64,000 bases of DNA from an uncultured Lachnospiraceae bacterium (GTDB lineage: Bacteria > Bacillota > Clostridia > Lachnospirales > Lachnospiraceae): the NCBI GenBank assembly GCA_944384025.1, contig CALWRS010000001.1:186001-250000 (forward strand), written 5' to 3'. The notes under the pieces are model-generated. The model had not been told where the DNA came from. It saw only the letters and a program-made list of their open reading frames with translations, and did no database searches. A program made the translations under genes and the position numbers. Position 1 is the stretch's first letter. Each line of letters starts with the position of its first letter. Shown piece by piece: positions 1-64,000 of this stretch.

Positions 1-714
1 CGTCAGGCTGCCGCCGCTTTTGTGCATGGAGACGGAGGCCATATCGGCACCGGCCTCCATAGCGGATACCGGAAGACCGCTGCCAAAGTAAAAGTGTGTG
101 CCGTGCGCTTCGTCGGCAAGACAGAGCATTCCGGCGTTATGCGCCATGCGTACAATCGCGCGCAAATCGCTGCAAATTCCGTAATACGTTGGGTTGTTGA
201 CCAAAACAGCTACCGCGTTTGGATGCTCGGCAATCGCTTTTTCTACCTGCTCCCGGCGCATTCCAAGGGAAATGCCAAGCCGCTGGTCTACCTCTGGATT
301 TACATACACCGGAATTGCGCCGCAAAGCACAAGCGCGTTAATCACGCTTCGGTGGACGTTTCTTGGCAGAATGATTTCATCGCCGCGCTTGCACGCAGTC
401 AGGATCATGCTTTGTACGGAGCTTGTTGTACCGCCTACCATCAAAAAAGCGTGCGCCGCGCCAAAAGCGTCGGCGGCAAGCTGCTCCGCCTCGTGGATGA
501 CCGAAACAGGGTGACAGAGGTTGTCAAGCGGCTTCATGCTGTTTACGTCCATGCCTACGCATTGCTGCCCCAAAAAGGCCGTCAGCTCCGGATTTCCGCG
601 TCCGCGCTTATGTCCCGGCACGTCAAAGGGGACGACGCGCATACGGCGAAAAGTTTCCAGCGCTTCGTAAATCGGCGCGCGGCTTTGGTCCAGATGAAAT
701 CGGTGGTTCTTCAT
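1..714 (-). CDS. Orn/Lys/Arg decarboxylase-family PLP enzyme (partial, C-terminus off the window)
   Basis: This is the N-terminal 238 residues of a fold-type I PLP enzyme of the Orn/Lys/Arg decarboxylase major-domain family (SpeA/Cad-like); the gene runs off the left edge. The early motif VPGHKRGRG, the LADEAHGTH segment (Asp ~201, His ~204) and HKSGG with the expected PLP-binding Lys ~232 are visible. The start at 714 follows a clear AGGAGG ribosome site at 721-728. Family members decarboxylate arginine, lysine or ornithine in polyamine or acid-resistance metabolism; the substrate cannot be told from this part. The gene lies 60 bp downstream of a terminator-ended structured leader on the same strand, so attenuation is possible. 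Confidence 0.88.
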   Translation of the reverse strand, partial: MKNHRFHLDQSRAPIYEALETFRRMRVVPFDVPGHKRGRGNPELTAFLGQQCVGMDVNSMKPLDNLCHPVSVIHEAEQLAADAFGAAHAFLMVGGTTSSVQSMILTACKRGDEIILPRNVHRSVINALVLCGAIPVYVNPEVDQRLGISLGMRREQVEKAIAEHPNAVAVLVNNPTYYGICSDLRAIVRMAHNAGMLCLADEAHGTHFYFGSGLPVSAMEAGADMASVSMHKSGGSLT

Positions 715-777
715 GATCTTTCCTCCTGAAAAATGGAACGGGGAGTTTTGCGGCCGGGCGTCACAAGGCGTCCGGCG

Positions 778-1020
778 AAAAAAAGCAGGCTGCGTTTTAA
801 GCGCAACCTGCATCCATTTCTGTGTTATTTAGTACGGAACTTTTATCACACTTATTGACCGTTTCACAAGTCTGCGTACAGGCGCATTTCGGTTATGAAG
901 TAACCAACTTATAAAATTCGAGCGGATAACTCGATCAATAAGGCAACACAAGGCTGCCAATCGGCAGTGGACCCGGCTGTCCGTATGGCCTTAACTCCGC
1001 AAGCGGAGTGGTCCAAGATT
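778..1020 (-). ncRNA. Structured leader or independent small RNA (~240 nt), unassigned
   Basis: A transcript starting near 1020 (promoter at 1027-1055) would end at a 10-bp GC-rich hairpin (stem arms 781-790 and 801-810, minus strand) followed by a U-run at 774-780. Between these lie several hairpins: CTCCGC/GCGGAG (994-1006), CTGCC/GGCAG (953-967), CGAG/CTCG (918-933) and GGTTA/TAACC (891-905). A long-range 11-bp helix pairs about 931-941 with 851-861 (one G-U), and an outer helix pairs about 941-948 with 823-829. The region could be a free-standing RNA (6S-like size) or an attenuator of the decarboxylase gene. I could not match it to a riboswitch or RNA class by eye. Confidence 0.6.
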
Positions 1021-1026
1021 GGGTAA

Positions 1027-1055
1027 ATTTTAGCATATCAAAACCGCTGTGTCAA
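1027..1055 (-). promoter_or_regulatory. Sigma-A promoter for the structured RNA / decarboxylase
   Basis: On the minus strand TTGACA (1050-1055) is followed after 17 bp by TAAAAT (1027-1032). This is a near-consensus sigma-A promoter immediately after the prs stop codon, so the downstream RNA has its own start. Confidence 0.8.
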
Positions 1056-1064
1056 CGGAAATTC

Positions 1065-2252
1065 TTAGTCGGAAATCCGTTCGCCGTTTCGGAATCTGGC
1101 AAGCAGCGTATGAATCCGGTCGGTAGGGCTTAACAGCTCGCCAATCGAGGCGTCGTGGTTTAGAGAATCAATCAAAAGGGCAATGTATTTGCTCATGTCT
1201 GCGGTAATGTACCACTCGCGGCTTAAAAGCTCCGGCGTTTGGTAAATCAGGTTTGTCGTAATGACGCGGTAGAACAGGCCTTCTTTGTAAGCAGCGTCAA
1301 ACTTCGCTGTGCCGTTTGTAAACAGGCCGAACGTAGAGCAGAGGATAATCCGCTTTGCGCCGCGTTTTTTAAGCTCTTTTGCTACGTCAAGCATACTGTC
1401 ACCGGAGGAAATCATGTCGTCAAGCACGATAACGTCTCTGCCGTCCACATTTCCGCCCAGAAATTCGTGCGCCACAATCGGATTGCGTCCGTCCTCGATT
1501 TTTGTATAATCTCTTCGCTTGTGGAACATGCCCATGTCGGCGTCCATAACGGTAGCAAAGTAAATTGCGCGGTTCATTGCTCCTAAATCCGGACTGATTA
1601 CCATCAGGTGCTCCGCGTCAATTTGGATGTCGGGGATGTGCCGGATTAACGCCTTTACAAACTGGTAGGAAGGCATTACGTTATCAAACGACTTAAACGG
1701 CGTTGCGTTTTGCACGGAAGGATTGTGCGCATCAAAAGTAATTACCGAGTCTACGCCTAAATGCGACAGCTCCTGCAAGGCGAGGGCGCAGTCTAAGGAT
1801 TCTCTAGCGGAACGCTTGTCCTGCCTGCTTTCGTAGAGATAGGGCATAATTACCGTTACGCGGCGCGCTTTTCCGCTTAACGCGGAAATTACGCGCTTTA
1901 AATCCTGAAAATGGTCGTCCGGGGACATGTGGTTGGAGTTCCCGCACACGGTGTAGGTAATGCTGTAGTTACATACGTCTACAAGAATATAGACGTCCAT
2001 TCCCCGGATACTTTCGTTGATGACGCATTTTGCTTCTCCGGTGCCAAAGCGCGTACACTTGGAGTCAATCAAATAAGTGTCCCGACGGTATTTGTCCTGA
2101 TGCGGCGTACTCATGTATTTGTGGTCGCGGTTGTTGCGCCAGGATACAATATACTGGTTTACCTTTTCCCCGATTCCCTGGCTGCTCTCCATGGCAATAA
2201 TGCCAAGCGGCGCGTAGGAGACCGTCTCAATCAGTTTCTCTTCTTGCGGCAT
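1065..2252 (-). CDS. prs: Ribose-phosphate pyrophosphokinase (PRPP synthetase)
   Basis: This cytoplasmic enzyme makes PRPP from ribose-5-phosphate and ATP for nucleotide, NAD, histidine and tryptophan synthesis. The 395-residue protein is longer than the ~315-residue classical enzyme, as in the long form seen in many Clostridia. The PRPP-binding loop VIVLDDMISSGDSM is at about 274-287, and an internal MPYLYESRQDKRSARE segment matches the family's ATP/regulatory flexible loop. The start at 2252 has a GGAGG site 6-8 bp upstream. It is the last gene of dnaD-dnaC-prs on the minus strand, 41 bp after dnaC, linking helicase loading with nucleotide supply in one transcript. Confidence 0.93.
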   Translation of the reverse strand: MPQEEKLIETVSYAPLGIIAMESSQGIGEKVNQYIVSWRNNRDHKYMSTPHQDKYRRDTYLIDSKCTRFGTGEAKCVINESIRGMDVYILVDVCNYSITYTVCGNSNHMSPDDHFQDLKRVISALSGKARRVTVIMPYLYESRQDKRSARESLDCALALQELSHLGVDSVITFDAHNPSVQNATPFKSFDNVMPSYQFVKALIRHIPDIQIDAEHLMVISPDLGAMNRAIYFATVMDADMGMFHKRRDYTKIEDGRNPIVAHEFLGGNVDGRDVIVLDDMISSGDSMLDVAKELKKRGAKRIILCSTFGLFTNGTAKFDAAYKEGLFYRVITTNLIYQTPELLSREWYITADMSKYIALLIDSLNHDASIGELLSPTDRIHTLLARFRNGERISD

Positions 2253-2293
2253 GTGCGTTCCTCCCTTAAAAGGTAAAAGTATGTCAAACGAAG

Positions 2294-3280
2294 CTACATC
2301 ATACTGCGTTTGATTCGGTTATCGTTGCCCATAATTCGAATGTACTGGAAATTAAAAAGGCGGGAAACTACCCGTTCCGCGTAGCGCTTTTTAATTTTTT
2401 CCATGGAAAGGTTTGTGGAAATTGCAACCGGCTTGTGGCGAAGCCCCCGCTCCTCTAGGCAAATAAAGAGTTGAGAGTTCGTATAAGAGTTTGTAAGCTC
2501 CGTGCCAAGGTCGTCAATAACGAGCAGGTCGCAGTCCAAAATAGCGTCAAAAGCGCGTCGGGCGTGGGCGCCTTCGTCCTCGTGGCCGAATTTGTAGCGT
2601 TCAAAAATTTCAAAGAGCCGAAATGCAGACAGGTACATAACTGTATAATTTTTATCCAGCAAAGCCTTGGCGATGCAATTGATAAGAAATGTCTTCCCAA
2701 CTCCCGTTTCGCCCCGGATCAGAAGGTTTCGCTTTTGCGTATCAAAATGCTCTACGTATTCCTTTGCTTTTTGCAGGAAGTCTTTCATTAGCTCGTAATA
2801 GGTGCTGCCGGTTGTCTCATCCACAAGCGAACGCGAGTAGAGCGTTTCGTCAAAAGTCGAGAAATTCTCTCTTTCTAAAAGCTCCTTTCGCCCGGGCTCC
2901 ATAAAAAAGTGATTGATTACGGCTTGCCGAAAGCACCGGCAAAACGAATTTTCCCGGTAGCCGGTGTCTTTGCAAAGCGGGCAGCGGTAAATAGGCTCTA
3001 AGTAGTCGCTTGGAAAGCCGGCGCAGGAAATCAGCTTCTTTTTTTGGGCGATCAGGTGGTCGTTTGTACGCTTTAACGAGTCAAGCAGTTCTGGGTTTCC
3101 GCGCAGCGCAAACTTTGCGGACTGTACGGAGCCGTGAATCAGCTGTTCGTCAATTTCGGCAAGCACGGGAAGCGCGGCGTAGACCTGCTCTTTGCGGCGC
3201 TTTTGCTCGCGTATGTTTGCAAGACGCAGTTCGTCGTATTCCCGCATAATTACCTGATATTCTGAATTGTCAAGCACCAT
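2294..3280 (-). CDS. dnaC: DnaC/DnaI-like replicative helicase loader (AAA+ ATPase)
   Basis: This 328-residue protein has an N-terminal coiled region (1-85), a four-cysteine cluster that probably binds zinc (Cys100, 103, 114, 116), Walker A GETGVGKT (190-197) and Walker B LLVIDDLG (252-259). This layout fits primosomal DnaI/DnaC ATPases, which load the hexameric DnaB-type helicase at the origin or at restart sites. It lies 12 bp downstream of the dnaD homologue, the usual partner, which supports replication over IstB-type transposition helper. It starts with ATG at 3280 behind an AGGAGGG-like site. Confidence 0.9.
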   Translation of the reverse strand: MVLDNSEYQVIMREYDELRLANIREQKRRKEQVYAALPVLAEIDEQLIHGSVQSAKFALRGNPELLDSLKRTNDHLIAQKKKLISCAGFPSDYLEPIYRCPLCKDTGYRENSFCRCFRQAVINHFFMEPGRKELLERENFSTFDETLYSRSLVDETTGSTYYELMKDFLQKAKEYVEHFDTQKRNLLIRGETGVGKTFLINCIAKALLDKNYTVMYLSAFRLFEIFERYKFGHEDEGAHARRAFDAILDCDLLVIDDLGTELTNSYTNSQLFICLEERGLRHKPVAISTNLSMEKIKKRYAERVVSRLFNFQYIRIMGNDNRIKRSMM

Positions 3281-3292
3281 ATGCCGCCCTCC

Positions 3293-4339
3293 TTAGTTTT
3301 GGAGCATGATCCGCTCAATTTCCGCCCAGTCTTCTTTCGTGTATTCTCTTTGGTCAAAGTCGTTAAATTGATTCGGAGCAGCAGTTCTTTTGCTAACCGG
3401 CCGAAGCCGCTCCGTCTTTTGGCTGTTTTCCAGATTTTTCACGCGCTCTTCGTGGGCCTTGTCAAGCGTTTGCACGTCTTCAAGCGTCTGTACGTTTCCT
3501 TCGTGCCATTTGTTTAAGATGGCGTCGATGTAGCGGCAGTTCGAAGTCGGCTTTTGCGCCGCGCGCCGAAACGCTTCTTCTAAAATTTCCTGTGAAAAGC
3601 TCCAATCCGTAACCCACTTGCGCAGATAAGCGTTTTGCGATTCGTTAAGCGCTTCCCGCCAAGAAAAGACGCGACGATAAAGCTCAGCTGCCTTTTTAAA
3701 CGGCTCGTTTTTTTGCTGTAAATCGGCAAGCGACGCAATCCCTGCAAGATTCCACTCCATAGCGACCGTTTCAATATACCGGTTCAGATTTTTTGCCGGC
3801 GTGCGCCCGGAGCGCTCCAGCGCGTATTGGTAAAGGTATAAAATCAAGTCCTCCGGAAACTTCAGCTCGTCGTATAAAAAGTGCAGCAAGTCCAGCTCTT
3901 TTTTAGAAGCAAGCGGGCGCTGCAGCGTCCGTTCCACTTTTTCCGTCAAGCTTTCCGGCGGGCAGCTTGTGTCGCAAACCGGTTCGGGCCGGGCAGCTTT
4001 TCGCTTAAAGTCGGAGACCGGCAGTTCTTTGGCAGCATCTTCTTCGGTAAGATCGGTCAAATCAAGCGTCAGCAAGTTTCCTTCTTTATCCTGTGTAAAC
4101 TCCAATACCCCTTTTTTCTCCCAATAGCGCAGCGCGCGCAAGATATCCTTTTCCGCGTAATCCATTCGATCCGCCAGCTCGCTCATGGAAAAATCCTGCC
4201 CGTCGCTTAAGTAGCGCAAAAGGAAAAAATACACTTTCAGATACGAACCGTTTGCGTCCGACATATACTGGTCGATAAACCGGTTCGGGACAAGCGTGTA
4301 CTGTTTTTTCCCTTTCGTTTTAATTCCAATCCTACACAT
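3293..4339 (-). CDS. dnaD: DnaD/DnaB-type replication initiation protein
   Basis: The 348-residue protein starts at the ATG at 4339, which has a strong GGGGGGAGAAGG site; an upstream in-frame start at 4393 lacks one. The N-terminal ~90 residues resemble the winged-helix replisome-organiser domain (KVYFFLLRYLSDG... MSELADRMDYAEKDILRALRYWEKKG), and the C-terminal part contains two DnaD-like helical repeats ending in a YTKEDWAEIER motif typical of this family. DnaD and DnaB remodel origin DNA and recruit the helicase-loader complex. It heads the dnaD-dnaC-prs operon, with DnaA boxes just upstream. Confidence 0.9.
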   Translation of the reverse strand: MCRIGIKTKGKKQYTLVPNRFIDQYMSDANGSYLKVYFFLLRYLSDGQDFSMSELADRMDYAEKDILRALRYWEKKGVLEFTQDKEGNLLTLDLTDLTEEDAAKELPVSDFKRKAARPEPVCDTSCPPESLTEKVERTLQRPLASKKELDLLHFLYDELKFPEDLILYLYQYALERSGRTPAKNLNRYIETVAMEWNLAGIASLADLQQKNEPFKKAAELYRRVFSWREALNESQNAYLRKWVTDWSFSQEILEEAFRRAAQKPTSNCRYIDAILNKWHEGNVQTLEDVQTLDKAHEERVKNLENSQKTERLRPVSKRTAAPNQFNDFDQREYTKEDWAEIERIMLQN

Positions 4340-4381
4340 ACCAACCTTCTCCCCCCTGTGATTCTCTTTCGTGCGAACCAC

Positions 4382-4410
4382 ATTATAGAGCAAGAATTTT
4401 CAAAAGTAAA
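4382..4410 (-). promoter_or_regulatory. Promoter of the dnaD-dnaC-prs operon
   Basis: On the minus strand TTTACT (4405-4410) precedes TATAAT (4382-4387) by 17 bp. The -10 is a perfect match and lies about 43 bp upstream of the dnaD start codon. Confidence 0.7.
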
Positions 4411-4465
4411 TAGCCAAATGGCAGGTACGAAAGGGGTAGAACAAAGGTGTGGAAATCGTGGAATT

Positions 4466-4629
4466 TGTGGATAACTTGCGACGGGAAAAAAGTGGAAATT
4501 TCTCCTTTTTTGTAGAACAACCCGTTTATCGGAGTGTTTGCTTGCCTGACCGATAAGGCGGCAGGCAAGGGTGGAAGAAAAATATCCACAAAAAGAAATC
4601 CGCGTTCTTTTTGTGGATAATGTGGATAA
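4466..4629. promoter_or_regulatory. Cluster of DnaA boxes
   Basis: Three perfect copies of the DnaA box (TGTGGATAA, the complement of TTATCCACA) lie at 4466-4474, 4612-4620 and 4621-4629, the last two directly abutting. A one-mismatch box in the opposite orientation is at 4582-4590. They sit between the murC stop and the dnaD promoter, starting about 56 bp upstream of the -35 element. Likely roles are DnaA control of the helicase-loading operon or a chromosomal DnaA-binding cluster. Confidence 0.8.
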
Positions 4630-4630
4630 G

Positions 4631-6028
4631 TTATTTCCCCAGCAGGGAATCGCTTATTTTGGTAACGTCTCCCGCCCCCATGGTTATCAACAGGTCGCCG
4701 TTGACACAATTATTCAGAAGAAAATTTTCAATTTCGTCAAAGGAAGGGAAATAATGGACATTCTTTCCTAATTCTTCCAAATCTTTGCAAAGATCTCTAC
4801 TGGAAATTTCTCCGGTGTTCACTTCGCGGGCCGCAAAAATATCGGCCAGAATCAAATTATCGGCAAGCGAAAGCGCCTCTACAAATTCTTTGCGAAGCAT
4901 TTTCGTGCGCGTATAAGTATGCGGCTGGAAAACGCACCAAAGCTTTTTGTGCGGATACGCTTTTGCAGCCGTAAGCGTCGCCTTAATTTCGGTTGGATGG
5001 TGCGCGTAGTCGTCCACAACCGTAACGCCGCCGATAACGCCTTTTTTCTCAAAGCGCCGCTTCGTTCCCGTGTAGCGGCGAAGCGCCGTTTGGATAACGG
5101 AAAGCGGGATTTCGCGCCGCACGCCCTCGGCAATCGCCGCAAGCGAGTTTGCAGCGTTGTGGCCGCCTGGAACTGAAAGCGCAATCGTTCCGCACGGAGC
5201 GCCGTTTATGTATAAGTTGTAGGAAGGGCAGCCCATTTCGTCAAAGACAACGTCCCGGGCCGCAAAGTTGTAGCAATCGAGCGCATCGCCCTCTTTTAGT
5301 ATGCCGTAAGTGACAACTTGACAGGGCAGTCCCTCGGTAATTTCCGAAAGGCGCGGGATTTCGCCGTTAATAATCAGGCAGCCGTTTTCCGGAAGGCGCA
5401 TGGCGTAGAGCCGGAAGGAATGCCGGATATCGTCCAAATCTTTGAAAAAGTCCAGATGATCCTTGTCGATATTTAAAATAACTTCGTCGCTTGGGTAAAA
5501 TTTCAGAAAACTGTTCGTGTATTCGTCCGCTTCAAACAAAAAGTTGTCGGAGTCGCCAATGCGCAAGTTTCCGCCGATAGCCTCCAGCATTCCGCCAAGC
5601 GCGATTGTCGGGTCAAGACCGGCCTCCAAAAGAATTAAGGCAATCATGGAAGTCGTCGTCGTCTTTCCATGCGTGCCGGATACGCCAATAGCAACGGGGA
5701 AAGACTTTGAAATTTGTCCAAGAAGCTCCGCGCGGCTAATAAGGGGGATGCCCTTTTCTAGGCAGGCAACGTATTCTGGATTGTCCGCTTTTACGGCGGC
5801 CGTATAAACGGCAAGCTCCAAATCGTCCGTCAAATTTGCAGCTCTTTGTCCGTAGCATACGCGAATGCCCTGCGCTTTTAGCTGCTCTGTAACGGCCGAG
5901 CGCGTCCGGTCCGAGCCGGAAACAACAAATCCTTTGCTTTTTAAAAGGGAGGCGAGACCGCTCATGCTGATGCCGCCTATGCCGATAAAGTGAATATGTA
6001 CTGGTTGATTTAAGTCGATTTTTGTCAT
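4631..6028 (-). CDS. murC: UDP-N-acetylmuramate--L-alanine ligase
   Basis: MurC adds L-alanine to UDP-MurNAc, the first peptide step of peptidoglycan precursor synthesis in the cytoplasm. The 465-residue protein shows the N-terminal dinucleotide-like IHFIGIGGISMSG motif (12-24), the ATP-binding GTHGKTTTT loop (118-126), and the central and C-terminal Mur ligase domains with YAHHPTEI. The start at 6028 is chosen for its GGAGG site at 6040-6044; the reading frame stays open further upstream but has no comparable site. It is a single gene with its own promoter, ending directly at the DnaA-box cluster. Confidence 0.95.
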   Translation of the reverse strand: MTKIDLNQPVHIHFIGIGGISMSGLASLLKSKGFVVSGSDRTRSAVTEQLKAQGIRVCYGQRAANLTDDLELAVYTAAVKADNPEYVACLEKGIPLISRAELLGQISKSFPVAIGVSGTHGKTTTTSMIALILLEAGLDPTIALGGMLEAIGGNLRIGDSDNFLFEADEYTNSFLKFYPSDEVILNIDKDHLDFFKDLDDIRHSFRLYAMRLPENGCLIINGEIPRLSEITEGLPCQVVTYGILKEGDALDCYNFAARDVVFDEMGCPSYNLYINGAPCGTIALSVPGGHNAANSLAAIAEGVRREIPLSVIQTALRRYTGTKRRFEKKGVIGGVTVVDDYAHHPTEIKATLTAAKAYPHKKLWCVFQPHTYTRTKMLRKEFVEALSLADNLILADIFAAREVNTGEISSRDLCKDLEELGKNVHYFPSFDEIENFLLNNCVNGDLLITMGAGDVTKISDSLLGK

Positions 6029-6053
6029 GATATCCTTTTCCTCCACTCCTGTA

Positions 6054-6081
6054 ATCATATCATTTTTCTGCGAAAAAACAA
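6054..6081 (-). promoter_or_regulatory. Probable murC promoter
   Basis: On the minus strand TTGTTT (6076-6081) and TATGAT (6054-6059) are separated by 16 bp, about 25 bp upstream of the murC start. Confidence 0.55.
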
Positions 6082-6214
6082 TCACCCGATGCAGAACTTT
6101 TTCTGTTTCTTCGAAAAAGCCCTTAAAAATATGGGCTTTCCTGACGTAAGCCGTTTCATTTTGTAAAATGTGCATAAAATCGGGAAGCCAAACGAAATAT
6201 TTTTATCAATTTTA

Positions 6215-6243
6215 TTCACATTTCCCGCGAGGTGTGTTATAAT
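6215..6243 (+). promoter_or_regulatory. glgC-glgD promoter
   Basis: TTCACA (6215-6220), 17 bp, then a perfect TATAAT (6238-6243). The glgC start is 36 bp downstream. Confidence 0.75.
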
Positions 6244-6278
6244 TGCTCCATAAGAAAAATTGTAATCGAGGTGGTTGC

Positions 6279-7553
6279 ATGATTAAGAAAGAAATGATTG
6301 CTATGCTTCTTGCGGGCGGACAAGGCTCCCGCCTCGGCGTCCTCACGTCAAGCGTAGCAAAACCGGCTGTAGGGTTCGGTGGAAAATACCGTATCATCGA
6401 CTTTCCGTTAAGCAACTGTATTAATTCCGGCATTGATACGGTGGGAGTCCTGACCCAGTACCAGCCCCTTAGACTAAACACGCATATCGGAATCGGAATT
6501 CCGTGGGATTTAGACCGCAACATCGGCGGTGTCTCCATCCTTCCTCCGTACGAAAAGAGCAGCAATTCCGAGTGGTACACCGGTACGGCAAATGCGATTT
6601 ATCAGAATCTGCGGTTTATGGAGTATTATAATCCAGAATATGTTCTCGTCCTTGGCGGAGACCATATTTACAAAATGGACTACGAGGAAATGCTGGATTT
6701 CCATAAGAAGAACAACGCGGACATTACGCTTGCGACGATTCCTGTGCCTTGGGAAGAAGCAAGCCGGTTTGGCGTTGTCATTACGGACGAAGAAATGCGC
6801 ATCCGCGAATTCGAAGAAAAGCCGAAAAATCCGAGAAGCAACTTAGCGTCTATGGGTATTTACATCTTTACTTGGAAAGTTTTAAAAGAAGCTCTGATTA
6901 CGCTTTCCGAGCAGGAGGGCTGTGACTTCGGAAAGCACATTATTCCGTATTGCCATAACCGGGGAGATCGGGTGTTTGCTTACGAGTTCCACGGATACTG
7001 GAAAGACGTCGGAACGCTTGGCTCGTACTGGGCTGCAAATATGGAGCTTATCGACATTGTACCGGTCTTTGACTTGTACGACGAAATCTGGAAAATTTAC
7101 ACAAAGAGCGACGTTATCCGTCCGCAATACCTTGCAGAAAACGCAGTGATTAACCGTGCGATTATCGGCGAAGGAACGGAAGTTTACGGAGAAATCCACA
7201 ACTCGGTTATCGGCGCAGGCGTTGTGATTGAAGAAGGCGCTGTCGTTCGCGACTCCATCATTATGAAAGGGACGATTGTCGGCAAAGGCACTTACGTAGA
7301 AAAAGCGATTGTGGCGGAAAACGTTGTTATCGGAGAAAACTGTCAGATTGGCGTAGGCGAAGAGCGTCCGAATACGTGGAAGCCGCAAATTTACTCCGAC
7401 GGACTTGTGACGGTTGCGGAAGATTCCGTGATTCCTGACGGCGTTAAAATCGGAAAGAACACCGTAATTTGCGGTGGAACCTGCGAAGACGATTATATTA
7501 ACGGCGTTTTGGAAAGCGGAGAAAGTTTGGTGAAGGCAGGTGGCGTACGATGA
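6279..7553 (+). CDS. glgC: Glucose-1-phosphate adenylyltransferase
   Basis: This enzyme makes ADP-glucose from glucose-1-phosphate and ATP, the committed step of bacterial glycogen synthesis. The 424-residue protein has the nucleotidyltransferase signature [11 protein letters not shown] (10-20), the FEEKP and YWKDVGT substrate motifs, and a C-terminal left-handed beta-helix of hexapeptide repeats (about 290-400). The start at 6279 has a GAGGTGG site; the more upstream start at 6243 falls inside the promoter -10. It overlaps glgD by 4 nt (ATGA), so the two are translationally coupled. Confidence 0.95.
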
Positions 7554-8671
7554 AAGCAATTGGAATTATACTTGCGGGAGGAAACTCCAACCGGATGCAG
7601 GAGCTAAGCAATCGCAGAGCCATTGCGGCGATGCCGGTTGCCGGAAGCTATCGGTGCATTGACTTTGTTCTCTCGAACATGACGAACTCACACATCCAGA
7701 AGGTTGCTGTGCTCACACAGTACAACTCCCGTTCGCTGCACGAACATCTGAATTCCTCTAAGTGGTGGGATTTCGGACGAAAGCAGGGCGGACTTTACGT
7801 CTTTGCGCCGACAATTACGCAGGAAAACGGATTTTGGTATCGCGGAACCGCGGATGCCATTTACCAAAACATCGACTTCTTAAAACAGAGCCATGAGCCT
7901 TACGTTGTAATCGTCTCCGGCGACGGCGTATATAAGCTTGACTATAATCAGGTAATTAACGAGCACATGGAAAAGCAGGCGGATATTACGGTTGTTACGA
8001 CCGAACTTCCGGAAAACGAGGATACGAGCCGCTTTGGCTTAGTCACTACGGACGAAAACGGACGCATTACCGAATTTGAGGAAAAACCGCTAAACGCAGA
8101 GTCCAGAAAAATATCGACTGGTATTTACGTGATTCGTCGGCGTTTGTTGATTGACCTTTTGGAAAAGTGCATGAAAGACAATAACTTCGACTTTGTGCAC
8201 GGCGTTTTGATACGCTACAAGGACACAAAGAACATTTACGCATACGAGATGGAAGGATATTGGAGCAACATTTCTTCCGTGGACGCGTATTACCGCACGA
8301 ACATGGACTTTCTGAAAAAAGATGTGCGCGATTACTTCTTTAAGCAGTATCCGGACGTATACTCCAAAGTGGACGATCTGCCTCCTGCAAAATACAATCC
8401 GAACGCGGTGATTAAAAACAGCTTGATTTCCAGCGGAACGATTGTCAACGGCACGGTGGAAAATTCCATCATATTTAAAAAAGTTTACGTAGGGAACAAC
8501 GTTACCATTAAAAACTCGATTATCTTAAACGACGTGCATATTGGCGACAACACCTACATTGAAAATTGTATCGTGGAAAGCCGCGATACGATCCAGTCCG
8601 GTCAGACGCTGATTGGAGAGGAAGGGAAAATTCGGATTGTAGACGAACACTCCGAACGCTACTGCATGTAA
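7550..8671 (+). CDS. glgD: GlgD, second subunit of the glucose-1-phosphate adenylyltransferase
   Basis: This 373-residue GlgC paralogue has the N-terminal motif [17 protein letters not shown], which departs from the GGxGxRL consensus of active GlgC, and a C-terminal hexapeptide beta-helix ([19 protein letters not shown]). In Firmicutes, GlgD pairs with GlgC and modifies activity or regulation while often lacking strong catalysis itself. It starts with a 4-nt overlap with glgC and is followed by a strong terminator. Glycogen phosphorylase is encoded about 31 kb away in this window. Confidence 0.92.
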
Positions 8672-8702
8672 AAACGAAATTCTCACAACAAACCTCTTTT
8701 TT

Positions 8703-8735
8703 CCCCCGTCGGGTTTTTTACCGGCGGGGGTTTTT
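8703..8735 (+). terminator. Terminator of glgCD
   Basis: A 10-bp stem (CCCCCGTCGG paired with CCGGCGGGGG, one G-U) with a T-rich loop is followed by TTTTT, 31 bp after the glgD stop. Confidence 0.85.
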
Positions 8736-8755
8736 GGGGAAAGAAGGAGCAAAAA

Positions 8756-9319
8756 ATGATCACATTAGAAAGAATGAGCGCGGAGGAAATGGCGGCGCTT
8801 TATGAAAGCCGGATGCGAAGCGATTTCCCGCCTGCAGAGTTAAAGCCGCTTAAAAAACTGCTTGCCTTAACGAAGCAGGGCGTTTACGACAATTTGCGTA
8901 TTTTGCTTAACGGCGAAGAAGCGGGGTACGCGCTTTTATTAAGAGAGGACAAAATGGGCTATGTCCTTTTGGACTATTTTGCAACATTTTCGGAAAAGCG
9001 AAACTTAGGAATTGGGAAGGACGCGCTAAAAGCCTTACAAGCGTTTTATCCGAAACACTGTATTTTGCTGGAGAGCGAATTTCCGGCGGACGCGCCAAAG
9101 CCGGAGATGGCTGCGCGGCGGCTTGGGTTTTACCACAGAAACGGCGCAAAAGACACTGGCGTAGAGAGCTGGATTTTCGGCGTGCACTTTGTTAATTTGC
9201 AGCTAGGCGATGCAAAGGACGAGTCGAAGGAAAGCGTCTGCGCAGCGCTTGAGAGCATATATGCCTACATCGTTCCAAATGAGCAGGAGCGAAAAGAACA
9301 GATTCGTATTGGAAAATAA
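8756..9319 (+). CDS. GNAT-family N-acetyltransferase
   Basis: The 187-residue protein has the GNAT acetyl-CoA-binding pattern: a hydrophobic strand followed by SEKRNLGIGKDAL (about 81-93, motif A R-x-x-G-x-G type) and a C-terminal AARRLGFYHR segment (motif B-like). The acceptor is unknown. It starts at ATG 8756 behind an AAGGAG site just after the glgD terminator, and ends 2 bp before the convergent trpF. It is a stand-alone gene. Confidence 0.75.
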   Translation: MITLERMSAEEMAALYESRMRSDFPPAELKPLKKLLALTKQGVYDNLRILLNGEEAGYALLLREDKMGYVLLDYFATFSEKRNLGIGKDALKALQAFYPKHCILLESEFPADAPKPEMAARRLGFYHRNGAKDTGVESWIFGVHFVNLQLGDAKDESKESVCAALESIYAYIVPNEQERKEQIRIGK

Positions 9320-9321
9320 TT

Positions 9322-9939
9322 TTAGGGTGTCGCGTTTTTTACAGCCTTTAAAAACGCAGAAGCCTTTTTTCTGTCTTTTCCAGGCGCGTCATCACGCTCC
9401 ACTCCCGAAGAGACGTCTACGACGTCCGGGTGGACAAAGGAAATCGCTTCGGCTACGTTTTCCGGCGTCAAGCCGCCGGCAAGCATCCAAAGTTTTTCGT
9501 CTCTTGGAAGCTTTAAGAGCTTGTTCCAGTCGAAGGATTTTCCGCTGCCGGGCTCGGCGGCGTCAAAGACGTAGCCGATAATTTTCGGGTTTTTCCGGTA
9601 AGCAGGAAACAGCGGCAGCTCGGACGCCTGAAAAGCTCTAAAGACCGGCAGCGGACAGTCTTTTAAAAGCGCATCGCTAAGCGCGCCGTGGATTTGAATC
9701 GCAAAAAAAGGCAGCGCCGCAATTTGCCGCAGCTGCTCCCCGGTGGGAGATACGACAACGGCAATCGGCCGAATTTCGGGACGCAGGGCTTTTAAAATCT
9801 CTTCTGCCTGCAAAAGCGTTTGGTTTCGCTTGCTTTTTGGGTAAAAAAGAACGATCCCTGCGTAATCCGGCCGCAGCTCATTCATAATTTCGGCATCGGC
9901 AGCCGACGTAAGGCCGCAGATTTTCACTTGCGTTTTCAT
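9322..9939 (-). CDS. trpF: Phosphoribosylanthranilate isomerase
   Basis: TrpF isomerises N-(5-phosphoribosyl)anthranilate in tryptophan synthesis. The 205-residue TIM barrel shows KICGLT near the N-terminus (catalytic Cys), the LAGGLTPENV phosphate-binding segment and VDVSSGVE with the catalytic Asp near the C-terminus. No other trp gene is in the window. It lies 36 bp downstream of the GH127 gene on the same strand and may be co-transcribed through the stem-loop there; a GGAGGAG site precedes the start. Confidence 0.9.
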   Translation of the reverse strand: MKTQVKICGLTSAADAEIMNELRPDYAGIVLFYPKSKRNQTLLQAEEILKALRPEIRPIAVVVSPTGEQLRQIAALPFFAIQIHGALSDALLKDCPLPVFRAFQASELPLFPAYRKNPKIIGYVFDAAEPGSGKSFDWNKLLKLPRDEKLWMLAGGLTPENVAEAISFVHPDVVDVSSGVERDDAPGKDRKKASAFLKAVKNATP

Positions 9940-9963
9940 ATTGCAAATCTCCTCCTTGGCGCA

Positions 9964-9991
9964 GGTGCAGAGCGCTTATTCGCTCTGCACC
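9964..9991 (-). other. Stem-loop over the GH127 stop codon
   Basis: An 11-bp perfect stem (arms 9964-9974 and 9981-9991) holds the GH127 stop codon in its 6-nt loop. There is no U-run, so it may act on mRNA stability or partial termination between GH127 and trpF. Confidence 0.5.
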
Positions 9992-11991
9992 CATACGCTC
10001 ATTTCGTTTTCTCCCCGGTTCGCCCATGTATAATATGGAACGAAGCGCAAAATTACCGGCTCTTTTTCGGGAATAGTGTAGGGCTTATAAAGCTCGGCAG
10101 AATCTTCGGAAACACGCTGCCGAAATCCCGGAATGCGAATCGACGGAAACTCTTCTCCAGCAATGCATATCGGCTCGACTTTTGCGGCGGCGTCGGGGGA
10201 GAGGGAGAGCCGCCACAGGCCTTCGCCGTTATCGACCGATTCCAGACAATAGACAACCGGTCCGCGGGTAACTGCCACTTTCCCGATGTTTTCCCGGACA
10301 AGAGGGCTGCACTGGCGAATGCAGACTTCCATAGGAAGCGTAAGCGTAAGACAGTCGGTGCGGCGAAACGCTTTCGTCAGGTACAAATATCCGTCGCGAA
10401 GCGTCTGCTTTGCGCCGCCAGCGCCGGCTAAAGCGTAGGTGCTGCACCAGCCGGGGATGCGAAGCGCCAGCGTAAACTCCGGCGTATCTTCCGGAAATTG
10501 TATGCGCACGCATCCGTTCCACGGAAATTCCGAAGAAACGCAAACGGAAAACGATTTGCCGCCAACTTGTTTTTGCACTGTCCCGCCAACATAGAGGTGG
10601 GCAAACAGCGTCGTCTCGTTTTCGGTGTAAGCGTAGCTGCCGATGGAGCCAATAAGGCGGGCAAGGTTTGGCGGGCAGCAGGCGCAGCCAAACCATTTTT
10701 GCCGCACCGGTTTTACGTGGAATTTTCGTTCGTCTAAGCGGCACGCCTCCGGCAAAACTTCCAGCGGATTTACGTAAAAGAAGCTCTTTCCGTCAAGCGC
10801 CATGCCGGAAAGCACGGTATTGTAAAGCGCGCGCTCCATCTCGTCTGCGTAGCGTCTGTCGGGGTGAATTTCAAGCATTCGCCGCGCAAAAAACATCAAG
10901 CCAATAGACGCGCACGTTTCAGCGTAAGCAGTGTCGTTTGGCAGGTCGTAAGGAAAAGAGAAGGCCTCGCCCATGTGCGTTTGGCCAATGCCGCCTGTAA
11001 TGTAGAGCTTTTTGCCGACCATGTTGTCCCAAAGCCGCCCACAGGCGTCAAAAAGGGACGCGTCGTTTGTTTCTTTTGCAACGGCCGCCATGCCTGAATA
11101 AAGGTAGACTGCCCGCACGGCGTGACCGACTGCCTCGTGCTGAGCGCGCACCGGAAGATGCGCTTGGTAATAGCTGTAGCGAAGCTCATCGGACGGGGAA
11201 GAAAGATTTTTCTCCTTATCAAAATAATACGGGCGGCTGCCGCGTTCGTCAACAAAAAAACGGGCCAGTTTTAAGTAACGCTCTTTGCCGGTCGTTTGGT
11301 ATAAGCGAACTAACGCCATCTCGGCAATTTCGTGTCCGGGGTAACCGCGCCGCTTGCCCTCTTCCTCGCCAAAGCAGGAAGAAACATAGTCCGCGTAGCG
11401 GCAGGCGGCGTCAAGTAACGGCGTCTTTTTGGTAGCTTCGTAATAAGCAACCGCGCCTTCAATCAAATGCCCTAAACAGTACAGTTCGTGGTGATCCTGC
11501 AAATTTGTAAATATTTTGTCAGTTCCGCTTAAAATGTATAAGGTGTCCAGATAGCCGTTTTCGAGCTGCGCTTTGCATACGATGTCAATCGCCTCGTCTG
11601 CGATTGCCTGCAGCTGTGGGTCGGGGTGCTGCGTGAGCGAATACGCAACCGCTTCAATCCACTTGTAAAAATCGCTGTCCTGAAAAACAAAGCCGTAAAA
11701 CTGATCGTCCGGGTTTTGCGGATCTTCGGGTGTAAAGACCCATCCTTCCTTTGTGAAGTGCGGTTCTAAAAAAGCGTCTCCAAGCTTTCTTTTTTTTTCG
11801 TTGCGCCGCACGGCAGCGCGAAAGTTATGCATACAGTAGCTTTTCGCCGCGCCGGGAATCCGGTCGTTGAGCGCATCCCACTGGTAAGGCAGTACGGCGG
11901 TGCGAACGAGTTCGGTTTCGCGGCTCCAAAACGGGTCCTGTATCGTTATGTGTTTTAAGGAAACGGGAGAGTTTGTCTGTTTTTTGTCCAT
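9976..11991 (-). CDS. GH127 family beta-L-arabinofuranosidase
   Basis: The family removes beta-L-arabinofuranose from arabino-oligosaccharides of plant glycoproteins. The 671-residue protein has the (alpha/alpha)6-barrel pattern and the expected zinc/catalytic residues: AYAETCASIG with Glu358 and Cys360, and CACCPPN with Cys436, Cys438 and Cys439. No signal peptide is visible, so it acts inside the cell on imported sugars. The start at 11991 is preferred because GGAGGC lies at 11996-12001, between it and the alternative ATG at 12003. It is divergent from an AraC regulator that is the obvious candidate controller. Confidence 0.9.
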   Translation of the reverse strand: MDKKQTNSPVSLKHITIQDPFWSRETELVRTAVLPYQWDALNDRIPGAAKSYCMHNFRAAVRRNEKKRKLGDAFLEPHFTKEGWVFTPEDPQNPDDQFYGFVFQDSDFYKWIEAVAYSLTQHPDPQLQAIADEAIDIVCKAQLENGYLDTLYILSGTDKIFTNLQDHHELYCLGHLIEGAVAYYEATKKTPLLDAACRYADYVSSCFGEEEGKRRGYPGHEIAEMALVRLYQTTGKERYLKLARFFVDERGSRPYYFDKEKNLSSPSDELRYSYYQAHLPVRAQHEAVGHAVRAVYLYSGMAAVAKETNDASLFDACGRLWDNMVGKKLYITGGIGQTHMGEAFSFPYDLPNDTAYAETCASIGLMFFARRMLEIHPDRRYADEMERALYNTVLSGMALDGKSFFYVNPLEVLPEACRLDERKFHVKPVRQKWFGCACCPPNLARLIGSIGSYAYTENETTLFAHLYVGGTVQKQVGGKSFSVCVSSEFPWNGCVRIQFPEDTPEFTLALRIPGWCSTYALAGAGGAKQTLRDGYLYLTKAFRRTDCLTLTLPMEVCIRQCSPLVRENIGKVAVTRGPVVYCLESVDNGEGLWRLSLSPDAAAKVEPICIAGEEFPSIRIPGFRQRVSEDSAELYKPYTIPEKEPVILRFVPYYTWANRGENEMSVWVQSE

Positions 11992-12050
11992 TGTAGCCTC
12001 CATTTCGATTTGTTGGAACTTATTCTAGCAAAACGGATTTGAATTTGCCA

Positions 12051-12079
12051 TTGCCAAGATGGAAAAAAACATGTATAAT
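12051..12079 (+). promoter_or_regulatory. Promoter of the araC-DUF3737-malY unit
   Basis: TTGCCA (12051-12056), 17 bp, then TATAAT (12074-12079), 36 bp upstream of the AraC start. A possible -10 for the divergent GH127 gene (TAGAAT on the minus strand, 12022-12027) shares this 123-bp gap. Confidence 0.7.
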
Positions 12080-12114
12080 TTGGAAAAGTAGTTTTCGGAG
12101 AAAGGCGGGAGACC

Positions 12115-12960
12115 ATGGTTCGATTGGAAAAGCTGGCCGCAAGAGAGGTTACCGGCGCGAATTACATTACGGCGGTAACCGGGATTGTACACCCTGACAG
12201 AGTTTTGGCCGAGCATGACTTTTTGTATATGCTCGACGGCGAATGGGAAATTATGGAAGACGGCGTAGCTTATCCTATGCGCTCGGACGACTGCCTGATT
12301 TTGCCCGCAAAACGGCACCACTACGGCCGGACGCTTTGCAGTTCGGGAAACCGGCATATTTATTTTCACATCGTGCCTACGAAGGCGGAGCTGCAAGGGA
12401 CGACCGGAGCGGACTCTTCGTTTTTCGAGCTGCCGTCGTTATTTTCCTGCCGGCGCTACCCGCAGGTGCGCAGATATTTTCAGGAGATCGTCTCCATCTT
12501 CTGGTCGGAAGGAAAAGAGCGGGAGAACCGCCTTTCGCTTCTGGTGAATCTGCTGCTTTGTACGCTTGTGGAAATTAAAGCGGAGGACGGCGCTTCCGGT
12601 GAGGGCGACTGGTTAGTGGAAATGGTTTGCCGTGAACTGCACGCAAATCCCCAGCGGTTCTTTTCCGCGCCGGAGATTGCCGAGCTTTGCGGCGTTTGTC
12701 CGAAAACGCTGAACAATCGATTTCTGCGTGCGATGGGACGTACCTTTTGCGCATACCAAACGGAATTAAAGCTTCGGATGGTGCGGGATTATTTGCTGCA
12801 TCAGCCGGGAGCGCGCCTGCACGAAGCGGCGCTTAATTTCGGCTTTTGCGACGAGTTTCATTTAAGCAGAGTATTTAAAAAGCAGTTCGGGGTATCGCCC
12901 AGAGCGTTCCGCTGCTCCGCCGGAGACAAAGCGCGCTCTTTGCAAAAGCCCGAAGAATAA
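12115..12960 (+). CDS. AraC-family transcriptional regulator
   Basis: The 281-residue protein has an N-terminal cupin-like sensor (about 15-90, including HDFLYMLDGEWEIMEDG) and a C-terminal double helix-turn-helix (about 175-270). The second helix-turn-helix ends in the family signature LHEAALNFGFCDEFHLSRVFKK followed by FGVSPRAFR; for reference, only fragments of it are quoted here. It lies divergent to GH127, so a sugar-responsive activator of that gene is likely. DUF3737 and malY follow on the same strand with a 21-bp gap. Confidence 0.85.
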   Translation: MVRLEKLAAREVTGANYITAVTGIVHPDRVLAEHDFLYMLDGEWEIMEDGVAYPMRSDDCLILPAKRHHYGRTLCSSGNRHIYFHIVPTKAELQGTTGADSSFFELPSLFSCRRYPQVRRYFQEIVSIFWSEGKERENRLSLLVNLLLCTLVEIKAEDGASGEGDWLVEMVCRELHANPQRFFSAPEIAELCGVCPKTLNNRFLRAMGRTFCAYQTELKLRMVRDYLLHQPGARLHEAALNFGFCDEFHLSRVFKKQFGVSPRAFRCSAGDKARSLQKPEE

Positions 12961-12981
12961 AAGAAAGGAAGAAAAGGGAGC

Positions 12982-13836
12982 ATGGAAGAAAAGAAAAAAA
13001 CAGTATACACACAACAGCGTTTTACCGGGGAGCGGGCGCTGTTTATGAGCCGCGACCTAGAAATAGCAGACTGTATTTTTGCAGACGGTGAGTCGCCGCT
13101 TAAAGAAAGCCGGAACTTAAATATTTCAAACAGTATGTTTCAGTGGAAATACCCGTTGTGGTATTGTAAAGACGTTTTGGTCGAAAACTGCGCATTGCTT
13201 GAGATGGCAAGAGCAGGCATTTGGTATACGGACAACATTACGCTTAAAAACGTTACGTACGAAGCGCCCAAAGGATTCCGGCGCTGCAAAAACGTAGGCA
13301 TCGAAAACGTTCATTTTTCACACGCGGCAGAGACGCTTTGGAATTGTATGCAGGTGCGCCTTACGAATGTGGAAGCCCACGGCGACTATTTTGCGATGAA
13401 CAGCTCGGATATGACGATTGACGGGCTTTCCTTAGTCGGAAATTACTCGTTTGACGGATGCCGAAACTTAACGATTCGCAACTCGCGGCTGCTCTCCAAA
13501 GACGCTTTTTGGAACTGCGAAAACGTAGTTGTGACGGATTCATTTATTGCTGGAGAATACTTGGGCTGGAACGCGAAAAACGTTGTACTTGAAAACTGTA
13601 CCATCGAGAGCCTGCAGGGAATGTGCTATATGGAAAATCTGACGCTGAAAAACTGCAAGCTGCTAAACACGGATTTGGCGTTTGAATATTCTACGGTTGA
13701 CGCCGACGTTACGACTTCCATTGTCAGCGTGAAAAACCCGATTTCCGGAAAAATCCGCGCAAAGAGCATCGGCGAGATTATTTTTGACGACCCGGCGATT
13801 CGTCCGGAGGCTACCAACATCCAAACAGAGGAGTAG
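12982..13836 (+). CDS. DUF3737 family protein (beta-helix repeats)
   Basis: The 284-residue protein consists largely of ~20-residue repeats of the type N-x-x-I/V-x-N-S/C (for example NLNISNSMF, DVLVENCAL, NVVVTDSFI, NVVLENCTI), predicting a right-handed parallel beta-helix like pectate-lyase folds. It matches the DUF3737 family as I know it. No signal peptide is present, so it should be cytoplasmic and its substrate is unknown. Its stop codon lies 8 bp upstream of the MalY/PatB start, suggesting a shared process. Confidence 0.78.
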   Translation: MEEKKKTVYTQQRFTGERALFMSRDLEIADCIFADGESPLKESRNLNISNSMFQWKYPLWYCKDVLVENCALLEMARAGIWYTDNITLKNVTYEAPKGFRRCKNVGIENVHFSHAAETLWNCMQVRLTNVEAHGDYFAMNSSDMTIDGLSLVGNYSFDGCRNLTIRNSRLLSKDAFWNCENVVVTDSFIAGEYLGWNAKNVVLENCTIESLQGMCYMENLTLKNCKLLNTDLAFEYSTVDADVTTSIVSVKNPISGKIRAKSIGEIIFDDPAIRPEATNIQTEE

Positions 13837-13844
13837 TGGTTTGC

Positions 13845-15002
13845 ATGAAATATGATTTTGACACCCCCGTAGACCGTCGGGGAACGAATTCGCTAAAGTG
13901 GGACGTGCCGGAAGGAGAGCTTCCGATGTGGGTTGCCGACATGGACTTTCGCACGGCTCCGGTTGTAGTGGAGGCGCTTAGAAAGCGTTTGGAAAACGGA
14001 GTCTTTGGGTATTCGGTCGTTCCTGCGAAGTGGTACGACGCGTATATCGACTGGTGGAAGCGCCGCCACGCGTTTGCGATGCGTCCCGAATGGCTTATTT
14101 TTTGCACGGGCGTTGTTCCGGCAATTACGTGCGCAGTAAAGCGGCTGACAAACGTAGGCGACAACGTCTTAGTGCAGACGCCGGTTTACGATATTTTCTT
14201 TCATTCGATTGAAAACGGCGGGCGGCACGTACTGGAAAACCGCCTTTTGTACGACGGCGAAAAGTACGAGATGGATTTTGCGGATCTGGAGGAAAAACTG
14301 GCGCATCCGTTAACGACGCTGATGATTTTATGCAACCCGCATAACCCTGTTGGAAAAATCTGGAGTCGCGAGCAGTTAGCGCGCGTGGGCGAACTTTGCA
14401 AAAAGCACCACGTGACCGTGCTCTCGGACGAAATCCATTGCGACTTGACAAAGCCGGGAATCGGGTATGTGCCTTTTGCCGCAGCTTCAAAGACGTGCGC
14501 CGAAATTAGCGTAACGTGTTTAGCGGCCAGCAAGGCGTTTAATTTAGCCGGACTTCAGTCGGCGGCAGTCGTTGTGTGCGAAGAAGGACTTAGGCAGAAA
14601 ATGAACCGCGGGCTTAATTCCGACGAAATTGCCGAGCCGGGCTGCTTTGCCGTGGACGGCGTCGTTGCCGCGCTTTGTAAAGGGGAAGAGTGGCTAGAAG
14701 AGCTTCGTGCGTACTTGTTTGCAAACAAGGAGTTTGCGGTTTCGTATTTAAAAGAGCATTGTCCGAAGCTGCGCGTTGTGGATTCGGAGGCAACCTACCT
14801 TTTGTGGATCGATTGCAGCGCTTATACGAAGAATACGTCGGATTTTTGCGAATGGCTCCGGCGAGAAAAAAAGCTGTTTATCACTGAAGGCGGGCAGTAC
14901 CGCGGAAACGGCGCTTCGTTTGTGCGCATAAATTTGGCATGTCCGCGCGCGCAGGTTGCCAAAGGGCTTGAGCGCTTTGCAGCGGGCTTAGAAGCCTTTT
15001 AG
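13845..15002 (+). CDS. MalY/PatB-type PLP aminotransferase (putative C-S beta-lyase)
   Basis: The 385-residue protein is a class I/II aminotransferase of the MalY/PatB group, whose members cleave cystathionine or cysteine conjugates; some are transcription modulators. Motifs include PMWVADMDF near residue 27, CNPHNPVGKIW, SDEIHCDL and ASKAFNLAGLQ with the PLP Lys at residue 230. ATG at 13845 is chosen because it follows an AGAGGAG site that overlaps the end of DUF3737; a GTG at 13836 is less likely. It overlaps the convergent response regulator by 4 nt. Confidence 0.88.
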   Translation: MKYDFDTPVDRRGTNSLKWDVPEGELPMWVADMDFRTAPVVVEALRKRLENGVFGYSVVPAKWYDAYIDWWKRRHAFAMRPEWLIFCTGVVPAITCAVKRLTNVGDNVLVQTPVYDIFFHSIENGGRHVLENRLLYDGEKYEMDFADLEEKLAHPLTTLMILCNPHNPVGKIWSREQLARVGELCKKHHVTVLSDEIHCDLTKPGIGYVPFAAASKTCAEISVTCLAASKAFNLAGLQSAAVVVCEEGLRQKMNRGLNSDEIAEPGCFAVDGVVAALCKGEEWLEELRAYLFANKEFAVSYLKEHCPKLRVVDSEATYLLWIDCSAYTKNTSDFCEWLRREKKLFITEGGQYRGNGASFVRINLACPRAQVAKGLERFAAGLEAF

Positions 15003-15625
15003 GATTTTAAATTCCTGTAATAAAAGCACGCCAACTGCGTTCGGTCGCGCAGTTCGAGCTTCTCTAAAATCGTACTGATATAATTTCGCACGGTGCCCTC
15101 GCCTAAGTAGAGCGCAGCAGCAATTTCTTTATTGTTCTGGCCATCCGCCACAAGGCGGATGATTGCCAGTTCTTTTTCGTTTAGCCCAAAGGACTGCGGC
15201 GTGTGGTCTGTGCGTGCCTGCAGCAGGGCGGGAAGTTTTTCCATAACTCCCTCGCCAAAAACGGTCTGCCCGTTGTAAACTGCCGTAATTGCCGGGGCAA
15301 TCCCCAAAAACGCCTGCTTTAAAAGGTAGCCCTTTGCGCCGATTCGAAGCGCCTGAATAATATATTCATCGTCGGAAAAGGTCGTCAGCAGCAAAATGCG
15401 GGCGTCCGGGTACATTTCTAAAATTTTAGCGGAAGCTTCTAACCCGCTCATCCCCTCCATGCGGATATCCATCAGCAAAACGTCCGGCTGGTGCGCTTTA
15501 TAAAGTGTAATTGCCTCGCTCCCGCTTTTTCCAAGCGCCGCCACCGTCATCTCCGGCTGCGCTTCTAAGATCGTTTTTAGCGCCATCGCAACAAGCGGAT
15601 CGTCGTCAACAATAAGAATCTTCAT
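14999..15625 (-). CDS. NarL/FixJ-family response regulator
   Basis: The 208-residue protein has a receiver domain with acidic residues Asp7-9, phospho-acceptor Asp53 and Lys103, and a C-terminal LuxR-type helix-turn-helix (about 144-205, LNEKELAIIRLVADGQNNKEI...). It is 12 bp downstream of its cognate kinase. The nearest divergent target is the ABC exporter operon at 17079-20330, so this regulator probably controls it. The gene converges with malY. Confidence 0.92.
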   Translation of the reverse strand: MKILIVDDDPLVAMALKTILEAQPEMTVAALGKSGSEAITLYKAHQPDVLLMDIRMEGMSGLEASAKILEMYPDARILLLTTFSDDEYIIQALRIGAKGYLLKQAFLGIAPAITAVYNGQTVFGEGVMEKLPALLQARTDHTPQSFGLNEKELAIIRLVADGQNNKEIAAALYLGEGTVRNYISTILEKLELRDRTQLACFYYRNLKS

Positions 15626-15637
15626 GCAAGCCTCCTC

Positions 15638-16738
15638 TTAGCAAGCCTTTTTCATAATCGAAATAAAAATCTGAAAGCCGTGCTCGCGTCGAATTTTCAG
15701 CGTTCCGCCTAGCGCGCGCACGCGTTCCGCCATCCCAAGCAGGCCGATTCCCGGATTTTTCGTATCGCCTTGCTGGGAGCCGTTATCAAACAGTAACAGC
15801 TGATAAAAGGCGGGATGCTCGCGCAAAAGAATCCGAAACTCCGTAGCGTCGCTGTGGCGAAGCGTATTCGTAAGCGCTTCTTGAATAATGGCAATAAAGC
15901 CGATTTTCAGCTCTCGCGGCAGCTGATCGCTCATGTCGTAGTCTACCGTTACATGAAGCCCTTCGGTAGAGCGGGCAAGCTCCTTAACGAAACTTTGCAA
16001 ATTTACCGAATCGTCGTGCAAGTCGTGGACGCTTTGCCTAATTCCGGTCATCGCCGTGCTTAGCGTATCTTGAAGCGATAAAAGTGGTCCCTTTAGCGAC
16101 TCGTCCTTTTGGATTGTTAAAAGTGCGCCTACTTGTAAGATCGAGCGCGTCAGCAAATGCCCTACGCCGTCGTGGATTTCTCTGGCAATGCGGTTTCGCT
16201 CCCGCAAAATAGCGACCGAAACGAGAGCGTCCTGCTGCGACTGTAAGAGCCGGTAGTTGTCTTCGGCGATTTGCTGGTGCTCCTTGGCGTTGTCACGCAG
16301 CGACCGCAGCTTTGCCGTCAGCTCGTCGAGCTTTGCTGATGCAAGCGCAAGCGACACGGCGCAGGCGGCGAGCAGCAGAAACGGCGGCAGCGCCGCGAAG
16401 GAAAAGGGGAGCGCCGCCAAAAGCAGGGCGGCAGGAATCAAAAGGACGGTCTTTTGGCGGCAGCGCAGCCCGTCGTAAAGCGTCACCGGAAGAAAGAGCA
16501 GCAAAAGGGGAAGCTTCCCGGCAAGCAGCAGGTAGACCAGCAGCAGAGGCGCAAAGCTCCTCCGCGGGCTTTTAGCGGCAGCTTCGCGGGGGGATGGGTC
16601 AATCCGAAGCTCGGCGAGACAGCAGGCTACAAGGGAGAGCAGGAACGCGGCGACGGAGGCACGGTCGATTCCGGCAAGAGAAAAAGCAAAATAGCCGCAC
16701 GAAAGCAGAAGCAGCAGCTTGTTGCAGATATGTTTCAT
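15638..16738 (-). CDS. Membrane sensor histidine kinase (HisKA_3 type)
   Basis: The 366-residue protein has about five to six N-terminal membrane segments (roughly 5-135), a coiled stretch (135-180), a HisKA_3 phospho-acceptor region ERNRIAREIHDGVGH with His189, and a HATPase domain with QEALTNTLRHS (N box) and NPGIGLLGMAERV (G box). It lacks a large extracellular sensor domain, like kinases that sense membrane-active compounds or work through their transporter. Start 16738 has an AAAGGTGG site; the open frame upstream to 16846 runs through the promoter region. Confidence 0.9.
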   Translation of the reverse strand: MKHICNKLLLLLSCGYFAFSLAGIDRASVAAFLLSLVACCLAELRIDPSPREAAAKSPRRSFAPLLLVYLLLAGKLPLLLLFLPVTLYDGLRCRQKTVLLIPAALLLAALPFSFAALPPFLLLAACAVSLALASAKLDELTAKLRSLRDNAKEHQQIAEDNYRLLQSQQDALVSVAILRERNRIAREIHDGVGHLLTRSILQVGALLTIQKDESLKGPLLSLQDTLSTAMTGIRQSVHDLHDDSVNLQSFVKELARSTEGLHVTVDYDMSDQLPRELKIGFIAIIQEALTNTLRHSDATEFRILLREHPAFYQLLLFDNGSQQGDTKNPGIGLLGMAERVRALGGTLKIRREHGFQIFISIMKKAC

Positions 16739-16780
16739 GGGTTCGCCACCTTTCTGTTTCCCGTTTTTGTATGGCATTTT

Positions 16781-16823
16781 CAGTATACAGGAATCAGTAT
16801 ACAGGAAAAAGTGACAAATGTCA
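16781..16823. promoter_or_regulatory. Direct and inverted repeats upstream of the kinase, possible regulator site
   Basis: The 12-mer CAGTATACAGGA occurs twice, at 16781-16792 and 16795-16806, spaced by one and a half helical turns (14 bp). A small palindrome TGACA-2-TGTCA follows at 16812-16823. Placed between the divergent kinase and exporter, these are plausible binding sites for the NarL-type regulator. TATACT on the minus strand within each repeat could also be a -10 for the kinase. Confidence 0.45.
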
Positions 16824-16869
16824 TTTCCCTTTTTGACGCGCCGCACTTTTTTTCGTTGCGTCGTTACTG

Positions 16870-17049
16870 TATATTAGATGGGAGATGACCCCCGCCTCTA
16901 TAGGTGGGGGGGGTAACGAATTTGTATCAGTGGCGGGTGTCAATCCCCCATCTGATATACGCTCCGCGAGGATGCGCAGGGATTCGGATAGGAATTATGT
17001 CGGCAAAAGCCGACCCGAATCCCGCGCCAAGACTCGCGAGCGAGTCTTG
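16870..17049 (+). repeat. Structured intergenic repeat, copy 1 (full length)
   Basis: The element begins with an inverted-repeat unit: TATATTAGATGGG (16870-16882) against CCCATCTGATATA (16947-16959), enclosing a 9-bp hairpin (16889-16910). A linker of the type ACGCTCCGCGAGGATGCGCA follows. Hairpin 2 pairs GGGATTCGG (16979-16987) with CCGAATCCC (17015-17023) around an inner GTCGGC/GCCGAC stem. Hairpin 3 pairs CAAGACTCGC (17028-17037) with GCGAGTCTTG (17040-17049). It fills most of the gap between the divergent kinase and the exporter, in the likely 5' leader of the exporter operon. Related copies lie at four other places in the window. Confidence 0.85.
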
Positions 17050-17078
17050 AATGTAAAAAAAGGAAAGGAAGGGGCGCT

Positions 17079-18017
17079 ATGGTGTACGCGGTAGAGGTCG
17101 CCAATCTCGTAAAGCGATACCGGGAGCTGGTGGCTTTGGATCATTTCAATTTGCAGATCAAGGAGGGGGAGATCTTCGGGCTGTTGGGGCCAAACGGCTC
17201 CGGAAAGACGACGACGATCAACTGTATTTTGTCGCTTCTAAGCTATGACAAAGGGGAAATCCGGGTATTCGGGCAGGAGATGCGGCCCGACAGCTACGAG
17301 CTGAGGCGCGAAATCGGCGTGGTCATGCAGAATGTGGCGGTATTCGACGAGCTGACGGTGGAAGAGAACGTTGACTATTTCTGCGGTCTGTATGTTTCCG
17401 ACAAGGCGCTTCGCAAAACCTATGTAAACGAGGCGATCGAGTTTGTGGGGCTGCAGGAATTCCGAAAATTTCGCCCCAAAAAGCTTTCCGGCGGTCTGTT
17501 GCGCCGGTTGAACATCGCCTGCGGCATTGCGCATAAGCCGAAGCTGATTTTCTTCGACGAGCCAACCGTGGCAGTGGACCCGCAAAGCCGGAACAAAATC
17601 TTAGAGGGCATCGAGCGGCTCAATCAGGAGGGGGCGACGGTTGTCTATACCTCCCATTATATGGAGGAGGTAGAGCAGATCTGCACGCGCATCGCGATTA
17701 TGGACAACGGCAGAAACGTGGCGATTGGCACCGTCGAGGAGCTCAAACGCATGATCAAAAACACCGAACAGATCACCGTGGAGATCATTGGGTTGGAGCC
17801 GGAGCGGCGGGCGGAGCTGGAGGCGCTTACGCATGTGTATCAGGTCGATTACGACGGAAAGCTTTTGAAGCTGAGCTATGCGGGCGGAAATCACAACCTT
17901 GAGGCCCTGCTCGACTATCTGCACGGCGCAAACCTTTGTTACGGCAGCGTCCACTCGGAGCTTCCGACGCTTAACGACGTGTTTTTGGAGATCACCGGAA
18001 AAGGGCTGCGGGATTAG
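17079..18017 (+). CDS. ABC transporter ATP-binding protein (Lnr/Ccm-type drug or lipid exporter)
   Basis: The 312-residue ATPase has Walker A GPNGSGKT (37-44), a signature LSGGL (about 135-139, with Leu in place of the usual Gln), Walker B LIFFDEP (156-162) and a C-terminal extension of about 80 residues typical of DrrA/CcmA-type ATPases. Two ABC-2 permeases follow directly. The order kinase, NarL regulator, ATPase, permease, permease matches the B. subtilis linearmycin resistance (lnrJKLMN) layout, so export of or resistance to a membrane-active compound is inferred. ATG 17079 follows AAGGAAGGGG. Confidence 0.88.
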   Translation: MVYAVEVANLVKRYRELVALDHFNLQIKEGEIFGLLGPNGSGKTTTINCILSLLSYDKGEIRVFGQEMRPDSYELRREIGVVMQNVAVFDELTVEENVDYFCGLYVSDKALRKTYVNEAIEFVGLQEFRKFRPKKLSGGLLRRLNIACGIAHKPKLIFFDEPTVAVDPQSRNKILEGIERLNQEGATVVYTSHYMEEVEQICTRIAIMDNGRNVAIGTVEELKRMIKNTEQITVEIIGLEPERRAELEALTHVYQVDYDGKLLKLSYAGGNHNLEALLDYLHGANLCYGSVHSELPTLNDVFLEITGKGLRD

Positions 18018-18028
18018 GGGGGAGTGGA

Positions 18029-19171
18029 ATGTTTTTTCATAATTATCGCTATGCGCTGCAAAGTATTCTCAGGAAGAAAAGCAGCCTGATTTGGACGCTT
18101 TTGTTTCCGATCGCCTTAGCGACCTTTATGTACTTGTCGTTCGGGGAGCTGTACGAGACAGAAGAACGGCTCTCGATCATTCCTGTGGCGGTCGTTTCGG
18201 AAAACGAGGGCGCATACGGGGAGTTCGACGCGTTTTTGGAGGCGCTTTCGGCGGAGGGCGACGACCAGCTGCTTTATGTGCGGCGGCTTTCCAGAGACGA
18301 GGCGGAGAAAGCGCTCGCAGACGAAACGGTTAGAGGCGTGATTATCGAGGGCGAGGAGCTAACGCTCTGGCTTCGGGAAAATTCGGTTGAGGGAACCGTG
18401 CTGAAAACCGTACTGGAACAATATTTGCAGTCCGAAGCCTTCGTTCGCGGACTGGCAGCCTCCGGCGCGACGCCGCAGGAGCTTTTGGCAGCGGTGGAAG
18501 CGCTTACGGGCGGCGAGCCGTACTATACGGAAACGTCCACGTCGGACGGCAGTCAAGATCTGTACAATAATTTTTTCTACGCGATCTTTGCCATGAGCTG
18601 TCTCTTTGCCTCCTTCACGGCGGTCGTGCGCACGAGCAAGCTTCAGGCAAATCTCGGTGCGCTGGGCATGCGGCGGCAGCTCTCTCCTGCGGGGCGGATG
18701 ACGATGGTGGGCGCGGAGTTTGCCGCCATGTTGACCGTTCAGTTTGCCGCCGAGCTGCTGACGCTTGGCTACATGCTGCTTCTGGGGGTCGAGATGGGCG
18801 AGCGCTATCTAGGGATGTTTGCCGTGCTGTTTCTTGGCTCCTGTGTGGGAATTGCGCAGGGCATTATCATCGGGAGCATTCCGAGGCTCTCTGAGGATGC
18901 AAAAACGGGAATCTGCGTCAGCATCAGCATGCTGCTTTCGTGTATGGCGGATCTGGTCGCGGTCGGCATCAAGGGTTTGATCGAACGTTCCGTGCCGTTT
19001 TTAAACCGCATCAATCCGGCGGCGCTGCTTACCGACGCGTTCTACGCGCTGAACTGCTACGATACGCCTAAGAGGTTCTTGACTGATCTGGGGCTGCTGG
19101 CAGCTATTACGGCGCTTCTGCTTGGGGTCAGCGGCTTCGTTTTGAGGAGGAACAGATATGCAAGTCTTTAA
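18029..19171 (+). CDS. ABC-2 type permease of the exporter (first)
   Basis: The 380-residue protein has one N-terminal membrane segment (about 20-38), a ~150-residue extracellular domain, then five membrane segments from about residue 180 onward, the usual ABC2_membrane_3 layout. It lies 11 bp after the ATPase gene and its 3' end overlaps the next permease by 14 nt. The pair should form the membrane channel for the ATPase. Confidence 0.85.
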   Translation: MFFHNYRYALQSILRKKSSLIWTLLFPIALATFMYLSFGELYETEERLSIIPVAVVSENEGAYGEFDAFLEALSAEGDDQLLYVRRLSRDEAEKALADETVRGVIIEGEELTLWLRENSVEGTVLKTVLEQYLQSEAFVRGLAASGATPQELLAAVEALTGGEPYYTETSTSDGSQDLYNNFFYAIFAMSCLFASFTAVVRTSKLQANLGALGMRRQLSPAGRMTMVGAEFAAMLTVQFAAELLTLGYMLLLGVEMGERYLGMFAVLFLGSCVGIAQGIIIGSIPRLSEDAKTGICVSISMLLSCMADLVAVGIKGLIERSVPFLNRINPAALLTDAFYALNCYDTPKRFLTDLGLLAAITALLLGVSGFVLRRNRYASL

Positions 19172-20330
19172 GGTATATTTTCAGATCCTGCGCCGTCATG
19201 TCGGTCAGATTTTTCTGTATGTCGGGATTTTTGCCGTCATTGTGTTCGGCTTTATTCTTCCGAGTGTGGATACCAATCCGGTGGAAAGCTTTACGGCTAA
19301 AAAATGTCTTTTTGCCGTGTTCGATTCCGACAAAAGCGAGGCAAGCAGGGCGCTGATTGGCTGGCTGTCGGAAAAGCACGAGCCGACCGAAATTGCCAAC
19401 GACCGGGAAGCGACCGTGCAGGACGCGCTTTATAACCGCAACGTCTACGGCGTGCTGCGTATTTCGGAGGGCTATGAGGCGGCGCTTGCGGCGGGCGCAT
19501 CCGCCGGGGAACTGGCTAAGCGCGTTGAGCTTTTGACGGTCCCCGGAACGCTGACCGGTGAGCTGTTTGCGACCGATTTGAACCGCTATCTGACCTTAGC
19601 GGCGCTTTCCTGCCGCAGCGGGGCGTCGGTCACGGAGGCGCTTGCGGCAACGGAGGATGCGCTGCAAATCTCGCTGAAAACGGAGCTTTCTAGGGAAGGC
19701 GCGGAAAGTGCGCAAAGCAAGCTCTATTATTTCTTCAGCTATCTAAGCTATGTGTTTGCCGTGATGAGCGTGGTCAGCATCGCTCCGGTTCTGAACGTAT
19801 TCCGCAAGCCGGAGGTGCACACGCGAATCTCCTGCTCGTCGTATCCGTTTCACCGCATGAACTGGGAGCTGCTGCTTGGCGTGTTCCTAACCGGCCTGTT
19901 TTTTCTGGCCTTTTTCGGCGGCTGGGCGGGCATCGTATTTGGAGGCGAGCTGCTGTGCGCAAGGGGCGCGCTGTATTTGCTGAATCTGCTTTTGTATTTG
20001 GCGGTCGGCCTTGCCCTCGCTTATCTCGTAAGCCAGCTTGCAACGACGCAGGACACCATCAATATGATCGCGAATACGATCTCGCTTGGCATGAGCTTTT
20101 TGTGCGGCGTTTTTGTACCGATGAAATATCTGGGCGACACGGTGCTGGCGATCGCGCATTTCCTGCCCGCCTACTGGTATCAGAAAACGCTGATGCTGCT
20201 TCAGGAGGATTACAGCGGGGAGATGGGAACGATCTGCGGCAATTTCGCAATGCTTGTGCTGTTTGTCGCCGCGTTCGTGGCAGCGGGGCTTGTGGCGGCG
20301 CGGCAGAAAAGCCTTAGGCAGCTTGCGTAG
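19158..20330 (+). CDS. ABC-2 type permease of the exporter (second)
   Basis: This 390-residue protein has the same topology as the preceding permease: an N-terminal membrane segment (about 15-38), an extracellular domain and a C-terminal block of about five membrane segments including FLCGVFVPMKYLG. The 14-nt overlap with the upstream gene implies coupled translation and a heterodimeric channel. The three exporter genes look richer in CTG, GCG and GAG codons than neighbours such as murC; this is a visual impression only. Confidence 0.85.
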   Translation: MQVFKVYFQILRRHVGQIFLYVGIFAVIVFGFILPSVDTNPVESFTAKKCLFAVFDSDKSEASRALIGWLSEKHEPTEIANDREATVQDALYNRNVYGVLRISEGYEAALAAGASAGELAKRVELLTVPGTLTGELFATDLNRYLTLAALSCRSGASVTEALAATEDALQISLKTELSREGAESAQSKLYYFFSYLSYVFAVMSVVSIAPVLNVFRKPEVHTRISCSSYPFHRMNWELLLGVFLTGLFFLAFFGGWAGIVFGGELLCARGALYLLNLLLYLAVGLALAYLVSQLATTQDTINMIANTISLGMSFLCGVFVPMKYLGDTVLAIAHFLPAYWYQKTLMLLQEDYSGEMGTICGNFAMLVLFVAAFVAAGLVAARQKSLRQLA

Positions 20331-20356
20331 GCGTTCACAAAAAATTCACAAAGAAA

Positions 20357-20399
20357 TTAACACTCACCTCTTGACAGTGCTAACAGTCTGTGCTATAAC
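20357..20399 (+). promoter_or_regulatory. CIRCE operator overlapping the hsp20 promoter
   Basis: TTAACACTC (20357-20365), 9 bp, CAGTGCTAA (20375-20383) matches the CIRCE consensus TTAGCACTC-N9-GAGTGCTAA with one change in each arm. The promoter TTGACA (20371-20376), 17 bp, TATAAC (20394-20399) overlaps the right arm, so HrcA binding would block it. Confidence 0.85.
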
Positions 20400-20492
20400 G
20401 AGTATAACAAAGAAAGGGAGCTGGCTTTCGAATGAAAATTCAAAAAACCGGCAACCCTTCTCTTGAAAAGTTATAGAAAGAGGGTATGCTTT

Positions 20493-20930
20493 ATGTTAAG
20501 ACCGAGTATTTTTCAGGAAAACTTTATTGACAATTTGTTTGACGACTTTTTCGAGACCCCGTTTTTCCGCAGCACGGGCGTACGTCCTGTAAATGCGATG
20601 AAGACGGATGTAAAAGAATCCGATAACGAATACGAAATTGTGATGGATCTTCCGGGATTCTCCAAAGAGGACGTTGGTGCGGAATTAAAGGACGGTTACT
20701 TGACTGTTACCGCCAGCCGCAGCGAAGAGAAAAACGACGAAGACGACAAACGCTACATTCGCCGTGAGCGTTACAGCGGACACTACAAGAGAAGCTTTTA
20801 CGTAGGAGACGCTGTTACGGAGGAAGATATCCGTGCGAAGTTCAAAGACGGCATCCTTTCCATTACGGTGCCTAAGAAGGAAAAACAGCCGGAAGTAGAG
20901 CAAAAGAAATATATTGCAATCGAAGGCTAA
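20493..20930 (+). CDS. Hsp20/alpha-crystallin family small heat shock protein
   Basis: The 145-residue protein has an alpha-crystallin domain at about 30-130 (EYEIVMDLPGFSKEDV, GILSITVPKKEK) and a short N-terminal arm with FDDFFETPFF. Small heat shock proteins hold unfolded proteins ready for refolding by DnaK and ClpB. Start 20493 is preferred; a TTG at 20463 could extend it. A CIRCE site in the promoter implies control by HrcA. A 14-codon open frame (20432-20476) lies in the leader and may be chance. A long terminator follows. Confidence 0.93.
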   Translation: MLRPSIFQENFIDNLFDDFFETPFFRSTGVRPVNAMKTDVKESDNEYEIVMDLPGFSKEDVGAELKDGYLTVTASRSEEKNDEDDKRYIRRERYSGHYKRSFYVGDAVTEEDIRAKFKDGILSITVPKKEKQPEVEQKKYIAIEG

Positions 20931-20944
20931 AAAAGCTGCATAAG

Positions 20945-20991
20945 CAAGTGGGACAGGGTCACATGGCGTGGCCTTGTCCCACTTGTTTTTG
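20945..20991 (+). terminator. Terminator of hsp20
   Basis: An 18-bp stem (arms 20945-20962 and 20968-20985, two G-U pairs) followed by TTTTT, 15 bp after the hsp20 stop. Confidence 0.9.
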
Positions 20992-21072
20992 ATTGCGTGA
21001 GTGCTACTTGCGCGTGATAGCGTGTTTTGATAAGATAAGTCCATGAACCAATGAGAAAGGCGGGGCGCGGCA

Positions 21073-22653
21073 ATGTCGGCGGAGCGGGACACAAACAAGG
21101 GCTTGACCCTTTTAAAAAGAGGACAAAGAGGGCTGGTGCATGCAATTTTCAGCCGGTTTGGCTTAATTGTGCTGCTGCTTTTGCTGCAGTTTTTCATGCT
21201 TTTGGGCATGTTTTTCTGGCTGGAGGAAATTCTTCCGTATTTCGTCGGAGGCCGTACGCTGTTTACGATTGTCATGGTGCTTTATTTGCTGAACAGCCGG
21301 ATTGACCCGACGGCAAGGCTTACGTGGCTGGTCGTCCTTATGCTTATGCCGGTTGTGGGTGCACTCTTTTTTTGGTACACCCAAAAAGACCCCGGCTGTC
21401 GGGCGCTAAGAAGACGCTTTGCGCAGGTTCTCTCGCAGACAAAAGGCGACGTAGCGCAAAATCCGGAAGTGCTTGCAAAGCTTTTCCGTGCGGATGCGGG
21501 CGCGGCGGGGCTTTCGCAATATTTGCAGCGAAGCGGAGCTTTTCCGGTTTACGACCGCACGAGCGTTGTGTATTTTCCTACCGGAGAAGACAAATGGAGC
21601 GCCATGCTAAAAAAGCTGAAAGAGGCAAAAAAGTTTATTTTCCTTGAGTACTTTATTATCGACGAAGGCGTGATGTGGGGGAAAGTGCTTGAAATTTTGG
21701 CGCAAAAGGCAAAGGAAGGCGTAGAAGTGCGCGTAATGTACGACGGCACGTGCGAATTTTCCACCCTGCCGCATGGCTATCCCAAACAGCTGCGAAAGCT
21801 CGGCATTGCGTGCAAAATTTTCGGGCGGGTCGTTCCGTTTGTCTCTACGGGATACAATTACCGGGATCACCGGAAAATTCTTGTTATCGACGGGCAGATA
21901 GCGTTTACCGGCGGCGTCAATCTCGCGGACGAGTATATTAACCAAAGAGAGCGGTTCGGGCATTGGAAAGATACAGCGGTGATGCTAGAAGGAGAAGCAG
22001 TTAAGAGCTTTACGCTTATGTTTCTTCAGATGTGGAACATAGATGAGCGAAAGATAAAAACGAAGCGCTACGTAGACGCGCCTGTTCTTCCGGCAGAGGA
22101 TGCGCCCGGCTTTGTTATTCCTTACGCAGACTCTCCGCTAGACAAAGACAAGGTGGGCGAGAGAGTGTATATGGATCTTTTAAACCGAGCAAGGGACTAC
22201 GTTTATATTATGTCGCCGTATTTGATTTTGGACGGCGAGCTGGAGACGGCGCTTAAATTCGCGGCGGAGCGCGGTGTGGACGTGAAACTCGTGCTTCCCG
22301 GAATTCCCGATAAAAAAGCGCCTTATGCGCTTGCAAAGACGCATTACGCCTCCCTTTTAGAATCCGGGATTCAGATTTACGAATACACGCCGGGGTTTGT
22401 CCATGCGAAAGTGTTTGTCTGCGATGGCTGCGAGGCGGTAGTCGGGACCATCAATCTCGACTACCGAAGCCTCTACCATCACTTTGAGTGCGCCCTTTAT
22501 ATGTATGCCACTCCGTGCATACAAGATATTGTCGCAGATTATACAAAAACGCTTACAAAGTGCAGTCTTGTGACTGCTCAGACCATGCGCAAAGAAAAGC
22601 TTTTGCGGCGGCTTTTTGGCTACTTGCTAAAAGTCGTGGCTCCGCTCATGTAA
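21073..22653 (+). CDS. cls: Cardiolipin synthase
   Basis: This membrane enzyme condenses two phosphatidylglycerol molecules into cardiolipin. The 526-residue protein has N-terminal membrane segments (about 28-58 and 68-92), then two phospholipase-D HKD motifs: HRKILVIDG (His266) and HAKVFVCDG (His444). A GGVNLADEY segment follows the first and VGTINLDYRS follows the second, as in Cls enzymes. The start at 21073 has a GGCGGGGCG-rich, rather weak ribosome site. It converges with tyrS. Confidence 0.92.
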   Translation: MSAERDTNKGLTLLKRGQRGLVHAIFSRFGLIVLLLLLQFFMLLGMFFWLEEILPYFVGGRTLFTIVMVLYLLNSRIDPTARLTWLVVLMLMPVVGALFFWYTQKDPGCRALRRRFAQVLSQTKGDVAQNPEVLAKLFRADAGAAGLSQYLQRSGAFPVYDRTSVVYFPTGEDKWSAMLKKLKEAKKFIFLEYFIIDEGVMWGKVLEILAQKAKEGVEVRVMYDGTCEFSTLPHGYPKQLRKLGIACKIFGRVVPFVSTGYNYRDHRKILVIDGQIAFTGGVNLADEYINQRERFGHWKDTAVMLEGEAVKSFTLMFLQMWNIDERKIKTKRYVDAPVLPAEDAPGFVIPYADSPLDKDKVGERVYMDLLNRARDYVYIMSPYLILDGELETALKFAAERGVDVKLVLPGIPDKKAPYALAKTHYASLLESGIQIYEYTPGFVHAKVFVCDGCEAVVGTINLDYRSLYHHFECALYMYATPCIQDIVADYTKTLTKCSLVTAQTMRKEKLLRRLFGYLLKVVAPLM

Positions 22654-22674
22654 AACGCAGGCAAAGCGGGCAAA

Positions 22675-23895
22675 TTATTTTAAAATAACTTTTTTGAAGT
22701 TTTTCTTTCCGCGCTTTACAAGCAGCCCTTCTCTAAGCTGCTCCTGCGAAAAGCAGGCGCGAAAATCGGTTGCTTTTTCTCCGTTTACTAAGACGCCGCC
22801 CTGCTCGACGTTTCGTCTGGCTTCCGAGCGGGTAGGCGCTAAGCCGGCTTTTACTAAAAGAGTAACCAAATCCAGCGCGCCGTCTGCGAGGTCTTCTTCC
22901 GAAAGAACGGCTTCCGGCGCCGCCTGCGCCGTGCCCGCGCCAAACAAAGCGCGCGAAGCATCCTGCGCTTTTTGCGCTTCTTCCTCGCTGTGAATCATGC
23001 GGGTCAGCTCAAACGCCAAGATTTCTTTGGCGGTATTTAGCTGGCTGCCCTCAAGCGTGGCAAGCTTCTCAATCTCTTCTAACGGAAGGAACGTCAGAAG
23101 GCGCAGGCATTTAATTACGTCCGCGTCGGCGACGTTTCTCCAGTACTGGTAAAACTCGTACGGCGACGTCTTTTCGGCATCCAGCCAAACGGCGCCCTTC
23201 TCAGTCTTACCCATCTTTTTGCCCTCGGAGTTTAACAGCAAGGTAATCGTCATAGCGGAAGCGTCTTTTCCAAGCTTCCGGCGAATCAACTCTGTACCGC
23301 CAAGCATGTTGCTCCACTGATCGTCGCCGCCAAACTGGAGGTTGCAGCCGTAATCCTGGAACAGGCGGTAAAAATCGTAGCTTTGCATAATCATGTAGTT
23401 AAACTCAAGAAAAGTAAGTCCGCGCTCCATTCGCTGCTTGTAGCACTCAGCAGTCAGCATTCGGTTCACCGAAAAATGCGGGCCGACTTCCCGCAGCACG
23501 TCCAGGTAATTCAGGCCAAGCAGCCAGTCGGCGTTGTTGACCATCAGCGCCTTTCCCTCAGAAAAGTCAATAAATTTGCTCATCTGCTTTTTGAAGCACT
23601 CGACATTGTGCGCAATCGTTTCTTTGGTCATCATTTTTCGCATATCGGTCTTTCCGGACGGATCGCCAATCATGGCGGTGCCGCCTCCTAGCAGGGCAAT
23701 CGGACGGTTGCCCGCCATTTGCAGACGCTTCATCAGGCAAAGCGCCATAAAATGTCCCACGTGCAGGCTGTCCGCCGTAGGATCAAAGCCAATGTAAAAC
23801 GTCGCCCTCCCTTCGTTGATTAGTTTGCTTACAAGCTCCTCGTCCGTAACTTGTGCAATCAGGCCTCTGGCCTTTAATTCTTCATAAACGGTCAT
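22675..23895 (-). CDS. tyrS: Tyrosyl-tRNA synthetase
   Basis: TyrRS charges tRNA-Tyr. The 406-residue protein has the class I HVGH motif (45-48), the tyrosine-binding [10 protein letters not shown] and GGDDQWSN segments, the KMGKT signature (227-231) in place of KMSKS, and a C-terminal S4-like RNA-binding domain (about 340-400). A GGAGGTG site precedes ATG 23895. A tyrosine T-box leader upstream regulates it. Confidence 0.96.
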
Positions 23896-23924
23896 ATGAC
23901 ACCTCCGGTAATTTTTGAGAAAAG

Positions 23925-24201
23925 CCGAAAAAAAACTCCCGTCCGTTAAAGGACGAGAGTGTCTCCCGTGATACCACCTTTTTTCACCGGCGCCTCTAGG
24001 CGACGGCCTCTTCGGGTACAGAACCTGTCTTTTACCCTAGCACAATAACGGGTGCGCCCGCCGCAGCCTACTGGGCGTATGCCGTTCGGTGCGGAGCTTG
24101 GAGATGTATTCGTGCAAAGCGTTTCCTGCGCCTCTCAGCAGCCGGCAGCTCTCTGTTGGAACTACTTGGCACTACTTCTTCTCGTCATCGCCTTTCTCTT
24201 G
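23925..24201 (-). promoter_or_regulatory. Tyr T-box leader of tyrS
   Basis: On the minus strand the leader contains a specifier-loop UAC tyrosine codon (24106-24108, in the context GAATACATCTCC), the T-box core AGGTGGTATCACGGGAG (23963-23979) that binds the tRNA acceptor end, and a terminator (CTCTCGTCC/GGACGGGAG stem plus U-run, 23925-23960). Uncharged tRNA-Tyr is expected to stabilise the antiterminator and switch tyrS on. Confidence 0.93.
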
Positions 24202-24207
24202 GGCTTG

Positions 24208-24236
24208 ATTATAGTAGCGGGCAGGGAAAAAGTCAA
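24208..24236 (-). promoter_or_regulatory. tyrS promoter
   Basis: On the minus strand TTGACT (24231-24236), 17 bp, TATAAT (24208-24213), placed just upstream of the T-box leader. Confidence 0.85.
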
Positions 24237-24267
24237 CGATTTTTTCTTGTTTTTGCAAGGTTGTTGG

Positions 24268-24379
24268 TATATCATATGGGAGATGCCCCCCGCCTCTATG
24301 GGCGGTGGGTAGCAAATTTGTATCAGTGGCGGGTGTCGATCCCCCATCTGATATACGCTCCGCGAGGGATGCGCAGGGC
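24268..24379 (+). repeat. Structured intergenic repeat, copy 2 (inverted-repeat unit plus linker)
   Basis: TATATCATATGGG (24268-24280) and CCCATCTGATATA (24343-24355) form the terminal inverted repeat, enclosing a GC-rich hairpin like that of copy 1. The linker ACGCTCCGCGAGGGATGCGC follows, but hairpins 2 and 3 are missing. It lies in the leader of the acyl-CoA-ligase-like gene; its left end TATCAT could serve as a -10 with TTGTTT 17 bp upstream. Confidence 0.85.
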
Positions 24380-24413
24380 GTTTTGGGATTTTTTGCAGGA
24401 AGGTGAAACAAGT

Positions 24414-26072
24414 ATGACGCAGTTACATTACCCGGATGGCAGCATGGCGGAGTGCATCCGGCTTCAAAGTGAAAGGACGCCGGATGCTTTTGCGTATGAG
24501 TTTATGGGAAGGCGGGTGCGCTTTTCTTCTTTTTGGAAGCAGGTTGAGGAATGCGCGGCGGCGCTTTTGGCACAGGGCGTTCGGGAAAACGAATGCGTGA
24601 CTTTGTGTCTGCCAAACATACCGCAGGCAGTCATTCTGCTGTATGCGATTAACGCAGTAGGCGCGCTTGCCAATATGGTACACCCGCTAGCAGGGGAGCT
24701 GGAGATTACCGAGTCGATTCAAATTGGCGAGAGCCGGCTTTTGGTCGGCGTAGACCGCTTTGCGGACAAGCTGCTGCGGGTTTGCAAAGGCACAACCGTA
24801 ACAAAAGTTTTGCTGGCAGCGCCTACCGATTATGTGCCGGGGTATAAAAAGCTGGCGGCAAAAGCCTTCGGGAAAGTCCCCAAGGCGCCGAAGGATCCGC
24901 TTGTTCTTCGCTGGGAGACGTTTCTGGAAGGCGCGAAGCATACGCCGTTTTCTTTTGTAAAACGAACGGCGGCGGACGGAGCGGCCGTGCTGTATTCCGG
25001 AGGAACGACGGGAAAGAGAAAAGGAATTCTTCTTACAAACGGAAATCTAAACGCGCTTGCGCTGCAAACGGTTGCCGCTGGAGACTGCGTAAAGCCCGGA
25101 TACCGAATGCTTTCGGTGATGCCGGTATTTCACGGGTTCGGTCTTGGCGTGTGCATTCATACGGCGCTGATGGCGGGCTGCGAGTGCATCCTGATTCCGC
25201 AGTTTTCCGTCTCTTCCTACGCGGCGCAGTTAAAAAAATACCAGCCTAACGTTATTGCCGGCGTGCCGACGCTGTTTGAGGCGCTGCTTCGGGCAAAAAA
25301 AATGAAAAACGTGAAGCTGTCCTGCCTGACCGGCATTTTTTGCGGAGGCGACAGCCTTTCGGAAGAGCTAAAAAACAAAGTTGACGCGTTTTTGCTTGCG
25401 CACGGCGCAAAAGAGCAAATCCGCGAAGGTTACGGGACGACCGAGTGCGTAACGGCAAGCTGCCTGACGCCGCGCTACGAGTACCGAAAAGGAAGCATTG
25501 GCCTGCCGTTTCCGGATATGCGCTACCGAATTGTCGAAGTCGGCACAGATAAAGAAGTTCCGCCTATGACGGAGGGGGAAATTTGCCTGAGCGGGCCAAC
25601 AGTTATGGCAGGGTATTATCACGAACCGGAAGAAACCAAAAAGGTGCTTCATACGGACGAAGAAGGGCGCGTTTGGCTGCACACGGGCGATTTGGGAAAG
25701 ATGGACGAAGACGGCTTTGTGTACTTTGTGCAGCGGCTTAAACGGCTGATTATTAGCTCCGGCTACAACATCTACCCGTCGCAGGTAGAAAATGCGCTAA
25801 ATGCGCACGAAGCCGTTTTAAACAGCTGTGTGATTGGGATTCCGGACGACTTTCGCGTGCAGGTGCCTTATGCGTATTTGATGCTGCGCCCCGGCTACGA
25901 AGAAAGCGAGGAGCTGCTTGCGGACATTCGGGAAAACTGTAAAAAATACATTGCCCGGTACGCGCTTCCAAGCGGTTTTGAGGTACGGGCAGAGCTGCCC
26001 AAAACACTCGTTGGAAAAGTCGCTTACCGGGAACTGGAAGAAGAGTACGAAAGGACGCACGGGAAAAAATAG
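24414..26072 (+). CDS. Class I adenylate-forming enzyme (long-chain acyl-CoA ligase-like)
   Basis: The 552-residue protein has all core motifs of AMP-binding acyl-CoA ligases: YSGGTTGK (194-201), GYGTTE (339-344), LHTGDLG (about 424), KRLIISSGYNIYP (hinge) and PKTLVGK with the catalytic Lys at 535. These enzymes activate carboxylates to acyl-AMP and then to CoA thioesters; fatty or aromatic acids are possible. No carrier-protein or polyketide genes lie nearby. Start 24414 follows AGGAAGGTG; the longer frame back to 24156 runs through the tyrS leader and the repeat. Confidence 0.88.
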   Translation: MTQLHYPDGSMAECIRLQSERTPDAFAYEFMGRRVRFSSFWKQVEECAAALLAQGVRENECVTLCLPNIPQAVILLYAINAVGALANMVHPLAGELEITESIQIGESRLLVGVDRFADKLLRVCKGTTVTKVLLAAPTDYVPGYKKLAAKAFGKVPKAPKDPLVLRWETFLEGAKHTPFSFVKRTAADGAAVLYSGGTTGKRKGILLTNGNLNALALQTVAAGDCVKPGYRMLSVMPVFHGFGLGVCIHTALMAGCECILIPQFSVSSYAAQLKKYQPNVIAGVPTLFEALLRAKKMKNVKLSCLTGIFCGGDSLSEELKNKVDAFLLAHGAKEQIREGYGTTECVTASCLTPRYEYRKGSIGLPFPDMRYRIVEVGTDKEVPPMTEGEICLSGPTVMAGYYHEPEETKKVLHTDEEGRVWLHTGDLGKMDEDGFVYFVQRLKRLIISSGYNIYPSQVENALNAHEAVLNSCVIGIPDDFRVQVPYAYLMLRPGYEESEELLADIRENCKKYIARYALPSGFEVRAELPKTLVGKVAYRELEEEYERTHGKK

Positions 26073-26082
26073 GCGGCAGCGG

Positions 26083-28518
26083 TTACTCTACGGATTTTAG
26101 CGCTTCTACCATATTGACTTTTTTTAAGTAGCGGTGCATAAACAGCGCCACCACAATGGAAAACACAAGCGTCAAAACGAACGAGAGCAAAAAGCTTAGT
26201 CCGTGGATTTCGCGGCCAAACATAACCATATCGACTTCCGCTGTTTTTATAACGTAGCGGGCAAGCAAGACGCCAAGCCCCAGACCGAGCGCGTCGCCAA
26301 GAAGCGTTAACAGGAAGTTTTCACGGAAAATGTAGGAGTCTACTTCCGCGTCGAAAAAGCCCAGCACTTTGATGGTGGCAATCTCCCGAATTCGCTCGGT
26401 AATGTTTATATTTGTCAGATTATATAAAACGATAAACGCCAACAGTCCAGCGCAGACGATAATTACTACGATAACCATATTCAGCGACTGAAGCATACTG
26501 GAAAAGCTTTCCGACATATGGTTGTTGTAGTTTACGCCCTGCACGCAGCCAAGCGTAAGAAGCTTTTCCGAAAGCGCGGAGGTTGCGCGCTCCTCCTCCA
26601 GTCCGTCGCCAAAGAAGTAAACGAGATTATATTCCAAAGAGCCGCCAAACAGCTTAGCGTAAGTTTGCGGATTCATGTACACGTAGTGCTGCGCGTAGTT
26701 TTCGAAAATTCCGCCTATGGTAAGAGAAACGGTTTGCGTATCCGTGTATTTTATGAAAATGGTATCGCCTTTGGCGACGCCTCCAAGCAAAAGCGCGAGC
26801 TTTTCGTTAATGAGCACCTCCCCGTCCGCAATGGTCAGGGGAGTTTGTGTTTTCCTCTCCCGAAGAATCTGGTAATGGGGAAGCGCTTGCGGATTTTTAG
26901 GAACCGTCAGGTAAGCCTGCGTCTCGTCTTCCCCGCAGAAAAACGAAAACGCCTTTTGGTATACGTATTCGTACTGCTGCCCGGCCAAAGCAAGCGTCGA
27001 TTCCATAGCGTCGCTCTCGTCCGCCGTCGTGCTTTTGTAAGAGAGGACGCCGGAAAAGAGGCTTAGCTCCTCGTATTGCAGCCTTACAACGTCGCTGATG
27101 CTGTTGTGCAGCGCAAATCCGGTCAGCGTAAGCGCTGTGCAGCCGGAAATGCCAATGACGGTCATAAACATCCGCTTTTTGTAGCGGAACAGATTGCGAA
27201 GCGTAACCTTCCAGGCAAAAGAGCAGCGCTTCCAAAGCGCGGGAATTCTCTCTAGGAGGATGCGTTTTCCGGCTTTAGGCGCCTTCGGACGCATTAGCAT
27301 CGCCGGTTCTTCCTGCAGGGCCGAAAGGCAGGAAGCAAGCACTGTAGCGCACATCGCCAAAACAGCGACAAGCGTCGTTGCCAAAAACAGGCCCGCGTCG
27401 TAAGGAGCTACAAAAGACGGAATGTAATAGAGCATCGCGTAAGCGTTAATAATTACGTACGGGAACAGCTTCATCCCAACAAGCGTTCCGAACGCAGCGC
27501 CAAGAACGGTGGCGCACAAAGCGTAAATCAAGTATTTGGAGGCAATCGTCCCGGCGGAGTACCCAAGCGCTTTTAGTGTTCCAATCAGCGTGCGCTCTTC
27601 TTCTACCATGCGCGACATTGTCGTAAGGCAAACAAGAGCCGCCACAAGCAGGAAAAAGACAGGGAAGACGCTGGCAATGCTGTTAATTCGGTCCGCGTTT
27701 TCGCCGTATTCGGCATAGCCGGGGTTATTATCCCGCGTCATTACGTACCAGGAAGCGTCCTGCGGAGCTTCTTTTAAGATTTCTTCGCACAAAGCGTCGA
27801 TCGCCTTTTCGTAGTCTTCGTTGTAGCAAAGTTCATCTGCAAGTTCCGGAAATGTCAAATACAAATTCGTTGGAAACGGCGTTAAAAAATCGCTCTCTGG
27901 CACGTAAATCACGGATTGGAGGTTTCCGTTTCCAATGTCCGTATTTCCACGGTCGGACATATCGACGTAGAGAGGAGAGGAAAAAGTTCCGACAACGGTG
28001 TAGCTCTCGGAGGAGAGGACAAGGGAGAGCGGAACGTCTCCGTCGGCATGAAAAGTCAAAACATCGCCCAGCTGAACAGTCTTTCCGTTGATGGTTTTGC
28101 TGCTGTCTACCATGCATTCGCCCGGGTTTTGCGGATAGCGGCCGCTTTTTAGGGCAACTTTGTTGACCCGCTCGTCTTCGGAGCAGTCCGACCAGGAAAG
28201 CAGTCTGGAAACTTGGGAGCCGTCTTCGCCTACCGTTAAAACGTCAAGCAGGTAGCCGCTGTTTATGTTCGCTTGAGGAAAGCGCGCGCTAAGCTGCTCG
28301 ATTTCCTGCGCGGAAAAACCAGATGGGCAAAGCAGACGGATATCCATTAAATTTTGATCGTCAAAGTAGGAGTCTGCAGAAAGCCGCATATCCGGCGCGG
28401 AAGCTTTTACGCCGGTAAAAAAGCCGACGCCAAGTGCGACAATGAAAAAAATAGAAAGAAAACGGCTTAGCGAGCCGAAAATTTCACGACGGGTGCTTTT
28501 GTAAAAAACTCTTTTCAT
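26083..28518 (-). CDS. FtsX-domain ABC transporter permease without adjacent ATPase
   Basis: The 811-residue protein starts MKRVFYKSTRREIFGSL and has an N-terminal membrane segment (about 18-38), a ~220-residue extracellular domain, an FtsX core with three membrane segments (about 265-390), another membrane segment after NLFRYKKRMFM (about 440-460), a second extracellular domain and a final FtsX core (about 690-805). This double-FtsX layout is typical of macrolide/peptide export or lipoprotein-release permeases of Firmicutes. No ATPase gene is beside it. Start 28518 has GAGGATTCTCCTG upstream; the longer frame runs into clpB's leader. Confidence 0.82.
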   Translation of the reverse strand: MKRVFYKSTRREIFGSLSRFLSIFFIVALGVGFFTGVKASAPDMRLSADSYFDDQNLMDIRLLCPSGFSAQEIEQLSARFPQANINSGYLLDVLTVGEDGSQVSRLLSWSDCSEDERVNKVALKSGRYPQNPGECMVDSSKTINGKTVQLGDVLTFHADGDVPLSLVLSSESYTVVGTFSSPLYVDMSDRGNTDIGNGNLQSVIYVPESDFLTPFPTNLYLTFPELADELCYNEDYEKAIDALCEEILKEAPQDASWYVMTRDNNPGYAEYGENADRINSIASVFPVFFLLVAALVCLTTMSRMVEEERTLIGTLKALGYSAGTIASKYLIYALCATVLGAAFGTLVGMKLFPYVIINAYAMLYYIPSFVAPYDAGLFLATTLVAVLAMCATVLASCLSALQEEPAMLMRPKAPKAGKRILLERIPALWKRCSFAWKVTLRNLFRYKKRMFMTVIGISGCTALTLTGFALHNSISDVVRLQYEELSLFSGVLSYKSTTADESDAMESTLALAGQQYEYVYQKAFSFFCGEDETQAYLTVPKNPQALPHYQILRERKTQTPLTIADGEVLINEKLALLLGGVAKGDTIFIKYTDTQTVSLTIGGIFENYAQHYVYMNPQTYAKLFGGSLEYNLVYFFGDGLEEERATSALSEKLLTLGCVQGVNYNNHMSESFSSMLQSLNMVIVVIIVCAGLLAFIVLYNLTNINITERIREIATIKVLGFFDAEVDSYIFRENFLLTLLGDALGLGLGVLLARYVIKTAEVDMVMFGREIHGLSFLLSFVLTLVFSIVVALFMHRYLKKVNMVEALKSVE

Positions 28519-28554
28519 CAGGAGAATCCTCTTGTCTGGTACTGGATAGGAAAT

Positions 28555-28583
28555 ATTGTAGCGTATGCGGGGAGACGATGCAA
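28555..28583 (-). promoter_or_regulatory. Promoter of the FtsX-type permease
   Basis: On the minus strand TTGCAT (28578-28583), 17 bp, TACAAT (28555-28560), 37 bp upstream of the start. Confidence 0.65.
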
Positions 28584-28605
28584 GAAAAAAACAGAAAAAA
28601 AGGGG

Positions 28606-28626
28606 TTGACAAACGGAACGGTTTGT
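28606..28626 (+). promoter_or_regulatory. clpB promoter region with a palindrome on the -35
   Basis: TTGACA (28606-28611) overlaps the inverted repeat ACAAAC-6-GTTTGT (28609-28626). A clear -10 at 17 bp is absent; TATACA at 28635-28640 gives a 23-bp spacer, so the exact promoter is uncertain. It is neither a CIRCE nor an obvious CtsR tandem box, so the palindrome may bind another stress regulator. Confidence 0.45.
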
Positions 28627-28678
28627 GGCATTGTTATACATGTAATAGAACAAATAAAGAAGTAGGGAGGGCTCCTGC

Positions 28679-31282
28679 ATGAACATAAACAAATTTACAC
28701 AAAAATCTATGGAAGCGGTTCAGGGGTGCGAAAAAGTAGCTTACGACTTTGGCAACCAGGAACTGCGTCCCGAACATCTGCTTTACGCGCTGCTTTCGGA
28801 CGCGGAAGGGCTGATTCCGCGCCTTTTGCAGAAAATGGACATCGCGCCGGAAGTATTTCAGGCGCAGGTGCGCGGACTTTTGGAGAAGCTTCCGAAAGTG
28901 CAGGGCGGGGAACTGCGCATTTCGCAGGATTTAAACAAGGCGCTTATTTACGCGGAAGACGAAGCAAAGCACATGGGGGACGCGTACGTAAGCGTAGAGC
29001 ACCTGTTTTTAAGCCTTATGAAAAACGCGGGACGCGAACTGTCGCAGACGCTTCGCGACTTTGGCATTACGCAGGAGCGCTTTTTGCAGGTGTTATCGGA
29101 GGTGCGCGGAAACCAGCAGGTAAACACGGATAATCCGGAAGCGACTTACGACACCCTAAAGAAATACGGACAAGACCTTGTGGAACGCGCCAGAGCGCAA
29201 AAGCTTGACCCGGTTATCGGCAGAGACAGTGAAATCCGAAACGTTATCCGCATTCTTTCCAGAAAGACCAAAAATAACCCGGTGCTTATCGGCGAGCCGG
29301 GCGTAGGAAAAACGGCGGTTGTCGAAGGATTGGCGCAAAGAATCGTGCAGGGCGACGTGCCGGAAGGACTTTTGGACAAAAGTGTTTTTGCGCTTGATAT
29401 GGGAGCGCTCGTTGCCGGAGCAAAGTATCGGGGCGAGTTTGAAGAGCGTCTAAAGGCAGTCCTGGACGAAGTGAAAAAGAGCGACGGAAAGATTATCCTC
29501 TTTATTGACGAGCTGCATACAATTGTCGGCGCAGGAAAGACCGACGGCGCGCTGGACGCAGGAAATATGTTAAAGCCGATGCTTGCCCGCGGCGAGCTGC
29601 ATTGTATTGGTGCGACAACGTTAAGCGAGTACCGCCGGTACGTGGAAAAGGACGCTGCGCTTGAGCGGCGGTTTCAGCCGGTGCTCGTAGAAGAGCCCAC
29701 GGTAGAAGATACCATTTCCATTTTGCGCGGTCTAAAGGAGCGCTACGAAGTGTTCCACGGCGTAAAAATTTCGGATAACGCTCTTGTGGCGGCAGCCGTT
29801 CTTTCAAACCGCTACATTTCGGATCGTTTCCTGCCGGATAAAGCGATTGATTTGGTGGACGAGGGCTGTGCGCTTATAAAAACAGAGCTGGATTCCATGC
29901 CTATGGAGCTTGACGACGCAAAGCGCAGGATGATGCAGCTGGAAATCGAAGAAGCGGCGCTAAAAAAGGAGGAAGATTCGCTCTCTAAAGAGCGTTTGGC
30001 GGCGCTTTCCAAAGAACTTGCGGAAGCAAGGGAAGCGTTTGCCGCCGGAAAAGCGCAGTGGGACAACGAAAAGTCGGATTTGGAGCGTGTGCGCCGTCTA
30101 AAGGAAGAGCTTGGCGAGTGCAACGGAGAAATTCAGGCGGCGGAGCGAAACTACGACCTAAACCGTGCGGCGGAGCTAAAATACGGCAAGCTTCCGGAAC
30201 TTACGCGCCGTCTTGCACAGGCGGAGGAAGATCTTCGCGCGAAAGGGCATTCCATGGTGCACGAAACCGTGGATGAGGAAGAAATTGCGCGGATTGTATC
30301 CCGCTGGACAGGTATTCCTGTGGCGAAGCTGACGGAAGGAGAGCGCAGCAAAACGCTTCGGCTGTCGGAGCTTTTGCATCAGCGTGTCGTAGGGCAGGAC
30401 GAAGCGGTTACGAAAGTAACGGAGGCGATTTTGCGCGCGAAGGCGGGCATTCAAGACCCCAACCGCCCGATTGGCTCCTTCCTGTTTTTAGGACCTACCG
30501 GCGTTGGAAAAACAGAACTTGCCAAAGCGCTTGCACAGGCGCTGTTTGACAACGAACAAAACATGGTTCGAATTGATATGAGCGAATATATGGAGAAGCA
30601 TTCGGTTGCCCGGTTAATTGGCGCGCCTCCCGGATATGTCGGCTACGACGAGGGAGGACAGCTGACGGAAGCCGTGCGCAGACATCCATACTCCGTCCTT
30701 TTGTTTGACGAAGTGGAAAAAGCGCATCCGGACGTCTTTAACGTTTTGCTGCAGGTTTTAGACGACGGACGGATTACCGATTCGCAAGGCAGAACCGTAG
30801 ACTTTAAAAATACGATTCTTATCCTTACCTCCAACTTAGGCGCAGAGTATTTGTTAAACGGGATTGAAGCGGACGGAAGCATTTCCGAAGAATGTGAAAA
30901 GGCCGTAATGGGGCAGCTTCGCACCGCATTCCGACCGGAGTTTTTGAACCGGCTGGACGAGACCATTTTGTTTAAGCCGCTTACAAAGGAAAATATCCGC
31001 AGGATTATCGACCTTTTGCTTGCAAGGCTGAACGAACGGCTCGCGGACCGTCAAATCCGTGTGCAGCTGACGGACAATGCGGTGGAATATGCGGTTTTAG
31101 CGGCGTACGATCCCGTCTACGGCGCCAGACCGCTGAAGCGGTACTTGCAAAAGCATGTCGAAACGCTGTCGGCAAGGCTGATTTTGGAAGACCGCGTGGC
31201 AGCGGGAGATACGATTGTGATTGACGTCGCAAACGGAGAATTTACCGCAGAAGTAAAGGAAACGCCGCTTAGCGGTTGTTAA
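28679..31282 (+). CDS. clpB: ATP-dependent chaperone ClpB
   Basis: ClpB is a hexameric disaggregase that works with DnaK to rescue aggregated protein. The 867-residue protein has the N-terminal Clp repeat domain (1-145), NBD1 with GEPGVGKT (205-212), a full-length middle coiled-coil region (about 405-525) that marks ClpB rather than ClpC/ClpA, NBD2 with GPTGVGKT (605-612) and the C-terminal D2-small domain. The start follows AGGGAGGG. Its 3' end overlaps the convergent pncB by 14 nt. Confidence 0.96.
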
Positions 31283-32717
31283 TACTGTCAAGCAGGGCAC
31301 GCTTTACGTGATAGAGCTCGTTGGAAAGATCCACATGAACCTTGTGCGGATTCACAAGACGGCGGGACTCCTCCCAAAGCGTGTTCTGCTCTTTTTGGCA
31401 ATAAGCTTTAATTTCCCGAACGCTGGGCGATTCGTATACGCACTTGCCGTCAAGGAACACAGGCACCATAATCTCGCGAAGCGTGTAGCTTCCGGGCTGT
31501 AAGTACGTCTTTTTCCAGGTGTCTACCGGGTCGAAAATCATCAAAGGCGCGTCTTCGTCGTACTCTTCGTGCGCCATCGCAATTAAGTCTGCGCGGATTT
31601 TTCCGCTCTCTTTGTCGTAAATTCTCCAGACAGTTTTGTTGCCGGGGTTCGTAATTTTAATCGGGTTTTCGCTTAGCTTAATCTTTGGAAGAAATTTGTC
31701 TCCGCGCTTTACGGCTGCTAATTTGTAAACGCCGCCAAAGGCAGGGCAGTCCTTAGAAGTAATGAGGTTTGTTCCAACGCCCCAGGAGTTGATGCAGGCG
31801 CCCTGATCTTTTAAAGAGTTGATCAGGTTTTCGTCCAAATCGCTGGAAGCGCATATACCGGCGTCTTTAAAACCGGCCGCATCCAGCATTTTGCGCGCGC
31901 GCTTTGACAGGTAAGCTAAGTCGCCGCTGTCTAGGCGAATGCCGTAGCTTGCGGGCAGCTTGCCTTCCTCCTGCAGTTCCTTAAAAACTTGAATGGCGTT
32001 TGGCACGCCGCTTCGAAGCGTGTCGTACGTATCTACCAAAAGCGTTACGTTGCGCGGGAAAATGCGCGCGTAAGCGCGAAACGCCGTTAATTCGTCGTCA
32101 AAGCTCATAATCCAGCTGTGCGCATGCGTACCAAGCGCCGGCATGTCAAAAATCTGCGCCGCAAGGACGTTGCTGGTGCCGCTGCAGCCGGCAATTACGG
32201 CAGCTCTTGCGCCGTACGTGCCTGCGTCCGGCCCCTGCGCACGGCGAAGACCGAATTCCATAACCGGGTCGCCTTTTGCGGCGTAGCAAACGCGCGCCGC
32301 CTTTGTGGCAATCAGGCTTTGGTGGTTGATGATATTTAAAATGGCCGTCTCTACAAGCTGCGCTTGCATTGCGGGAGCGATTACTTTTACAAGAGGCTCC
32401 ATCGGGAATACGACCGTTCCTTCGGGAATGGCGTAAATGCTTCCCGTAAAGTGAAAGCTGTGCAGGTAGTCCAAAAAGTCTTCGTCGAATACGCCAAGTC
32501 CGCGCAAATATTCAATGTCGTCGTAAGAAAAATGCAAATTCTTTACGTAGTCGATTACCTGATCCAGTCCGCAGGCAATGGCAAAGCCGTTTCCGCACGG
32601 ATTCTCGCGGTAAAAGGCGTCGAACACGACTGTCTCGTTAATATTTTCTCGAAAATACCCCTGCATCATTGTAAGCTCGTAAAAATCGGTCAGCAGGGTC
32701 AGATTCTGATCTGTCAT
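31269..32717 (-). CDS. pncB: Nicotinate phosphoribosyltransferase
   Basis: PncB converts nicotinate and PRPP to nicotinate mononucleotide in the NAD salvage pathway. The 482-residue protein shows the N-terminal [14 protein letters not shown] motif, GTHAHSW with the catalytic/phosphorylatable His region, and the phosphate-binding [12 protein letters not shown] segment. The start at 32717 is set by GGAGG at 32725-32729; an ATG at 32735 lies upstream of that site. It overlaps clpB's end by 14 nt. Confidence 0.94.
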
Positions 32718-32809
32718 AAAGGTTCCTCCGTTCATTTAAGGTAGTCGAAGTAAACATAATTATCGCTAAGTATACACTTTCCTGCGGGAAAAAACAAGAC
32801 TTTAAGACG

Positions 32810-32838
32810 TTGACAAAGCGAAAAACGTATGTTATAAC
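32810..32838 (+). promoter_or_regulatory. Promoter of the queuosine-precursor transporter
   Basis: TTGACA (32810-32815), 17 bp, TATAAC (32833-32838), about 20 bp upstream of the riboswitch. Confidence 0.8.
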
Positions 32839-32859
32839 GAGTGCATCGAATTTACCACA

Positions 32860-32929
32860 AGACAGTTCGAAACCATCCTGTCTCTAAACAAAACTACGGG
32901 AAAAGACAGGGCGTTTTACGCCCTTTTTT
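32860..32929 (+). promoter_or_regulatory. PreQ1-I-type riboswitch with terminator
   Basis: The P1 stem pairs AGACAG (32860-32865) with CTGTCT (32878-32883) around loop TTCGAAACCATC, followed by the A-rich tail CTAAACAAAACTACGGG (32884-32900) that folds back in this H-type pseudoknot family. A GGGCG/CGCCC terminator with TTTTTT (32909-32929) follows. Size, loop and tail match preQ1-I aptamers, and the downstream gene belongs to a queuosine-precursor transporter family. Ligand binding should favour termination. Confidence 0.85.
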
Positions 32930-32954
32930 CGTCTCGTGAATCATGAGGTGTGAA

Positions 32955-33704
32955 ATGAAAAAAATCAAACAAGAACTACAGGAATTTTCTTTGCTGCTTA
33001 ACGCTGTCCCGACGTCGCTAACCGTAATGTTTGTCATGTCGGTCTTTGCCATGAATTTGCTGGCGAACAAAAGCGTGAACCTTCCGTTTTCGTGGCTGGC
33101 GCTTGATAGCGGTATTTTGGTATCGTGGATTTGCTTTTTGACCATGGATATGGTAACGCGCCGCTTTGGGCCAAAAGCAGCTACGGAGCTTTCTGTTTTT
33201 GCTATTTTGATGAATCTGTTTTGGTGCTTGTTGTTCTTTGTGGGCAGCCAAATTTCCGGAAGCTGGGGAGAGTCTTACGTTGCGGGGAGCGAGCAGGTCA
33301 TTAATACAGCGCTTGACCGCACGTTTGGAGGAACGTGGTATGTGCTGGCAGGCAGCACGGCGGCCTTTTTTCTCTCTTCGGTAGTAAATAACTTCCTGAA
33401 CTGGGGCATTGGGCGGTGCATCCGCAAAAAGGCGGACGGTTTTGGCGCGTATGCGCTTCGCACGTACGTATCGACCGCCGTAGCGCAGTTTACAGACAAT
33501 ATGATTTTCGCTCTTCTCGTAAGCCATGTCTTTTTTGGCTGGACGCTTTTGCAGTGCGTGACCTGTTCGCTTACGGGAATGCTTGTAGAGCTGCTTTGCG
33601 AGGCAGTTTTCTCGTTCTTTGGTTATCGGGTCTGCCGCGGCTGGGAAGCGCGGGGCGTAGGCAAAGAGTATTTGCAAAAAGTCCGCAAATGGGAAGCCGC
33701 GTAA
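32955..33704 (+). CDS. VUT/YhhQ-family queuosine precursor transporter
   Basis: The 249-residue protein has about six membrane segments and the COG1738/DUF165 pattern: TMDMVTRRFGPKAA near 66-79 and a conserved acidic/aromatic FTDNMIFALL segment. Members import preQ0/preQ1 or queuine for tRNA wobble modification. The preQ1-type riboswitch upstream supports this role. Start 32955 is preferred because GAGGTG lies at 32945-32950; ATG 32943 overlaps that site. It is followed by an SDR gene after 22 bp. Confidence 0.88.
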   Translation: MKKIKQELQEFSLLLNAVPTSLTVMFVMSVFAMNLLANKSVNLPFSWLALDSGILVSWICFLTMDMVTRRFGPKAATELSVFAILMNLFWCLLFFVGSQISGSWGESYVAGSEQVINTALDRTFGGTWYVLAGSTAAFFLSSVVNNFLNWGIGRCIRKKADGFGAYALRTYVSTAVAQFTDNMIFALLVSHVFFGWTLLQCVTCSLTGMLVELLCEAVFSFFGYRVCRGWEARGVGKEYLQKVRKWEAA

Positions 33705-33726
33705 GGGCGCAGAGGAGGTTAAAAAG

Positions 33727-34374
33727 ATGCACGTAGTCGTTACTGGTTCGAGTTCGGGGATCGGACTTGCAACCGCAAGGCTGTTTTTGGAGCGGGGGCA
33801 TACGGTCACCGGCCTTGATATATTGCCGCCGGAAATTAAGCACGAAAAGTACCGGCACTTTGTGACGGACATCTGGGAAGGAGAGCTTCCGGAGCTTTCG
33901 GGCGTTCAGATTCTTATTAACAACGCCGGTGTGCAAAACAGCGGGCGGGACATTGACATCAACCTGAAAGGGACGATTCGCGTAACGCAGGCCTACGCCT
34001 TTCAGCCGGAAATTAAAAGCGTTTTATTTCTTGCGTCCGCAAGCGCCCAAACCGGTGCGGAGTTTCCGGAATACGCCGCCAGCAAAGGCGGGATGGTCGC
34101 TTATATGAAAAATACCGCGTCGCAGCTTGCGCCCTACGCCGCTACGGTAAACAGCCTGTCGCCCGGGGGTGTGCTAAGCAGCTTAAACGACCGCGTTCTC
34201 CGCGACCCTAAGCTGTACCGGCAGGTACTGGAAGAAACGTTGCTAAATAAGTGGGCGACCTGCGAAGAAATTGCCGAGTGGGCGTATTTTATGACCGTAG
34301 TCAACCGCTCGATGACGGCGCAGGACATTTTAGTCGATAACGGCGAAGCCGCTAAATTTCACTTTATCTGGTAA
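33727..34374 (+). CDS. Short-chain dehydrogenase/reductase
   Basis: The 215-residue protein has the SDR cofactor motif TGSSSGIG (6-13), NNAG and the catalytic YAASK (Tyr116, Lys120). It resembles 3-oxoacyl-ACP reductase/FabG-like proteins of classical SDR type but is shorter than the usual ~245 residues, with a reduced region between NNAG and the active site. Substrate unknown. It probably shares the riboswitch-controlled transcript. Its stop codon TAA (34372-34374) coincides with the start of repeat copy 3. Confidence 0.82.
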   Translation: MHVVVTGSSSGIGLATARLFLERGHTVTGLDILPPEIKHEKYRHFVTDIWEGELPELSGVQILINNAGVQNSGRDIDINLKGTIRVTQAYAFQPEIKSVLFLASASAQTGAEFPEYAASKGGMVAYMKNTASQLAPYAATVNSLSPGGVLSSLNDRVLRDPKLYRQVLEETLLNKWATCEEIAEWAYFMTVVNRSMTAQDILVDNGEAAKFHFIW

Positions 34375-34465
34375 ACGCTCCGCTTAGGATGCGCAGGGAT
34401 TCGGTAAGGAAAATGTCAGCCAAAGCTGACCCGAATCCCGCGCCAAGACCCGCGAGCGGGTCTTG
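34373..34465 (+). repeat. Structured intergenic repeat, copy 3
   Basis: The linker AAACGCTCCGC...GGATGCGCA begins at the SDR stop codon. Hairpin 2 pairs GGGATTCGG (34396-34404) with CCGAATCCC (34431-34439) around GTCAGC (34415-34420)/GCTGAC (34425-34430). Hairpin 3 pairs CAAGACCCGC (34444-34453) with GCGGGTCTTG (34456-34465). Compared with copy 1, both stems carry compensating changes. The inverted-repeat unit is missing. It could act as an attenuator or 3' end for the SDR transcript. Confidence 0.85.
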
Positions 34466-34473
34466 AATTCTCG

Positions 34474-35021
34474 TCAAACAGACTCTGTATCTTCATGATC
34501 TTCACCATTCCCCGACTTGCTTTGGCTTTCTTTTGGAAACGTACGGTCTCCTCTAGCACCCTTTTCCACCAAAAGAGTGTGACCTAAAATGGAAGTGCCT
34601 TTGGAAACCCCACTATATAAAGTAATTCTGACTACTATTTGACATTTGCCGTATAAAACGTCATTGAACCTAATTTTCGCTGGATGGGGAGAGTGATAAA
34701 ATCCCCGTTTTCATGAAATAAATAAGCATATCTAGAAAAGAGCAGCGCGCTTTAACCAAATTTAAAAGAAAAATCCGTTTTTACTCTTGGCGTAATCTTT
34801 CCGACATGTTATTATAAAAAACAATGCATAAAGCTACGGGAAGGCGATATCTATTGATGTTCACAGACACTTATTTAAACTTTGTTGGAATATGGTCGCT
34901 GCTTATACGATTTTACAAGGTGAATTAAGAGAGCAAAGACTACTCAGCGTTTGCGTATGATTTAGTAACCTCTGGATTTATGCATTCAATACAATTACTG
35001 TGAAAAGCGGGAGGGTTAGAC
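34474..35021. other. AT-rich gap with no convincing gene
   Basis: This ~550-bp stretch is more AT-rich than its surroundings. The minus strand has a 79-codon open frame (34474-34710) without an ATG and no recognised match; it may be a gene remnant. A possible plus-strand promoter is TTGGCG, 17 bp, TATTAT around 34788-34816. Nothing else is supported. Confidence 0.4.
34857..34928 (+). CDS. Possible small ORF, 23 residues
   Basis: ATG at 34857 follows GGGAAGGCG by about 10 bp and a candidate promoter, and encodes a short hydrophobic-aromatic peptide (MFTDTYLNFVGIW...). No family is recognised. It may be a leader peptide for the downstream membrane protein or chance. Confidence 0.2.
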   Translation: MFTDTYLNFVGIWSLLIRFYKVN

Positions 35022-35729
35022 ATGCAAATACTTATAATTATAGCCATAATAGCTGTAGCGTTAACAATAATGGCTTCTCTTTTTTTATTACTTAAGACGA
35101 AAAAGAAATTATTTTTTGCTATAACAGGGGGACTCCTCTGCATTGGCATTGCTGGAGTATTAATCTACAACCTTGCTTTCTATAACAATTCTGACACTGT
35201 GACAATAAAGAATAGCGAAGAGATTGATATCTCTGTAAAGATAAAGAACCACTTGCTGAACTATGAATATTACTTTGCTCAGTTTAGCAGCAATCTGCCG
35301 GAAAACGAGGTGCTGGACGCAGTTGCCCTACAGTATGGGAATGCTTTTTATGATAACGAATATAAGCAGATTGTGTTTTCACACGAAAATCAGCTTTATA
35401 CAATCCATAACTATGAGAACTCGAAGTTCTTATGGTCAAACAGATACAAATACTGGCTTAGCAATAACTTTATAACAATAACAAATGACGGCAGGGATTA
35501 TAACATACCGGTACCCTTGAAAGCGCTAGATGAAAGCGTGGAAACACGTTCTTCGGTTCGGAAGATAAATTGTGATTTTGAAGGTTTTTCGGCTTACTAC
35601 AAGAATCTTAACAACGCAACTATTGGAGAAGACAACATCACGTTGGCGTACGACGGGTATGATGTAGTGATAACAATTTCTAATAACCGTGACATGACCG
35701 TTGCCATTGCTGGCAGCAGTCAGGAATAA
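35022..35729 (+). CDS. Hypothetical membrane-anchored protein
   Basis: Not recognised. The 235-residue protein has two N-terminal membrane segments (about 2-24 and 30-50) and a ~180-residue hydrophilic C-terminal domain rich in Asn, Tyr and Asp, probably outside the cell. The codon use is AT-rich, unlike the neighbouring SDR and ileS genes, which suggests recent acquisition. The start at 35022 follows a GGGAGGG site. It stands alone between an AT-rich gap and the ileS leader. Confidence 0.65.
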   Translation: MQILIIIAIIAVALTIMASLFLLLKTKKKLFFAITGGLLCIGIAGVLIYNLAFYNNSDTVTIKNSEEIDISVKIKNHLLNYEYYFAQFSSNLPENEVLDAVALQYGNAFYDNEYKQIVFSHENQLYTIHNYENSKFLWSNRYKYWLSNNFITITNDGRDYNIPVPLKALDESVETRSSVRKINCDFEGFSAYYKNLNNATIGEDNITLAYDGYDVVITISNNRDMTVAIAGSSQE

Positions 35730-35760
35730 CAACTTGACGCCACCAGGCAGTGAAAAATTC

Positions 35761-35789
35761 TTGACAATCCGAAAAACCTATACTATTAT
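35761..35789 (+). promoter_or_regulatory. ileS promoter
   Basis: TTGACA (35761-35766), 17 bp, TATTAT (35784-35789), directly upstream of the T-box leader. Confidence 0.85.
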
Positions 35790-35795
35790 GTGAAA

Positions 35796-36057
35796 AAAGA
35801 AAAAGGAAAAAGCGTTGAAGGAGACAGTACGCTGCCAAAGGAAAGCAAAAGCGAGCCGGGGTATGGTGAAAGCCCGGAGCGAGTACGGGCAGCTGAAAAT
35901 CACTCCCAAGCTGTAAGGACGAACCCTTCGGAAAGTAGTCCGCATCGGATTCCCCCGTTATCGGGAACGCGTATAAATCGAAAGAGAGTACGTCAAAATA
36001 GGTGGTTTGGGAAACGCTTGTAAGCTTCGTCCTGTTTTGAGGACGGAGCTTTTTTTA
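35796..36057 (+). promoter_or_regulatory. Ile T-box leader of ileS
   Basis: The leader carries typical stem I features: GGAGACAGTACGC near the base, the distal GAGCCGGGG...AAGCCCGGAGCG hairpin, and a specifier loop GAAAATCACTCCC with the isoleucine codon AUC (35899-35901). The T-box core AGGTGGTTTGGGAAACGC (36000-36017) departs from the usual GGTGGNACCGCG. A terminator pairs AGCTTCGTCCT with AGGACGGAGCT followed by TTTTTTT (to ~36056). Uncharged tRNA-Ile should promote read-through into ileS. Confidence 0.88.
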
Positions 36058-36100
36058 TCCGATGTGGGAAGACTCCCCATCTGATAAACGCTTCGCGGGA
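36054..36100 (+). repeat. Structured intergenic repeat, copy 4 (short)
   Basis: TTTATC...GATGTGGG pairs with CCCCATC...GATAAA (36054-36088) as a shortened form of the inverted-repeat unit, followed by ACGCTTCGCGGG, a variant of the linker. It lies between the T-box terminator and the ileS start, partly sharing the terminator U-run. Confidence 0.65.
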
Positions 36101-36124
36101 AGCCGCCGGAAAATGGAGGAAGAT

Positions 36125-39100
36125 ATGTACAAAAAAGTGGACGCCGGCATGAATTTTGTAGAGCGCGAAAAAGAAGTCGAAGCGTTCTGGAAGGAAAACC
36201 GGATTTTTGAAAAGAGCATGGAGGCCAGAAAAGAAGGACCGACGTATACGTTTTACGACGGACCGCCAACGGCAAACGGAAAGCCGCACATCGGCCACGT
36301 TTTAACGCGCGTTATTAAAGATATGATTCCCCGCTACCGGACGATGAAAGGCTACATGGTTCCGCGAAAAGCCGGCTGGGATACGCACGGTCTTCCTGTT
36401 GAGATTGAAGTGGAAAAGCTTTTGGGGCTGGACGGAAAAGACCAGATTGAAGCGTACGGAATCGACCCGTTTATCCGCAAGTGCAAGGAAAGCGTCTGGA
36501 AATACAAAGGCATGTGGGAGGATTTTTCCGGAACGGTTGGCTTTTGGGCGGATATGGAGCATCCATATGTAACGTATCACGACGACTACATTGAGTCGGA
36601 GTGGTGGGCGCTTCGCCAGATTTGGGATAAGGGCCTTTTGTATAAGGGCTTTAAGATTGTGCCTTATTGCCCACGCTGCGGAACACCGCTCTCAAGCGCG
36701 GAAGTTGCGCAGGGCTACAAAACCGTAAAAGAGCGCTCGGCAATCGTGCGCTTTAAAGTAGTTGGCGAAGACGCGTATTTTCTTGCATGGACGACAACGC
36801 CGTGGACGCTTCCGTCCAATACAGCGCTTTGCGTTAACCCGAAAGAGACCTACGCAAAAGTAAAAGCAGCGGACGGCTACACGTATTACATGGCGCAGGC
36901 GCTGCTAGATACGGTGCTCGGCTCGCTTGCAGCCGACGGCAAAGCAGCGTACGAAGTTTTGCAAACATTTTCCGGCGCGGAGCTTGAGTACCGCGAATAC
37001 GAACCGCTTTTTGCCTGCACGGCAGAAGAAGCAAAGCGCCAGCAAAAAAAGGCGCATTACGTTACTTGCGACGGCTACGTAACGATGTCCGACGGTACCG
37101 GCATCGTTCATATTGCTCCGGCGTTTGGTGAGGACGACTCGAACGTCGGAAAGAAATACGACCTTCCGTTTGTGCAATTTGTAGACGGAAAAGGCCAGAT
37201 GACGGCGGAGACGCCTTACGCAGGGCTGTTTGTGAAAAAGGCAGATCCGGAAGTCTTAAAGGATTTGGATCGCGAGGGCAAGCTGTTTGCCGCTCCGAAA
37301 TTTGAACACGACTACCCGCATTGCTGGCGATGCGACACGCCGCTTATTTACTATGCGCGCGAGTCTTGGTATATCCGCGAAACAGCAGTGAAGGAGCAGC
37401 TAATCCGCAACAACAACACCATCAACTGGATTCCGGAATCCATCGGAAAAGGACGGTTTGGAAACTGGCTGGAAAACATTCAGGACTGGGCTATCTCCCG
37501 AAACCGTTATTGGGGAACGCCTCTAAATATTTGGGAATGTTCGTGCGGACACCGGCACTGCATCCAAAGCCGCGAAGAGCTGTACCAAATGAGCGGGATG
37601 GAGGAAGCAAAAACCGTAGAACTGCATCGTCCGTATATCGACGAAATTACGCTGCATTGTCCGGAGTGCGGCGGCGTTATGAAGCGCGTTCCGGAAGTTT
37701 TGGACTGCTGGTTTGACTCCGGCGCTATGCCTTTTGCACAGCATCATTACCCGTTTGAAAATAAGGAGCTTTTTGAAAAGCAATTTCCGGCGCAGTTTAT
37801 TTCCGAAGCGGTAGACCAGACGCGCGGGTGGTTCCACTCGCTGCTTGCGGAATCTACGCTGCTTTTTGACCGTGCGCCCTACGAAAATGTAATTGTGCTT
37901 GGGCATGTGCAGGACGAAAACGGACAGAAGATGAGCAAGTCCAAAGGCAACGCGGTAGATCCGTTCGACGCGCTGGCAACGCATGGCGCGGACGCGATTC
38001 GCTGGTACTTTTATATTAACAGCGCACCGTGGCTTCCGAACCGTTTCCACGACAGAGCGGTTACGGAAGGGCAGCGCAAGTTTATGGGCACGCTTTGGAA
38101 CACGTACGCGTTCTTTGTGCTCTACGCAAACATTGACGAATTCGACGCAACCAAATACACGCTTTCCTACGACAAGCTTTCGGTAATGGATAAGTGGCTT
38201 TTGTCGCGCCTAAACTCGACGGTAAAAGCCGTTGACGAGAATCTGGACAATTACCGCATTCCGGAAGCGGCAAGAGCGCTTGACTCGTTTGTAGACGAGA
38301 TGAGCAACTGGTATGTGCGCCGCGGCAGAGAGCGTTTTTGGGCAAAGGGAATGGAGCAGGACAAAATTAACGCGTACATGACCCTTTACACAGCGCTTGT
38401 TACAATCAGCAAGGCGGCGGCTCCGATGATTCCGTTTATGACGGAGGCAATTTACCGAAACCTTGTTTGCACCTTGGACGCTTCGGCGCCGGAGAGCGTA
38501 CACTTGTGCGATTTCCCGAAAGCGGACGAATCGTGCATCGACAAAGAGCTTGAAGAGCGCATGAAAGAAGTGTTGGATATTGTCGTTTTGGGCCGTGCCT
38601 GCAGAAATGCTTCGGGCATCAAGCAGCGCCAGCCGATTGGGACGATGTATGTGCAAAGCGAGCAGCCGCTTGACATTTATTATCAGGAAATTATCGAAGA
38701 CGAGTTAAACGTAAAGAGCGTTCGTTTTACCGACGACGTCGGAGAATTCACATCCTACAGCTTTAAGCCGCAGCTTAAGACGCTTGGAAAACGCTTTGGA
38801 AAGAACATCGGTCTTGTGAAGACGCTTTTAGCGGAGCTTTCGGGGAACAAAGCTATGGAAGAGCTTGAAGCTACCGGCGCATTGACGCTTGTCGTTGACG
38901 GCGTAGCGCAAAGCATTGCAAAGGAAGACCTTTTGATTGAGACGACGCGCAAGGAAGGATACGTTTCCGACGCAAACGGCGGCGTTACGGTTGTGCTTGA
39001 TACGAATCTGACGGAAGAGCTGATTGAAGAAGGCTTTGTCCGCGAAGTTATCAGCAAGGTGCAGACGATGCGTAAGGAAGCAGGCTTTGAAGTTATGGAT

Positions 39101-39283
39101 CACATTGTATTGTCCATGGACGCGGGAAGCCGCCTTACGGAAGTGTGCCGCGCGAACGAACAGACGATCCGAAAGACCGTTTTGGCAGACGAAGTTGTAT
39201 ACGGAGGGCCGGATGGATATCAAAAACCGTGGGATATTAACGGAGAACCGGTGACGCTGGGCGTGAAAAAAGTAGGCGTATAA
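36125..39283 (+). CDS. ileS: Isoleucyl-tRNA synthetase
   Basis: IleRS charges tRNA-Ile and edits mischarged valine. The 1052-residue protein has HIGH (55-58), the CP1 editing domain with WTTTPWTLPSNTAL, KMSKS (602-606) and a long C-terminal anticodon-binding region. The sequence near the start (FYDGPPTANGKPHIGH) and the length fit the type 2, eukaryote-like IleRS, often linked to mupirocin resistance. ATG 36125 has GGAGGA just upstream; the open frame back to 36062 runs through the repeat. Confidence 0.95.
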   Translation: MYKKVDAGMNFVEREKEVEAFWKENRIFEKSMEARKEGPTYTFYDGPPTANGKPHIGHVLTRVIKDMIPRYRTMKGYMVPRKAGWDTHGLPVEIEVEKLLGLDGKDQIEAYGIDPFIRKCKESVWKYKGMWEDFSGTVGFWADMEHPYVTYHDDYIESEWWALRQIWDKGLLYKGFKIVPYCPRCGTPLSSAEVAQGYKTVKERSAIVRFKVVGEDAYFLAWTTTPWTLPSNTALCVNPKETYAKVKAADGYTYYMAQALLDTVLGSLAADGKAAYEVLQTFSGAELEYREYEPLFACTAEEAKRQQKKAHYVTCDGYVTMSDGTGIVHIAPAFGEDDSNVGKKYDLPFVQFVDGKGQMTAETPYAGLFVKKADPEVLKDLDREGKLFAAPKFEHDYPHCWRCDTPLIYYARESWYIRETAVKEQLIRNNNTINWIPESIGKGRFGNWLENIQDWAISRNRYWGTPLNIWECSCGHRHCIQSREELYQMSGMEEAKTVELHRPYIDEITLHCPECGGVMKRVPEVLDCWFDSGAMPFAQHHYPFENKELFEKQFPAQFISEAVDQTRGWFHSLLAESTLLFDRAPYENVIVLGHVQDENGQKMSKSKGNAVDPFDALATHGADAIRWYFYINSAPWLPNRFHDRAVTEGQRKFMGTLWNTYAFFVLYANIDEFDATKYTLSYDKLSVMDKWLLSRLNSTVKAVDENLDNYRIPEAARALDSFVDEMSNWYVRRGRERFWAKGMEQDKINAYMTLYTALVTISKAAAPMIPFMTEAIYRNLVCTLDASAPESVHLCDFPKADESCIDKELEERMKEVLDIVVLGRACRNASGIKQRQPIGTMYVQSEQPLDIYYQEIIEDELNVKSVRFTDDVGEFTSYSFKPQLKTLGKRFGKNIGLVKTLLAELSGNKAMEELEATGALTLVVDGVAQSIAKEDLLIETTRKEGYVSDANGGVTVVLDTNLTEELIEEGFVREVISKVQTMRKEAGFEVMDHIVLSMDAGSRLTEVCRANEQTIRKTVLADEVVYGGPDGYQKPWDINGEPVTLGVKKVGV

Positions 39284-39329
39284 GAGCAGTTTTTTGTAAC
39301 ATTTCTGTATAGAGGTTTTCACGGAGCTA

Positions 39330-39338
39330 TGGTATAAT
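39330..39338 (+). promoter_or_regulatory. Extended -10 promoter of glgP
   Basis: TGGTATAAT (39330-39338) is a perfect extended -10; no good -35 is present. The glgP start is 60 bp downstream. Confidence 0.65.
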
Positions 39339-39398
39339 GGCTGCGTACTGTCTATTGAATTAGGTTGCGTGAAACTTGACGCAGGAAATGGGGGACAC

Positions 39399-41858
39399 AT
39401 GGAATTTAACAAAAAGGAATTTAAGAAAAGCGTTCAGGATTACCTGAAGACCTTCTACCGGCGGACGGTAGAGGATGCTTCGCAGCAGCAGATTTACTCT
39501 GCGGTCGCGTTTGCGGTAAAGGATTATATTGTAGATCAGTGGGCGGCAAGCCAGAAGGCTTTTGCCAAAGAAGACGCAAAGACGGTGTACTACCTGTCCA
39601 TGGAATTTTTAATGGGTCGCGCGCTGGGAAATAACATCATTAACCTAAAGGCAAACAAAGAAGTCCGCAAAGCTTTAGAGGAGCTGGGGCTGGATTTGGA
39701 TGTTGTCGAGGATCAGGAACCGGATCCCGCGCTTGGAAACGGTGGTCTGGGACGTTTGGCGGCGTGCTTTTTGGATTCGCTTGCAACGCTTGGCTACCCG
39801 GCTTACGGCTGCGGCATCCGTTACAAATATGGAATGTTTAAGCAGGAAATCCGCGACGGTTTTCAGGTAGAGCGTCCGGATGACTGGCTAAAAGACGGAA
39901 ACCCGTTTGAAATTAAGCGTCCGGAATACGCTTGCGAAGTAAAGTTTGGCGGATACGTGCGCTACTCCAAAGACGCGGACGGCAGAGAGCATTTTACGCA
40001 GGAAAATTACCAGTCTGTTATGGCAATCCCCTACGATCTCCCGATTGTAGGTTACGGCAACAACGTCGTAAACACGCTGCGTATCTGGGATGCGGAAGCG
40101 ATTGACAACTTCAACTTGGAATCGTTTGACCGCGGCGACTACCACAAGGCAGTCGAGCAGCAAAACCTTGCAAGAACAATCTGCGAAGTTCTCTACCCGA
40201 ACGACAACCACTACGCAGGCAAGGAGCTTCGCCTAAAGCAGCAGTATTTCTTCGTTTCGGCAAGCATCCAGCGTGCGGTTGCAAAATATATGGAAACGCA
40301 CGAGGACATTCACGGGCTGCCTGAAAAAGTCATCTTCCAGTTAAACGATACGCACCCGACCGTAACGGTGCCGGAATTGATGCGTATTTTAATGGACGAT
40401 TACTTCCTGCCTTGGGACGAAGCGTGGTCGATTACAAATCGGTGCTGCGCATACACGAATCATACGATCATGTCCGAGGCGCTAGAGAAGTGGCCGCTTG
40501 AGCTGTTTTCCCGTCTGCTGCCTCGTATTTACCAGATTGTTGAGGAAATCAACCGCCGTTTCGTAGCACAGATTCAGGAAAAATATCCGAACAACTACGA
40601 GAAAATTCAGAAAATGGCCATCCTTATGGATGGTCAAGTTCGGATGGCAAATCTGGCGATTGTAGCCGGTTTCTCGGTAAACGGCGTTGCGCGGCTGCAC
40701 ACGGAAATTCTGAAAAAAGAGCAGCTTCGCGATTTTTACGAGCTGTGGCCGGAAAAATTCAACAACAAGACGAACGGTATTACGCAAAGAAGATTCCTTT
40801 TGCACGGAAATCCGCTTTTGGCTGCTTGGGTAACGTCTAAAGTCGGCGACGAGTGGATTACCGATCTGCCAAGAATCGAAGGTCTTGCGATTTACGCGGA
40901 CGACGAGAAATGCCAGAAGGAATTCATGAATATCAAGTACCAAAACAAGCTGCGCTTAGCGGAGTATATTAAAGAGCATAACGGCATTATCGTAGACCCG
41001 CGCTCCATTTTCGACGTGCAGGTAAAGCGTTTGCATGAGTACAAAAGGCAGCTTCTAAACATCTTGCACATTATGCATTTGTACAACGTGCTGAAAATGA
41101 ATCCGGACATGGACTTTTATCCGAGAACGTTTATTTTCGGCGCTAAAGCAAGCGCAGGCTATCGCAGAGCGAAGCTGATTATTAAGTTAATTAACAACGT
41201 GGCGGACGTTATCAACCACGACGAGAGCATCAAAGGCAAGATTAAAGTTGTCTTTATTGAAAACTACCGTGTTTCGAACGCAGAGTGGATTTTTGCAGCG
41301 GCGGATGTCTCTGAACAGATTTCAACGGCCAGCAAGGAAGCTTCCGGAACCGGCAACATGAAGTTTATGCTAAACGGTGCGCTTACGCTTGGAACGATGG
41401 ACGGCGCGAACGTGGAAATCGTAGAAGAAGTCGGCGAAGAGAACGCATTTATTTTCGGTCTGTCTTCCGACGAAGTAATTTCCTACGAAAACCACGGCGG
41501 TTACGAGCCGAAGGAGATTTACAACACCGACCAGGAAATTCGGCTGGTGCTTACGCAGTTGATTAACGGCTTTTATTCTCCGGAAGATCCGGAACTTTTC
41601 CGCGAGCTGTACAACTCCTTGTTAGAGAGAAACGGCGGCGAGCGCGCGGATCAGTACTTTATCCTGAAGGATTTCCGTTCGTACGAAGCAGCGCAAAAGC
41701 GCGTAGAGCAGGCGTATCGAAACGAAACCGCTTGGGCAAAGAGCTGTATTTTAAACGTAGCAAAGAGCGGGAAGTTCACTTCCGACCGTACGATCGAAGA
41801 GTACGTACAGGATATTTGGCACTTAAAGAAAGTGAAAGTTACTCTGGACGAAAAGTAA
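39399..41858 (+). CDS. glgP: Glycogen/starch phosphorylase
   Basis: This PLP enzyme releases glucose-1-phosphate from alpha-1,4-glucans. The 819-residue protein has NGGLGRLAACFLDS (substrate region), KRLHEYKRQLLN and the PLP site EASGTGNMKFMLNGA with Lys655. Together with glgC/glgD 31 kb away it covers glycogen synthesis and breakdown. ATG 39399 is preferred over 39369 because of the family start and the AGGAAATGGGGG stretch upstream. A terminator follows directly. Confidence 0.95.
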   Translation: MEFNKKEFKKSVQDYLKTFYRRTVEDASQQQIYSAVAFAVKDYIVDQWAASQKAFAKEDAKTVYYLSMEFLMGRALGNNIINLKANKEVRKALEELGLDLDVVEDQEPDPALGNGGLGRLAACFLDSLATLGYPAYGCGIRYKYGMFKQEIRDGFQVERPDDWLKDGNPFEIKRPEYACEVKFGGYVRYSKDADGREHFTQENYQSVMAIPYDLPIVGYGNNVVNTLRIWDAEAIDNFNLESFDRGDYHKAVEQQNLARTICEVLYPNDNHYAGKELRLKQQYFFVSASIQRAVAKYMETHEDIHGLPEKVIFQLNDTHPTVTVPELMRILMDDYFLPWDEAWSITNRCCAYTNHTIMSEALEKWPLELFSRLLPRIYQIVEEINRRFVAQIQEKYPNNYEKIQKMAILMDGQVRMANLAIVAGFSVNGVARLHTEILKKEQLRDFYELWPEKFNNKTNGITQRRFLLHGNPLLAAWVTSKVGDEWITDLPRIEGLAIYADDEKCQKEFMNIKYQNKLRLAEYIKEHNGIIVDPRSIFDVQVKRLHEYKRQLLNILHIMHLYNVLKMNPDMDFYPRTFIFGAKASAGYRRAKLIIKLINNVADVINHDESIKGKIKVVFIENYRVSNAEWIFAAADVSEQISTASKEASGTGNMKFMLNGALTLGTMDGANVEIVEEVGEENAFIFGLSSDEVISYENHGGYEPKEIYNTDQEIRLVLTQLINGFYSPEDPELFRELYNSLLERNGGERADQYFILKDFRSYEAAQKRVEQAYRNETAWAKSCILNVAKSGKFTSDRTIEEYVQDIWHLKKVKVTLDEK

Positions 41859-41860
41859 TC

Positions 41861-41926
41861 CGGAAAAACAGGAAGGTAAGAAAGACAGGATTTCTTCTGC
41901 CCGGCGGGAGGAGTCCTGTTTTTCCG
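41861..41926 (+). terminator. Terminator of glgP with alternative pairing
   Basis: CGGAAAAACAGGA (41861-41873) pairs perfectly with TCCTGTTTTTCCG (41914-41926). A second ACAGGA at 41885-41890 can pair with the same TCCTGT, forming a shorter competing hairpin. The T-run is inside the 3' arm, so termination could work in both directions. Confidence 0.65.
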
Positions 41927-42010
41927 TAAGCGCTGCCACGCGTCGCGGTACATAAGTTTTTTAAAAAAGCGCATACTGCAATTGTTAGAAATGCATTGGA
42001 GGTGCCAAGG

Positions 42011-42442
42011 ATGGAAAACGATACGATTCGCCTGCTGCGCGAATGCGACGCCGGGGTGCGGATGGGAATGGACGCGATTGCGCAGGTGTTTGATTACGTA
42101 CACGACCCGGCTATGAAGAGCTGCCTAGAAAAGAGCCGCAAACAGCACGTCGCTTTGCAGGATGAGATTACCGAGCTGCTGCACAGCTGTCACGACGAAG
42201 GCAAAGAGCCGGGGATGCTTGCAAAGAGCATGTCTTTTATGAAGACGAATGTGAAACTTTCGCTTGATAGTTCGGACGAGAAGGTGGCAGATTTGATTAC
42301 CGATGGCTGCGACATGGGGACAAAGTCGCTTCGCAAGTACCAAAACGAATACAAAGCGGCAGACGAGCGCGCAAAAGAAATTACAAAAAAGCTGATTGCG
42401 CTTGAAGAGCAGCTGCGCATGGAAATGGCCGCGTATTTGTAG
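42011..42442 (+). CDS. Small helical protein, ferritin-like (DUF2383-like)
   Basis: The 143-residue protein is all helical, with pattern E-C-D-A-G-x-x-x-G near the N-terminus, repeated His/Glu/Asp positions (KSRKQHVALQDEI, DLITDGCDMG) and a C-terminal coiled segment. This resembles ferritin-like DUF2383-type four-helix bundles; metal binding is not proven. ATG 42011 has GGAGG at 41999-42003. No metabolic partner is obvious; cca follows after 44 bp. Confidence 0.55.
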   Translation: MENDTIRLLRECDAGVRMGMDAIAQVFDYVHDPAMKSCLEKSRKQHVALQDEITELLHSCHDEGKEPGMLAKSMSFMKTNVKLSLDSSDEKVADLITDGCDMGTKSLRKYQNEYKAADERAKEITKKLIALEEQLRMEMAAYL

Positions 42443-42486
42443 CGGCGCCAGGATGCCTGCAAAAGGACGGGGAGGACGCAAAAGGA

Positions 42487-43851
42487 ATGGAGAGGACACC
42501 GGAGAAAACAGAATATCGGAAAATTGTTTTGCCGGAAGCAGTTTCGGAAATTTTGCAGCGCCTTGCCGACGCCGGCTTTGAAGCTTATGCGGTTGGCGGG
42601 TGCGTGCGCGACTCCCTGCTTGGCAAAGAGCCGGAAGATTGGGATATTACCACTTCTGCAAGTCCGGAAAACGTAAAGCGGCTGTTTTCGCGCACGGTAG
42701 ATACCGGAATCGAGCATGGCACCGTAACAGTTTTATACCGGCAAAAAGGATACGAGGTGACGACGTACCGGCTAGACGGCGCGTACGAAGACCACAGGCA
42801 TCCGAAATCGGTAACGTTTACTGGAGAACTTGCGGAAGATTTGCGCCGCCGGGATTTTACAATCAATGCAATGGCCTATAGCGAGCGCGAAGGCTTGATT
42901 GATTTATTCGGCGGGCAGGAAGACTTGCGCCAGGGCGTCATACGCTGCGTAGGAAAGCCGATGGAGCGTTTTTTTGAGGACGCGCTTCGTATTTTGCGCG
43001 CGGTGCGCTTTTGTGCGCAGCTGGATTTTTCCGTGGAAGAAGAGACGCTTTGCGCGATGAAGGCGCTTGCGGGAGATTTGCGCTTAGTCAGCGTAGAGCG
43101 CGTGCGCACGGAGCTTACAAAGCTGCTGCTTTCGGGTCGCCCGGATCGGCTGCTTCTTATGCAGGAGACCGGAATTTCCGCTATCGTGCTGCCGGAGTGG
43201 GATCGGCTGCTGCAAGGCAGGCGCGGCGAGAAGTATCGCTGCGAAAATGCGGCGCACCAGACGCTTCAGGCGCTTTTCGCGCTTTACGACGTGCCTTTTT
43301 ACAAGGCGGCAGAAAAAAAAGAACGGCAAATTCTTGTCTATACTGTCTTGCTTCACGACTGCGCGGAACATGTCGGAGCTGTGTTGCGCAGGATGAAGTT
43401 TGACAACGAGACGATTGGCGCGGTGACAAAGCTCGTTTGCTGCTATGAAAAGCATACGACGATCGGAAAAGACGAAGCGTATGCCCTGCGCCTTCTCGCA
43501 AGCCGCATAGGAACCGCGTGGATGCCGTTTTTGTTTGCCGTTTGGCGCGCGGAAATCGCTACATACAAACCGGAGGAAGCTTCTTTGGCGTTTTCTTCTC
43601 TTTCCTGGCATGAGGCGCTTTTTTTGGAGATTGTAAAGAGAGGCGAGTGCGTTTGCCTAAAGCAGCTTGCTGTAAACGGAAAGGATTTGCTTGCGCTTGG
43701 CTACGCTCCCGGAAAACAGCTGGGAGGGGCGCTTTCGGCGCTTTTGTCCGTCGTTTTGCATAAGCCGGAAAAAAACAGGCGAGATACGCTTCTTTTGCTC
43801 GCGGAGCGTTATTTGGAAGCGGGGGAAATTCCCGAAAATCCCATGGAATGA
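42487..43851 (+). CDS. cca: CCA tRNA nucleotidyltransferase
   Basis: The enzyme adds or repairs the 3' CCA end of tRNAs. The 454-residue protein has GGCVRDSLLG (37-46) and DWDITTSA with catalytic Asp51/Asp53, the RRDFTINAMAYS motif and the DLFGGQEDLRQGVIR loop (class II enzymes), plus a C-terminal domain with an HDCAEHVGAVLRR HD-like segment. It overlaps the next gene by 4 nt (ATGA). Confidence 0.93.
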   Translation: MERTPEKTEYRKIVLPEAVSEILQRLADAGFEAYAVGGCVRDSLLGKEPEDWDITTSASPENVKRLFSRTVDTGIEHGTVTVLYRQKGYEVTTYRLDGAYEDHRHPKSVTFTGELAEDLRRRDFTINAMAYSEREGLIDLFGGQEDLRQGVIRCVGKPMERFFEDALRILRAVRFCAQLDFSVEEETLCAMKALAGDLRLVSVERVRTELTKLLLSGRPDRLLLMQETGISAIVLPEWDRLLQGRRGEKYRCENAAHQTLQALFALYDVPFYKAAEKKERQILVYTVLLHDCAEHVGAVLRRMKFDNETIGAVTKLVCCYEKHTTIGKDEAYALRLLASRIGTAWMPFLFAVWRAEIATYKPEEASLAFSSLSWHEALFLEIVKRGECVCLKQLAVNGKDLLALGYAPGKQLGGALSALLSVVLHKPEKNRRDTLLLLAERYLEAGEIPENPME

Positions 43852-44927
43852 ATCGGAAAATGGGCGCATACATTGAGTGTGAACATGAAAAACGTGTTCA
43901 CACTTTTTTTCTGGATGGGAGCGTGAGTTACATGGGGTTGGATGAAAAAAGCGCGGTCGTTTTGGCGCAGTACGATCTGTCCGTTAAAAGCTACTATCGC
44001 CAAAAAGGCGCCGGGTATTTGGAGACGGAGCAGGGGCTTTTTTTGCTTCGCGCACGCGAGGCAAGGGAAGGACGTGTCGTTTGGGAAGAGGAAGTTAAAA
44101 AATGCGCCGTCAAGCGCGGCTTCACGCTTTTGGATCTTGGAGTTTTGAATCGGGAAGGAAAATATATCACGGAAGGGGATTATGCGGAGACGTTTTTGCT
44201 GCGGCAGTGCAGAGCAGGGGAGGAAGTTGACTTGCGAATTCCCGAGCATCGCGAGGGCGCCGCGAAAACGCTTGGAAGACTTCATCTGGCTTTACAGGGC
44301 GCACCCGTAAAAGAAGAATACTTGCGGGAACCGGCCGCGGAAGTATTTGAAAAGAGAATTCGGGAGCTGCGCCGATTGCGTACATACCTTTCCCGAAGAA
44401 AACAAAAAAATGCGTTCGAGCGAAAGCTTCTGGAGCTTTTGCCGTATTACCTTGAGAGAGCGGAAGCCGCGCTTTGCGTTCTTTTGGAAGGGGACTGGCA
44501 GGAGCCTTATATAGAGGCGAAAAGGCTTGGAAAGGTTTGCCACGGCAATTACGGAAGCCACGCGCTTTTGTATTTGGAGGGCGGCGAATTGTTTGTCGGC
44601 AATTTTGAGCGGGCGGGGATTGGCGCACAGGCGGAAGACCTTTGCTATCTTATCCGAAAGTCCATGGAAAAGACCGAATGGCAGCCGCAGCTTTGTAAGC
44701 AGCTTCTTGCCGCCTACGAAAAGGAAGGGGAAATTTCCGCGCAGCAGCGCCGTTTGCTCTTTTGTATGCTTCTCTTCCCGGAGAAATTTTACCGCGTATG
44801 CAACCAATATTTTAACACCGGCAAGGCGTGGATTCCTGCCAAGCTTTTGCAAAAGCTTTCTTTTTTGCTGGAACAAAAAGAGGCGAAGGAGCGCTTTGAT
44901 AAAACGCTGGAGACGTTTTTGGATTAA
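43848..44927 (+). CDS. CotS-family spore coat protein, probable pseudokinase
   Basis: The 359-residue protein has the fold pattern of the CotS/YsxE/YutH spore coat kinase-like family: an N-terminal lobe, then a catalytic-loop-like CHGNYGSHALLY (His232-Asn234) and GNFERAGIGAQAEDLCYLIRK (Asn252). In active relatives these are HGD and DFD/DFE; both Asp positions are Asn here, so loss of kinase activity is inferred. It is translationally coupled to cca by a 4-nt overlap. It supports a spore-forming host. Confidence 0.75.
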   Translation: MNRKMGAYIECEHEKRVHTFFLDGSVSYMGLDEKSAVVLAQYDLSVKSYYRQKGAGYLETEQGLFLLRAREAREGRVVWEEEVKKCAVKRGFTLLDLGVLNREGKYITEGDYAETFLLRQCRAGEEVDLRIPEHREGAAKTLGRLHLALQGAPVKEEYLREPAAEVFEKRIRELRRLRTYLSRRKQKNAFERKLLELLPYYLERAEAALCVLLEGDWQEPYIEAKRLGKVCHGNYGSHALLYLEGGELFVGNFERAGIGAQAEDLCYLIRKSMEKTEWQPQLCKQLLAAYEKEGEISAQQRRLLFCMLLFPEKFYRVCNQYFNTGKAWIPAKLLQKLSFLLEQKEAKERFDKTLETFLD

Positions 44928-44947
44928 ACGCAGCCAAAGGGATTTCC

Positions 44948-44976
44948 TTGCCCGCTCCGTGTTTTTGTGATACACT
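44948..44976 (+). promoter_or_regulatory. Promoter of the HAD phosphatase gene
   Basis: TTGCCC (44948-44953), 17 bp, TACACT (44971-44976), 27 bp upstream of the start. Confidence 0.6.
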
Positions 44977-45002
44977 CAGGGAAAAAGGAGAACCAAAGAG
45001 CA

Positions 45003-45662
45003 ATGAAATACGTTTTTTTTGATTTGGACGGAACCATCTCCGACTCCTCGGAAGGGATTACCAATTGCTTTTCCCACGCGCTTTTAACGCTTGGCGTGCC
45101 GGTTGAAGATAAAAACGCATTGAAAAAATATATCGGTCCGCCTCTTTCGGACTCGTTTCGGGAATATGTTGCGGACGAGTTGGTTGAGCAGGCGGTGAGG
45201 ATTTACCGTGCGCGGTACGAAACGGACGGGTATAAGGAAAACCGGATGTACGAAGGCATTCCGGAAGTGCTTGCAGCGCTTACGAAAAGTGGAAAGAAAG
45301 TCGTGCTTGCGACATCAAAGCCGGAGAAGTTTGCCCGCAGGATTTTGGAGTATTTTGGCATCGCACACTTTTTTACGGAAATTTGTGGCGCGAGCATGGA
45401 CGTGAAGAAAATTAACACAAAATCCGAAGTGATTGCTTACGCGCTTCAGCTTTTGGGGCTTCCGACGACGAAAGAAATCGTTATGGTGGGCGACCGCTGC
45501 TACGACGTGGAGGGAGCGGCGCAGTTTGGCATTCCAACGCTTGGCGTAAGCTACGGTTTTGGAACAAAAGAGGAGCTTTTGACGGCGGGCGCGTTTGCGG
45601 TGGCGGACAGCCCAGCGCAAATTTGCGGGCTGCTTGGCGTAGAAGGAGGAACAAAGGCGTGA
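45003..45662 (+). CDS. HAD-superfamily phosphatase (phosphoglycolate phosphatase-like)
   Basis: The 219-residue protein has HAD motif I FFDLDGT (Asp7, Asp9), motif II ATSKP, a conserved Lys region and motif IV VMVGDRCYDVEGA, with a helical cap between motifs I and II. The closest functional types are phosphoglycolate phosphatase and PpaX-like pyrophosphatase; the true substrate is unknown. ATG 45003 follows AAAAAGGAG. Its stop overlaps the GTG start of the next gene. Confidence 0.85.
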   Translation: MKYVFFDLDGTISDSSEGITNCFSHALLTLGVPVEDKNALKKYIGPPLSDSFREYVADELVEQAVRIYRARYETDGYKENRMYEGIPEVLAALTKSGKKVVLATSKPEKFARRILEYFGIAHFFTEICGASMDVKKINTKSEVIAYALQLLGLPTTKEIVMVGDRCYDVEGAAQFGIPTLGVSYGFGTKEELLTAGAFAVADSPAQICGLLGVEGGTKA

Positions 45663-46300
45663 AGAAATATGTTTTGAGTGTGCTTGGGATTTTGCTCCTG
45701 CTTGTGGATGTGACCGTAAAGACGGCGGTTCGCTATCCGGAATACGAGATTTTGGACGACTACGCGGTTGATACGCAGCGCATGGTCATGCAGGACGTCG
45801 TATCCGACCGGATGAAAATAGACGTTGTGCCGGACGCGCTTGGCTATGTGTTCTTATTTTTCGGCGCATTTTCGGCCATGCCTTCCGGAAAGTCTCGCGG
45901 CCGCGTCCTTTTGCTTTGCGCAGCCGCGCTCGCGGCAGATCTTTTGTGTCCGCTTCTGCCGCTGTTTGCAACAGGCGTGACCGTTTACGGCGGCGAGTAT
46001 TTCCTGCACTGGGGAAAGGCGTTTTTGGACGCTGCCGTTGTAATCTTTGCCGTGCGCGGATGCGCAGCTTCCTTAGAGAGCAAAATCAACCATAAAGACA
46101 ACGTGTTTATTTGGATTTTTGTCATGCTTGCGGCCGCCTGCGGATTTTTGCGCGAGCTTGCCGCTTTTTACGGCCTTGGGAAAACGTCGGCTGCGTATAT
46201 GGTCGTGCAGGCGCTCTTAACGCTTGCCTACCTCCTAAAGCTTCGAAGCAACATAAAGACCCGCTCGCGGGTCTTGGCGCAGGATTCGGGTCAGCTTTAG
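45659..46300 (+). CDS. Hypothetical membrane protein whose C-terminus is encoded by a repeat
   Basis: Not recognised. The 213-residue protein has about five hydrophobic segments (about 5-22, 60-78, 86-108, 122-138, 150-195). The start is GTG 45659, overlapping the HAD stop, with AAGGAGG upstream; earlier ATGs lie in HAD coding sequence. From about residue 200 the coding sequence enters repeat copy 5: the last residues KTRSRVLAQDSGQL and the stop TAG come from the repeat, so the native C-terminus may be lost. Confidence 0.65.
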   Translation: MKKYVLSVLGILLLLVDVTVKTAVRYPEYEILDDYAVDTQRMVMQDVVSDRMKIDVVPDALGYVFLFFGAFSAMPSGKSRGRVLLLCAAALAADLLCPLLPLFATGVTVYGGEYFLHWGKAFLDAAVVIFAVRGCAASLESKINHKDNVFIWIFVMLAAACGFLRELAAFYGLGKTSAAYMVVQALLTLAYLLKLRSNIKTRSRVLAQDSGQL

Positions 46301-46323
46301 CTGACATTTTCCTTACCGAATCC
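46256..46323 (-). repeat. Structured intergenic repeat, copy 5 (inverted)
   Basis: Read on the minus strand, hairpin 2 (GGATTCGG at 46316-46323 with CCGAATCC at 46282-46289, inner GTCAGC/GCTGAC stem 46290-46305) is followed by hairpin 3 (AAGACCCGC/GCGGGTCTT, 46256-46275). The 10-nt bulge sits on the same side as in copies 1 and 3. It lies between two convergent genes, begins right at the AraC stop and encodes the end of the opposite membrane protein. Confidence 0.85.
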
Positions 46324-46324
46324 C

Positions 46325-47212
46325 TTACGTCATCTTAATCCGCTTGCCCTGGTGCTGGTGGTACGCTTTATACTCCGACGGCGTGCATTCTTTTGCTGCC
46401 CGAAACACGCGGTTAAACGTGGAAATGGAGGAGAAGCCGGATTGCAGCGCAACGTCGGTAATGGACAAGGTCGGATTTAGAAGAAGCGTCTCCGCCGCCT
46501 TTACTCTGCGCTGGTTTAAGTACGCATAAAAGGACTGGTCGGTAAATTGCTTAAACAATCTGGAAAAATGGAACTTGCTAAAACCGGCAAGGCTCGCCAT
46601 TTTCTCCAGCGTGATGTTTTCCGTGTAGTTGTTGTTGATGTAATTGACGACCGTGTTCATCTTGTCAAAATACTCCATCTGCTTGTTGGTGCGCACGTCC
46701 GGAAACAGCAAGTCCTTCCGGGCGTGCAGCCGTCCAAGCTGTACAAAAAATTGAATTAGGTAGGAGTACATCATGGATTGGCGAAGCGGCTGCGTGCTAT
46801 CGTTCTCCTCCTCGATCATCTGATTTAAAAGCCGTACGGAAGCTTCGTGAATTTCGCTGTAATGGTTTGGCGAAATTAAAATTGGCTGCAAGGGCACGAC
46901 GGAAATCGTGGAAGCGTCCCGCATTACACTAATGGGCGTCGTATCAAACATAAGGATTAAGCGCAGTCCGTTGGGGCGCGAAATTAGCTGGTGCAGCTCT
47001 CCGGGCGGGATAAAGAAAATGTCCCGCTCCTGCAATTCGTAAGTTTGTCCGCTTACAACGACCGAGTAGCTGTTTGTAATCGGCATAATAATTTCTCCCG
47101 CAGTATGCCAATGCGTGTCGTAGGACTCCGACTCGTGGTTTAAATGCAGCAGGATGGAGCGATTCGCTTCAAAGGAAACTTTTTCATGAATTCCTGACAA
47201 TTCTCTTACCAT
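46325..47212 (-). CDS. AraC-family regulator of the glycan locus
   Basis: The 295-residue protein has an N-terminal cupin sensor (about 15-95, with HWHTAGEIIMPI and FFIPPGELHQL) and a C-terminal AraC double helix-turn-helix (about 190-290, including LEKMASLAGFSKFHFSRLFK and LQSGFSSISTFNRVFR). It is divergent from the transport/hydrolase operon and is its likely sugar-responsive regulator. Start 47212 follows AGGAGG at 47223-47228; the frame extends to 47311 without a better site. Confidence 0.87.
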   Translation of the reverse strand: MVRELSGIHEKVSFEANRSILLHLNHESESYDTHWHTAGEIIMPITNSYSVVVSGQTYELQERDIFFIPPGELHQLISRPNGLRLILMFDTTPISVMRDASTISVVPLQPILISPNHYSEIHEASVRLLNQMIEEENDSTQPLRQSMMYSYLIQFFVQLGRLHARKDLLFPDVRTNKQMEYFDKMNTVVNYINNNYTENITLEKMASLAGFSKFHFSRLFKQFTDQSFYAYLNQRRVKAAETLLLNPTLSITDVALQSGFSSISTFNRVFRAAKECTPSEYKAYHQHQGKRIKMT

Positions 47213-47617
47213 ATGGCTATGACCTCCTGATGATACAAATTCCTTCGTGCGGCCTCTTCTTACATGTCTTGCAATTATTGCTAGATTTTTCCCCTTGACA
47301 AAAGTGTGCAAAACAGTAGAAACTTAAAGAAAAAAATTGTGCAAATGCTTATGAAGAGGTAAATTAAGCGCTGGAAATTTGCCAAGTCTATTGAGCAATT
47401 TAGCGAAAAAAAACGGAAGGCGCGACCTCATTTTTTTGCATCTTGACCGACAATAGCAAGATTTGACTTAAATATAGCAAAAACTGATATGCAAATGCAA
47501 GGGGATTTTATTAAAATATAGAATAACTGGTTGTGACTTTGCTGAACATTTCATGAAATATGGATAAAAATTGAAGGCAAGTTGACAAGTCATGAGAGAG
47601 TAAGGAGAAGTGATGCA
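47213..47617. promoter_or_regulatory. Divergent control region of the glycan locus
   Basis: This 405-bp AT-rich gap must hold promoters for the AraC gene and the operon. The word GCAAATGC occurs at 47341-47348 and 47491-47498, and AATAGCAAGATTT-like words occur near 47271 (inverted) and 47453; these are possible AraC sites. TTGACA at 47295 and TTGACT at 47463 are candidate -35 elements, but no clean pair with a -10 was found. Confidence 0.4.
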
Positions 47618-50617
47618 ATGGGTAAGGTCAAGAGTATCTTGAAAAAGAAGTATGTCTACTGGCCGCTGATCATTATCGTCGTTGCGGCGGTGCTCTTCGT
47701 GTGGAGTTCGTTCTCCCGCGTAGAAAGCTATGCAGACAAGTACGCCGGATTTGATTTCTCGACGATAGAAGGCGAAGGTCGAGAGGACTCCTACACCGCT
47801 TATCTGCTCAGACACGGAGAGGCGGACGGCACAGCCGTATACCCTTCGGGAACGTATGAAGTTTCCCTGGCAGAAGGAGATGTAGAAGGAGAGAATTTCG
47901 CTTATATTTCTTACGGCGGAGAAGAGAAGGTGCTTGCGTCCTACGAGGACGGCTACGTAGAGTTTCAGGTGGATATAGACGAAGCCGGACTTTACAACAT
48001 TTACCTTACATACTACCCGGATCAGGAAGAGGAAACTTCCAGAGGTATTGAAATTGAGCGTGCGCTCTACATTAACGGAGAAATTCCGTTCTCCGGCGCA
48101 GACGCTTTAACTTTTAACCGGATCTTTACAAACGACGGAGAGTCTACGTTTGATAACCAGGGGAACGAAATTCGTCCCGGTCAGATTGAAGCTCCCCGCT
48201 GGGAAACCACCTACCTTTACGACGACCTTGGCTATATTACCGATCCGTATTGCTTCTACTTTGAAGCCGGAGAAAATACGATTCGTCTTGAATCCAGCCA
48301 GGAGACGCTTATCTTAAAGGAATTTGTCGTAGCAAAGAAGTTAGAAACGCCGAGCTACGAATCGTACATTCAGGGAGCGGACACGAGCCTGAGCGACCCG
48401 AATTTCCACTTGCAGATTCAGGGCGAAGAAGCGCAGTATCGTTCTTCTCAGTCGCTTTACGCAACGTACGACCGTTCTTCCGCATCTACAACGCCTTACA
48501 GCGTAACGACGCAGCGTTTGAACATGATTGGCGGAAACAACTGGAAAGTGCCCGGACAGTGGATTGAATGGGAAGTAGAAGTACCGGAATCTGGATACTA
48601 CGAGCTGACGCTTAAAGCAAGACAGAATTATAACCGCGGCTTTGTTTCCTGCCGTTCTTTGTACATAAACGGACAGATTCCTTTTGAAGAGGTTTCTGCG
48701 ATTAAGTTTGATTTCTCAAACGACTGGCAGTTGATGACGATTTCGGACGATAGTGGAAATCCGTACCTGTTCTACTTAGAAGAAGGCACGAACCGCATTC
48801 GTCTGGAAGTTACGCTTGGTGAAGTCGGCGACATCTTAAACCGCATGAACGACAGCGTATACCGTCTGAATCAGCTTTACCGCAAAATCCTTGTTGTAAC
48901 CGGTACCGAGCCGGATGAAAACCGCGACTACAACTTGGACAAAAAGTACCCGGACGTTATTGAAGGTATGGACGACGAGTACAAAGTGCTTTACAAAATT
49001 ATCGACGACCTGATTGCATACACCGGAGAAGCAGGAACGCAAGTTTCCGCTTCCTTGACGCTTGCAAATCAGCTGGAGCGTTTTGCAGACGACCCGGACA
49101 ACATTACGACAAGCTTGCAAAACTTCAAGGACAACGTCAGCGCGCTTGGTTCTTCCATTCTTACGCTGAGCCAGTCTAATCTGGATATCGACTACATTAT
49201 CGTATCCGGAACCGAGTACAAAGTGCCGGACGATTCGCCGTCTTGGTTTGACAACGTGCTCCACGAAGTAAAAGCATTTATCTCTACCTTCACGGTAGAT
49301 TATAACGCCATCGGAAACGTATACGGCGACGAAATGGAAACCATTACCGTTTGGATTTTCGCAGGACGTGACCAGTGTACAATTCTGAAGACCATGATCG
49401 ACGATACGTTCGTGGAAAAATACGGCATAGGCGTTAACGTAGACCTGATTACCGCCGACGTTTTGCTTCCTGCTACTGTTGCAGGAACCGGCCCGGATGT
49501 GGCGCTGAACGCCGCCAGCGGCGAGCCTGTCAACTACGCGCTTCGAGGCGCCGCTACCGATCTGACGCAGTTTAAAGGAAACGGTTCGGATATCCGCGGA
49601 TTTGACGAAGTAATTGCCGAATATAAAGATTCTTCGTACGTTCCGTACCAGTACGACGGCGGCGTTTATGCAATCCCTGAGACGCAGTACTACAACGTTA
49701 TGTTCTATCGTACGGATATCTTAGAAGAGCTTGGACTGGAAATTCCGCAGACCTGGGACGAATTGATTGCCATGCTGCCGACCATCCAGAAGTCCAACAT
49801 GAACATCGGCGTTCCTTCAACGGAACGTAAGATTAACAACGTTGCGAATCCGGACCTTTCAGGATTCTTTGCACAGTACTACCAGCACGGCGGCTCCTTG
49901 TATAACGAAGAAGGTTCCGCAACGCTTCTTGACAGCGAAGAGTCGGTTGCAGCGTTTGAAACCTTTACGATGTTCTTCACGCACTACAAATGTCCGACGG
50001 ATTACAACTTCGTAGACCGGTTCCGTACTGGTGAAATGCCGCTTGGCTTTGTAGATTACAACAACTACAACACGCTTGTTGTATCTGCACCGGAAATTCG
50101 TGGCCTGTGGGCTATGGCGCCGATTCCGGGAACGTATGTTACGGACGAAAACGGAAACTACGTTGACGCAGACGGCGACGGCGAATGGGATATCGACCGC
50201 AGCGTTTCCTGCTGGGGAACCTGCTCGATGCTTCTTGGTACGTCCGAGAAAAAAGAAGAAGCATGGACCTTCCTTCAGTGGTGGGCAGGCGCAGACGTAC
50301 AGGCCCGCTACGGACGCGAACTTGAAGCAGTTATGGGTGAATCCGCCCGCTACGCAACAGCAAACGTAGAAGCGTTTAATCAGCTTTCTTGGAGTTCGAC
50401 AGAGCGTGTTGTTTTGGAAGAGCAGTGGGATTGGGTAGTTGGTACGCCGGAAGTTCCGGGTGGATACTACACTTCCAGACATATCGTAAACGCAGTACGT
50501 AAAGTTATTAACGACAACGAAGATCCGCGTGAGACGCTGCTTGACTACAAGCGCGATATCGACGACGAGATTGCAAAGAAGAGAAAAGAATTTGGTTTGA
50601 CGGTAACCGCAAACTAA
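47618..50617 (+). CDS. Membrane-anchored solute-binding protein with two carbohydrate-binding-like modules
   Basis: The 999-residue protein has an N-terminal membrane anchor (about 11-31, after a Lys-rich start) and no lipobox. Two related beta-sandwich-like modules follow (about 40-255 and 265-400); each contains an LYING-IPF motif (ALYINGEIPF, SLYINGQIPF), suggesting internal duplication and CBM-like binding. A helical linker (about 405-560) leads to a family 1 extracellular solute-binding domain (about 573-999, VWIFAGRDQ..., GTGPDVALNAASGEPVNYA, ETQYYNVMFYRTDIL). It is roughly twice the usual length. It is the first gene of the operon and probably captures an oligosaccharide for the permeases that follow. 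Confidence 0.85.
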   Translation: MGKVKSILKKKYVYWPLIIIVVAAVLFVWSSFSRVESYADKYAGFDFSTIEGEGREDSYTAYLLRHGEADGTAVYPSGTYEVSLAEGDVEGENFAYISYGGEEKVLASYEDGYVEFQVDIDEAGLYNIYLTYYPDQEEETSRGIEIERALYINGEIPFSGADALTFNRIFTNDGESTFDNQGNEIRPGQIEAPRWETTYLYDDLGYITDPYCFYFEAGENTIRLESSQETLILKEFVVAKKLETPSYESYIQGADTSLSDPNFHLQIQGEEAQYRSSQSLYATYDRSSASTTPYSVTTQRLNMIGGNNWKVPGQWIEWEVEVPESGYYELTLKARQNYNRGFVSCRSLYINGQIPFEEVSAIKFDFSNDWQLMTISDDSGNPYLFYLEEGTNRIRLEVTLGEVGDILNRMNDSVYRLNQLYRKILVVTGTEPDENRDYNLDKKYPDVIEGMDDEYKVLYKIIDDLIAYTGEAGTQVSASLTLANQLERFADDPDNITTSLQNFKDNVSALGSSILTLSQSNLDIDYIIVSGTEYKVPDDSPSWFDNVLHEVKAFISTFTVDYNAIGNVYGDEMETITVWIFAGRDQCTILKTMIDDTFVEKYGIGVNVDLITADVLLPATVAGTGPDVALNAASGEPVNYALRGAATDLTQFKGNGSDIRGFDEVIAEYKDSSYVPYQYDGGVYAIPETQYYNVMFYRTDILEELGLEIPQTWDELIAMLPTIQKSNMNIGVPSTERKINNVANPDLSGFFAQYYQHGGSLYNEEGSATLLDSEESVAAFETFTMFFTHYKCPTDYNFVDRFRTGEMPLGFVDYNNYNTLVVSAPEIRGLWAMAPIPGTYVTDENGNYVDADGDGEWDIDRSVSCWGTCSMLLGTSEKKEEAWTFLQWWAGADVQARYGRELEAVMGESARYATANVEAFNQLSWSSTERVVLEEQWDWVVGTPEVPGGYYTSRHIVNAVRKVINDNEDPRETLLDYKRDIDDEIAKKRKEFGLTVTAN

Positions 50618-50636
50618 GAGAAGGGGGAATGACAAC

Positions 50637-51569
50637 ATGAGTTATGCAAACTGGAAAGTAGCGAAGAAACGTCAGGCCCATTACCTTCTCAAGGATATTC
50701 GGCAGCACAAAACCTGCTACGGCTTTCTGGCGCCATATGCGATTATCTTTATTACCTTTTACGTTATCCCGGTAGTTATCTCAATTTACTTGAGCTTTAC
50801 CTACTATAACGTTTTGCAGCCGCCCAGATTTATCGGTTTGACAAATTACATCAACCTGATTTTGGCGGACGACATCTTTTTGACGTCGGTCAAGAACACC
50901 TTTTTGATCGCGGCCATTACCGGACCGATCGGCTACATTATGGCCTTCCTGTTCGCTTGGCTGATTCACGAGCTGCCGCGAGGGATCCGCGCTTTTGCCG
51001 TACTTGTCTTCTACGCGCCGACCATTTCCGGTCAGGTATACGTTATGTGGGCACTCATCTTCTCCGGCGACGCGCTTGGATACGCAAATGCATGGCTAAC
51101 GGAGCTGGGCTTGATTGACGCACCGATTTTGTGGTTGACGAACCCGCAATACATGATGGGCGTTATCCTCTTAGTTACCCTTTGGATGTCCCTTGGTACC
51201 GGATTCCTCTCGTTTGTTGCCGGTCTGAATACGATTCCGACGGATCAATACGAGGCCGGTTACGTGGACGGCATTAAAAACCGCTGGCAGGAGCTTTGGT
51301 ACATTACGCTTCCGAACATGAAATCCATGTTGATGTTCGGTGCCGTTATGGCCATCACGCAGACCTTTAACACAGCGGAAGTAACAATGTCGCTTTGTGG
51401 TTTCCCGAGTACGGACTACGCGGCGCAGACGGTAGTAACACACCTGATTGACTACGGTTCGTATCGTTTTGAAATGGGTTACGCCTCTGCGATTGCAACG
51501 GTTCTCTTTCTGACTATGTTCTTGTGCAACAAGTTCATCCAGAAAGCGCTTGGCAGACTTGGAACTTGA
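50637..51569 (+). CDS. Sugar ABC transporter permease (MalF type), pair 1
   Basis: The 310-residue protein has six membrane segments and the EAA loop EAGYVDGIKNRWQELWYITLP, quoted in part, where the ATPase docks (about residues 200-220). It lies 19 bp after the binding protein with an AAGGGGG ribosome site. It should form a heterodimer with the next permease. Confidence 0.92.
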   Translation: MSYANWKVAKKRQAHYLLKDIRQHKTCYGFLAPYAIIFITFYVIPVVISIYLSFTYYNVLQPPRFIGLTNYINLILADDIFLTSVKNTFLIAAITGPIGYIMAFLFAWLIHELPRGIRAFAVLVFYAPTISGQVYVMWALIFSGDALGYANAWLTELGLIDAPILWLTNPQYMMGVILLVTLWMSLGTGFLSFVAGLNTIPTDQYEAGYVDGIKNRWQELWYITLPNMKSMLMFGAVMAITQTFNTAEVTMSLCGFPSTDYAAQTVVTHLIDYGSYRFEMGYASAIATVLFLTMFLCNKFIQKALGRLGT

Positions 51570-51584
51570 TGAGGGGGAAAGAAC

Positions 51585-52451
51585 ATGAAGAAAATTAAAG
51601 CTGGCAGACAGCCGAACCGTTCCGTTGGCGGCGATATCGGCGTAGGAATCTTCCTTGTTATCTTCGGATGCTTTTTTGCTTTCCCGCTCGTATTTGCCAT
51701 CAACAATGCTTTTAAGCCTCTCAACGAGCTTTTCGTGTTCCCGCCGAACTTGTTTGTAAAGAACCCGACGCTCAGCAACTTTAACGACTTGTTCCTTTTG
51801 ATGAACAAGTCCGGCGTTGTAACGTTTACGCGTTATCTGTTCAACTCGTTCTTTATTACGTTTGTCGGGACGGCAGGACATATTATTATCGCTTCCATGG
51901 CGGCATATGTCCTTTCCAAATACAGATTCCCGGGCGGGAAGCTGTTCTTTACCATGGTTACGGTAGCCTTGATGTTCTCCGGATACGTTTTGGCGATTCC
52001 GAACTACCTGATTATGGCAAAGCTGCACTGGGTAGATTCATATTTTTCCATTATTATACCGGCGTTTGCCCTTCCCATGGGTCTGTTCCTTATGAAGCAG
52101 TTCATGGAGTCCAGTATTCCAGACGTTTTGATTGAAGCTGCGAAGATCGACGGCGCGAAGGAAGGAACGATTTTCTTCCGCATTGTTATGCCGCTTGTAA
52201 AACCGGCAACCTTGACGCTGATGATCTTCTCCATCCAGAACCTCTGGAACAACGTGGCGACGACCTATATCTACTCGGAAGAAAAGAAAACCTTGCCGTT
52301 TGCACTTAAGACGGTGGCGGCCGGCGGTGTTGCCCGTACCGGTGTCAGTGCGGCGACAACGGTGTTTGTTATGATTGTTCCGCTCGTCAGCTTCCTGTTT
52401 GCACAGAGCAACATCGTAGAAACTATGGCGAGTTCAGGTATTAAAGAGTAG
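51585..52451 (+). CDS. Carbohydrate ABC transporter permease (MalG type), pair 1
   Basis: The 288-residue protein has six membrane segments and an EAA loop with IEAAKIDGAKEGTIFFRI near residues 183-200. It is the second half of importer 1, 15 bp after the first permease. No ATPase gene follows; the next gene is the NHL/TPR protein. Confidence 0.92.
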   Translation: MKKIKAGRQPNRSVGGDIGVGIFLVIFGCFFAFPLVFAINNAFKPLNELFVFPPNLFVKNPTLSNFNDLFLLMNKSGVVTFTRYLFNSFFITFVGTAGHIIIASMAAYVLSKYRFPGGKLFFTMVTVALMFSGYVLAIPNYLIMAKLHWVDSYFSIIIPAFALPMGLFLMKQFMESSIPDVLIEAAKIDGAKEGTIFFRIVMPLVKPATLTLMIFSIQNLWNNVATTYIYSEEKKTLPFALKTVAAGGVARTGVSAATTVFVMIVPLVSFLFAQSNIVETMASSGIKE

Positions 52452-52464
52452 GAGGGAAGATAAG

Positions 52465-54333
52465 ATGACAAAAAAACGAATCACAGTGCTCTTTCTTCTT
52501 ATGTGCCTGCTTCTTTCCACCGTTCACACAGCATTTGCGAGCGACTGGTACTCCTACACATATAACTTCTGGGGAGAAGAAGTGGAGTCTCCCGACGCAT
52601 ACTCAGTTACAAATGTGCTGTACGGAACGAACTGGGAAGAGGTCGGAGCTTTTAAAAATCCGGAAGGTATTTTCACGGTAGGCGACAGCGTATTTATTTG
52701 CGATACCGGAAACAACCGGATTGTAGAGCTCTTACGCAAAGACGGTACTTACGAATTTGTACGTGTCATTTATTCTGTACAAGTAGCGCAGGACCTTGCA
52801 GAGCAGTTAACAGTTGACGGCAACATTACGCTTACCTTCAACACTCCGACAGATATTTATGTAATGCCGATTACAGACGAAGAACGTTTGGAGGTATTCG
52901 GCGAATATACCGGCGAAATGTACGAAGTTCCCGTAACCGAGGAACCGGCAGAAGACGAAACCGGTGACGAGACTGGAGAAGAACCAGCAGAAGATGGAAC
53001 CGGTGACGAGACTGGAGAAGAACCGGCAGAAGACGAGACCGGAAGCTCCTCGGAGAGCGAAGACGCTGCCGAAGCAGAAGCGGCAGACGGCGAGACCGAA
53101 GACGGAGAAACAGCGGACGGTGAAACCGGTGACGGGGAAGCAGCGGACGGAGAAGCCGGTGACGGCGAGTCCGGCGAAACGGTTGTAGTTCCTTACCGGG
53201 AAAACATTATCGGACAGGAGTTGGATCTGGAATACGACTTCTACATTGCAGACTGCCAGAACAACCGAATTCTTCACTGCGATTATAACATGAACGTTAT
53301 CGGCGTTATCCAAAATCCGGAAGACGACACACTTGCCGACAACTACGAATTCCTCCCCTGCAAGCTTGTTGCAGACGCAGCGTACCGTGTTTATGTGCAG
53401 GCTACGGGTATTAACTCCGGCTTGATGGAGTTTGATAAGACCGGAACTTTCACCAGCTACGTAGGAGCGAACAAAGTACAGGTCAGCATCGTAGATAAAA
53501 TCTGGAGAAAGCTGCAAACGCAGGCGCAAAAGGACAGAACTGTTCAGTATGTGCCTACCGAATATAACAACTTAAGCCTTGACTCGAAAGGCTTCATCTA
53601 CGTAACGACGCATACGCTTGAAGACGACGACATCTGGGCAGGAACGGCGACTCCCGTTCGCAAGCTTAACTCTATGGGCTCGGACATTCTCGTTCGAAAC
53701 GGAAACGCTTATCCTTCCGGCGACCTTGTATGGGGTACGGCAGGAGGTATTTCCGGAGCATCCATGTTGATTGACGTTATCGCGTTTGCAAACGACACGT
53801 ACGCGTGTCTTGACCGTGCGCGGGGCCGCCTGTTTGTTTACGACTTCCAAGGCAATATGCTTTGCGCGTTCGGAAATTACGGCTCAGTAGCCGGCTGCTT
53901 TACGTTCCCGACCGGCATGGATAACCCGGATGAGGAGACGATCCTTGTTCTGGACCGCCAAGGCTCGGTAACTGAATTTTCTATGACCAACTACGGTCGG
54001 ATGATTAACGAAGCGCTTGCGGAGTACAAGATTGGTCATTACGACGAATCGGCGGAGATTTGGCAGGAAGTACTTAAGTACAACGGAAACAACGAACTTG
54101 CCTACGTCGGTATCGGCCGTGCGCTTTTACGAAACGGCCAGTACAAAGAGGCGATGGAGTACTTTGAAGTCGCAAGAGACGAAGTAAACTACTCCAAAGC
54201 ATTTAAGCATTACCGCGAGCAGGTAGTAGAGGAGTACATCGGAGTGGCGGTTGTTGCACTCGCTGTTCTGATTATTGTTCCGAAGCTGATTCGGGGAACG
54301 ATAAAACTGCGAAAGGAGATTCGAGAAGCATGA
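52465..54333 (+). CDS. Secreted, membrane-tethered NHL-repeat/TPR protein with acidic repeat region
   Basis: The 622-residue protein has a signal peptide (1-25), NHL-like beta-propeller blades (for example NPEGIFTVGDSVFICDTGNN near 53-72 and DFYIADCQNNRILHCD near 257), an acidic insertion of tandem 13-residue repeats EEPAEDETGDETG (about 159-245), TPR-like helices (about 515-580, KIGHYDESAEIWQEVL, GQYKEAMEYFEVA) and a C-terminal membrane segment (about 592-612) with a Lys/Arg-rich cytoplasmic tail. The bulk is outside the cell. Its role is unknown; a scaffold or glycan/peptidoglycan-binding function in the transport complex is inferred. It overlaps the YIP1 gene by 4 nt. Confidence 0.8.
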   Translation: MTKKRITVLFLLMCLLLSTVHTAFASDWYSYTYNFWGEEVESPDAYSVTNVLYGTNWEEVGAFKNPEGIFTVGDSVFICDTGNNRIVELLRKDGTYEFVRVIYSVQVAQDLAEQLTVDGNITLTFNTPTDIYVMPITDEERLEVFGEYTGEMYEVPVTEEPAEDETGDETGEEPAEDGTGDETGEEPAEDETGSSSESEDAAEAEAADGETEDGETADGETGDGEAADGEAGDGESGETVVVPYRENIIGQELDLEYDFYIADCQNNRILHCDYNMNVIGVIQNPEDDTLADNYEFLPCKLVADAAYRVYVQATGINSGLMEFDKTGTFTSYVGANKVQVSIVDKIWRKLQTQAQKDRTVQYVPTEYNNLSLDSKGFIYVTTHTLEDDDIWAGTATPVRKLNSMGSDILVRNGNAYPSGDLVWGTAGGISGASMLIDVIAFANDTYACLDRARGRLFVYDFQGNMLCAFGNYGSVAGCFTFPTGMDNPDEETILVLDRQGSVTEFSMTNYGRMINEALAEYKIGHYDESAEIWQEVLKYNGNNELAYVGIGRALLRNGQYKEAMEYFEVARDEVNYSKAFKHYREQVVEEYIGVAVVALAVLIIVPKLIRGTIKLRKEIREA

Positions 54334-55004
54334 AAAAGTTATTCTCACGTATCCTGCAGTTTTTTAAAGGTGAGAAGTTTCACCGCTACTTAAAGACGCT
54401 TCGCTACTCTCTGTACGTAATCCTGCATCCGTTTGACGGATTTTGGGATTTGGGACACGAAAAGCGCGGCTCTATGGCGGCAGCGCATACGATTGTAATC
54501 CTGACGCTTTTAACCCACCTTTGGGATATGCGTTTTGCGAGCTTTATGTTCAACAATACGCGCTGGGAACGCGTCAACATCTTAATGGTCATTCTTGGAA
54601 TTCTCGTTCCGCTTGCTATTTGGGTAGTAGCGAACTGGAGCTTGACGACATTAATGGATGGCAAAGGCAAGCTGGGAGACATTTATATGGCGACCGCATA
54701 CGCGTTCACGCCGTATGTCATTATTGGACTACCGATGATTGTTGTCAGCAACTTAGTCACCTTTGAAGAAGGCGTATTTTACACCTACTTTAACGTGTTT
54801 GCACTCATCTGGTGTGTGTTCCTGATCCTTGCGGGCATGATGATGGTACATGACTACGGCCTTGGAAAAGGCGTTTTCTCGAGTCTGCTTTCGCTTGCAG
54901 GCATGGCAATCATCATCTTCATCCTGCTTTTGTTCTTCAGCTTGATTAGTGACGCGGTTGCTTATTTCGTTTCCTTGTTTAAGGAAATCAGTTTCCGGTT
55001 CTAA
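54330..55004 (+). CDS. YIP1-family integral membrane protein
   Basis: The 224-residue protein has about five membrane segments and the YIP1 pattern: a conserved acidic/aromatic N-terminal stretch (ILHPFDGFWDL near 30-40) and DIYMATAYAFTPYVI in the middle. Bacterial YIP1 proteins have no defined biochemical role. It is translationally coupled to the NHL/TPR protein (4-nt overlap) and lies 22 bp before the DUF5696 gene, so the three probably act together in the membrane. Confidence 0.8.
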   Translation: MKKLFSRILQFFKGEKFHRYLKTLRYSLYVILHPFDGFWDLGHEKRGSMAAAHTIVILTLLTHLWDMRFASFMFNNTRWERVNILMVILGILVPLAIWVVANWSLTTLMDGKGKLGDIYMATAYAFTPYVIIGLPMIVVSNLVTFEEGVFYTYFNVFALIWCVFLILAGMMMVHDYGLGKGVFSSLLSLAGMAIIIFILLLFFSLISDAVAYFVSLFKEISFRF

Positions 55005-55026
55005 CACAGGAGAAGGAGGGAAAAAG

Positions 55027-57585
55027 ATGAAACGTAAAATTATAATAACTTTATCCTGTGTATGCGTGATTGGGCTTCTGGTGTTTTTGGCCATTCACTT
55101 TGGGTTTGGAAAAACAGAAGAGCAGGAACCAATTAAACCGTACCGTTTTGATTCCGAATTAAGCACGGATATACAAACGATCAGCAACGGTTCGCTCACG
55201 TTGGAATTCGATCCGACGACAACGCACTTTACGCTGACGGACAGCTTTGGAAATCAGTGGACGTCGAATCCGACTGCTGACGACGCAAAGACTCGTGCCG
55301 AGCTTCAGGCGGCGGTTATTCTTTCCTACACGAACAACAAGGGCGTTGCCACACAGCTTGACAGCTACAAAAGCAGTGTGGAAAAGGGAAATTATTCCTA
55401 CGAGGTGCTTGCGGATTCCAATACGATTCGTGTAGATTACACCATCGGTCAGATTGAGAAAGTTTACTACATTCCTCTGGCGGTTCCTTACTCCCGCTAC
55501 GAAGAGCTCTTTAACGCAGTTTCTCCGGAAGGACAGAGCGAAATGCGAAGCGCATACCGCATTCTGAATTACGAAAAACTGCAAGGCAGGGATGAGTTGG
55601 CAGAATTGCTAAAGCTCTATCCGACACTCGAAACAGAAGACGTTGTTGTACTCCGAGACGGAACGCAGGAGTGGAAGAAAGAAGTTGTAGAAGGTTATCT
55701 GGCGGAAATCGGATATGACGCAGAGCAGTACGAAGCGGATCTGGCACATTTTGGCACAGAGACGACCGACGACGAACCGGCAATCAACCTTTCGGTTTAC
55801 TACACGCTTGACGGAGACGACTTCGTTGTAAAAGTGCCTTTTGACGAAATCGAGTACTACGACGAATACCCGATTACCGATTGCCGCGTACTTCCGTATA
55901 TGTGTTCCGCAGGAAATCAGGAAGAAGGCTTCTTGTTTGTGCCGGACGGCTCGGGCTCGTTAATTTACTTTAACAACCAAAAATCGAACCAGACGCAGTA
56001 CACGGCAAACATCTACGGATGGGACTACGGTATGGAGCGCGAGATGATCGTAAACGATCCGGAAGTTCGCTTCCCGGTTTACGGCATCAGCTACACGGAG
56101 TCTGACCGGTCGATGCTTTGCATTGTAGAAGAGGGCGAGAGCTACGGATACATCGAAGCGGACGTTGCAGGAAGAAGACATAATTACAACTACGTTACCG
56201 CTGGATTTACGATGGTACACGGACAGCTTGCAAACGTTTCCGGACGAAGCGACACCGGTGTATACCTCTTTGAAGAAGATCTTGCGCCGGGCGAGCAGAT
56301 TTCTATCCGCTACCGCGCCGTTGATTCTTCAAGCTATGTAGATATGGCGGTAGAGTACCGCGAATATCTCTTTGACAAGTATCCAACGCTTGCAGAGGGC
56401 GTTTCGGACCATCTTCCGATGGTTGTCGAATTAATCGGAGCGATTACAAAGACGCAGCAGGTGCTTGGTTTCCCGAAGGATAAGCCGTACGCTCTGACAA
56501 CCTACAAGGAAATGCAGCAAATCATTCAGGAATTGAACGATGCGGGACTTACGAACCTAGACATTATCCTTAACGGCTGGTTTAACGACGGCGTTGTTCA
56601 TGAGGTTGCCGACGACGTAGATTTGATTTCGGTTCTTGGAAGCAAGAAAGATTTTAAGGCATTGCTTTCCGCGATTGCAAAGCAGAATCAGAACGTTTAC
56701 CTGAAAGCAGACGTAACGTTTGTATACAAAAACAGTCTGTTTGATTCCTACAGCGTACGCTCGGATTCGACAAAATACATCAGCCGCGAAGTTGCGGAGA
56801 TGCAGGACATCAGCAATATTTTCTACTCCATTGATGAGTACAGCGATTACTACTATCTGGCAAAACCCAGATTTGCAATGGAGACGCTGGATGACTTTAT
56901 GAGCGAGATTCAGAAATACGGAGCAAACAATGTTGCTCTTACCTCCATTGGAAACGTCCTTGCGGCAGATTATAACCGCAAGGATACGGTTTCCAGAGAA
57001 AACGCAAAGAAAATGCATATCGACAAGCTGGGCAGTATGCGCGACGCAGGCAACGGCATCGTAATTTACGAAGGCAATTCTTACCTGATTCCTTACGCGG
57101 ATTTGGTAGTTAACATGCCGCTTAAGTCGCAGGGCAGCAACATCGTAGATCAGGAAATTCCGTTCTTCTCGATTGTGCTGCACGGCTACGTAACTTATAC
57201 GGGCGATGCGCTAAATATTACCGGCGACTTTATTACCAACCTGCTTAAGACGGTAGAATCCGGTGCCGGCCTCTATTGTGTTTTAATGGATGCGCCAAGC
57301 AACGCCCTTCAGGACACGGATTCAACGGAGTTTTACGGAGCGAACTTTGACAGTTGGAAGGAAGATATCATTTCCTACTACAAGCGCTTTGAAAGTGATT
57401 TCGCGGGACTTTACACGCAGACGATTGCCGACCATCAAATCGTTGCGGAAAACGTTACGATGACACAATACGAGGACGGCACGCAAGTCTACGTAAATTA
57501 CCGTACCGCAGACTATACGCTTGAGGACGGAACAGTGATTCCGGCACAAGATTGGGTTGTGGTTAGCGCGAAAGGAGGGAACTGA
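55027..57585 (+). CDS. Membrane-anchored DUF5696 protein (putative glycan-active)
   Basis: The 852-residue protein has an N-terminal membrane segment (about 5-24) followed by a large extracellular part. A beta-rich first half contains GFLFVPDGSGSLIYFNN (about 300-317), and the second half (about 470-780) alternates strands and helices like a TIM barrel (for example GLTNLDIILNGWFNDGV). I recognise the DUF5696 family from this combination; it has been suggested to be glycosidase-like but no activity is established. It follows YIP1 and precedes the second permease pair by 2 bp. Confidence 0.75.
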   Translation: MKRKIIITLSCVCVIGLLVFLAIHFGFGKTEEQEPIKPYRFDSELSTDIQTISNGSLTLEFDPTTTHFTLTDSFGNQWTSNPTADDAKTRAELQAAVILSYTNNKGVATQLDSYKSSVEKGNYSYEVLADSNTIRVDYTIGQIEKVYYIPLAVPYSRYEELFNAVSPEGQSEMRSAYRILNYEKLQGRDELAELLKLYPTLETEDVVVLRDGTQEWKKEVVEGYLAEIGYDAEQYEADLAHFGTETTDDEPAINLSVYYTLDGDDFVVKVPFDEIEYYDEYPITDCRVLPYMCSAGNQEEGFLFVPDGSGSLIYFNNQKSNQTQYTANIYGWDYGMEREMIVNDPEVRFPVYGISYTESDRSMLCIVEEGESYGYIEADVAGRRHNYNYVTAGFTMVHGQLANVSGRSDTGVYLFEEDLAPGEQISIRYRAVDSSSYVDMAVEYREYLFDKYPTLAEGVSDHLPMVVELIGAITKTQQVLGFPKDKPYALTTYKEMQQIIQELNDAGLTNLDIILNGWFNDGVVHEVADDVDLISVLGSKKDFKALLSAIAKQNQNVYLKADVTFVYKNSLFDSYSVRSDSTKYISREVAEMQDISNIFYSIDEYSDYYYLAKPRFAMETLDDFMSEIQKYGANNVALTSIGNVLAADYNRKDTVSRENAKKMHIDKLGSMRDAGNGIVIYEGNSYLIPYADLVVNMPLKSQGSNIVDQEIPFFSIVLHGYVTYTGDALNITGDFITNLLKTVESGAGLYCVLMDAPSNALQDTDSTEFYGANFDSWKEDIISYYKRFESDFAGLYTQTIADHQIVAENVTMTQYEDGTQVYVNYRTADYTLEDGTVIPAQDWVVVSAKGGN

Positions 57586-57587
57586 TT

Positions 57588-58514
57588 ATGGCAGAGCAAA
57601 AAATCAGAAAGAGAAAGAAAAAACAGAAAAGTCTGGCGCGCGGCAACGCCATTGCCGGCTATCTGTTTATCAGCCCGTTAATTATCGGCTTCCTTCTTTT
57701 CCTTGCTTACCCGCTGATTCAATCGTTTTACATGTCCTTTTGTACCGTATCTCCGGTTGCCGGACATGGATTTGAGTTTGTATGGTCGGGACTTGCGCAT
57801 TACAGACATATCTTTACCGTAGATCCGGATTATACGAGGCTGCTCTTGGAAGAGCTTCAGAAGATGGCGCTTTACGTACCGTCGATTCTGGTATTCAGCT
57901 TCTTCATGTCGCTGCTTTTGAATCAGGAGTTTAAGGGAAGAACGTTTGTAAGAGCCGTATACTTCCTTCCGGTTATTCTCTCCTCCGGCGTTATGGTTGG
58001 TCTTGAGACGAACAACGCGCTTCTTTCCGGAGTGCAGGATTTGATTCAGGAAGATACGAACGGAACCAGTATTACGGCTACGCTTGAGAGCATATTGTTA
58101 CAGGGAGAGACCGGAAACAAGTTTTTTGAAACCATTATCCAGATTGTAGACGAAGTTTACAACATAGCGATTGCTTCCGGTATTCAGATTATTATCTTCC
58201 TCTCCGGATTGCAGACCATTTCGCCGAGTATGTACGAGGCGGCAACGATTGAGGGCTGTACCGGATGGGAGAGCTTTTGGAAGATTACGTTCCCTATGAT
58301 CAGTTCGCTGATACTTGTAAACGTTATTTACACGATTGTCGATTTCTTTACGAAGTCCGACAGTGAGTTTATGGATATGATTAACGAGACGCTCCTGCAA
58401 AACTTTAACTACGGGCGTGTGTCGGCGATGTCATGGGTATACTTTGCAATTATTATCGTGATTCTCGGCATAGTTTCACTGATTATTTCTAAGAGGGTAT
58501 ACTATTATGACTAA
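57588..58514 (+). CDS. Sugar ABC transporter permease, pair 2 (first)
   Basis: The 308-residue protein has a Lys/Arg-rich N-terminus, six membrane segments and the EAA loop YEAATIEGCTGWESFWKI (about 222-239). A long extracytoplasmic loop (about 140-180) is unusual. It starts 2 bp after DUF5696 and overlaps the next permease by 8 nt. Confidence 0.9.
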   Translation: MAEQKIRKRKKKQKSLARGNAIAGYLFISPLIIGFLLFLAYPLIQSFYMSFCTVSPVAGHGFEFVWSGLAHYRHIFTVDPDYTRLLLEELQKMALYVPSILVFSFFMSLLLNQEFKGRTFVRAVYFLPVILSSGVMVGLETNNALLSGVQDLIQEDTNGTSITATLESILLQGETGNKFFETIIQIVDEVYNIAIASGIQIIIFLSGLQTISPSMYEAATIEGCTGWESFWKITFPMISSLILVNVIYTIVDFFTKSDSEFMDMINETLLQNFNYGRVSAMSWVYFAIIIVILGIVSLIISKRVYYYD

Positions 58515-59544
58515 GACGAAATACATTTCAAAATCCATGACAAGAAAAGAGCGCTGGAATCTTTTCTGGGAAAGAAACCGCAAGTCAGAGGGATATTTGC
58601 TGAAGAAAAAACTTGGCAGATTCGTTTACTGTGTATGCCGCGCATTTCTGATTTTTGGTTTGTGTTTCCTGATTCTCCAGCCCCTAGCAAGCAAGCTTTC
58701 GATTAGCCTTATGGAAGAGCAGGACCTCTACGACCGAACGGTCATCAACATTCCGAGACATTTCTCGGTTTCTGCTTACCAGATTGCATGGGATATGATG
58801 GATGGTATTAAGACGTTTTGGACGTCCTTTTACGTATCCTTCCTTGTAGCGGCCGCGCAGGTTGTATCCTGTACGCTTGTTGGATACGGCTTTGCCAGAT
58901 TTAAGTTTCCGCTTAAAAACTTCTGGTTTGCCTGCGTAATCCTGTTAATTATCGTTCCGCCGCAGACGATTATTACACCGCTGTACCTGTATTTCCAGGA
59001 CTTCGATATCCTTGGAATTATCGGACTGTTTAACAACGGAAGCGGGCTGAACCTTTTGGGAAGTTTGACGCCGTATTTGATGATGTGTCTTGGCTGCGCC
59101 GGTTTTAAAGGCGGCTTGTACATTTACATGCTTCGGCAGCACTTCCGGAACGAGCCAAAGGAGCTGGAGGAAGCTGCTTACGTAGACGGCTGCGGACGGC
59201 TGCGGACGTTTTTGCAGATTCTGCTTCCGGGCGCTACCCCAATTATTACGTCCTGTTTCCTGTTCTCCTTTGTATGGCAGTGGACGGACGCATATTATTC
59301 CCGCGTTTTCTTTGCAAGAGCATACGGCTGGACGTTAGTAACCAACCGGCTTACATCGCTTGTTGACCGCTTGGATGCGGAATACAAAGCCATTTATGGT
59401 CAAAGCTTCCAAATTGCAACAGCGTTTGGTCAGCAAATCCTTTCCACGGCTACGCTGATGACGCTCATTCCTTTGATCCTGATTTACGTAGTAGCGCAGA
59501 AAAACTTCGTAGAAAGTCTTTCGCAAACCGGTATTAAGGGATAA
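58507..59544 (+). CDS. Carbohydrate ABC transporter permease, pair 2 (second)
   Basis: The 345-residue protein has an extended basic N-terminus (about 40 residues), six membrane segments and the EAA loop LEEAAYVDGCGRLRTFLQIL (about 219-238). It completes importer 2. A UUCG hairpin in the 62-bp gap to the next gene may protect or process the transcript. Confidence 0.9.
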   Translation: MTKTKYISKSMTRKERWNLFWERNRKSEGYLLKKKLGRFVYCVCRAFLIFGLCFLILQPLASKLSISLMEEQDLYDRTVINIPRHFSVSAYQIAWDMMDGIKTFWTSFYVSFLVAAAQVVSCTLVGYGFARFKFPLKNFWFACVILLIIVPPQTIITPLYLYFQDFDILGIIGLFNNGSGLNLLGSLTPYLMMCLGCAGFKGGLYIYMLRQHFRNEPKELEEAAYVDGCGRLRTFLQILLPGATPIITSCFLFSFVWQWTDAYYSRVFFARAYGWTLVTNRLTSLVDRLDAEYKAIYGQSFQIATAFGQQILSTATLMTLIPLILIYVVAQKNFVESLSQTGIKG

Positions 59545-59558
59545 AGCTAAAGAACGAA

Positions 59559-59582
59559 TTAAAAGAGTTTCGACTCTTTTAA
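59559..59582 (+). other. Intercistronic UUCG hairpin before the binding-protein gene
   Basis: A perfect 10-bp stem TTAAAAGAGT/ACTCTTTTAA with a TTCG tetraloop and no U-run directly after it. Such hairpins before solute-binding-protein genes often stabilise the downstream mRNA. Confidence 0.55.
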
Positions 59583-59605
59583 GAATATTTTAAGGAGGTA
59601 ACTCA

Positions 59606-61015
59606 ATGAAAAATGTAAAGAAACTCGCACTGTTTCTCGTTGTTCTTGTGTTTGCGTTTTCCGTTGTAGCATGTGGAGATAAGCCGGCAGACAGCGACAC
59701 TACAACGCCGTCGCCGACAACAGGCGGACAGTCCAGCGCAACGCCAACGGATACAGAACCTGCGAGAGACCTGGAAGGTCGTAGAATTGTCATCGCTGAC
59801 TGGTGGTCGACTGAAACTTACAGAGACCCTACCACGACCTATCTGGAAGATTACTGGAACTATCAGGACGAAATGATGGAAAAGTACAACTACACGATCG
59901 TTCGTGAAGCTGTATCTGACTGGGGCAACATGGGACAGGATGCAATGCTTTCCATCACAAACGGAAGCCCGGTTGGTGATATCATCGTTCTGGACTCCAG
60001 CAGCGTAGCATCCCTGCTTGACAAGGGATTGTTCGCAGACGTATCCGTATTAACGGAGTTTGACTTCACAGACGACAAGTGGAACAAAGCCGTTTTGGAA
60101 GTTATGACCGTAGGTAACGCTATCTATGGTTTCGCAGGCTCCACAGAGCCGAGAACCGGCGTATTCTTCAACATGGACATGTTTGAAACGCTCGGTGTTG
60201 ACCCGCAGCTTCCTTTCGACCTTCAGGCAAGTGGCGAATGGAACTGGGCAAACTTTGAAGATCTTTGCAGCAAGCTTCTTGCAGGCGGAGATACGAACAG
60301 CGACGGTGTTGTAGAAGTTTATCCGATCGCTTCCTTCTCGACCGACTTCTTCCCGGCATGTCTTGTAGCAAACAACACGGATGTTATCGTAAATAACGAC
60401 GGTGTTCTTGCAACCAACTACAACGATCCTGCCGTTTTGGAAGCTCTGAACTGGGGCTACTCCCTCTACGAAGCAGGCTACGTAATGCCGCAGCCGGCAG
60501 ATTCCGAGTGGGATTGGTTCAAGGCAGCATTCCAGGAGCAGAAGACTTGCATGCGTGTTTGTGAAGAGTACGAAGCAGGCACAATCGTTGGCTATGACTT
60601 CAAGTCCGGCTTTGTATGCTTCCCTTACGGTCCGTCCAGCGATGGCGAGCTGATCTCGATCGTTCGTGAGAACATCCTGATTATCCCGTCCTGCTACGAC
60701 AATAATACAATCGCTGACATTGCTTTTGCATACGATATCTTCACGGATGACGTTCCGGGATACGAAGATGACGACGCATCTTGGAAGGGCAGCTACGAAG
60801 CAATGTTCAAGGATCAGAGATCTGTTAACGAAACGCTTGATTTGATGATCAACGATCTGGAACAGATAATGAGACCTACGATTCTTCTTCCGGATTACAA
60901 CAATGAGTGGATCTGGGACATCGATGCAGGCGTCGCAAGCCCGGCAGAGCAGCTGGAAGCTTTTGGAACTCAGTGGGATACGATGGTTGAAGAATTCAAC
61001 AACAAGACGCGCTAA
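59606..61015 (+). CDS. Lipoprotein solute-binding protein of importer 2
   Basis: The 469-residue protein has a lipoprotein signal with lipid-attachment Cys23 (SVVAC), a Thr/Ser/Pro-rich linker (about 28-52) and a family 1 solute-binding fold. It has an AAGGAGG site. It is the expected sugar receptor for the second permease pair. It ends at a hairpin followed by four T that could reduce transcription into the GH3 gene. Confidence 0.88.
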   Translation: MKNVKKLALFLVVLVFAFSVVACGDKPADSDTTTPSPTTGGQSSATPTDTEPARDLEGRRIVIADWWSTETYRDPTTTYLEDYWNYQDEMMEKYNYTIVREAVSDWGNMGQDAMLSITNGSPVGDIIVLDSSSVASLLDKGLFADVSVLTEFDFTDDKWNKAVLEVMTVGNAIYGFAGSTEPRTGVFFNMDMFETLGVDPQLPFDLQASGEWNWANFEDLCSKLLAGGDTNSDGVVEVYPIASFSTDFFPACLVANNTDVIVNNDGVLATNYNDPAVLEALNWGYSLYEAGYVMPQPADSEWDWFKAAFQEQKTCMRVCEEYEAGTIVGYDFKSGFVCFPYGPSSDGELISIVRENILIIPSCYDNNTIADIAFAYDIFTDDVPGYEDDDASWKGSYEAMFKDQRSVNETLDLMINDLEQIMRPTILLPDYNNEWIWDIDAGVASPAEQLEAFGTQWDTMVEEFNNKTR

Positions 61016-61043
61016 TTACATAAGTATTGCGTAAGTATCTGTA

Positions 61044-61072
61044 GGGGTATTTCCAACGGAAATACCCCTTTT
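61044..61072 (+). terminator. Terminator after the binding protein
   Basis: An 11-bp stem GGGGTATTTCC/GGAAATACCCC with a 3-nt loop followed by TTTT. With a short T-run it may only partly terminate. Confidence 0.75.
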
Positions 61073-61110
61073 ATCAAAAGCAGTTTACATTTATCAAAGC
61101 GGAGGGAAGC

Positions 61111-63240
61111 ATGAGCATTTCGGCAAAATACATTGCGGATTACAAGAAAAGAGCAGCAAAGCTTGTATCCGAGATGACCTTAGAGGAGAAGGTATTTCAG
61201 ACATTATATAACGCGCCGGCAATCGACCGGTTGGGAATTAAATCCTACAATTACTGGAACGAAGCACTGCACGGCGTAGCAAGAGCCGGAGTGGCGACGG
61301 TCTTTCCGCAGGCGATTGGTCTGGCTGCTGCATTTGACGAGGATTTGATGGAGGAAGTGGCGGATACCATTTCCACGGAAGGAAGAGCAAAATTTAACAT
61401 GCAGCAAAAGTACGGTGATCACGACATTTACAAAGGATTGACCTTCTGGTCTCCGAATGTAAATATCTTTCGGGATCCGCGTTGGGGTCGCGGACACGAA
61501 ACTTACGGAGAAGACCCGTACTTAAGCGGCAGGCTGGGCGTTCGTTTTATCCGCGGATTGCAGGGAACGGACGAACGATATATGAAGGTTGCGGCATGTG
61601 CAAAGCACTTTGCAGTGCACAGCGGTCCGGAGGATTTGCGGCACAGCTTTAACGCGGTAGTCAGCAAGCAGGATCTTTGGGAGACGTATTTGCCAGCCTT
61701 TGACGCCTGCGTTCACGAAGGTGAGGTAGAAGCGGTTATGGGCGCGTACAACCGAACCAACGACGAACCATGCTGCGGCAGTCAGCTGCTGCTCGTAGAT
61801 ATCCTGCGTAAAATGTGGGGCTTTGACGGCCACGTCACGTCAGACTGCTGGGCAATTAAAGATTTTCATGAGTTCCACATGGTAACGAAAAACCAAGTGG
61901 AGTCGGTTGCACTCGCAATGAATAAAGGCTGCGATCTAAACTGCGGCAATATGTACGTTCATCTCTTGCAGGCCGTTCGGGAAGGTCTTGTAGAGGAGAG
62001 CACGCTGGATACGGCGGTAACTCGTCTTTTGACAACCCGGATGAAACTGGGACTGTTTGATCCGGCGGAGGACGTGCCGTACAACAAAATCGGCTACGAC
62101 CAGTGCGACGGAAAGGCACAAAAAGAGCTGAACTTAAAAGCAGCAAAGAAGACCATTTGCCTGCTGAAAAACGAAAACAATACGCTCCCGCTTGATTTGA
62201 AGAAAATTCAAACGATCGGCGTTGTCGGTCCGAACGCGGACAGCCGGAAGGCGCTTGTTGGAAACTACGAAGGAACGGCTTCCGAGTACGTTACTGTACT
62301 GGAAGGCATTCGCGAATACGTTGGAGACGACAAACGGATATATTTCTCCGAAGGCTGCCACTTGTTTAAAGACCGCGTACAGGGGCTGGGACAGCCGTAT
62401 GACCGTACAGCGGAGGCAAGAGCCATTGCCGACATGAGCGACGTTGTGATTGCTGTATTTGGTCTGGATCCGGGCCTTGAGGGTGAAGAAGGAGACGAGG
62501 GCAACGAATTTGCCTCCGGCGATAAGCCGAATCTGAACCTTCCGGGAATTCAGGAAGAAGTCATTAAAGCGCTTTACGAAAGCGGAAAGCCGGTAATTCT
62601 TGTGCTGCTTAGCGGAAGCGCGCTGGCAGTAAAGTGGGAGCAGGAGCATCTGCCCGCCATTTTGCAAGGCTGGTATCCGGGAGCACAGGGAGGACGCGCA
62701 ATCGCACAAATTCTCTTTGGCGACGCATCTCCGGAAGGAAAACTTCCCGTTACGTTTTACGAGACGAGCGAAGAGCTTCCGGCATTTACGGACTACGCGA
62801 TGAAAGGCCGGACATACCGGTACATGGAAAGACCGGCGCTTTATCCGTTTGGTTACGGACTTAGTTATACGAGCTTTGCTTTAACGGACGCATCCGTTGA
62901 GGGTACGATTGGCGAAGACACGAAAGTTACATGCCGCGTCACGGTAGAAAACACCGGTGCAATGACCGGCGCACAGACCGTGCAGGTATACGTGAAATCG
63001 CCAAGAGAGGGAGCGCCGAACGCACAGCTTAAGGGGTTAAAGAAAGTAACGCTCTCGCCGGGAGAAAAGAAAAACGTGGAAATCGTACTTGATTACCGAT
63101 CCTTTGCCGTATATAATGAGGAGGGTAAGAGAGTTCTCGCACCGGGAACCTACGAAGTTTATGTAGGCACATCGCAGCCGGACGAACGAAGCGCTGCGTT
63201 GCTTGGAGAAAGACCGGTAAGATTTTGCCTGGATGTATAA
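61111..63240 (+). CDS. Cytoplasmic GH3 glycosidase (beta-xylosidase/beta-glucosidase type)
   Basis: The 709-residue protein has the GH3 N-terminal barrel with NYWNEALHGVARAG, typical of the xylan beta-xylosidase branch, the nucleophile motif VTSDCWAI with Asp245, the GH3 C-terminal alpha/beta domain and a fibronectin III-like end (about 600-700). No signal peptide is present, so it cleaves oligosaccharides inside the cell after import. It is the final gene of the locus and suggests a beta-linked xylo- or gluco-oligosaccharide substrate. Confidence 0.92.
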   Translation: MSISAKYIADYKKRAAKLVSEMTLEEKVFQTLYNAPAIDRLGIKSYNYWNEALHGVARAGVATVFPQAIGLAAAFDEDLMEEVADTISTEGRAKFNMQQKYGDHDIYKGLTFWSPNVNIFRDPRWGRGHETYGEDPYLSGRLGVRFIRGLQGTDERYMKVAACAKHFAVHSGPEDLRHSFNAVVSKQDLWETYLPAFDACVHEGEVEAVMGAYNRTNDEPCCGSQLLLVDILRKMWGFDGHVTSDCWAIKDFHEFHMVTKNQVESVALAMNKGCDLNCGNMYVHLLQAVREGLVEESTLDTAVTRLLTTRMKLGLFDPAEDVPYNKIGYDQCDGKAQKELNLKAAKKTICLLKNENNTLPLDLKKIQTIGVVGPNADSRKALVGNYEGTASEYVTVLEGIREYVGDDKRIYFSEGCHLFKDRVQGLGQPYDRTAEARAIADMSDVVIAVFGLDPGLEGEEGDEGNEFASGDKPNLNLPGIQEEVIKALYESGKPVILVLLSGSALAVKWEQEHLPAILQGWYPGAQGGRAIAQILFGDASPEGKLPVTFYETSEELPAFTDYAMKGRTYRYMERPALYPFGYGLSYTSFALTDASVEGTIGEDTKVTCRVTVENTGAMTGAQTVQVYVKSPREGAPNAQLKGLKKVTLSPGEKKNVEIVLDYRSFAVYNEEGKRVLAPGTYEVYVGTSQPDERSAALLGERPVRFCLDV

Positions 63241-63249
63241 GAAAGGAAA

Positions 63250-63287
63250 AAGGTGTGAAGGAGCTTCCTTCGCACCTTTTATTTTTT
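63250..63287 (+). terminator. Terminator after the GH3 gene
   Basis: A 13-bp stem (arms 63250-63262 and 63266-63278, one G-U) with a 3-nt loop, followed by TTATTTTTT, 9 bp after the GH3 stop and only 3 bp before the likely lepB start. Confidence 0.85.
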
Positions 63288-63290
63288 GGG

Positions 63291-63920
63291 ATGGACGAAG
63301 AAGAATTTTACAATGAGATAAATTCGGAAATGGATGAAGAGGAGCTAAAAGCAGCAAAGGCAGAGTACAGGCGCAGACAGCGAAAAGAAATTTGGGCGAA
63401 CATCCGGTTTTTTGTCATCAGCTTTTGTATTATCTATGCGGTTTTCTACGTTTTTCCGCCTTACCTGGTCAGCGGAGAATCCATGAATCATACGCTGACA
63501 GACAAAGCGTTCGGCTTTGGAATTCGTTTTGGAGATCTGGAAAGAGGAGATATTGTCGTTTTTTCAAACGAGGAAACCGGCGGGAAGGACTATATCAAGC
63601 GGATTATCGCCTGCCCCGGAGATACGATTGAGCTGTATAACGACGAAGTGTACGTAAACGGCGAACTGCTTGAAGAAGACTACGCTTACTACGACCCGTC
63701 GCATCCGTTCCCTTATATTTCTGCGTACATTCCGTTAGAGGAAGGCAGCAGCACGCTTATTCCGGAGTACCATCTGGAAGAGTTTACGCTGGGGGAAGGG
63801 GAGTACTTTGTGATGGGAGATAACAGGCACCACTCCAGCGACAGCCGTCAAATTGGCTGCATCACCAGAGACGACGTAAAGTGCCGGATGATATTTTTCT
63901 TGTGGGGAAAACATAATTAA
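63291..63920 (+). CDS. lepB: Signal peptidase I
   Basis: LepB cleaves signal peptides of exported proteins at the membrane. The 209-residue protein has an acidic N-terminal stretch, one membrane segment (about 40-60), the catalytic SGESMNHTL with Ser64, the Lys103 region DYIKRIIACPGD and VMGDNRHHSSDSR. ATG 63291 has no good ribosome site because it abuts the terminator; GTG 63255, inside the terminator stem, has AAAGGAAAAAGG upstream and would add 12 residues. Which start is used is uncertain. Confidence 0.92.
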   Translation: MDEEEFYNEINSEMDEEELKAAKAEYRRRQRKEIWANIRFFVISFCIIYAVFYVFPPYLVSGESMNHTLTDKAFGFGIRFGDLERGDIVVFSNEETGGKDYIKRIIACPGDTIELYNDEVYVNGELLEEDYAYYDPSHPFPYISAYIPLEEGSSTLIPEYHLEEFTLGEGEYFVMGDNRHHSSDSRQIGCITRDDVKCRMIFFLWGKHN

Positions 63921-63924
63921 AACG

Positions 63925-63958
63925 AGGCGCTCCTTGTGAAAAGGAGCGCCATTTTTTT
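63925..63958. terminator. Bidirectional terminator after lepB
   Basis: A 10-bp stem GGCGCTCCTT/AAGGAGCGCC followed by ATTTTTTT serves lepB. The convergent minus-strand gene ends in its T-run. Confidence 0.85.
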
Positions 63959-64000
63959 ATTCCTTCGGAACTTCTACGCGGCTGTTAAAGCGGTCAAGCA
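63957..64000 (-). CDS. C-terminal end of an unknown minus-strand gene
   Basis: A minus-strand frame entering from the right edge gives LDRFNSRVEVPKE and a TAA stop at 63957-63959, next to the lepB terminator. Too short to identify. Confidence 0.4.
   Translation of the reverse strand, partial: LDRFNSRVEVPKE

What the first reader, a model, noticed from the sequence alone, without database searches (positions are those of the whole stretch)
46325..63240. Compact two-importer glycan locus with three uncharacterised membrane partners
Seen: an AraC regulator divergent from a collinear operon of binding protein, two permeases, NHL/TPR protein, YIP1, DUF5696, two more permeases, second binding protein and GH3 enzyme, mostly with gaps under 25 bp or overlaps. 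Known: single importers normally need one binding protein, two permeases and an ATPase. Inference: the accessory trio between the two halves may form a surface complex that presents or trims a beta-linked glycan and hands it to two importers. This may be a distinct Gram-positive analogue of polysaccharide utilisation loci.
Basis: partly seen in the sequence, partly recalled or inferred. Interest (0 to 1): 0.85.

Follow-up and report, generated by a model that had tools for sequence, protein, structure and literature searches.

The report
Conserved double sugar-importer cassette
Gut bacteria carry a fixed block of nine neighbouring genes that looks like a plant-fibre uptake machine: two sugar importers joined to three membrane proteins that appear unstudied, one of which has the shape of a sugar-cutting enzyme that seems to have lost a key cutting residue.

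Summary
The locus is real and at the stated coordinates. The nine-gene block (CBM-like/binding-protein fusion, permease, permease, NHL/TPR, YIP1, DUF5696, permease, permease, binding protein) is collinear in 57 of 63 uncut loci, seven of them Treponema. In 99 genomes (own plus 98 relatives), strong matches to NHL/TPR, YIP1 and the CBM half fall in the same 31. NHL/TPR and YIP1 are one fused protein in 21 more distant loci. DUF5696 is a membrane-anchored relative of GH129/GH101 glycosidases. The window's copy has Ser at the catalytic Asp column, and at most 17 of 97 proteins could hold an acidic pair, so it more likely binds glycan than trims it. Flanking enzymes point to xylan (41 of 82 loci), mannan (12 of 82, including the genome's second copy) and, in expanded lineages, pectin; 32 of 82 show neither xylan nor mannan type. 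The window's GH3 is nearest to beta-xylosidases. More distant loci vary: in half-cassettes the trio stays with the second importer only. Verdict: a new, widespread variant of ABC-based polysaccharide utilisation loci, not confined to Gram-positives. Complex formation, substrate and transport are inferred.

The parts
46325..47311 (-). AraC-family regulator (AraC_binding + HTH_18), divergent
47582..50617 (+). Membrane-anchored fusion: N-terminal TM, CBM-like beta-rich half (CBM35-like by weak matches), helical bundle, solute-binding domain (start more likely ATG 47618)
   Evidence: SBP_bac_1 2.5e-21; CBM_35 only 14.8 bits, cut-off 28; profile to 5x7g 1.2e-6; SBP half: 5ci5, 5ysf
50637..51569 (+). 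ABC permease A (UgpA/MalF-like)
51585..52451 (+). ABC permease B (UgpE/MalG-like)
52465..54333 (+). Signal-like N-terminus, NHL-type beta-propeller, TPR, C-terminal TM
   Evidence: fused to YIP1 in divergent lineages
54330..55004 (+). YIP1-family integral membrane protein
   Evidence: (Yip1 1.3e-12)
55027..57585 (+). DUF5696: N-terminal TM + GH129/GH101-like ectodomain; catalytic Asp column is Ser641 (numbering of the translation of 55024-57582)
57588..58514 (+). ABC permease C (paralogue of A)
58507..59544 (+). ABC permease D (paralogue of B)
59606..61015 (+). Lipoprotein-like solute-binding protein
   Evidence: no PDB sequence match at E<=0.001
61111..63240 (+). GH3 exo-glycosidase without a hydrophobic N-terminus, nearest PDB beta-xylosidase 7vc6
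63248..63280 (+). Terminator-like hairpin after GH3

Best explanation
A dedicated plant-cell-wall oligosaccharide uptake cassette. Shown: nine collinear genes conserved as a unit in the window's type; a membrane-anchored CBM-like/SBP fusion; a propeller/TPR protein and a YIP1 membrane protein that can be one polypeptide; a GH129-fold protein with a TM segment and an eroded catalytic pair; two permease heteropairs; variable enzymes at the edges. Inferred: the fusion and DUF5696 bind long hemicellulose chains at the outer face of the cytoplasmic membrane; the NHL/TPR-YIP1 pair scaffolds DUF5696 onto the second permease pair; both importers are powered by a shared MalK/MsmX-type ATPase; the imported oligosaccharides are cut in the cytosol, here by GH3 (most likely xylo-oligosaccharides).
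For: Order exact in 57 of 63 uncut loci. Strong NHL/TPR, YIP1 and CBM-half matches are in the same 31 of 99 genomes; 43 of 44 YIP1 genes lie beside NHL/TPR, 43 of 44 beside DUF5696, and 43 of 47 strong DUF5696 matches beside YIP1. NHL::YIP1 fusions in 8 loci and 13. Tight spacing: NHL to YIP1 median -4, DUF5696 to permease median 0. DUF5696 fold: 5opq E 1.6e-34, GH129 ~1e-26. D+E in either register in 6 of 97, D + any acid in 17 of 97; window Ser641. GH10 at 15 and GH67 at 14 of 82 loci, most without a hydrophobic N-terminus (GH10 11 of 15, GH67 14 of 14; crude test), which suggests import of long chains. Own second copy beside GH26-CBM35 and GH130. One OB_MalK protein, outside the window.
Against: No expression, binding or interaction data. 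32 of 82 loci showed no assigned xylan or mannan enzyme within reach. The window's GH3 could equally be a beta-glucosidase (both names are in the hit list). Treponema has an outer membrane (recalled), so the complex cannot everywhere be on the cell surface. More distant loci vary: 8 of 20 lack the fusion and permeases A/B beside the trio, one has the fusion after permeases C/D (L155), and in three an SBP stands before the fusion and none labelled follows the permeases (L136, L137, L152); 37 of 58 trio copies in six multi-copy genomes have no fusion match within 8 kb upstream, contig ends not excluded. 54 of 97 DUF5696 keep the catalytic Asp. YIP1 and DUF5696 have the lowest distance correlation among the nine genes (0.47). 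The CBM assignment is weak; no CBM is among the 50 fold matches shown.
Confidence: 0.55

Rival explanations
1. DUF5696 is an active extracytoplasmic glycosidase with a shifted or different catalytic pair, trimming side chains before uptake.
For: GH129/DagB fold; 54 of 97 keep the Asp; other columns are acidic in most rows (649 in 86 of 97, 709 in 91, 745 in 94); the window keeps Glu683 one column from the acid/base column.
Against: D+E in 6 of 97 even allowing a one-column shift; the window has Ser at the Asp column. A relative without NHL/YIP1 beside it (L131) shows both residues in the expected columns, so the alignment can find them.
Confidence: 0.2
2. The cassette holds two independent importers for two different products; the trio is a sensor or assembly factor, and conservation reflects co-regulation, not a complex.
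For: Two full permease heteropairs (A~C, B~D) and two SBPs without a significant BLAST match to each other; half-cassettes exist.
Against: Order and near-zero spacing between DUF5696 and permease C, and the NHL::YIP1 fusion, favour physical contact.
Confidence: 0.2
3. The trio serves envelope or glycan housekeeping and only hitchhikes in a sugar operon.
For: YIP1, NHL and TPR domains are not specific to sugar uptake (recalled).
Against: All 31 of 99 genomes with cassette-type YIP1 also have the CBM half and NHL/TPR, and flanking enzymes are repeatedly polysaccharide degrading.
Confidence: 0.05

Closest known systems
Gram-positive polysaccharide utilisation loci (gpPULs; PMC5320581)
   Same: Regulator + ABC transporter + glycoside hydrolase in one locus in Lachnospiraceae
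   Different: Two importers and an NHL/TPR-YIP1-DUF5696 trio of fixed order; also in Treponema; the trio is not named in the 12 passages seen
GH129 / GH129-like glycosidases (NagBb 5wzn; DagB 5opq/8rzk) and GH101
   Same: Fold of the whole ectodomain (beta-sandwich, TIM barrel, C-terminal domain in DagB); strong fold and profile match
   Different: TM segment, catalytic pair eroded, beside sugar permeases in the cassette loci read
CUT1 carbohydrate ABC importers with a shared MsmX-type ATPase (recalled)
   Same: SBP + UgpA/MalF- and UgpE/MalG-like permeases, no ATPase in the operon
   Different: Doubled; one SBP is TM-anchored and fused to a CBM-like half
SusC/SusD loci of Bacteroidota (recalled)
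   Same: Repeated core with swapped enzymes; 8-18 YIP1 matches per genome in five expanded genomes
   Different: ABC importers at the cytoplasmic membrane instead of an outer-membrane porin

Membership tests
gpPUL (definition in PMC5320581) | carbohydrate transport system | tested here: met
gpPUL (definition in PMC5320581) | transcriptional regulator | tested here: met
   AraC
gpPUL (definition in PMC5320581) | polysaccharide-degrading enzyme | tested here: inconclusive
   only a GH3 in the window operon; other loci hold GH10/GH26
GH129 glycosidase | GH129/GH101-like fold | tested here: met
GH129 glycosidase | catalytic Asp (NagBb D435) | tested here: not met
   Ser641 in the window; Asp in 54 of 97 proteins, window included
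GH129 glycosidase | catalytic Glu (NagBb E478, recalled) | tested here: inconclusive
   Tyr682 in the aligned column, Glu683 beside it
Pfam DUF5696 (PF18952) | score above curated cut-off | tested here: met
   607.8 against 25.6 bits
CUT1 ABC importer | SBP plus two permeases | tested here: met
   two sets
CUT1 ABC importer | ATPase available | tested here: inconclusive
   none in the operon; one OB_MalK match (376-aa frame) in the genome; its ATP-binding domain and pairing untested
SusC/SusD PUL | SusC and SusD homologues | not tested
   no gene of the locus matched such a family in the Pfam scans; the genome was not searched for them

The most novel reading that the evidence does not exclude
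A previously undescribed class of ABC importer holocomplex: a CUT1 importer with a dedicated extracytoplasmic receptor made from a dead glycosidase (DUF5696), held by a propeller/TPR-YIP1 scaffold, the ABC counterpart of SusCD, duplicated and re-specified by swapping enzymes for xylan, mannan and pectin in gut Clostridia and spirochaetes.
Probability: 0.35. Interest if true: 0.82.

Novelty: new variant of a known kind. Interest (0 to 1): 0.64.

Why it matters
How Gram-positive gut bacteria hold and import long hemicellulose chains without SusCD is an open question. A conserved block of three membrane proteins for which my searches found no study, tied to importers in 31 of 99 genomes and amplified to about 17 copies in one 3.0 Mb assembly, gives concrete genes to delete, purify and image. 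It also gives the orphan family DUF5696 a fold and a likely role (glycan receptor derived from a glycosidase).

Tried and rejected
Tried: viral contigs for DUF5696, two stretches matched, none confirmed. PDB search with the single DUF5696 sequence, only E 0.35-0.67; a profile was needed. SBP2 against the PDB, no match. Promoter scan uninformative: 19 found, 19.3 expected. Distance-matrix correlation between cassette genes (0.47-0.82) is confounded by shared phylogeny and is not used as support; there YIP1 and DUF5696 correlate least (0.47). Considered and rejected: trio scattered; operon break inside the locus (no gap over 95 bp); strict Gram-positive system (Treponema); DUF5696 as a novel fold. 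Literature: DUF5696 (0 papers), YIP1/NHL/sugar permease, two of three terms (0), GH129 and anhydrogalactosidase (6 listed), NagBb/GH129/nucleophile (1 listed), Yip1+xylan+ABC (1, on a fungus), gpPUL/xylan/SBP (6 listed, abstract starts only), Treponema/termite/xylan (3 listed; passages of two seen, none shown mentions the trio, and 'nhl' has no occurrence in PMC6298952), Yip1 domain+Lachnospiraceae (0), NHL+xylan+SBP (0), a broad complex query (0). The library is open-licence PMC only, so absence there is weak.

Rows set aside: 25 of 82 loci failed the exact-order test; 19 are cut by a contig end (one of them, L097, also has a split fusion ORF) and 6 are internal (L032 extra gene, L052 no YIP1 found, L072 and L083 permease B missing, L102 permease C missing and no SBP labelled, L104 permease C split). 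The 80 loci are the best of 420 relatives, so they lean towards the window's type. Catalytic counts use 97 DUF5696 rows, window included, of the 100 in A4; L131, L133 and L134 are left out of the counts, and L042 and L043 never entered A4 because of a length filter. For NHL/TPR, genomes with only weak matches were dropped (47 of 99 at E<=0.001, 31 of 99 below 1e-20). For DUF5696, 42 of 99 genomes match at E<=0.001 (39 over the cut-off); one search used only the 47 strongest matches, in 32 genomes. The 58 trio copies leave out two weak YIP1 matches (G180:C250, G199:C41), and its list of 30 CBM fusions leaves out the second fragment at G180:C60 and the weak matches (E above 1e-6). G180 is in 310 contigs with 5% contamination.
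Full report
OBSERVATION. Intergenic gaps along the + strand are 19, 15, 13, -4, 22, 2, -8, 61 and 95 bp. A 15-pair terminator-like hairpin follows GH3 at 63248-63280; the next gene is a signal peptidase I. The first 'binding protein' is larger than described: a TM segment, a beta-rich half, a helical bundle and a solute-binding domain. The beta-rich half is CBM35-like only by weak matches: Pfam CBM_35 14.8 bits against a cut-off of 28, a profile match to 5x7g at E 1.2e-6 and to 2w47 at 0.0098 (that these stretches are CBM35 modules is recalled). The NHL/TPR protein has an N-terminal signal-like segment and a C-terminal TM; DUF5696 has one N-terminal TM; YIP1 has four TM-like segments (hydropathy only).

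CONSERVATION. A scan of the GTDB genome contigs with DUF5696 found 420 relatives; the best 80 were kept. Among these 80 plus the window and the genome's second copy, the nine-gene order on one strand is exact in 57 of 82; 19 of the other 25 are cut by contig ends, so 57 of 63 uncut loci are exact. 16 of the 80 records are Treponema MAGs and 7 of the 57 exact loci are among them; the rest are titled Lachnospiraceae, Oscillospiraceae or other Clostridia/Eubacteriales groups, apart from one 'uncultured bacterium'. An AraC-labelled gene on the opposite strand occurs in 26 of the 57, so the regulator is not fixed. Searches not conditioned on DUF5696 gave, in the same 99 genomes (own plus 98 relatives, 74 genera), 31 for YIP1, 31 for the CBM half and 31 for strong NHL/TPR matches, the same 31 in each case; strong DUF5696 matches (47 in all) are in those 31 plus G051. 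Ten further genomes have only weak DUF5696 matches; the two of these read, L133 and L134, look like GH129 enzymes (L133 tested, L134 by its matching catalytic motifs). 43 of 44 YIP1 genes lie beside NHL/TPR and 43 of 44 beside DUF5696; one exception is at a contig start (G077:C59), the other (G098:C8) has no DUF5696 match near it. Among 20 loci read from relatives, 14 hold fusion, permease, permease, NHL/TPR, YIP1 (separate or fused), DUF5696, permease, permease in order; a labelled SBP follows directly in 6 of these 14.

FUSIONS, HALF-CASSETTES, EXPANSION. NHL/TPR and YIP1 are one protein in 8 of the 20 loci (659-717 aa) and in 13 of the 20 phylum-wide loci (700-835 aa), and in none of the 82 loci of the window's type. 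In a sample of 199 genomes of the phylum, 16 exceed the DUF5696 cut-off. Several carry many copies: 18, 10, 10, 10, 8 and 4 YIP1 matches in G180, G138, G160, G233, G263 and G199, one of them weak in G180 and one in G199. Of the 20 phylum-wide loci read, 11 have the fusion upstream of the trio, 8 have none there (half-cassettes: NHL::YIP1, DUF5696 and then, in 7 of the 8, two permeases; an SBP follows in 5; L148 is cut after DUF5696), and one (L155) has the fusion after permeases C/D. In the six multi-copy genomes 21 of 58 trio copies have a fusion match within 8 kb upstream on the same contig; contig ends were not excluded. So the trio belongs with the second importer, and the CBM-SBP importer is an add-on present in the cassettes of the window's type.

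DUF5696. A 12-sequence profile matches DagB (5opq E 7.5e-10; 8rzk 3.9e-10) and the GH129 enzyme NagBb (5wzn E 3.4e-7). The AlphaFold2 model (pLDDT 80.5, pTM 0.77; residues 568-589 and 596-610 below 50) finds DagB first (E 1.6e-34, probability 1.00, TM 0.67 by target and 0.53 by query, rmsd 7.3), then GH129 and GH101. A true NagBb homologue (L133, E 7.1e-271 to 5wzn) itself exceeds the DUF5696 cut-off (85.6 against 25.6 bits), and a global hhalign of 98 rows (97 plus L131) against L133/L134 gives probability 99.4. NagBb D435 and E478 were placed by counting along the alignment; that D435 is one of two catalytic residues is stated in PMC5698469 (section 7 read); that the other is E478 is recalled. 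At the D435 column 54 of 97 DUF5696 have Asp; the window has Ser641. At the E478 column 6 of 97 have Glu; the window has Tyr682 with Glu683 next to it. Allowing a one-column shift, D+E occurs in 6 of 97 and D plus any acid in 17 of 97. L131, a 560-aa relative beside permeases but without NHL/YIP1 in the stretch read, has both residues in the expected columns, a positive control for the alignment. Non-catalytic glycan binding is therefore the likelier role, not proven.

SUBSTRATE. Pfam on cluster representatives of flanking ORFs gives GH43 (16 loci), GH10 (15), GH67 (14), GH5 (9), GH130 (5) and GH26 (3), with clusters and names; few members per cluster were scanned. GH3 homologues are at 33 loci. 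By locus: xylan-type (GH10/GH67/GH43/GH3) 41 of 82, mannan-type (GH26/GH130/GH5) 12 of 82, both 3, none 32. By a crude hydropathy test on mechanically called ORFs, hydrophobic N-termini are absent from GH67 (0 of 14) and GH3 (0 of 33) and rare in GH10 (4 of 15), which suggests that long chains are imported. The genome's second copy (L032) is flanked by GH26-CBM35, GH130 and a GH31 C-terminal part. In expanded lineages the neighbours include GH106, GH28, pectate lyase, GH42, GH31 and an apiosidase-like domain (10 proteins chosen by size). The window's GH3 is nearest to xylan 1,4-beta-xylosidase 7vc6 (E 1.9e-105), so xylo-oligosaccharides are the best guess. The SBP half of the fusion is nearest by sequence to Lin1841 (5ysb, E 9.1e-13) and by fold to 5ci5 and the beta-1,2-glucooligosaccharide binding protein 5ysf, which does not fix the sugar.

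ENERGISATION. No ATPase lies in the operon. One protein with an OB_MalK domain was found in the genome, at G000:C10:17446. Permeases A/C and B/D are paralogous pairs, so both importers are complete heteropairs that would need an ATPase from elsewhere (inference, by analogy with MsmX, recalled).

COMPARISON AND NOVELTY. [quoted passage not shown] The window meets two of the three; GH3 alone is inconclusive for the first. The doubled importer with a fixed membrane trio was not found in print in the searches listed, which cover open-licence PMC papers only. I file it as a new variant of a known kind.

LIMITS. Everything is sequence- and model-based. Most loci are MAG contigs. ORFs were called mechanically. 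Flank classes rest on cluster representatives. Complex formation, substrate, transport and loss of activity are untested.

Noticed in passing
G000:C2:97000-116900 (L032): Second cassette copy in the same genome, flanked by GH26-CBM35, GH130, a GH31 C-terminal part and DUF624: a mannan-type counterpart of the window's locus.
   Followed up: yes
L133:9398-11281: A true NagBb-type GH129 homologue exceeds the cut-off of the Pfam DUF5696 model and scores higher there (85.6 bits) than on the GH129 model (33.2), so PF18952 and PF11308 overlap.
   Followed up: partly
alignments (L133 to 5wzn and 5opq): Through L133, NagBb Glu478 lines up with DagB Glu517, although PMC5698469 states that only Asp435 is conserved between the two.
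   Followed up: no
L131:8976-10655: A 560-aa DUF5696 relative with both GH129 catalytic residues, beside two permeases and an SBP but no YIP1 or NHL in the stretch read: a possible ancestral active form.
   Followed up: partly
G138, G160, G180, G233, G263: Genomes of 2.2-3.0 Mb with 8-18 YIP1 cassette matches each, resembling SusCD-like expansion.
   Followed up: partly
L155 (G277:C29): Here the CBM-SBP fusion follows permeases C/D and no permease A/B pair is beside the trio, as if it served the second importer.
   Followed up: no
L149:15571-18660, L154:348-3245: Large HEAT-repeat proteins beside the cassette in two genomes.
   Followed up: no
window 63294-63917: Signal peptidase I just after the operon; its cluster is downstream of the cassette in 9 of the 82 loci, window included, possibly plain synteny.
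   Followed up: no
window 23946-24197 (-) and 961-1014 (-): Rfam matches: a T-box leader and an SpF59 (ldcC RNA) sRNA.
   Followed up: no
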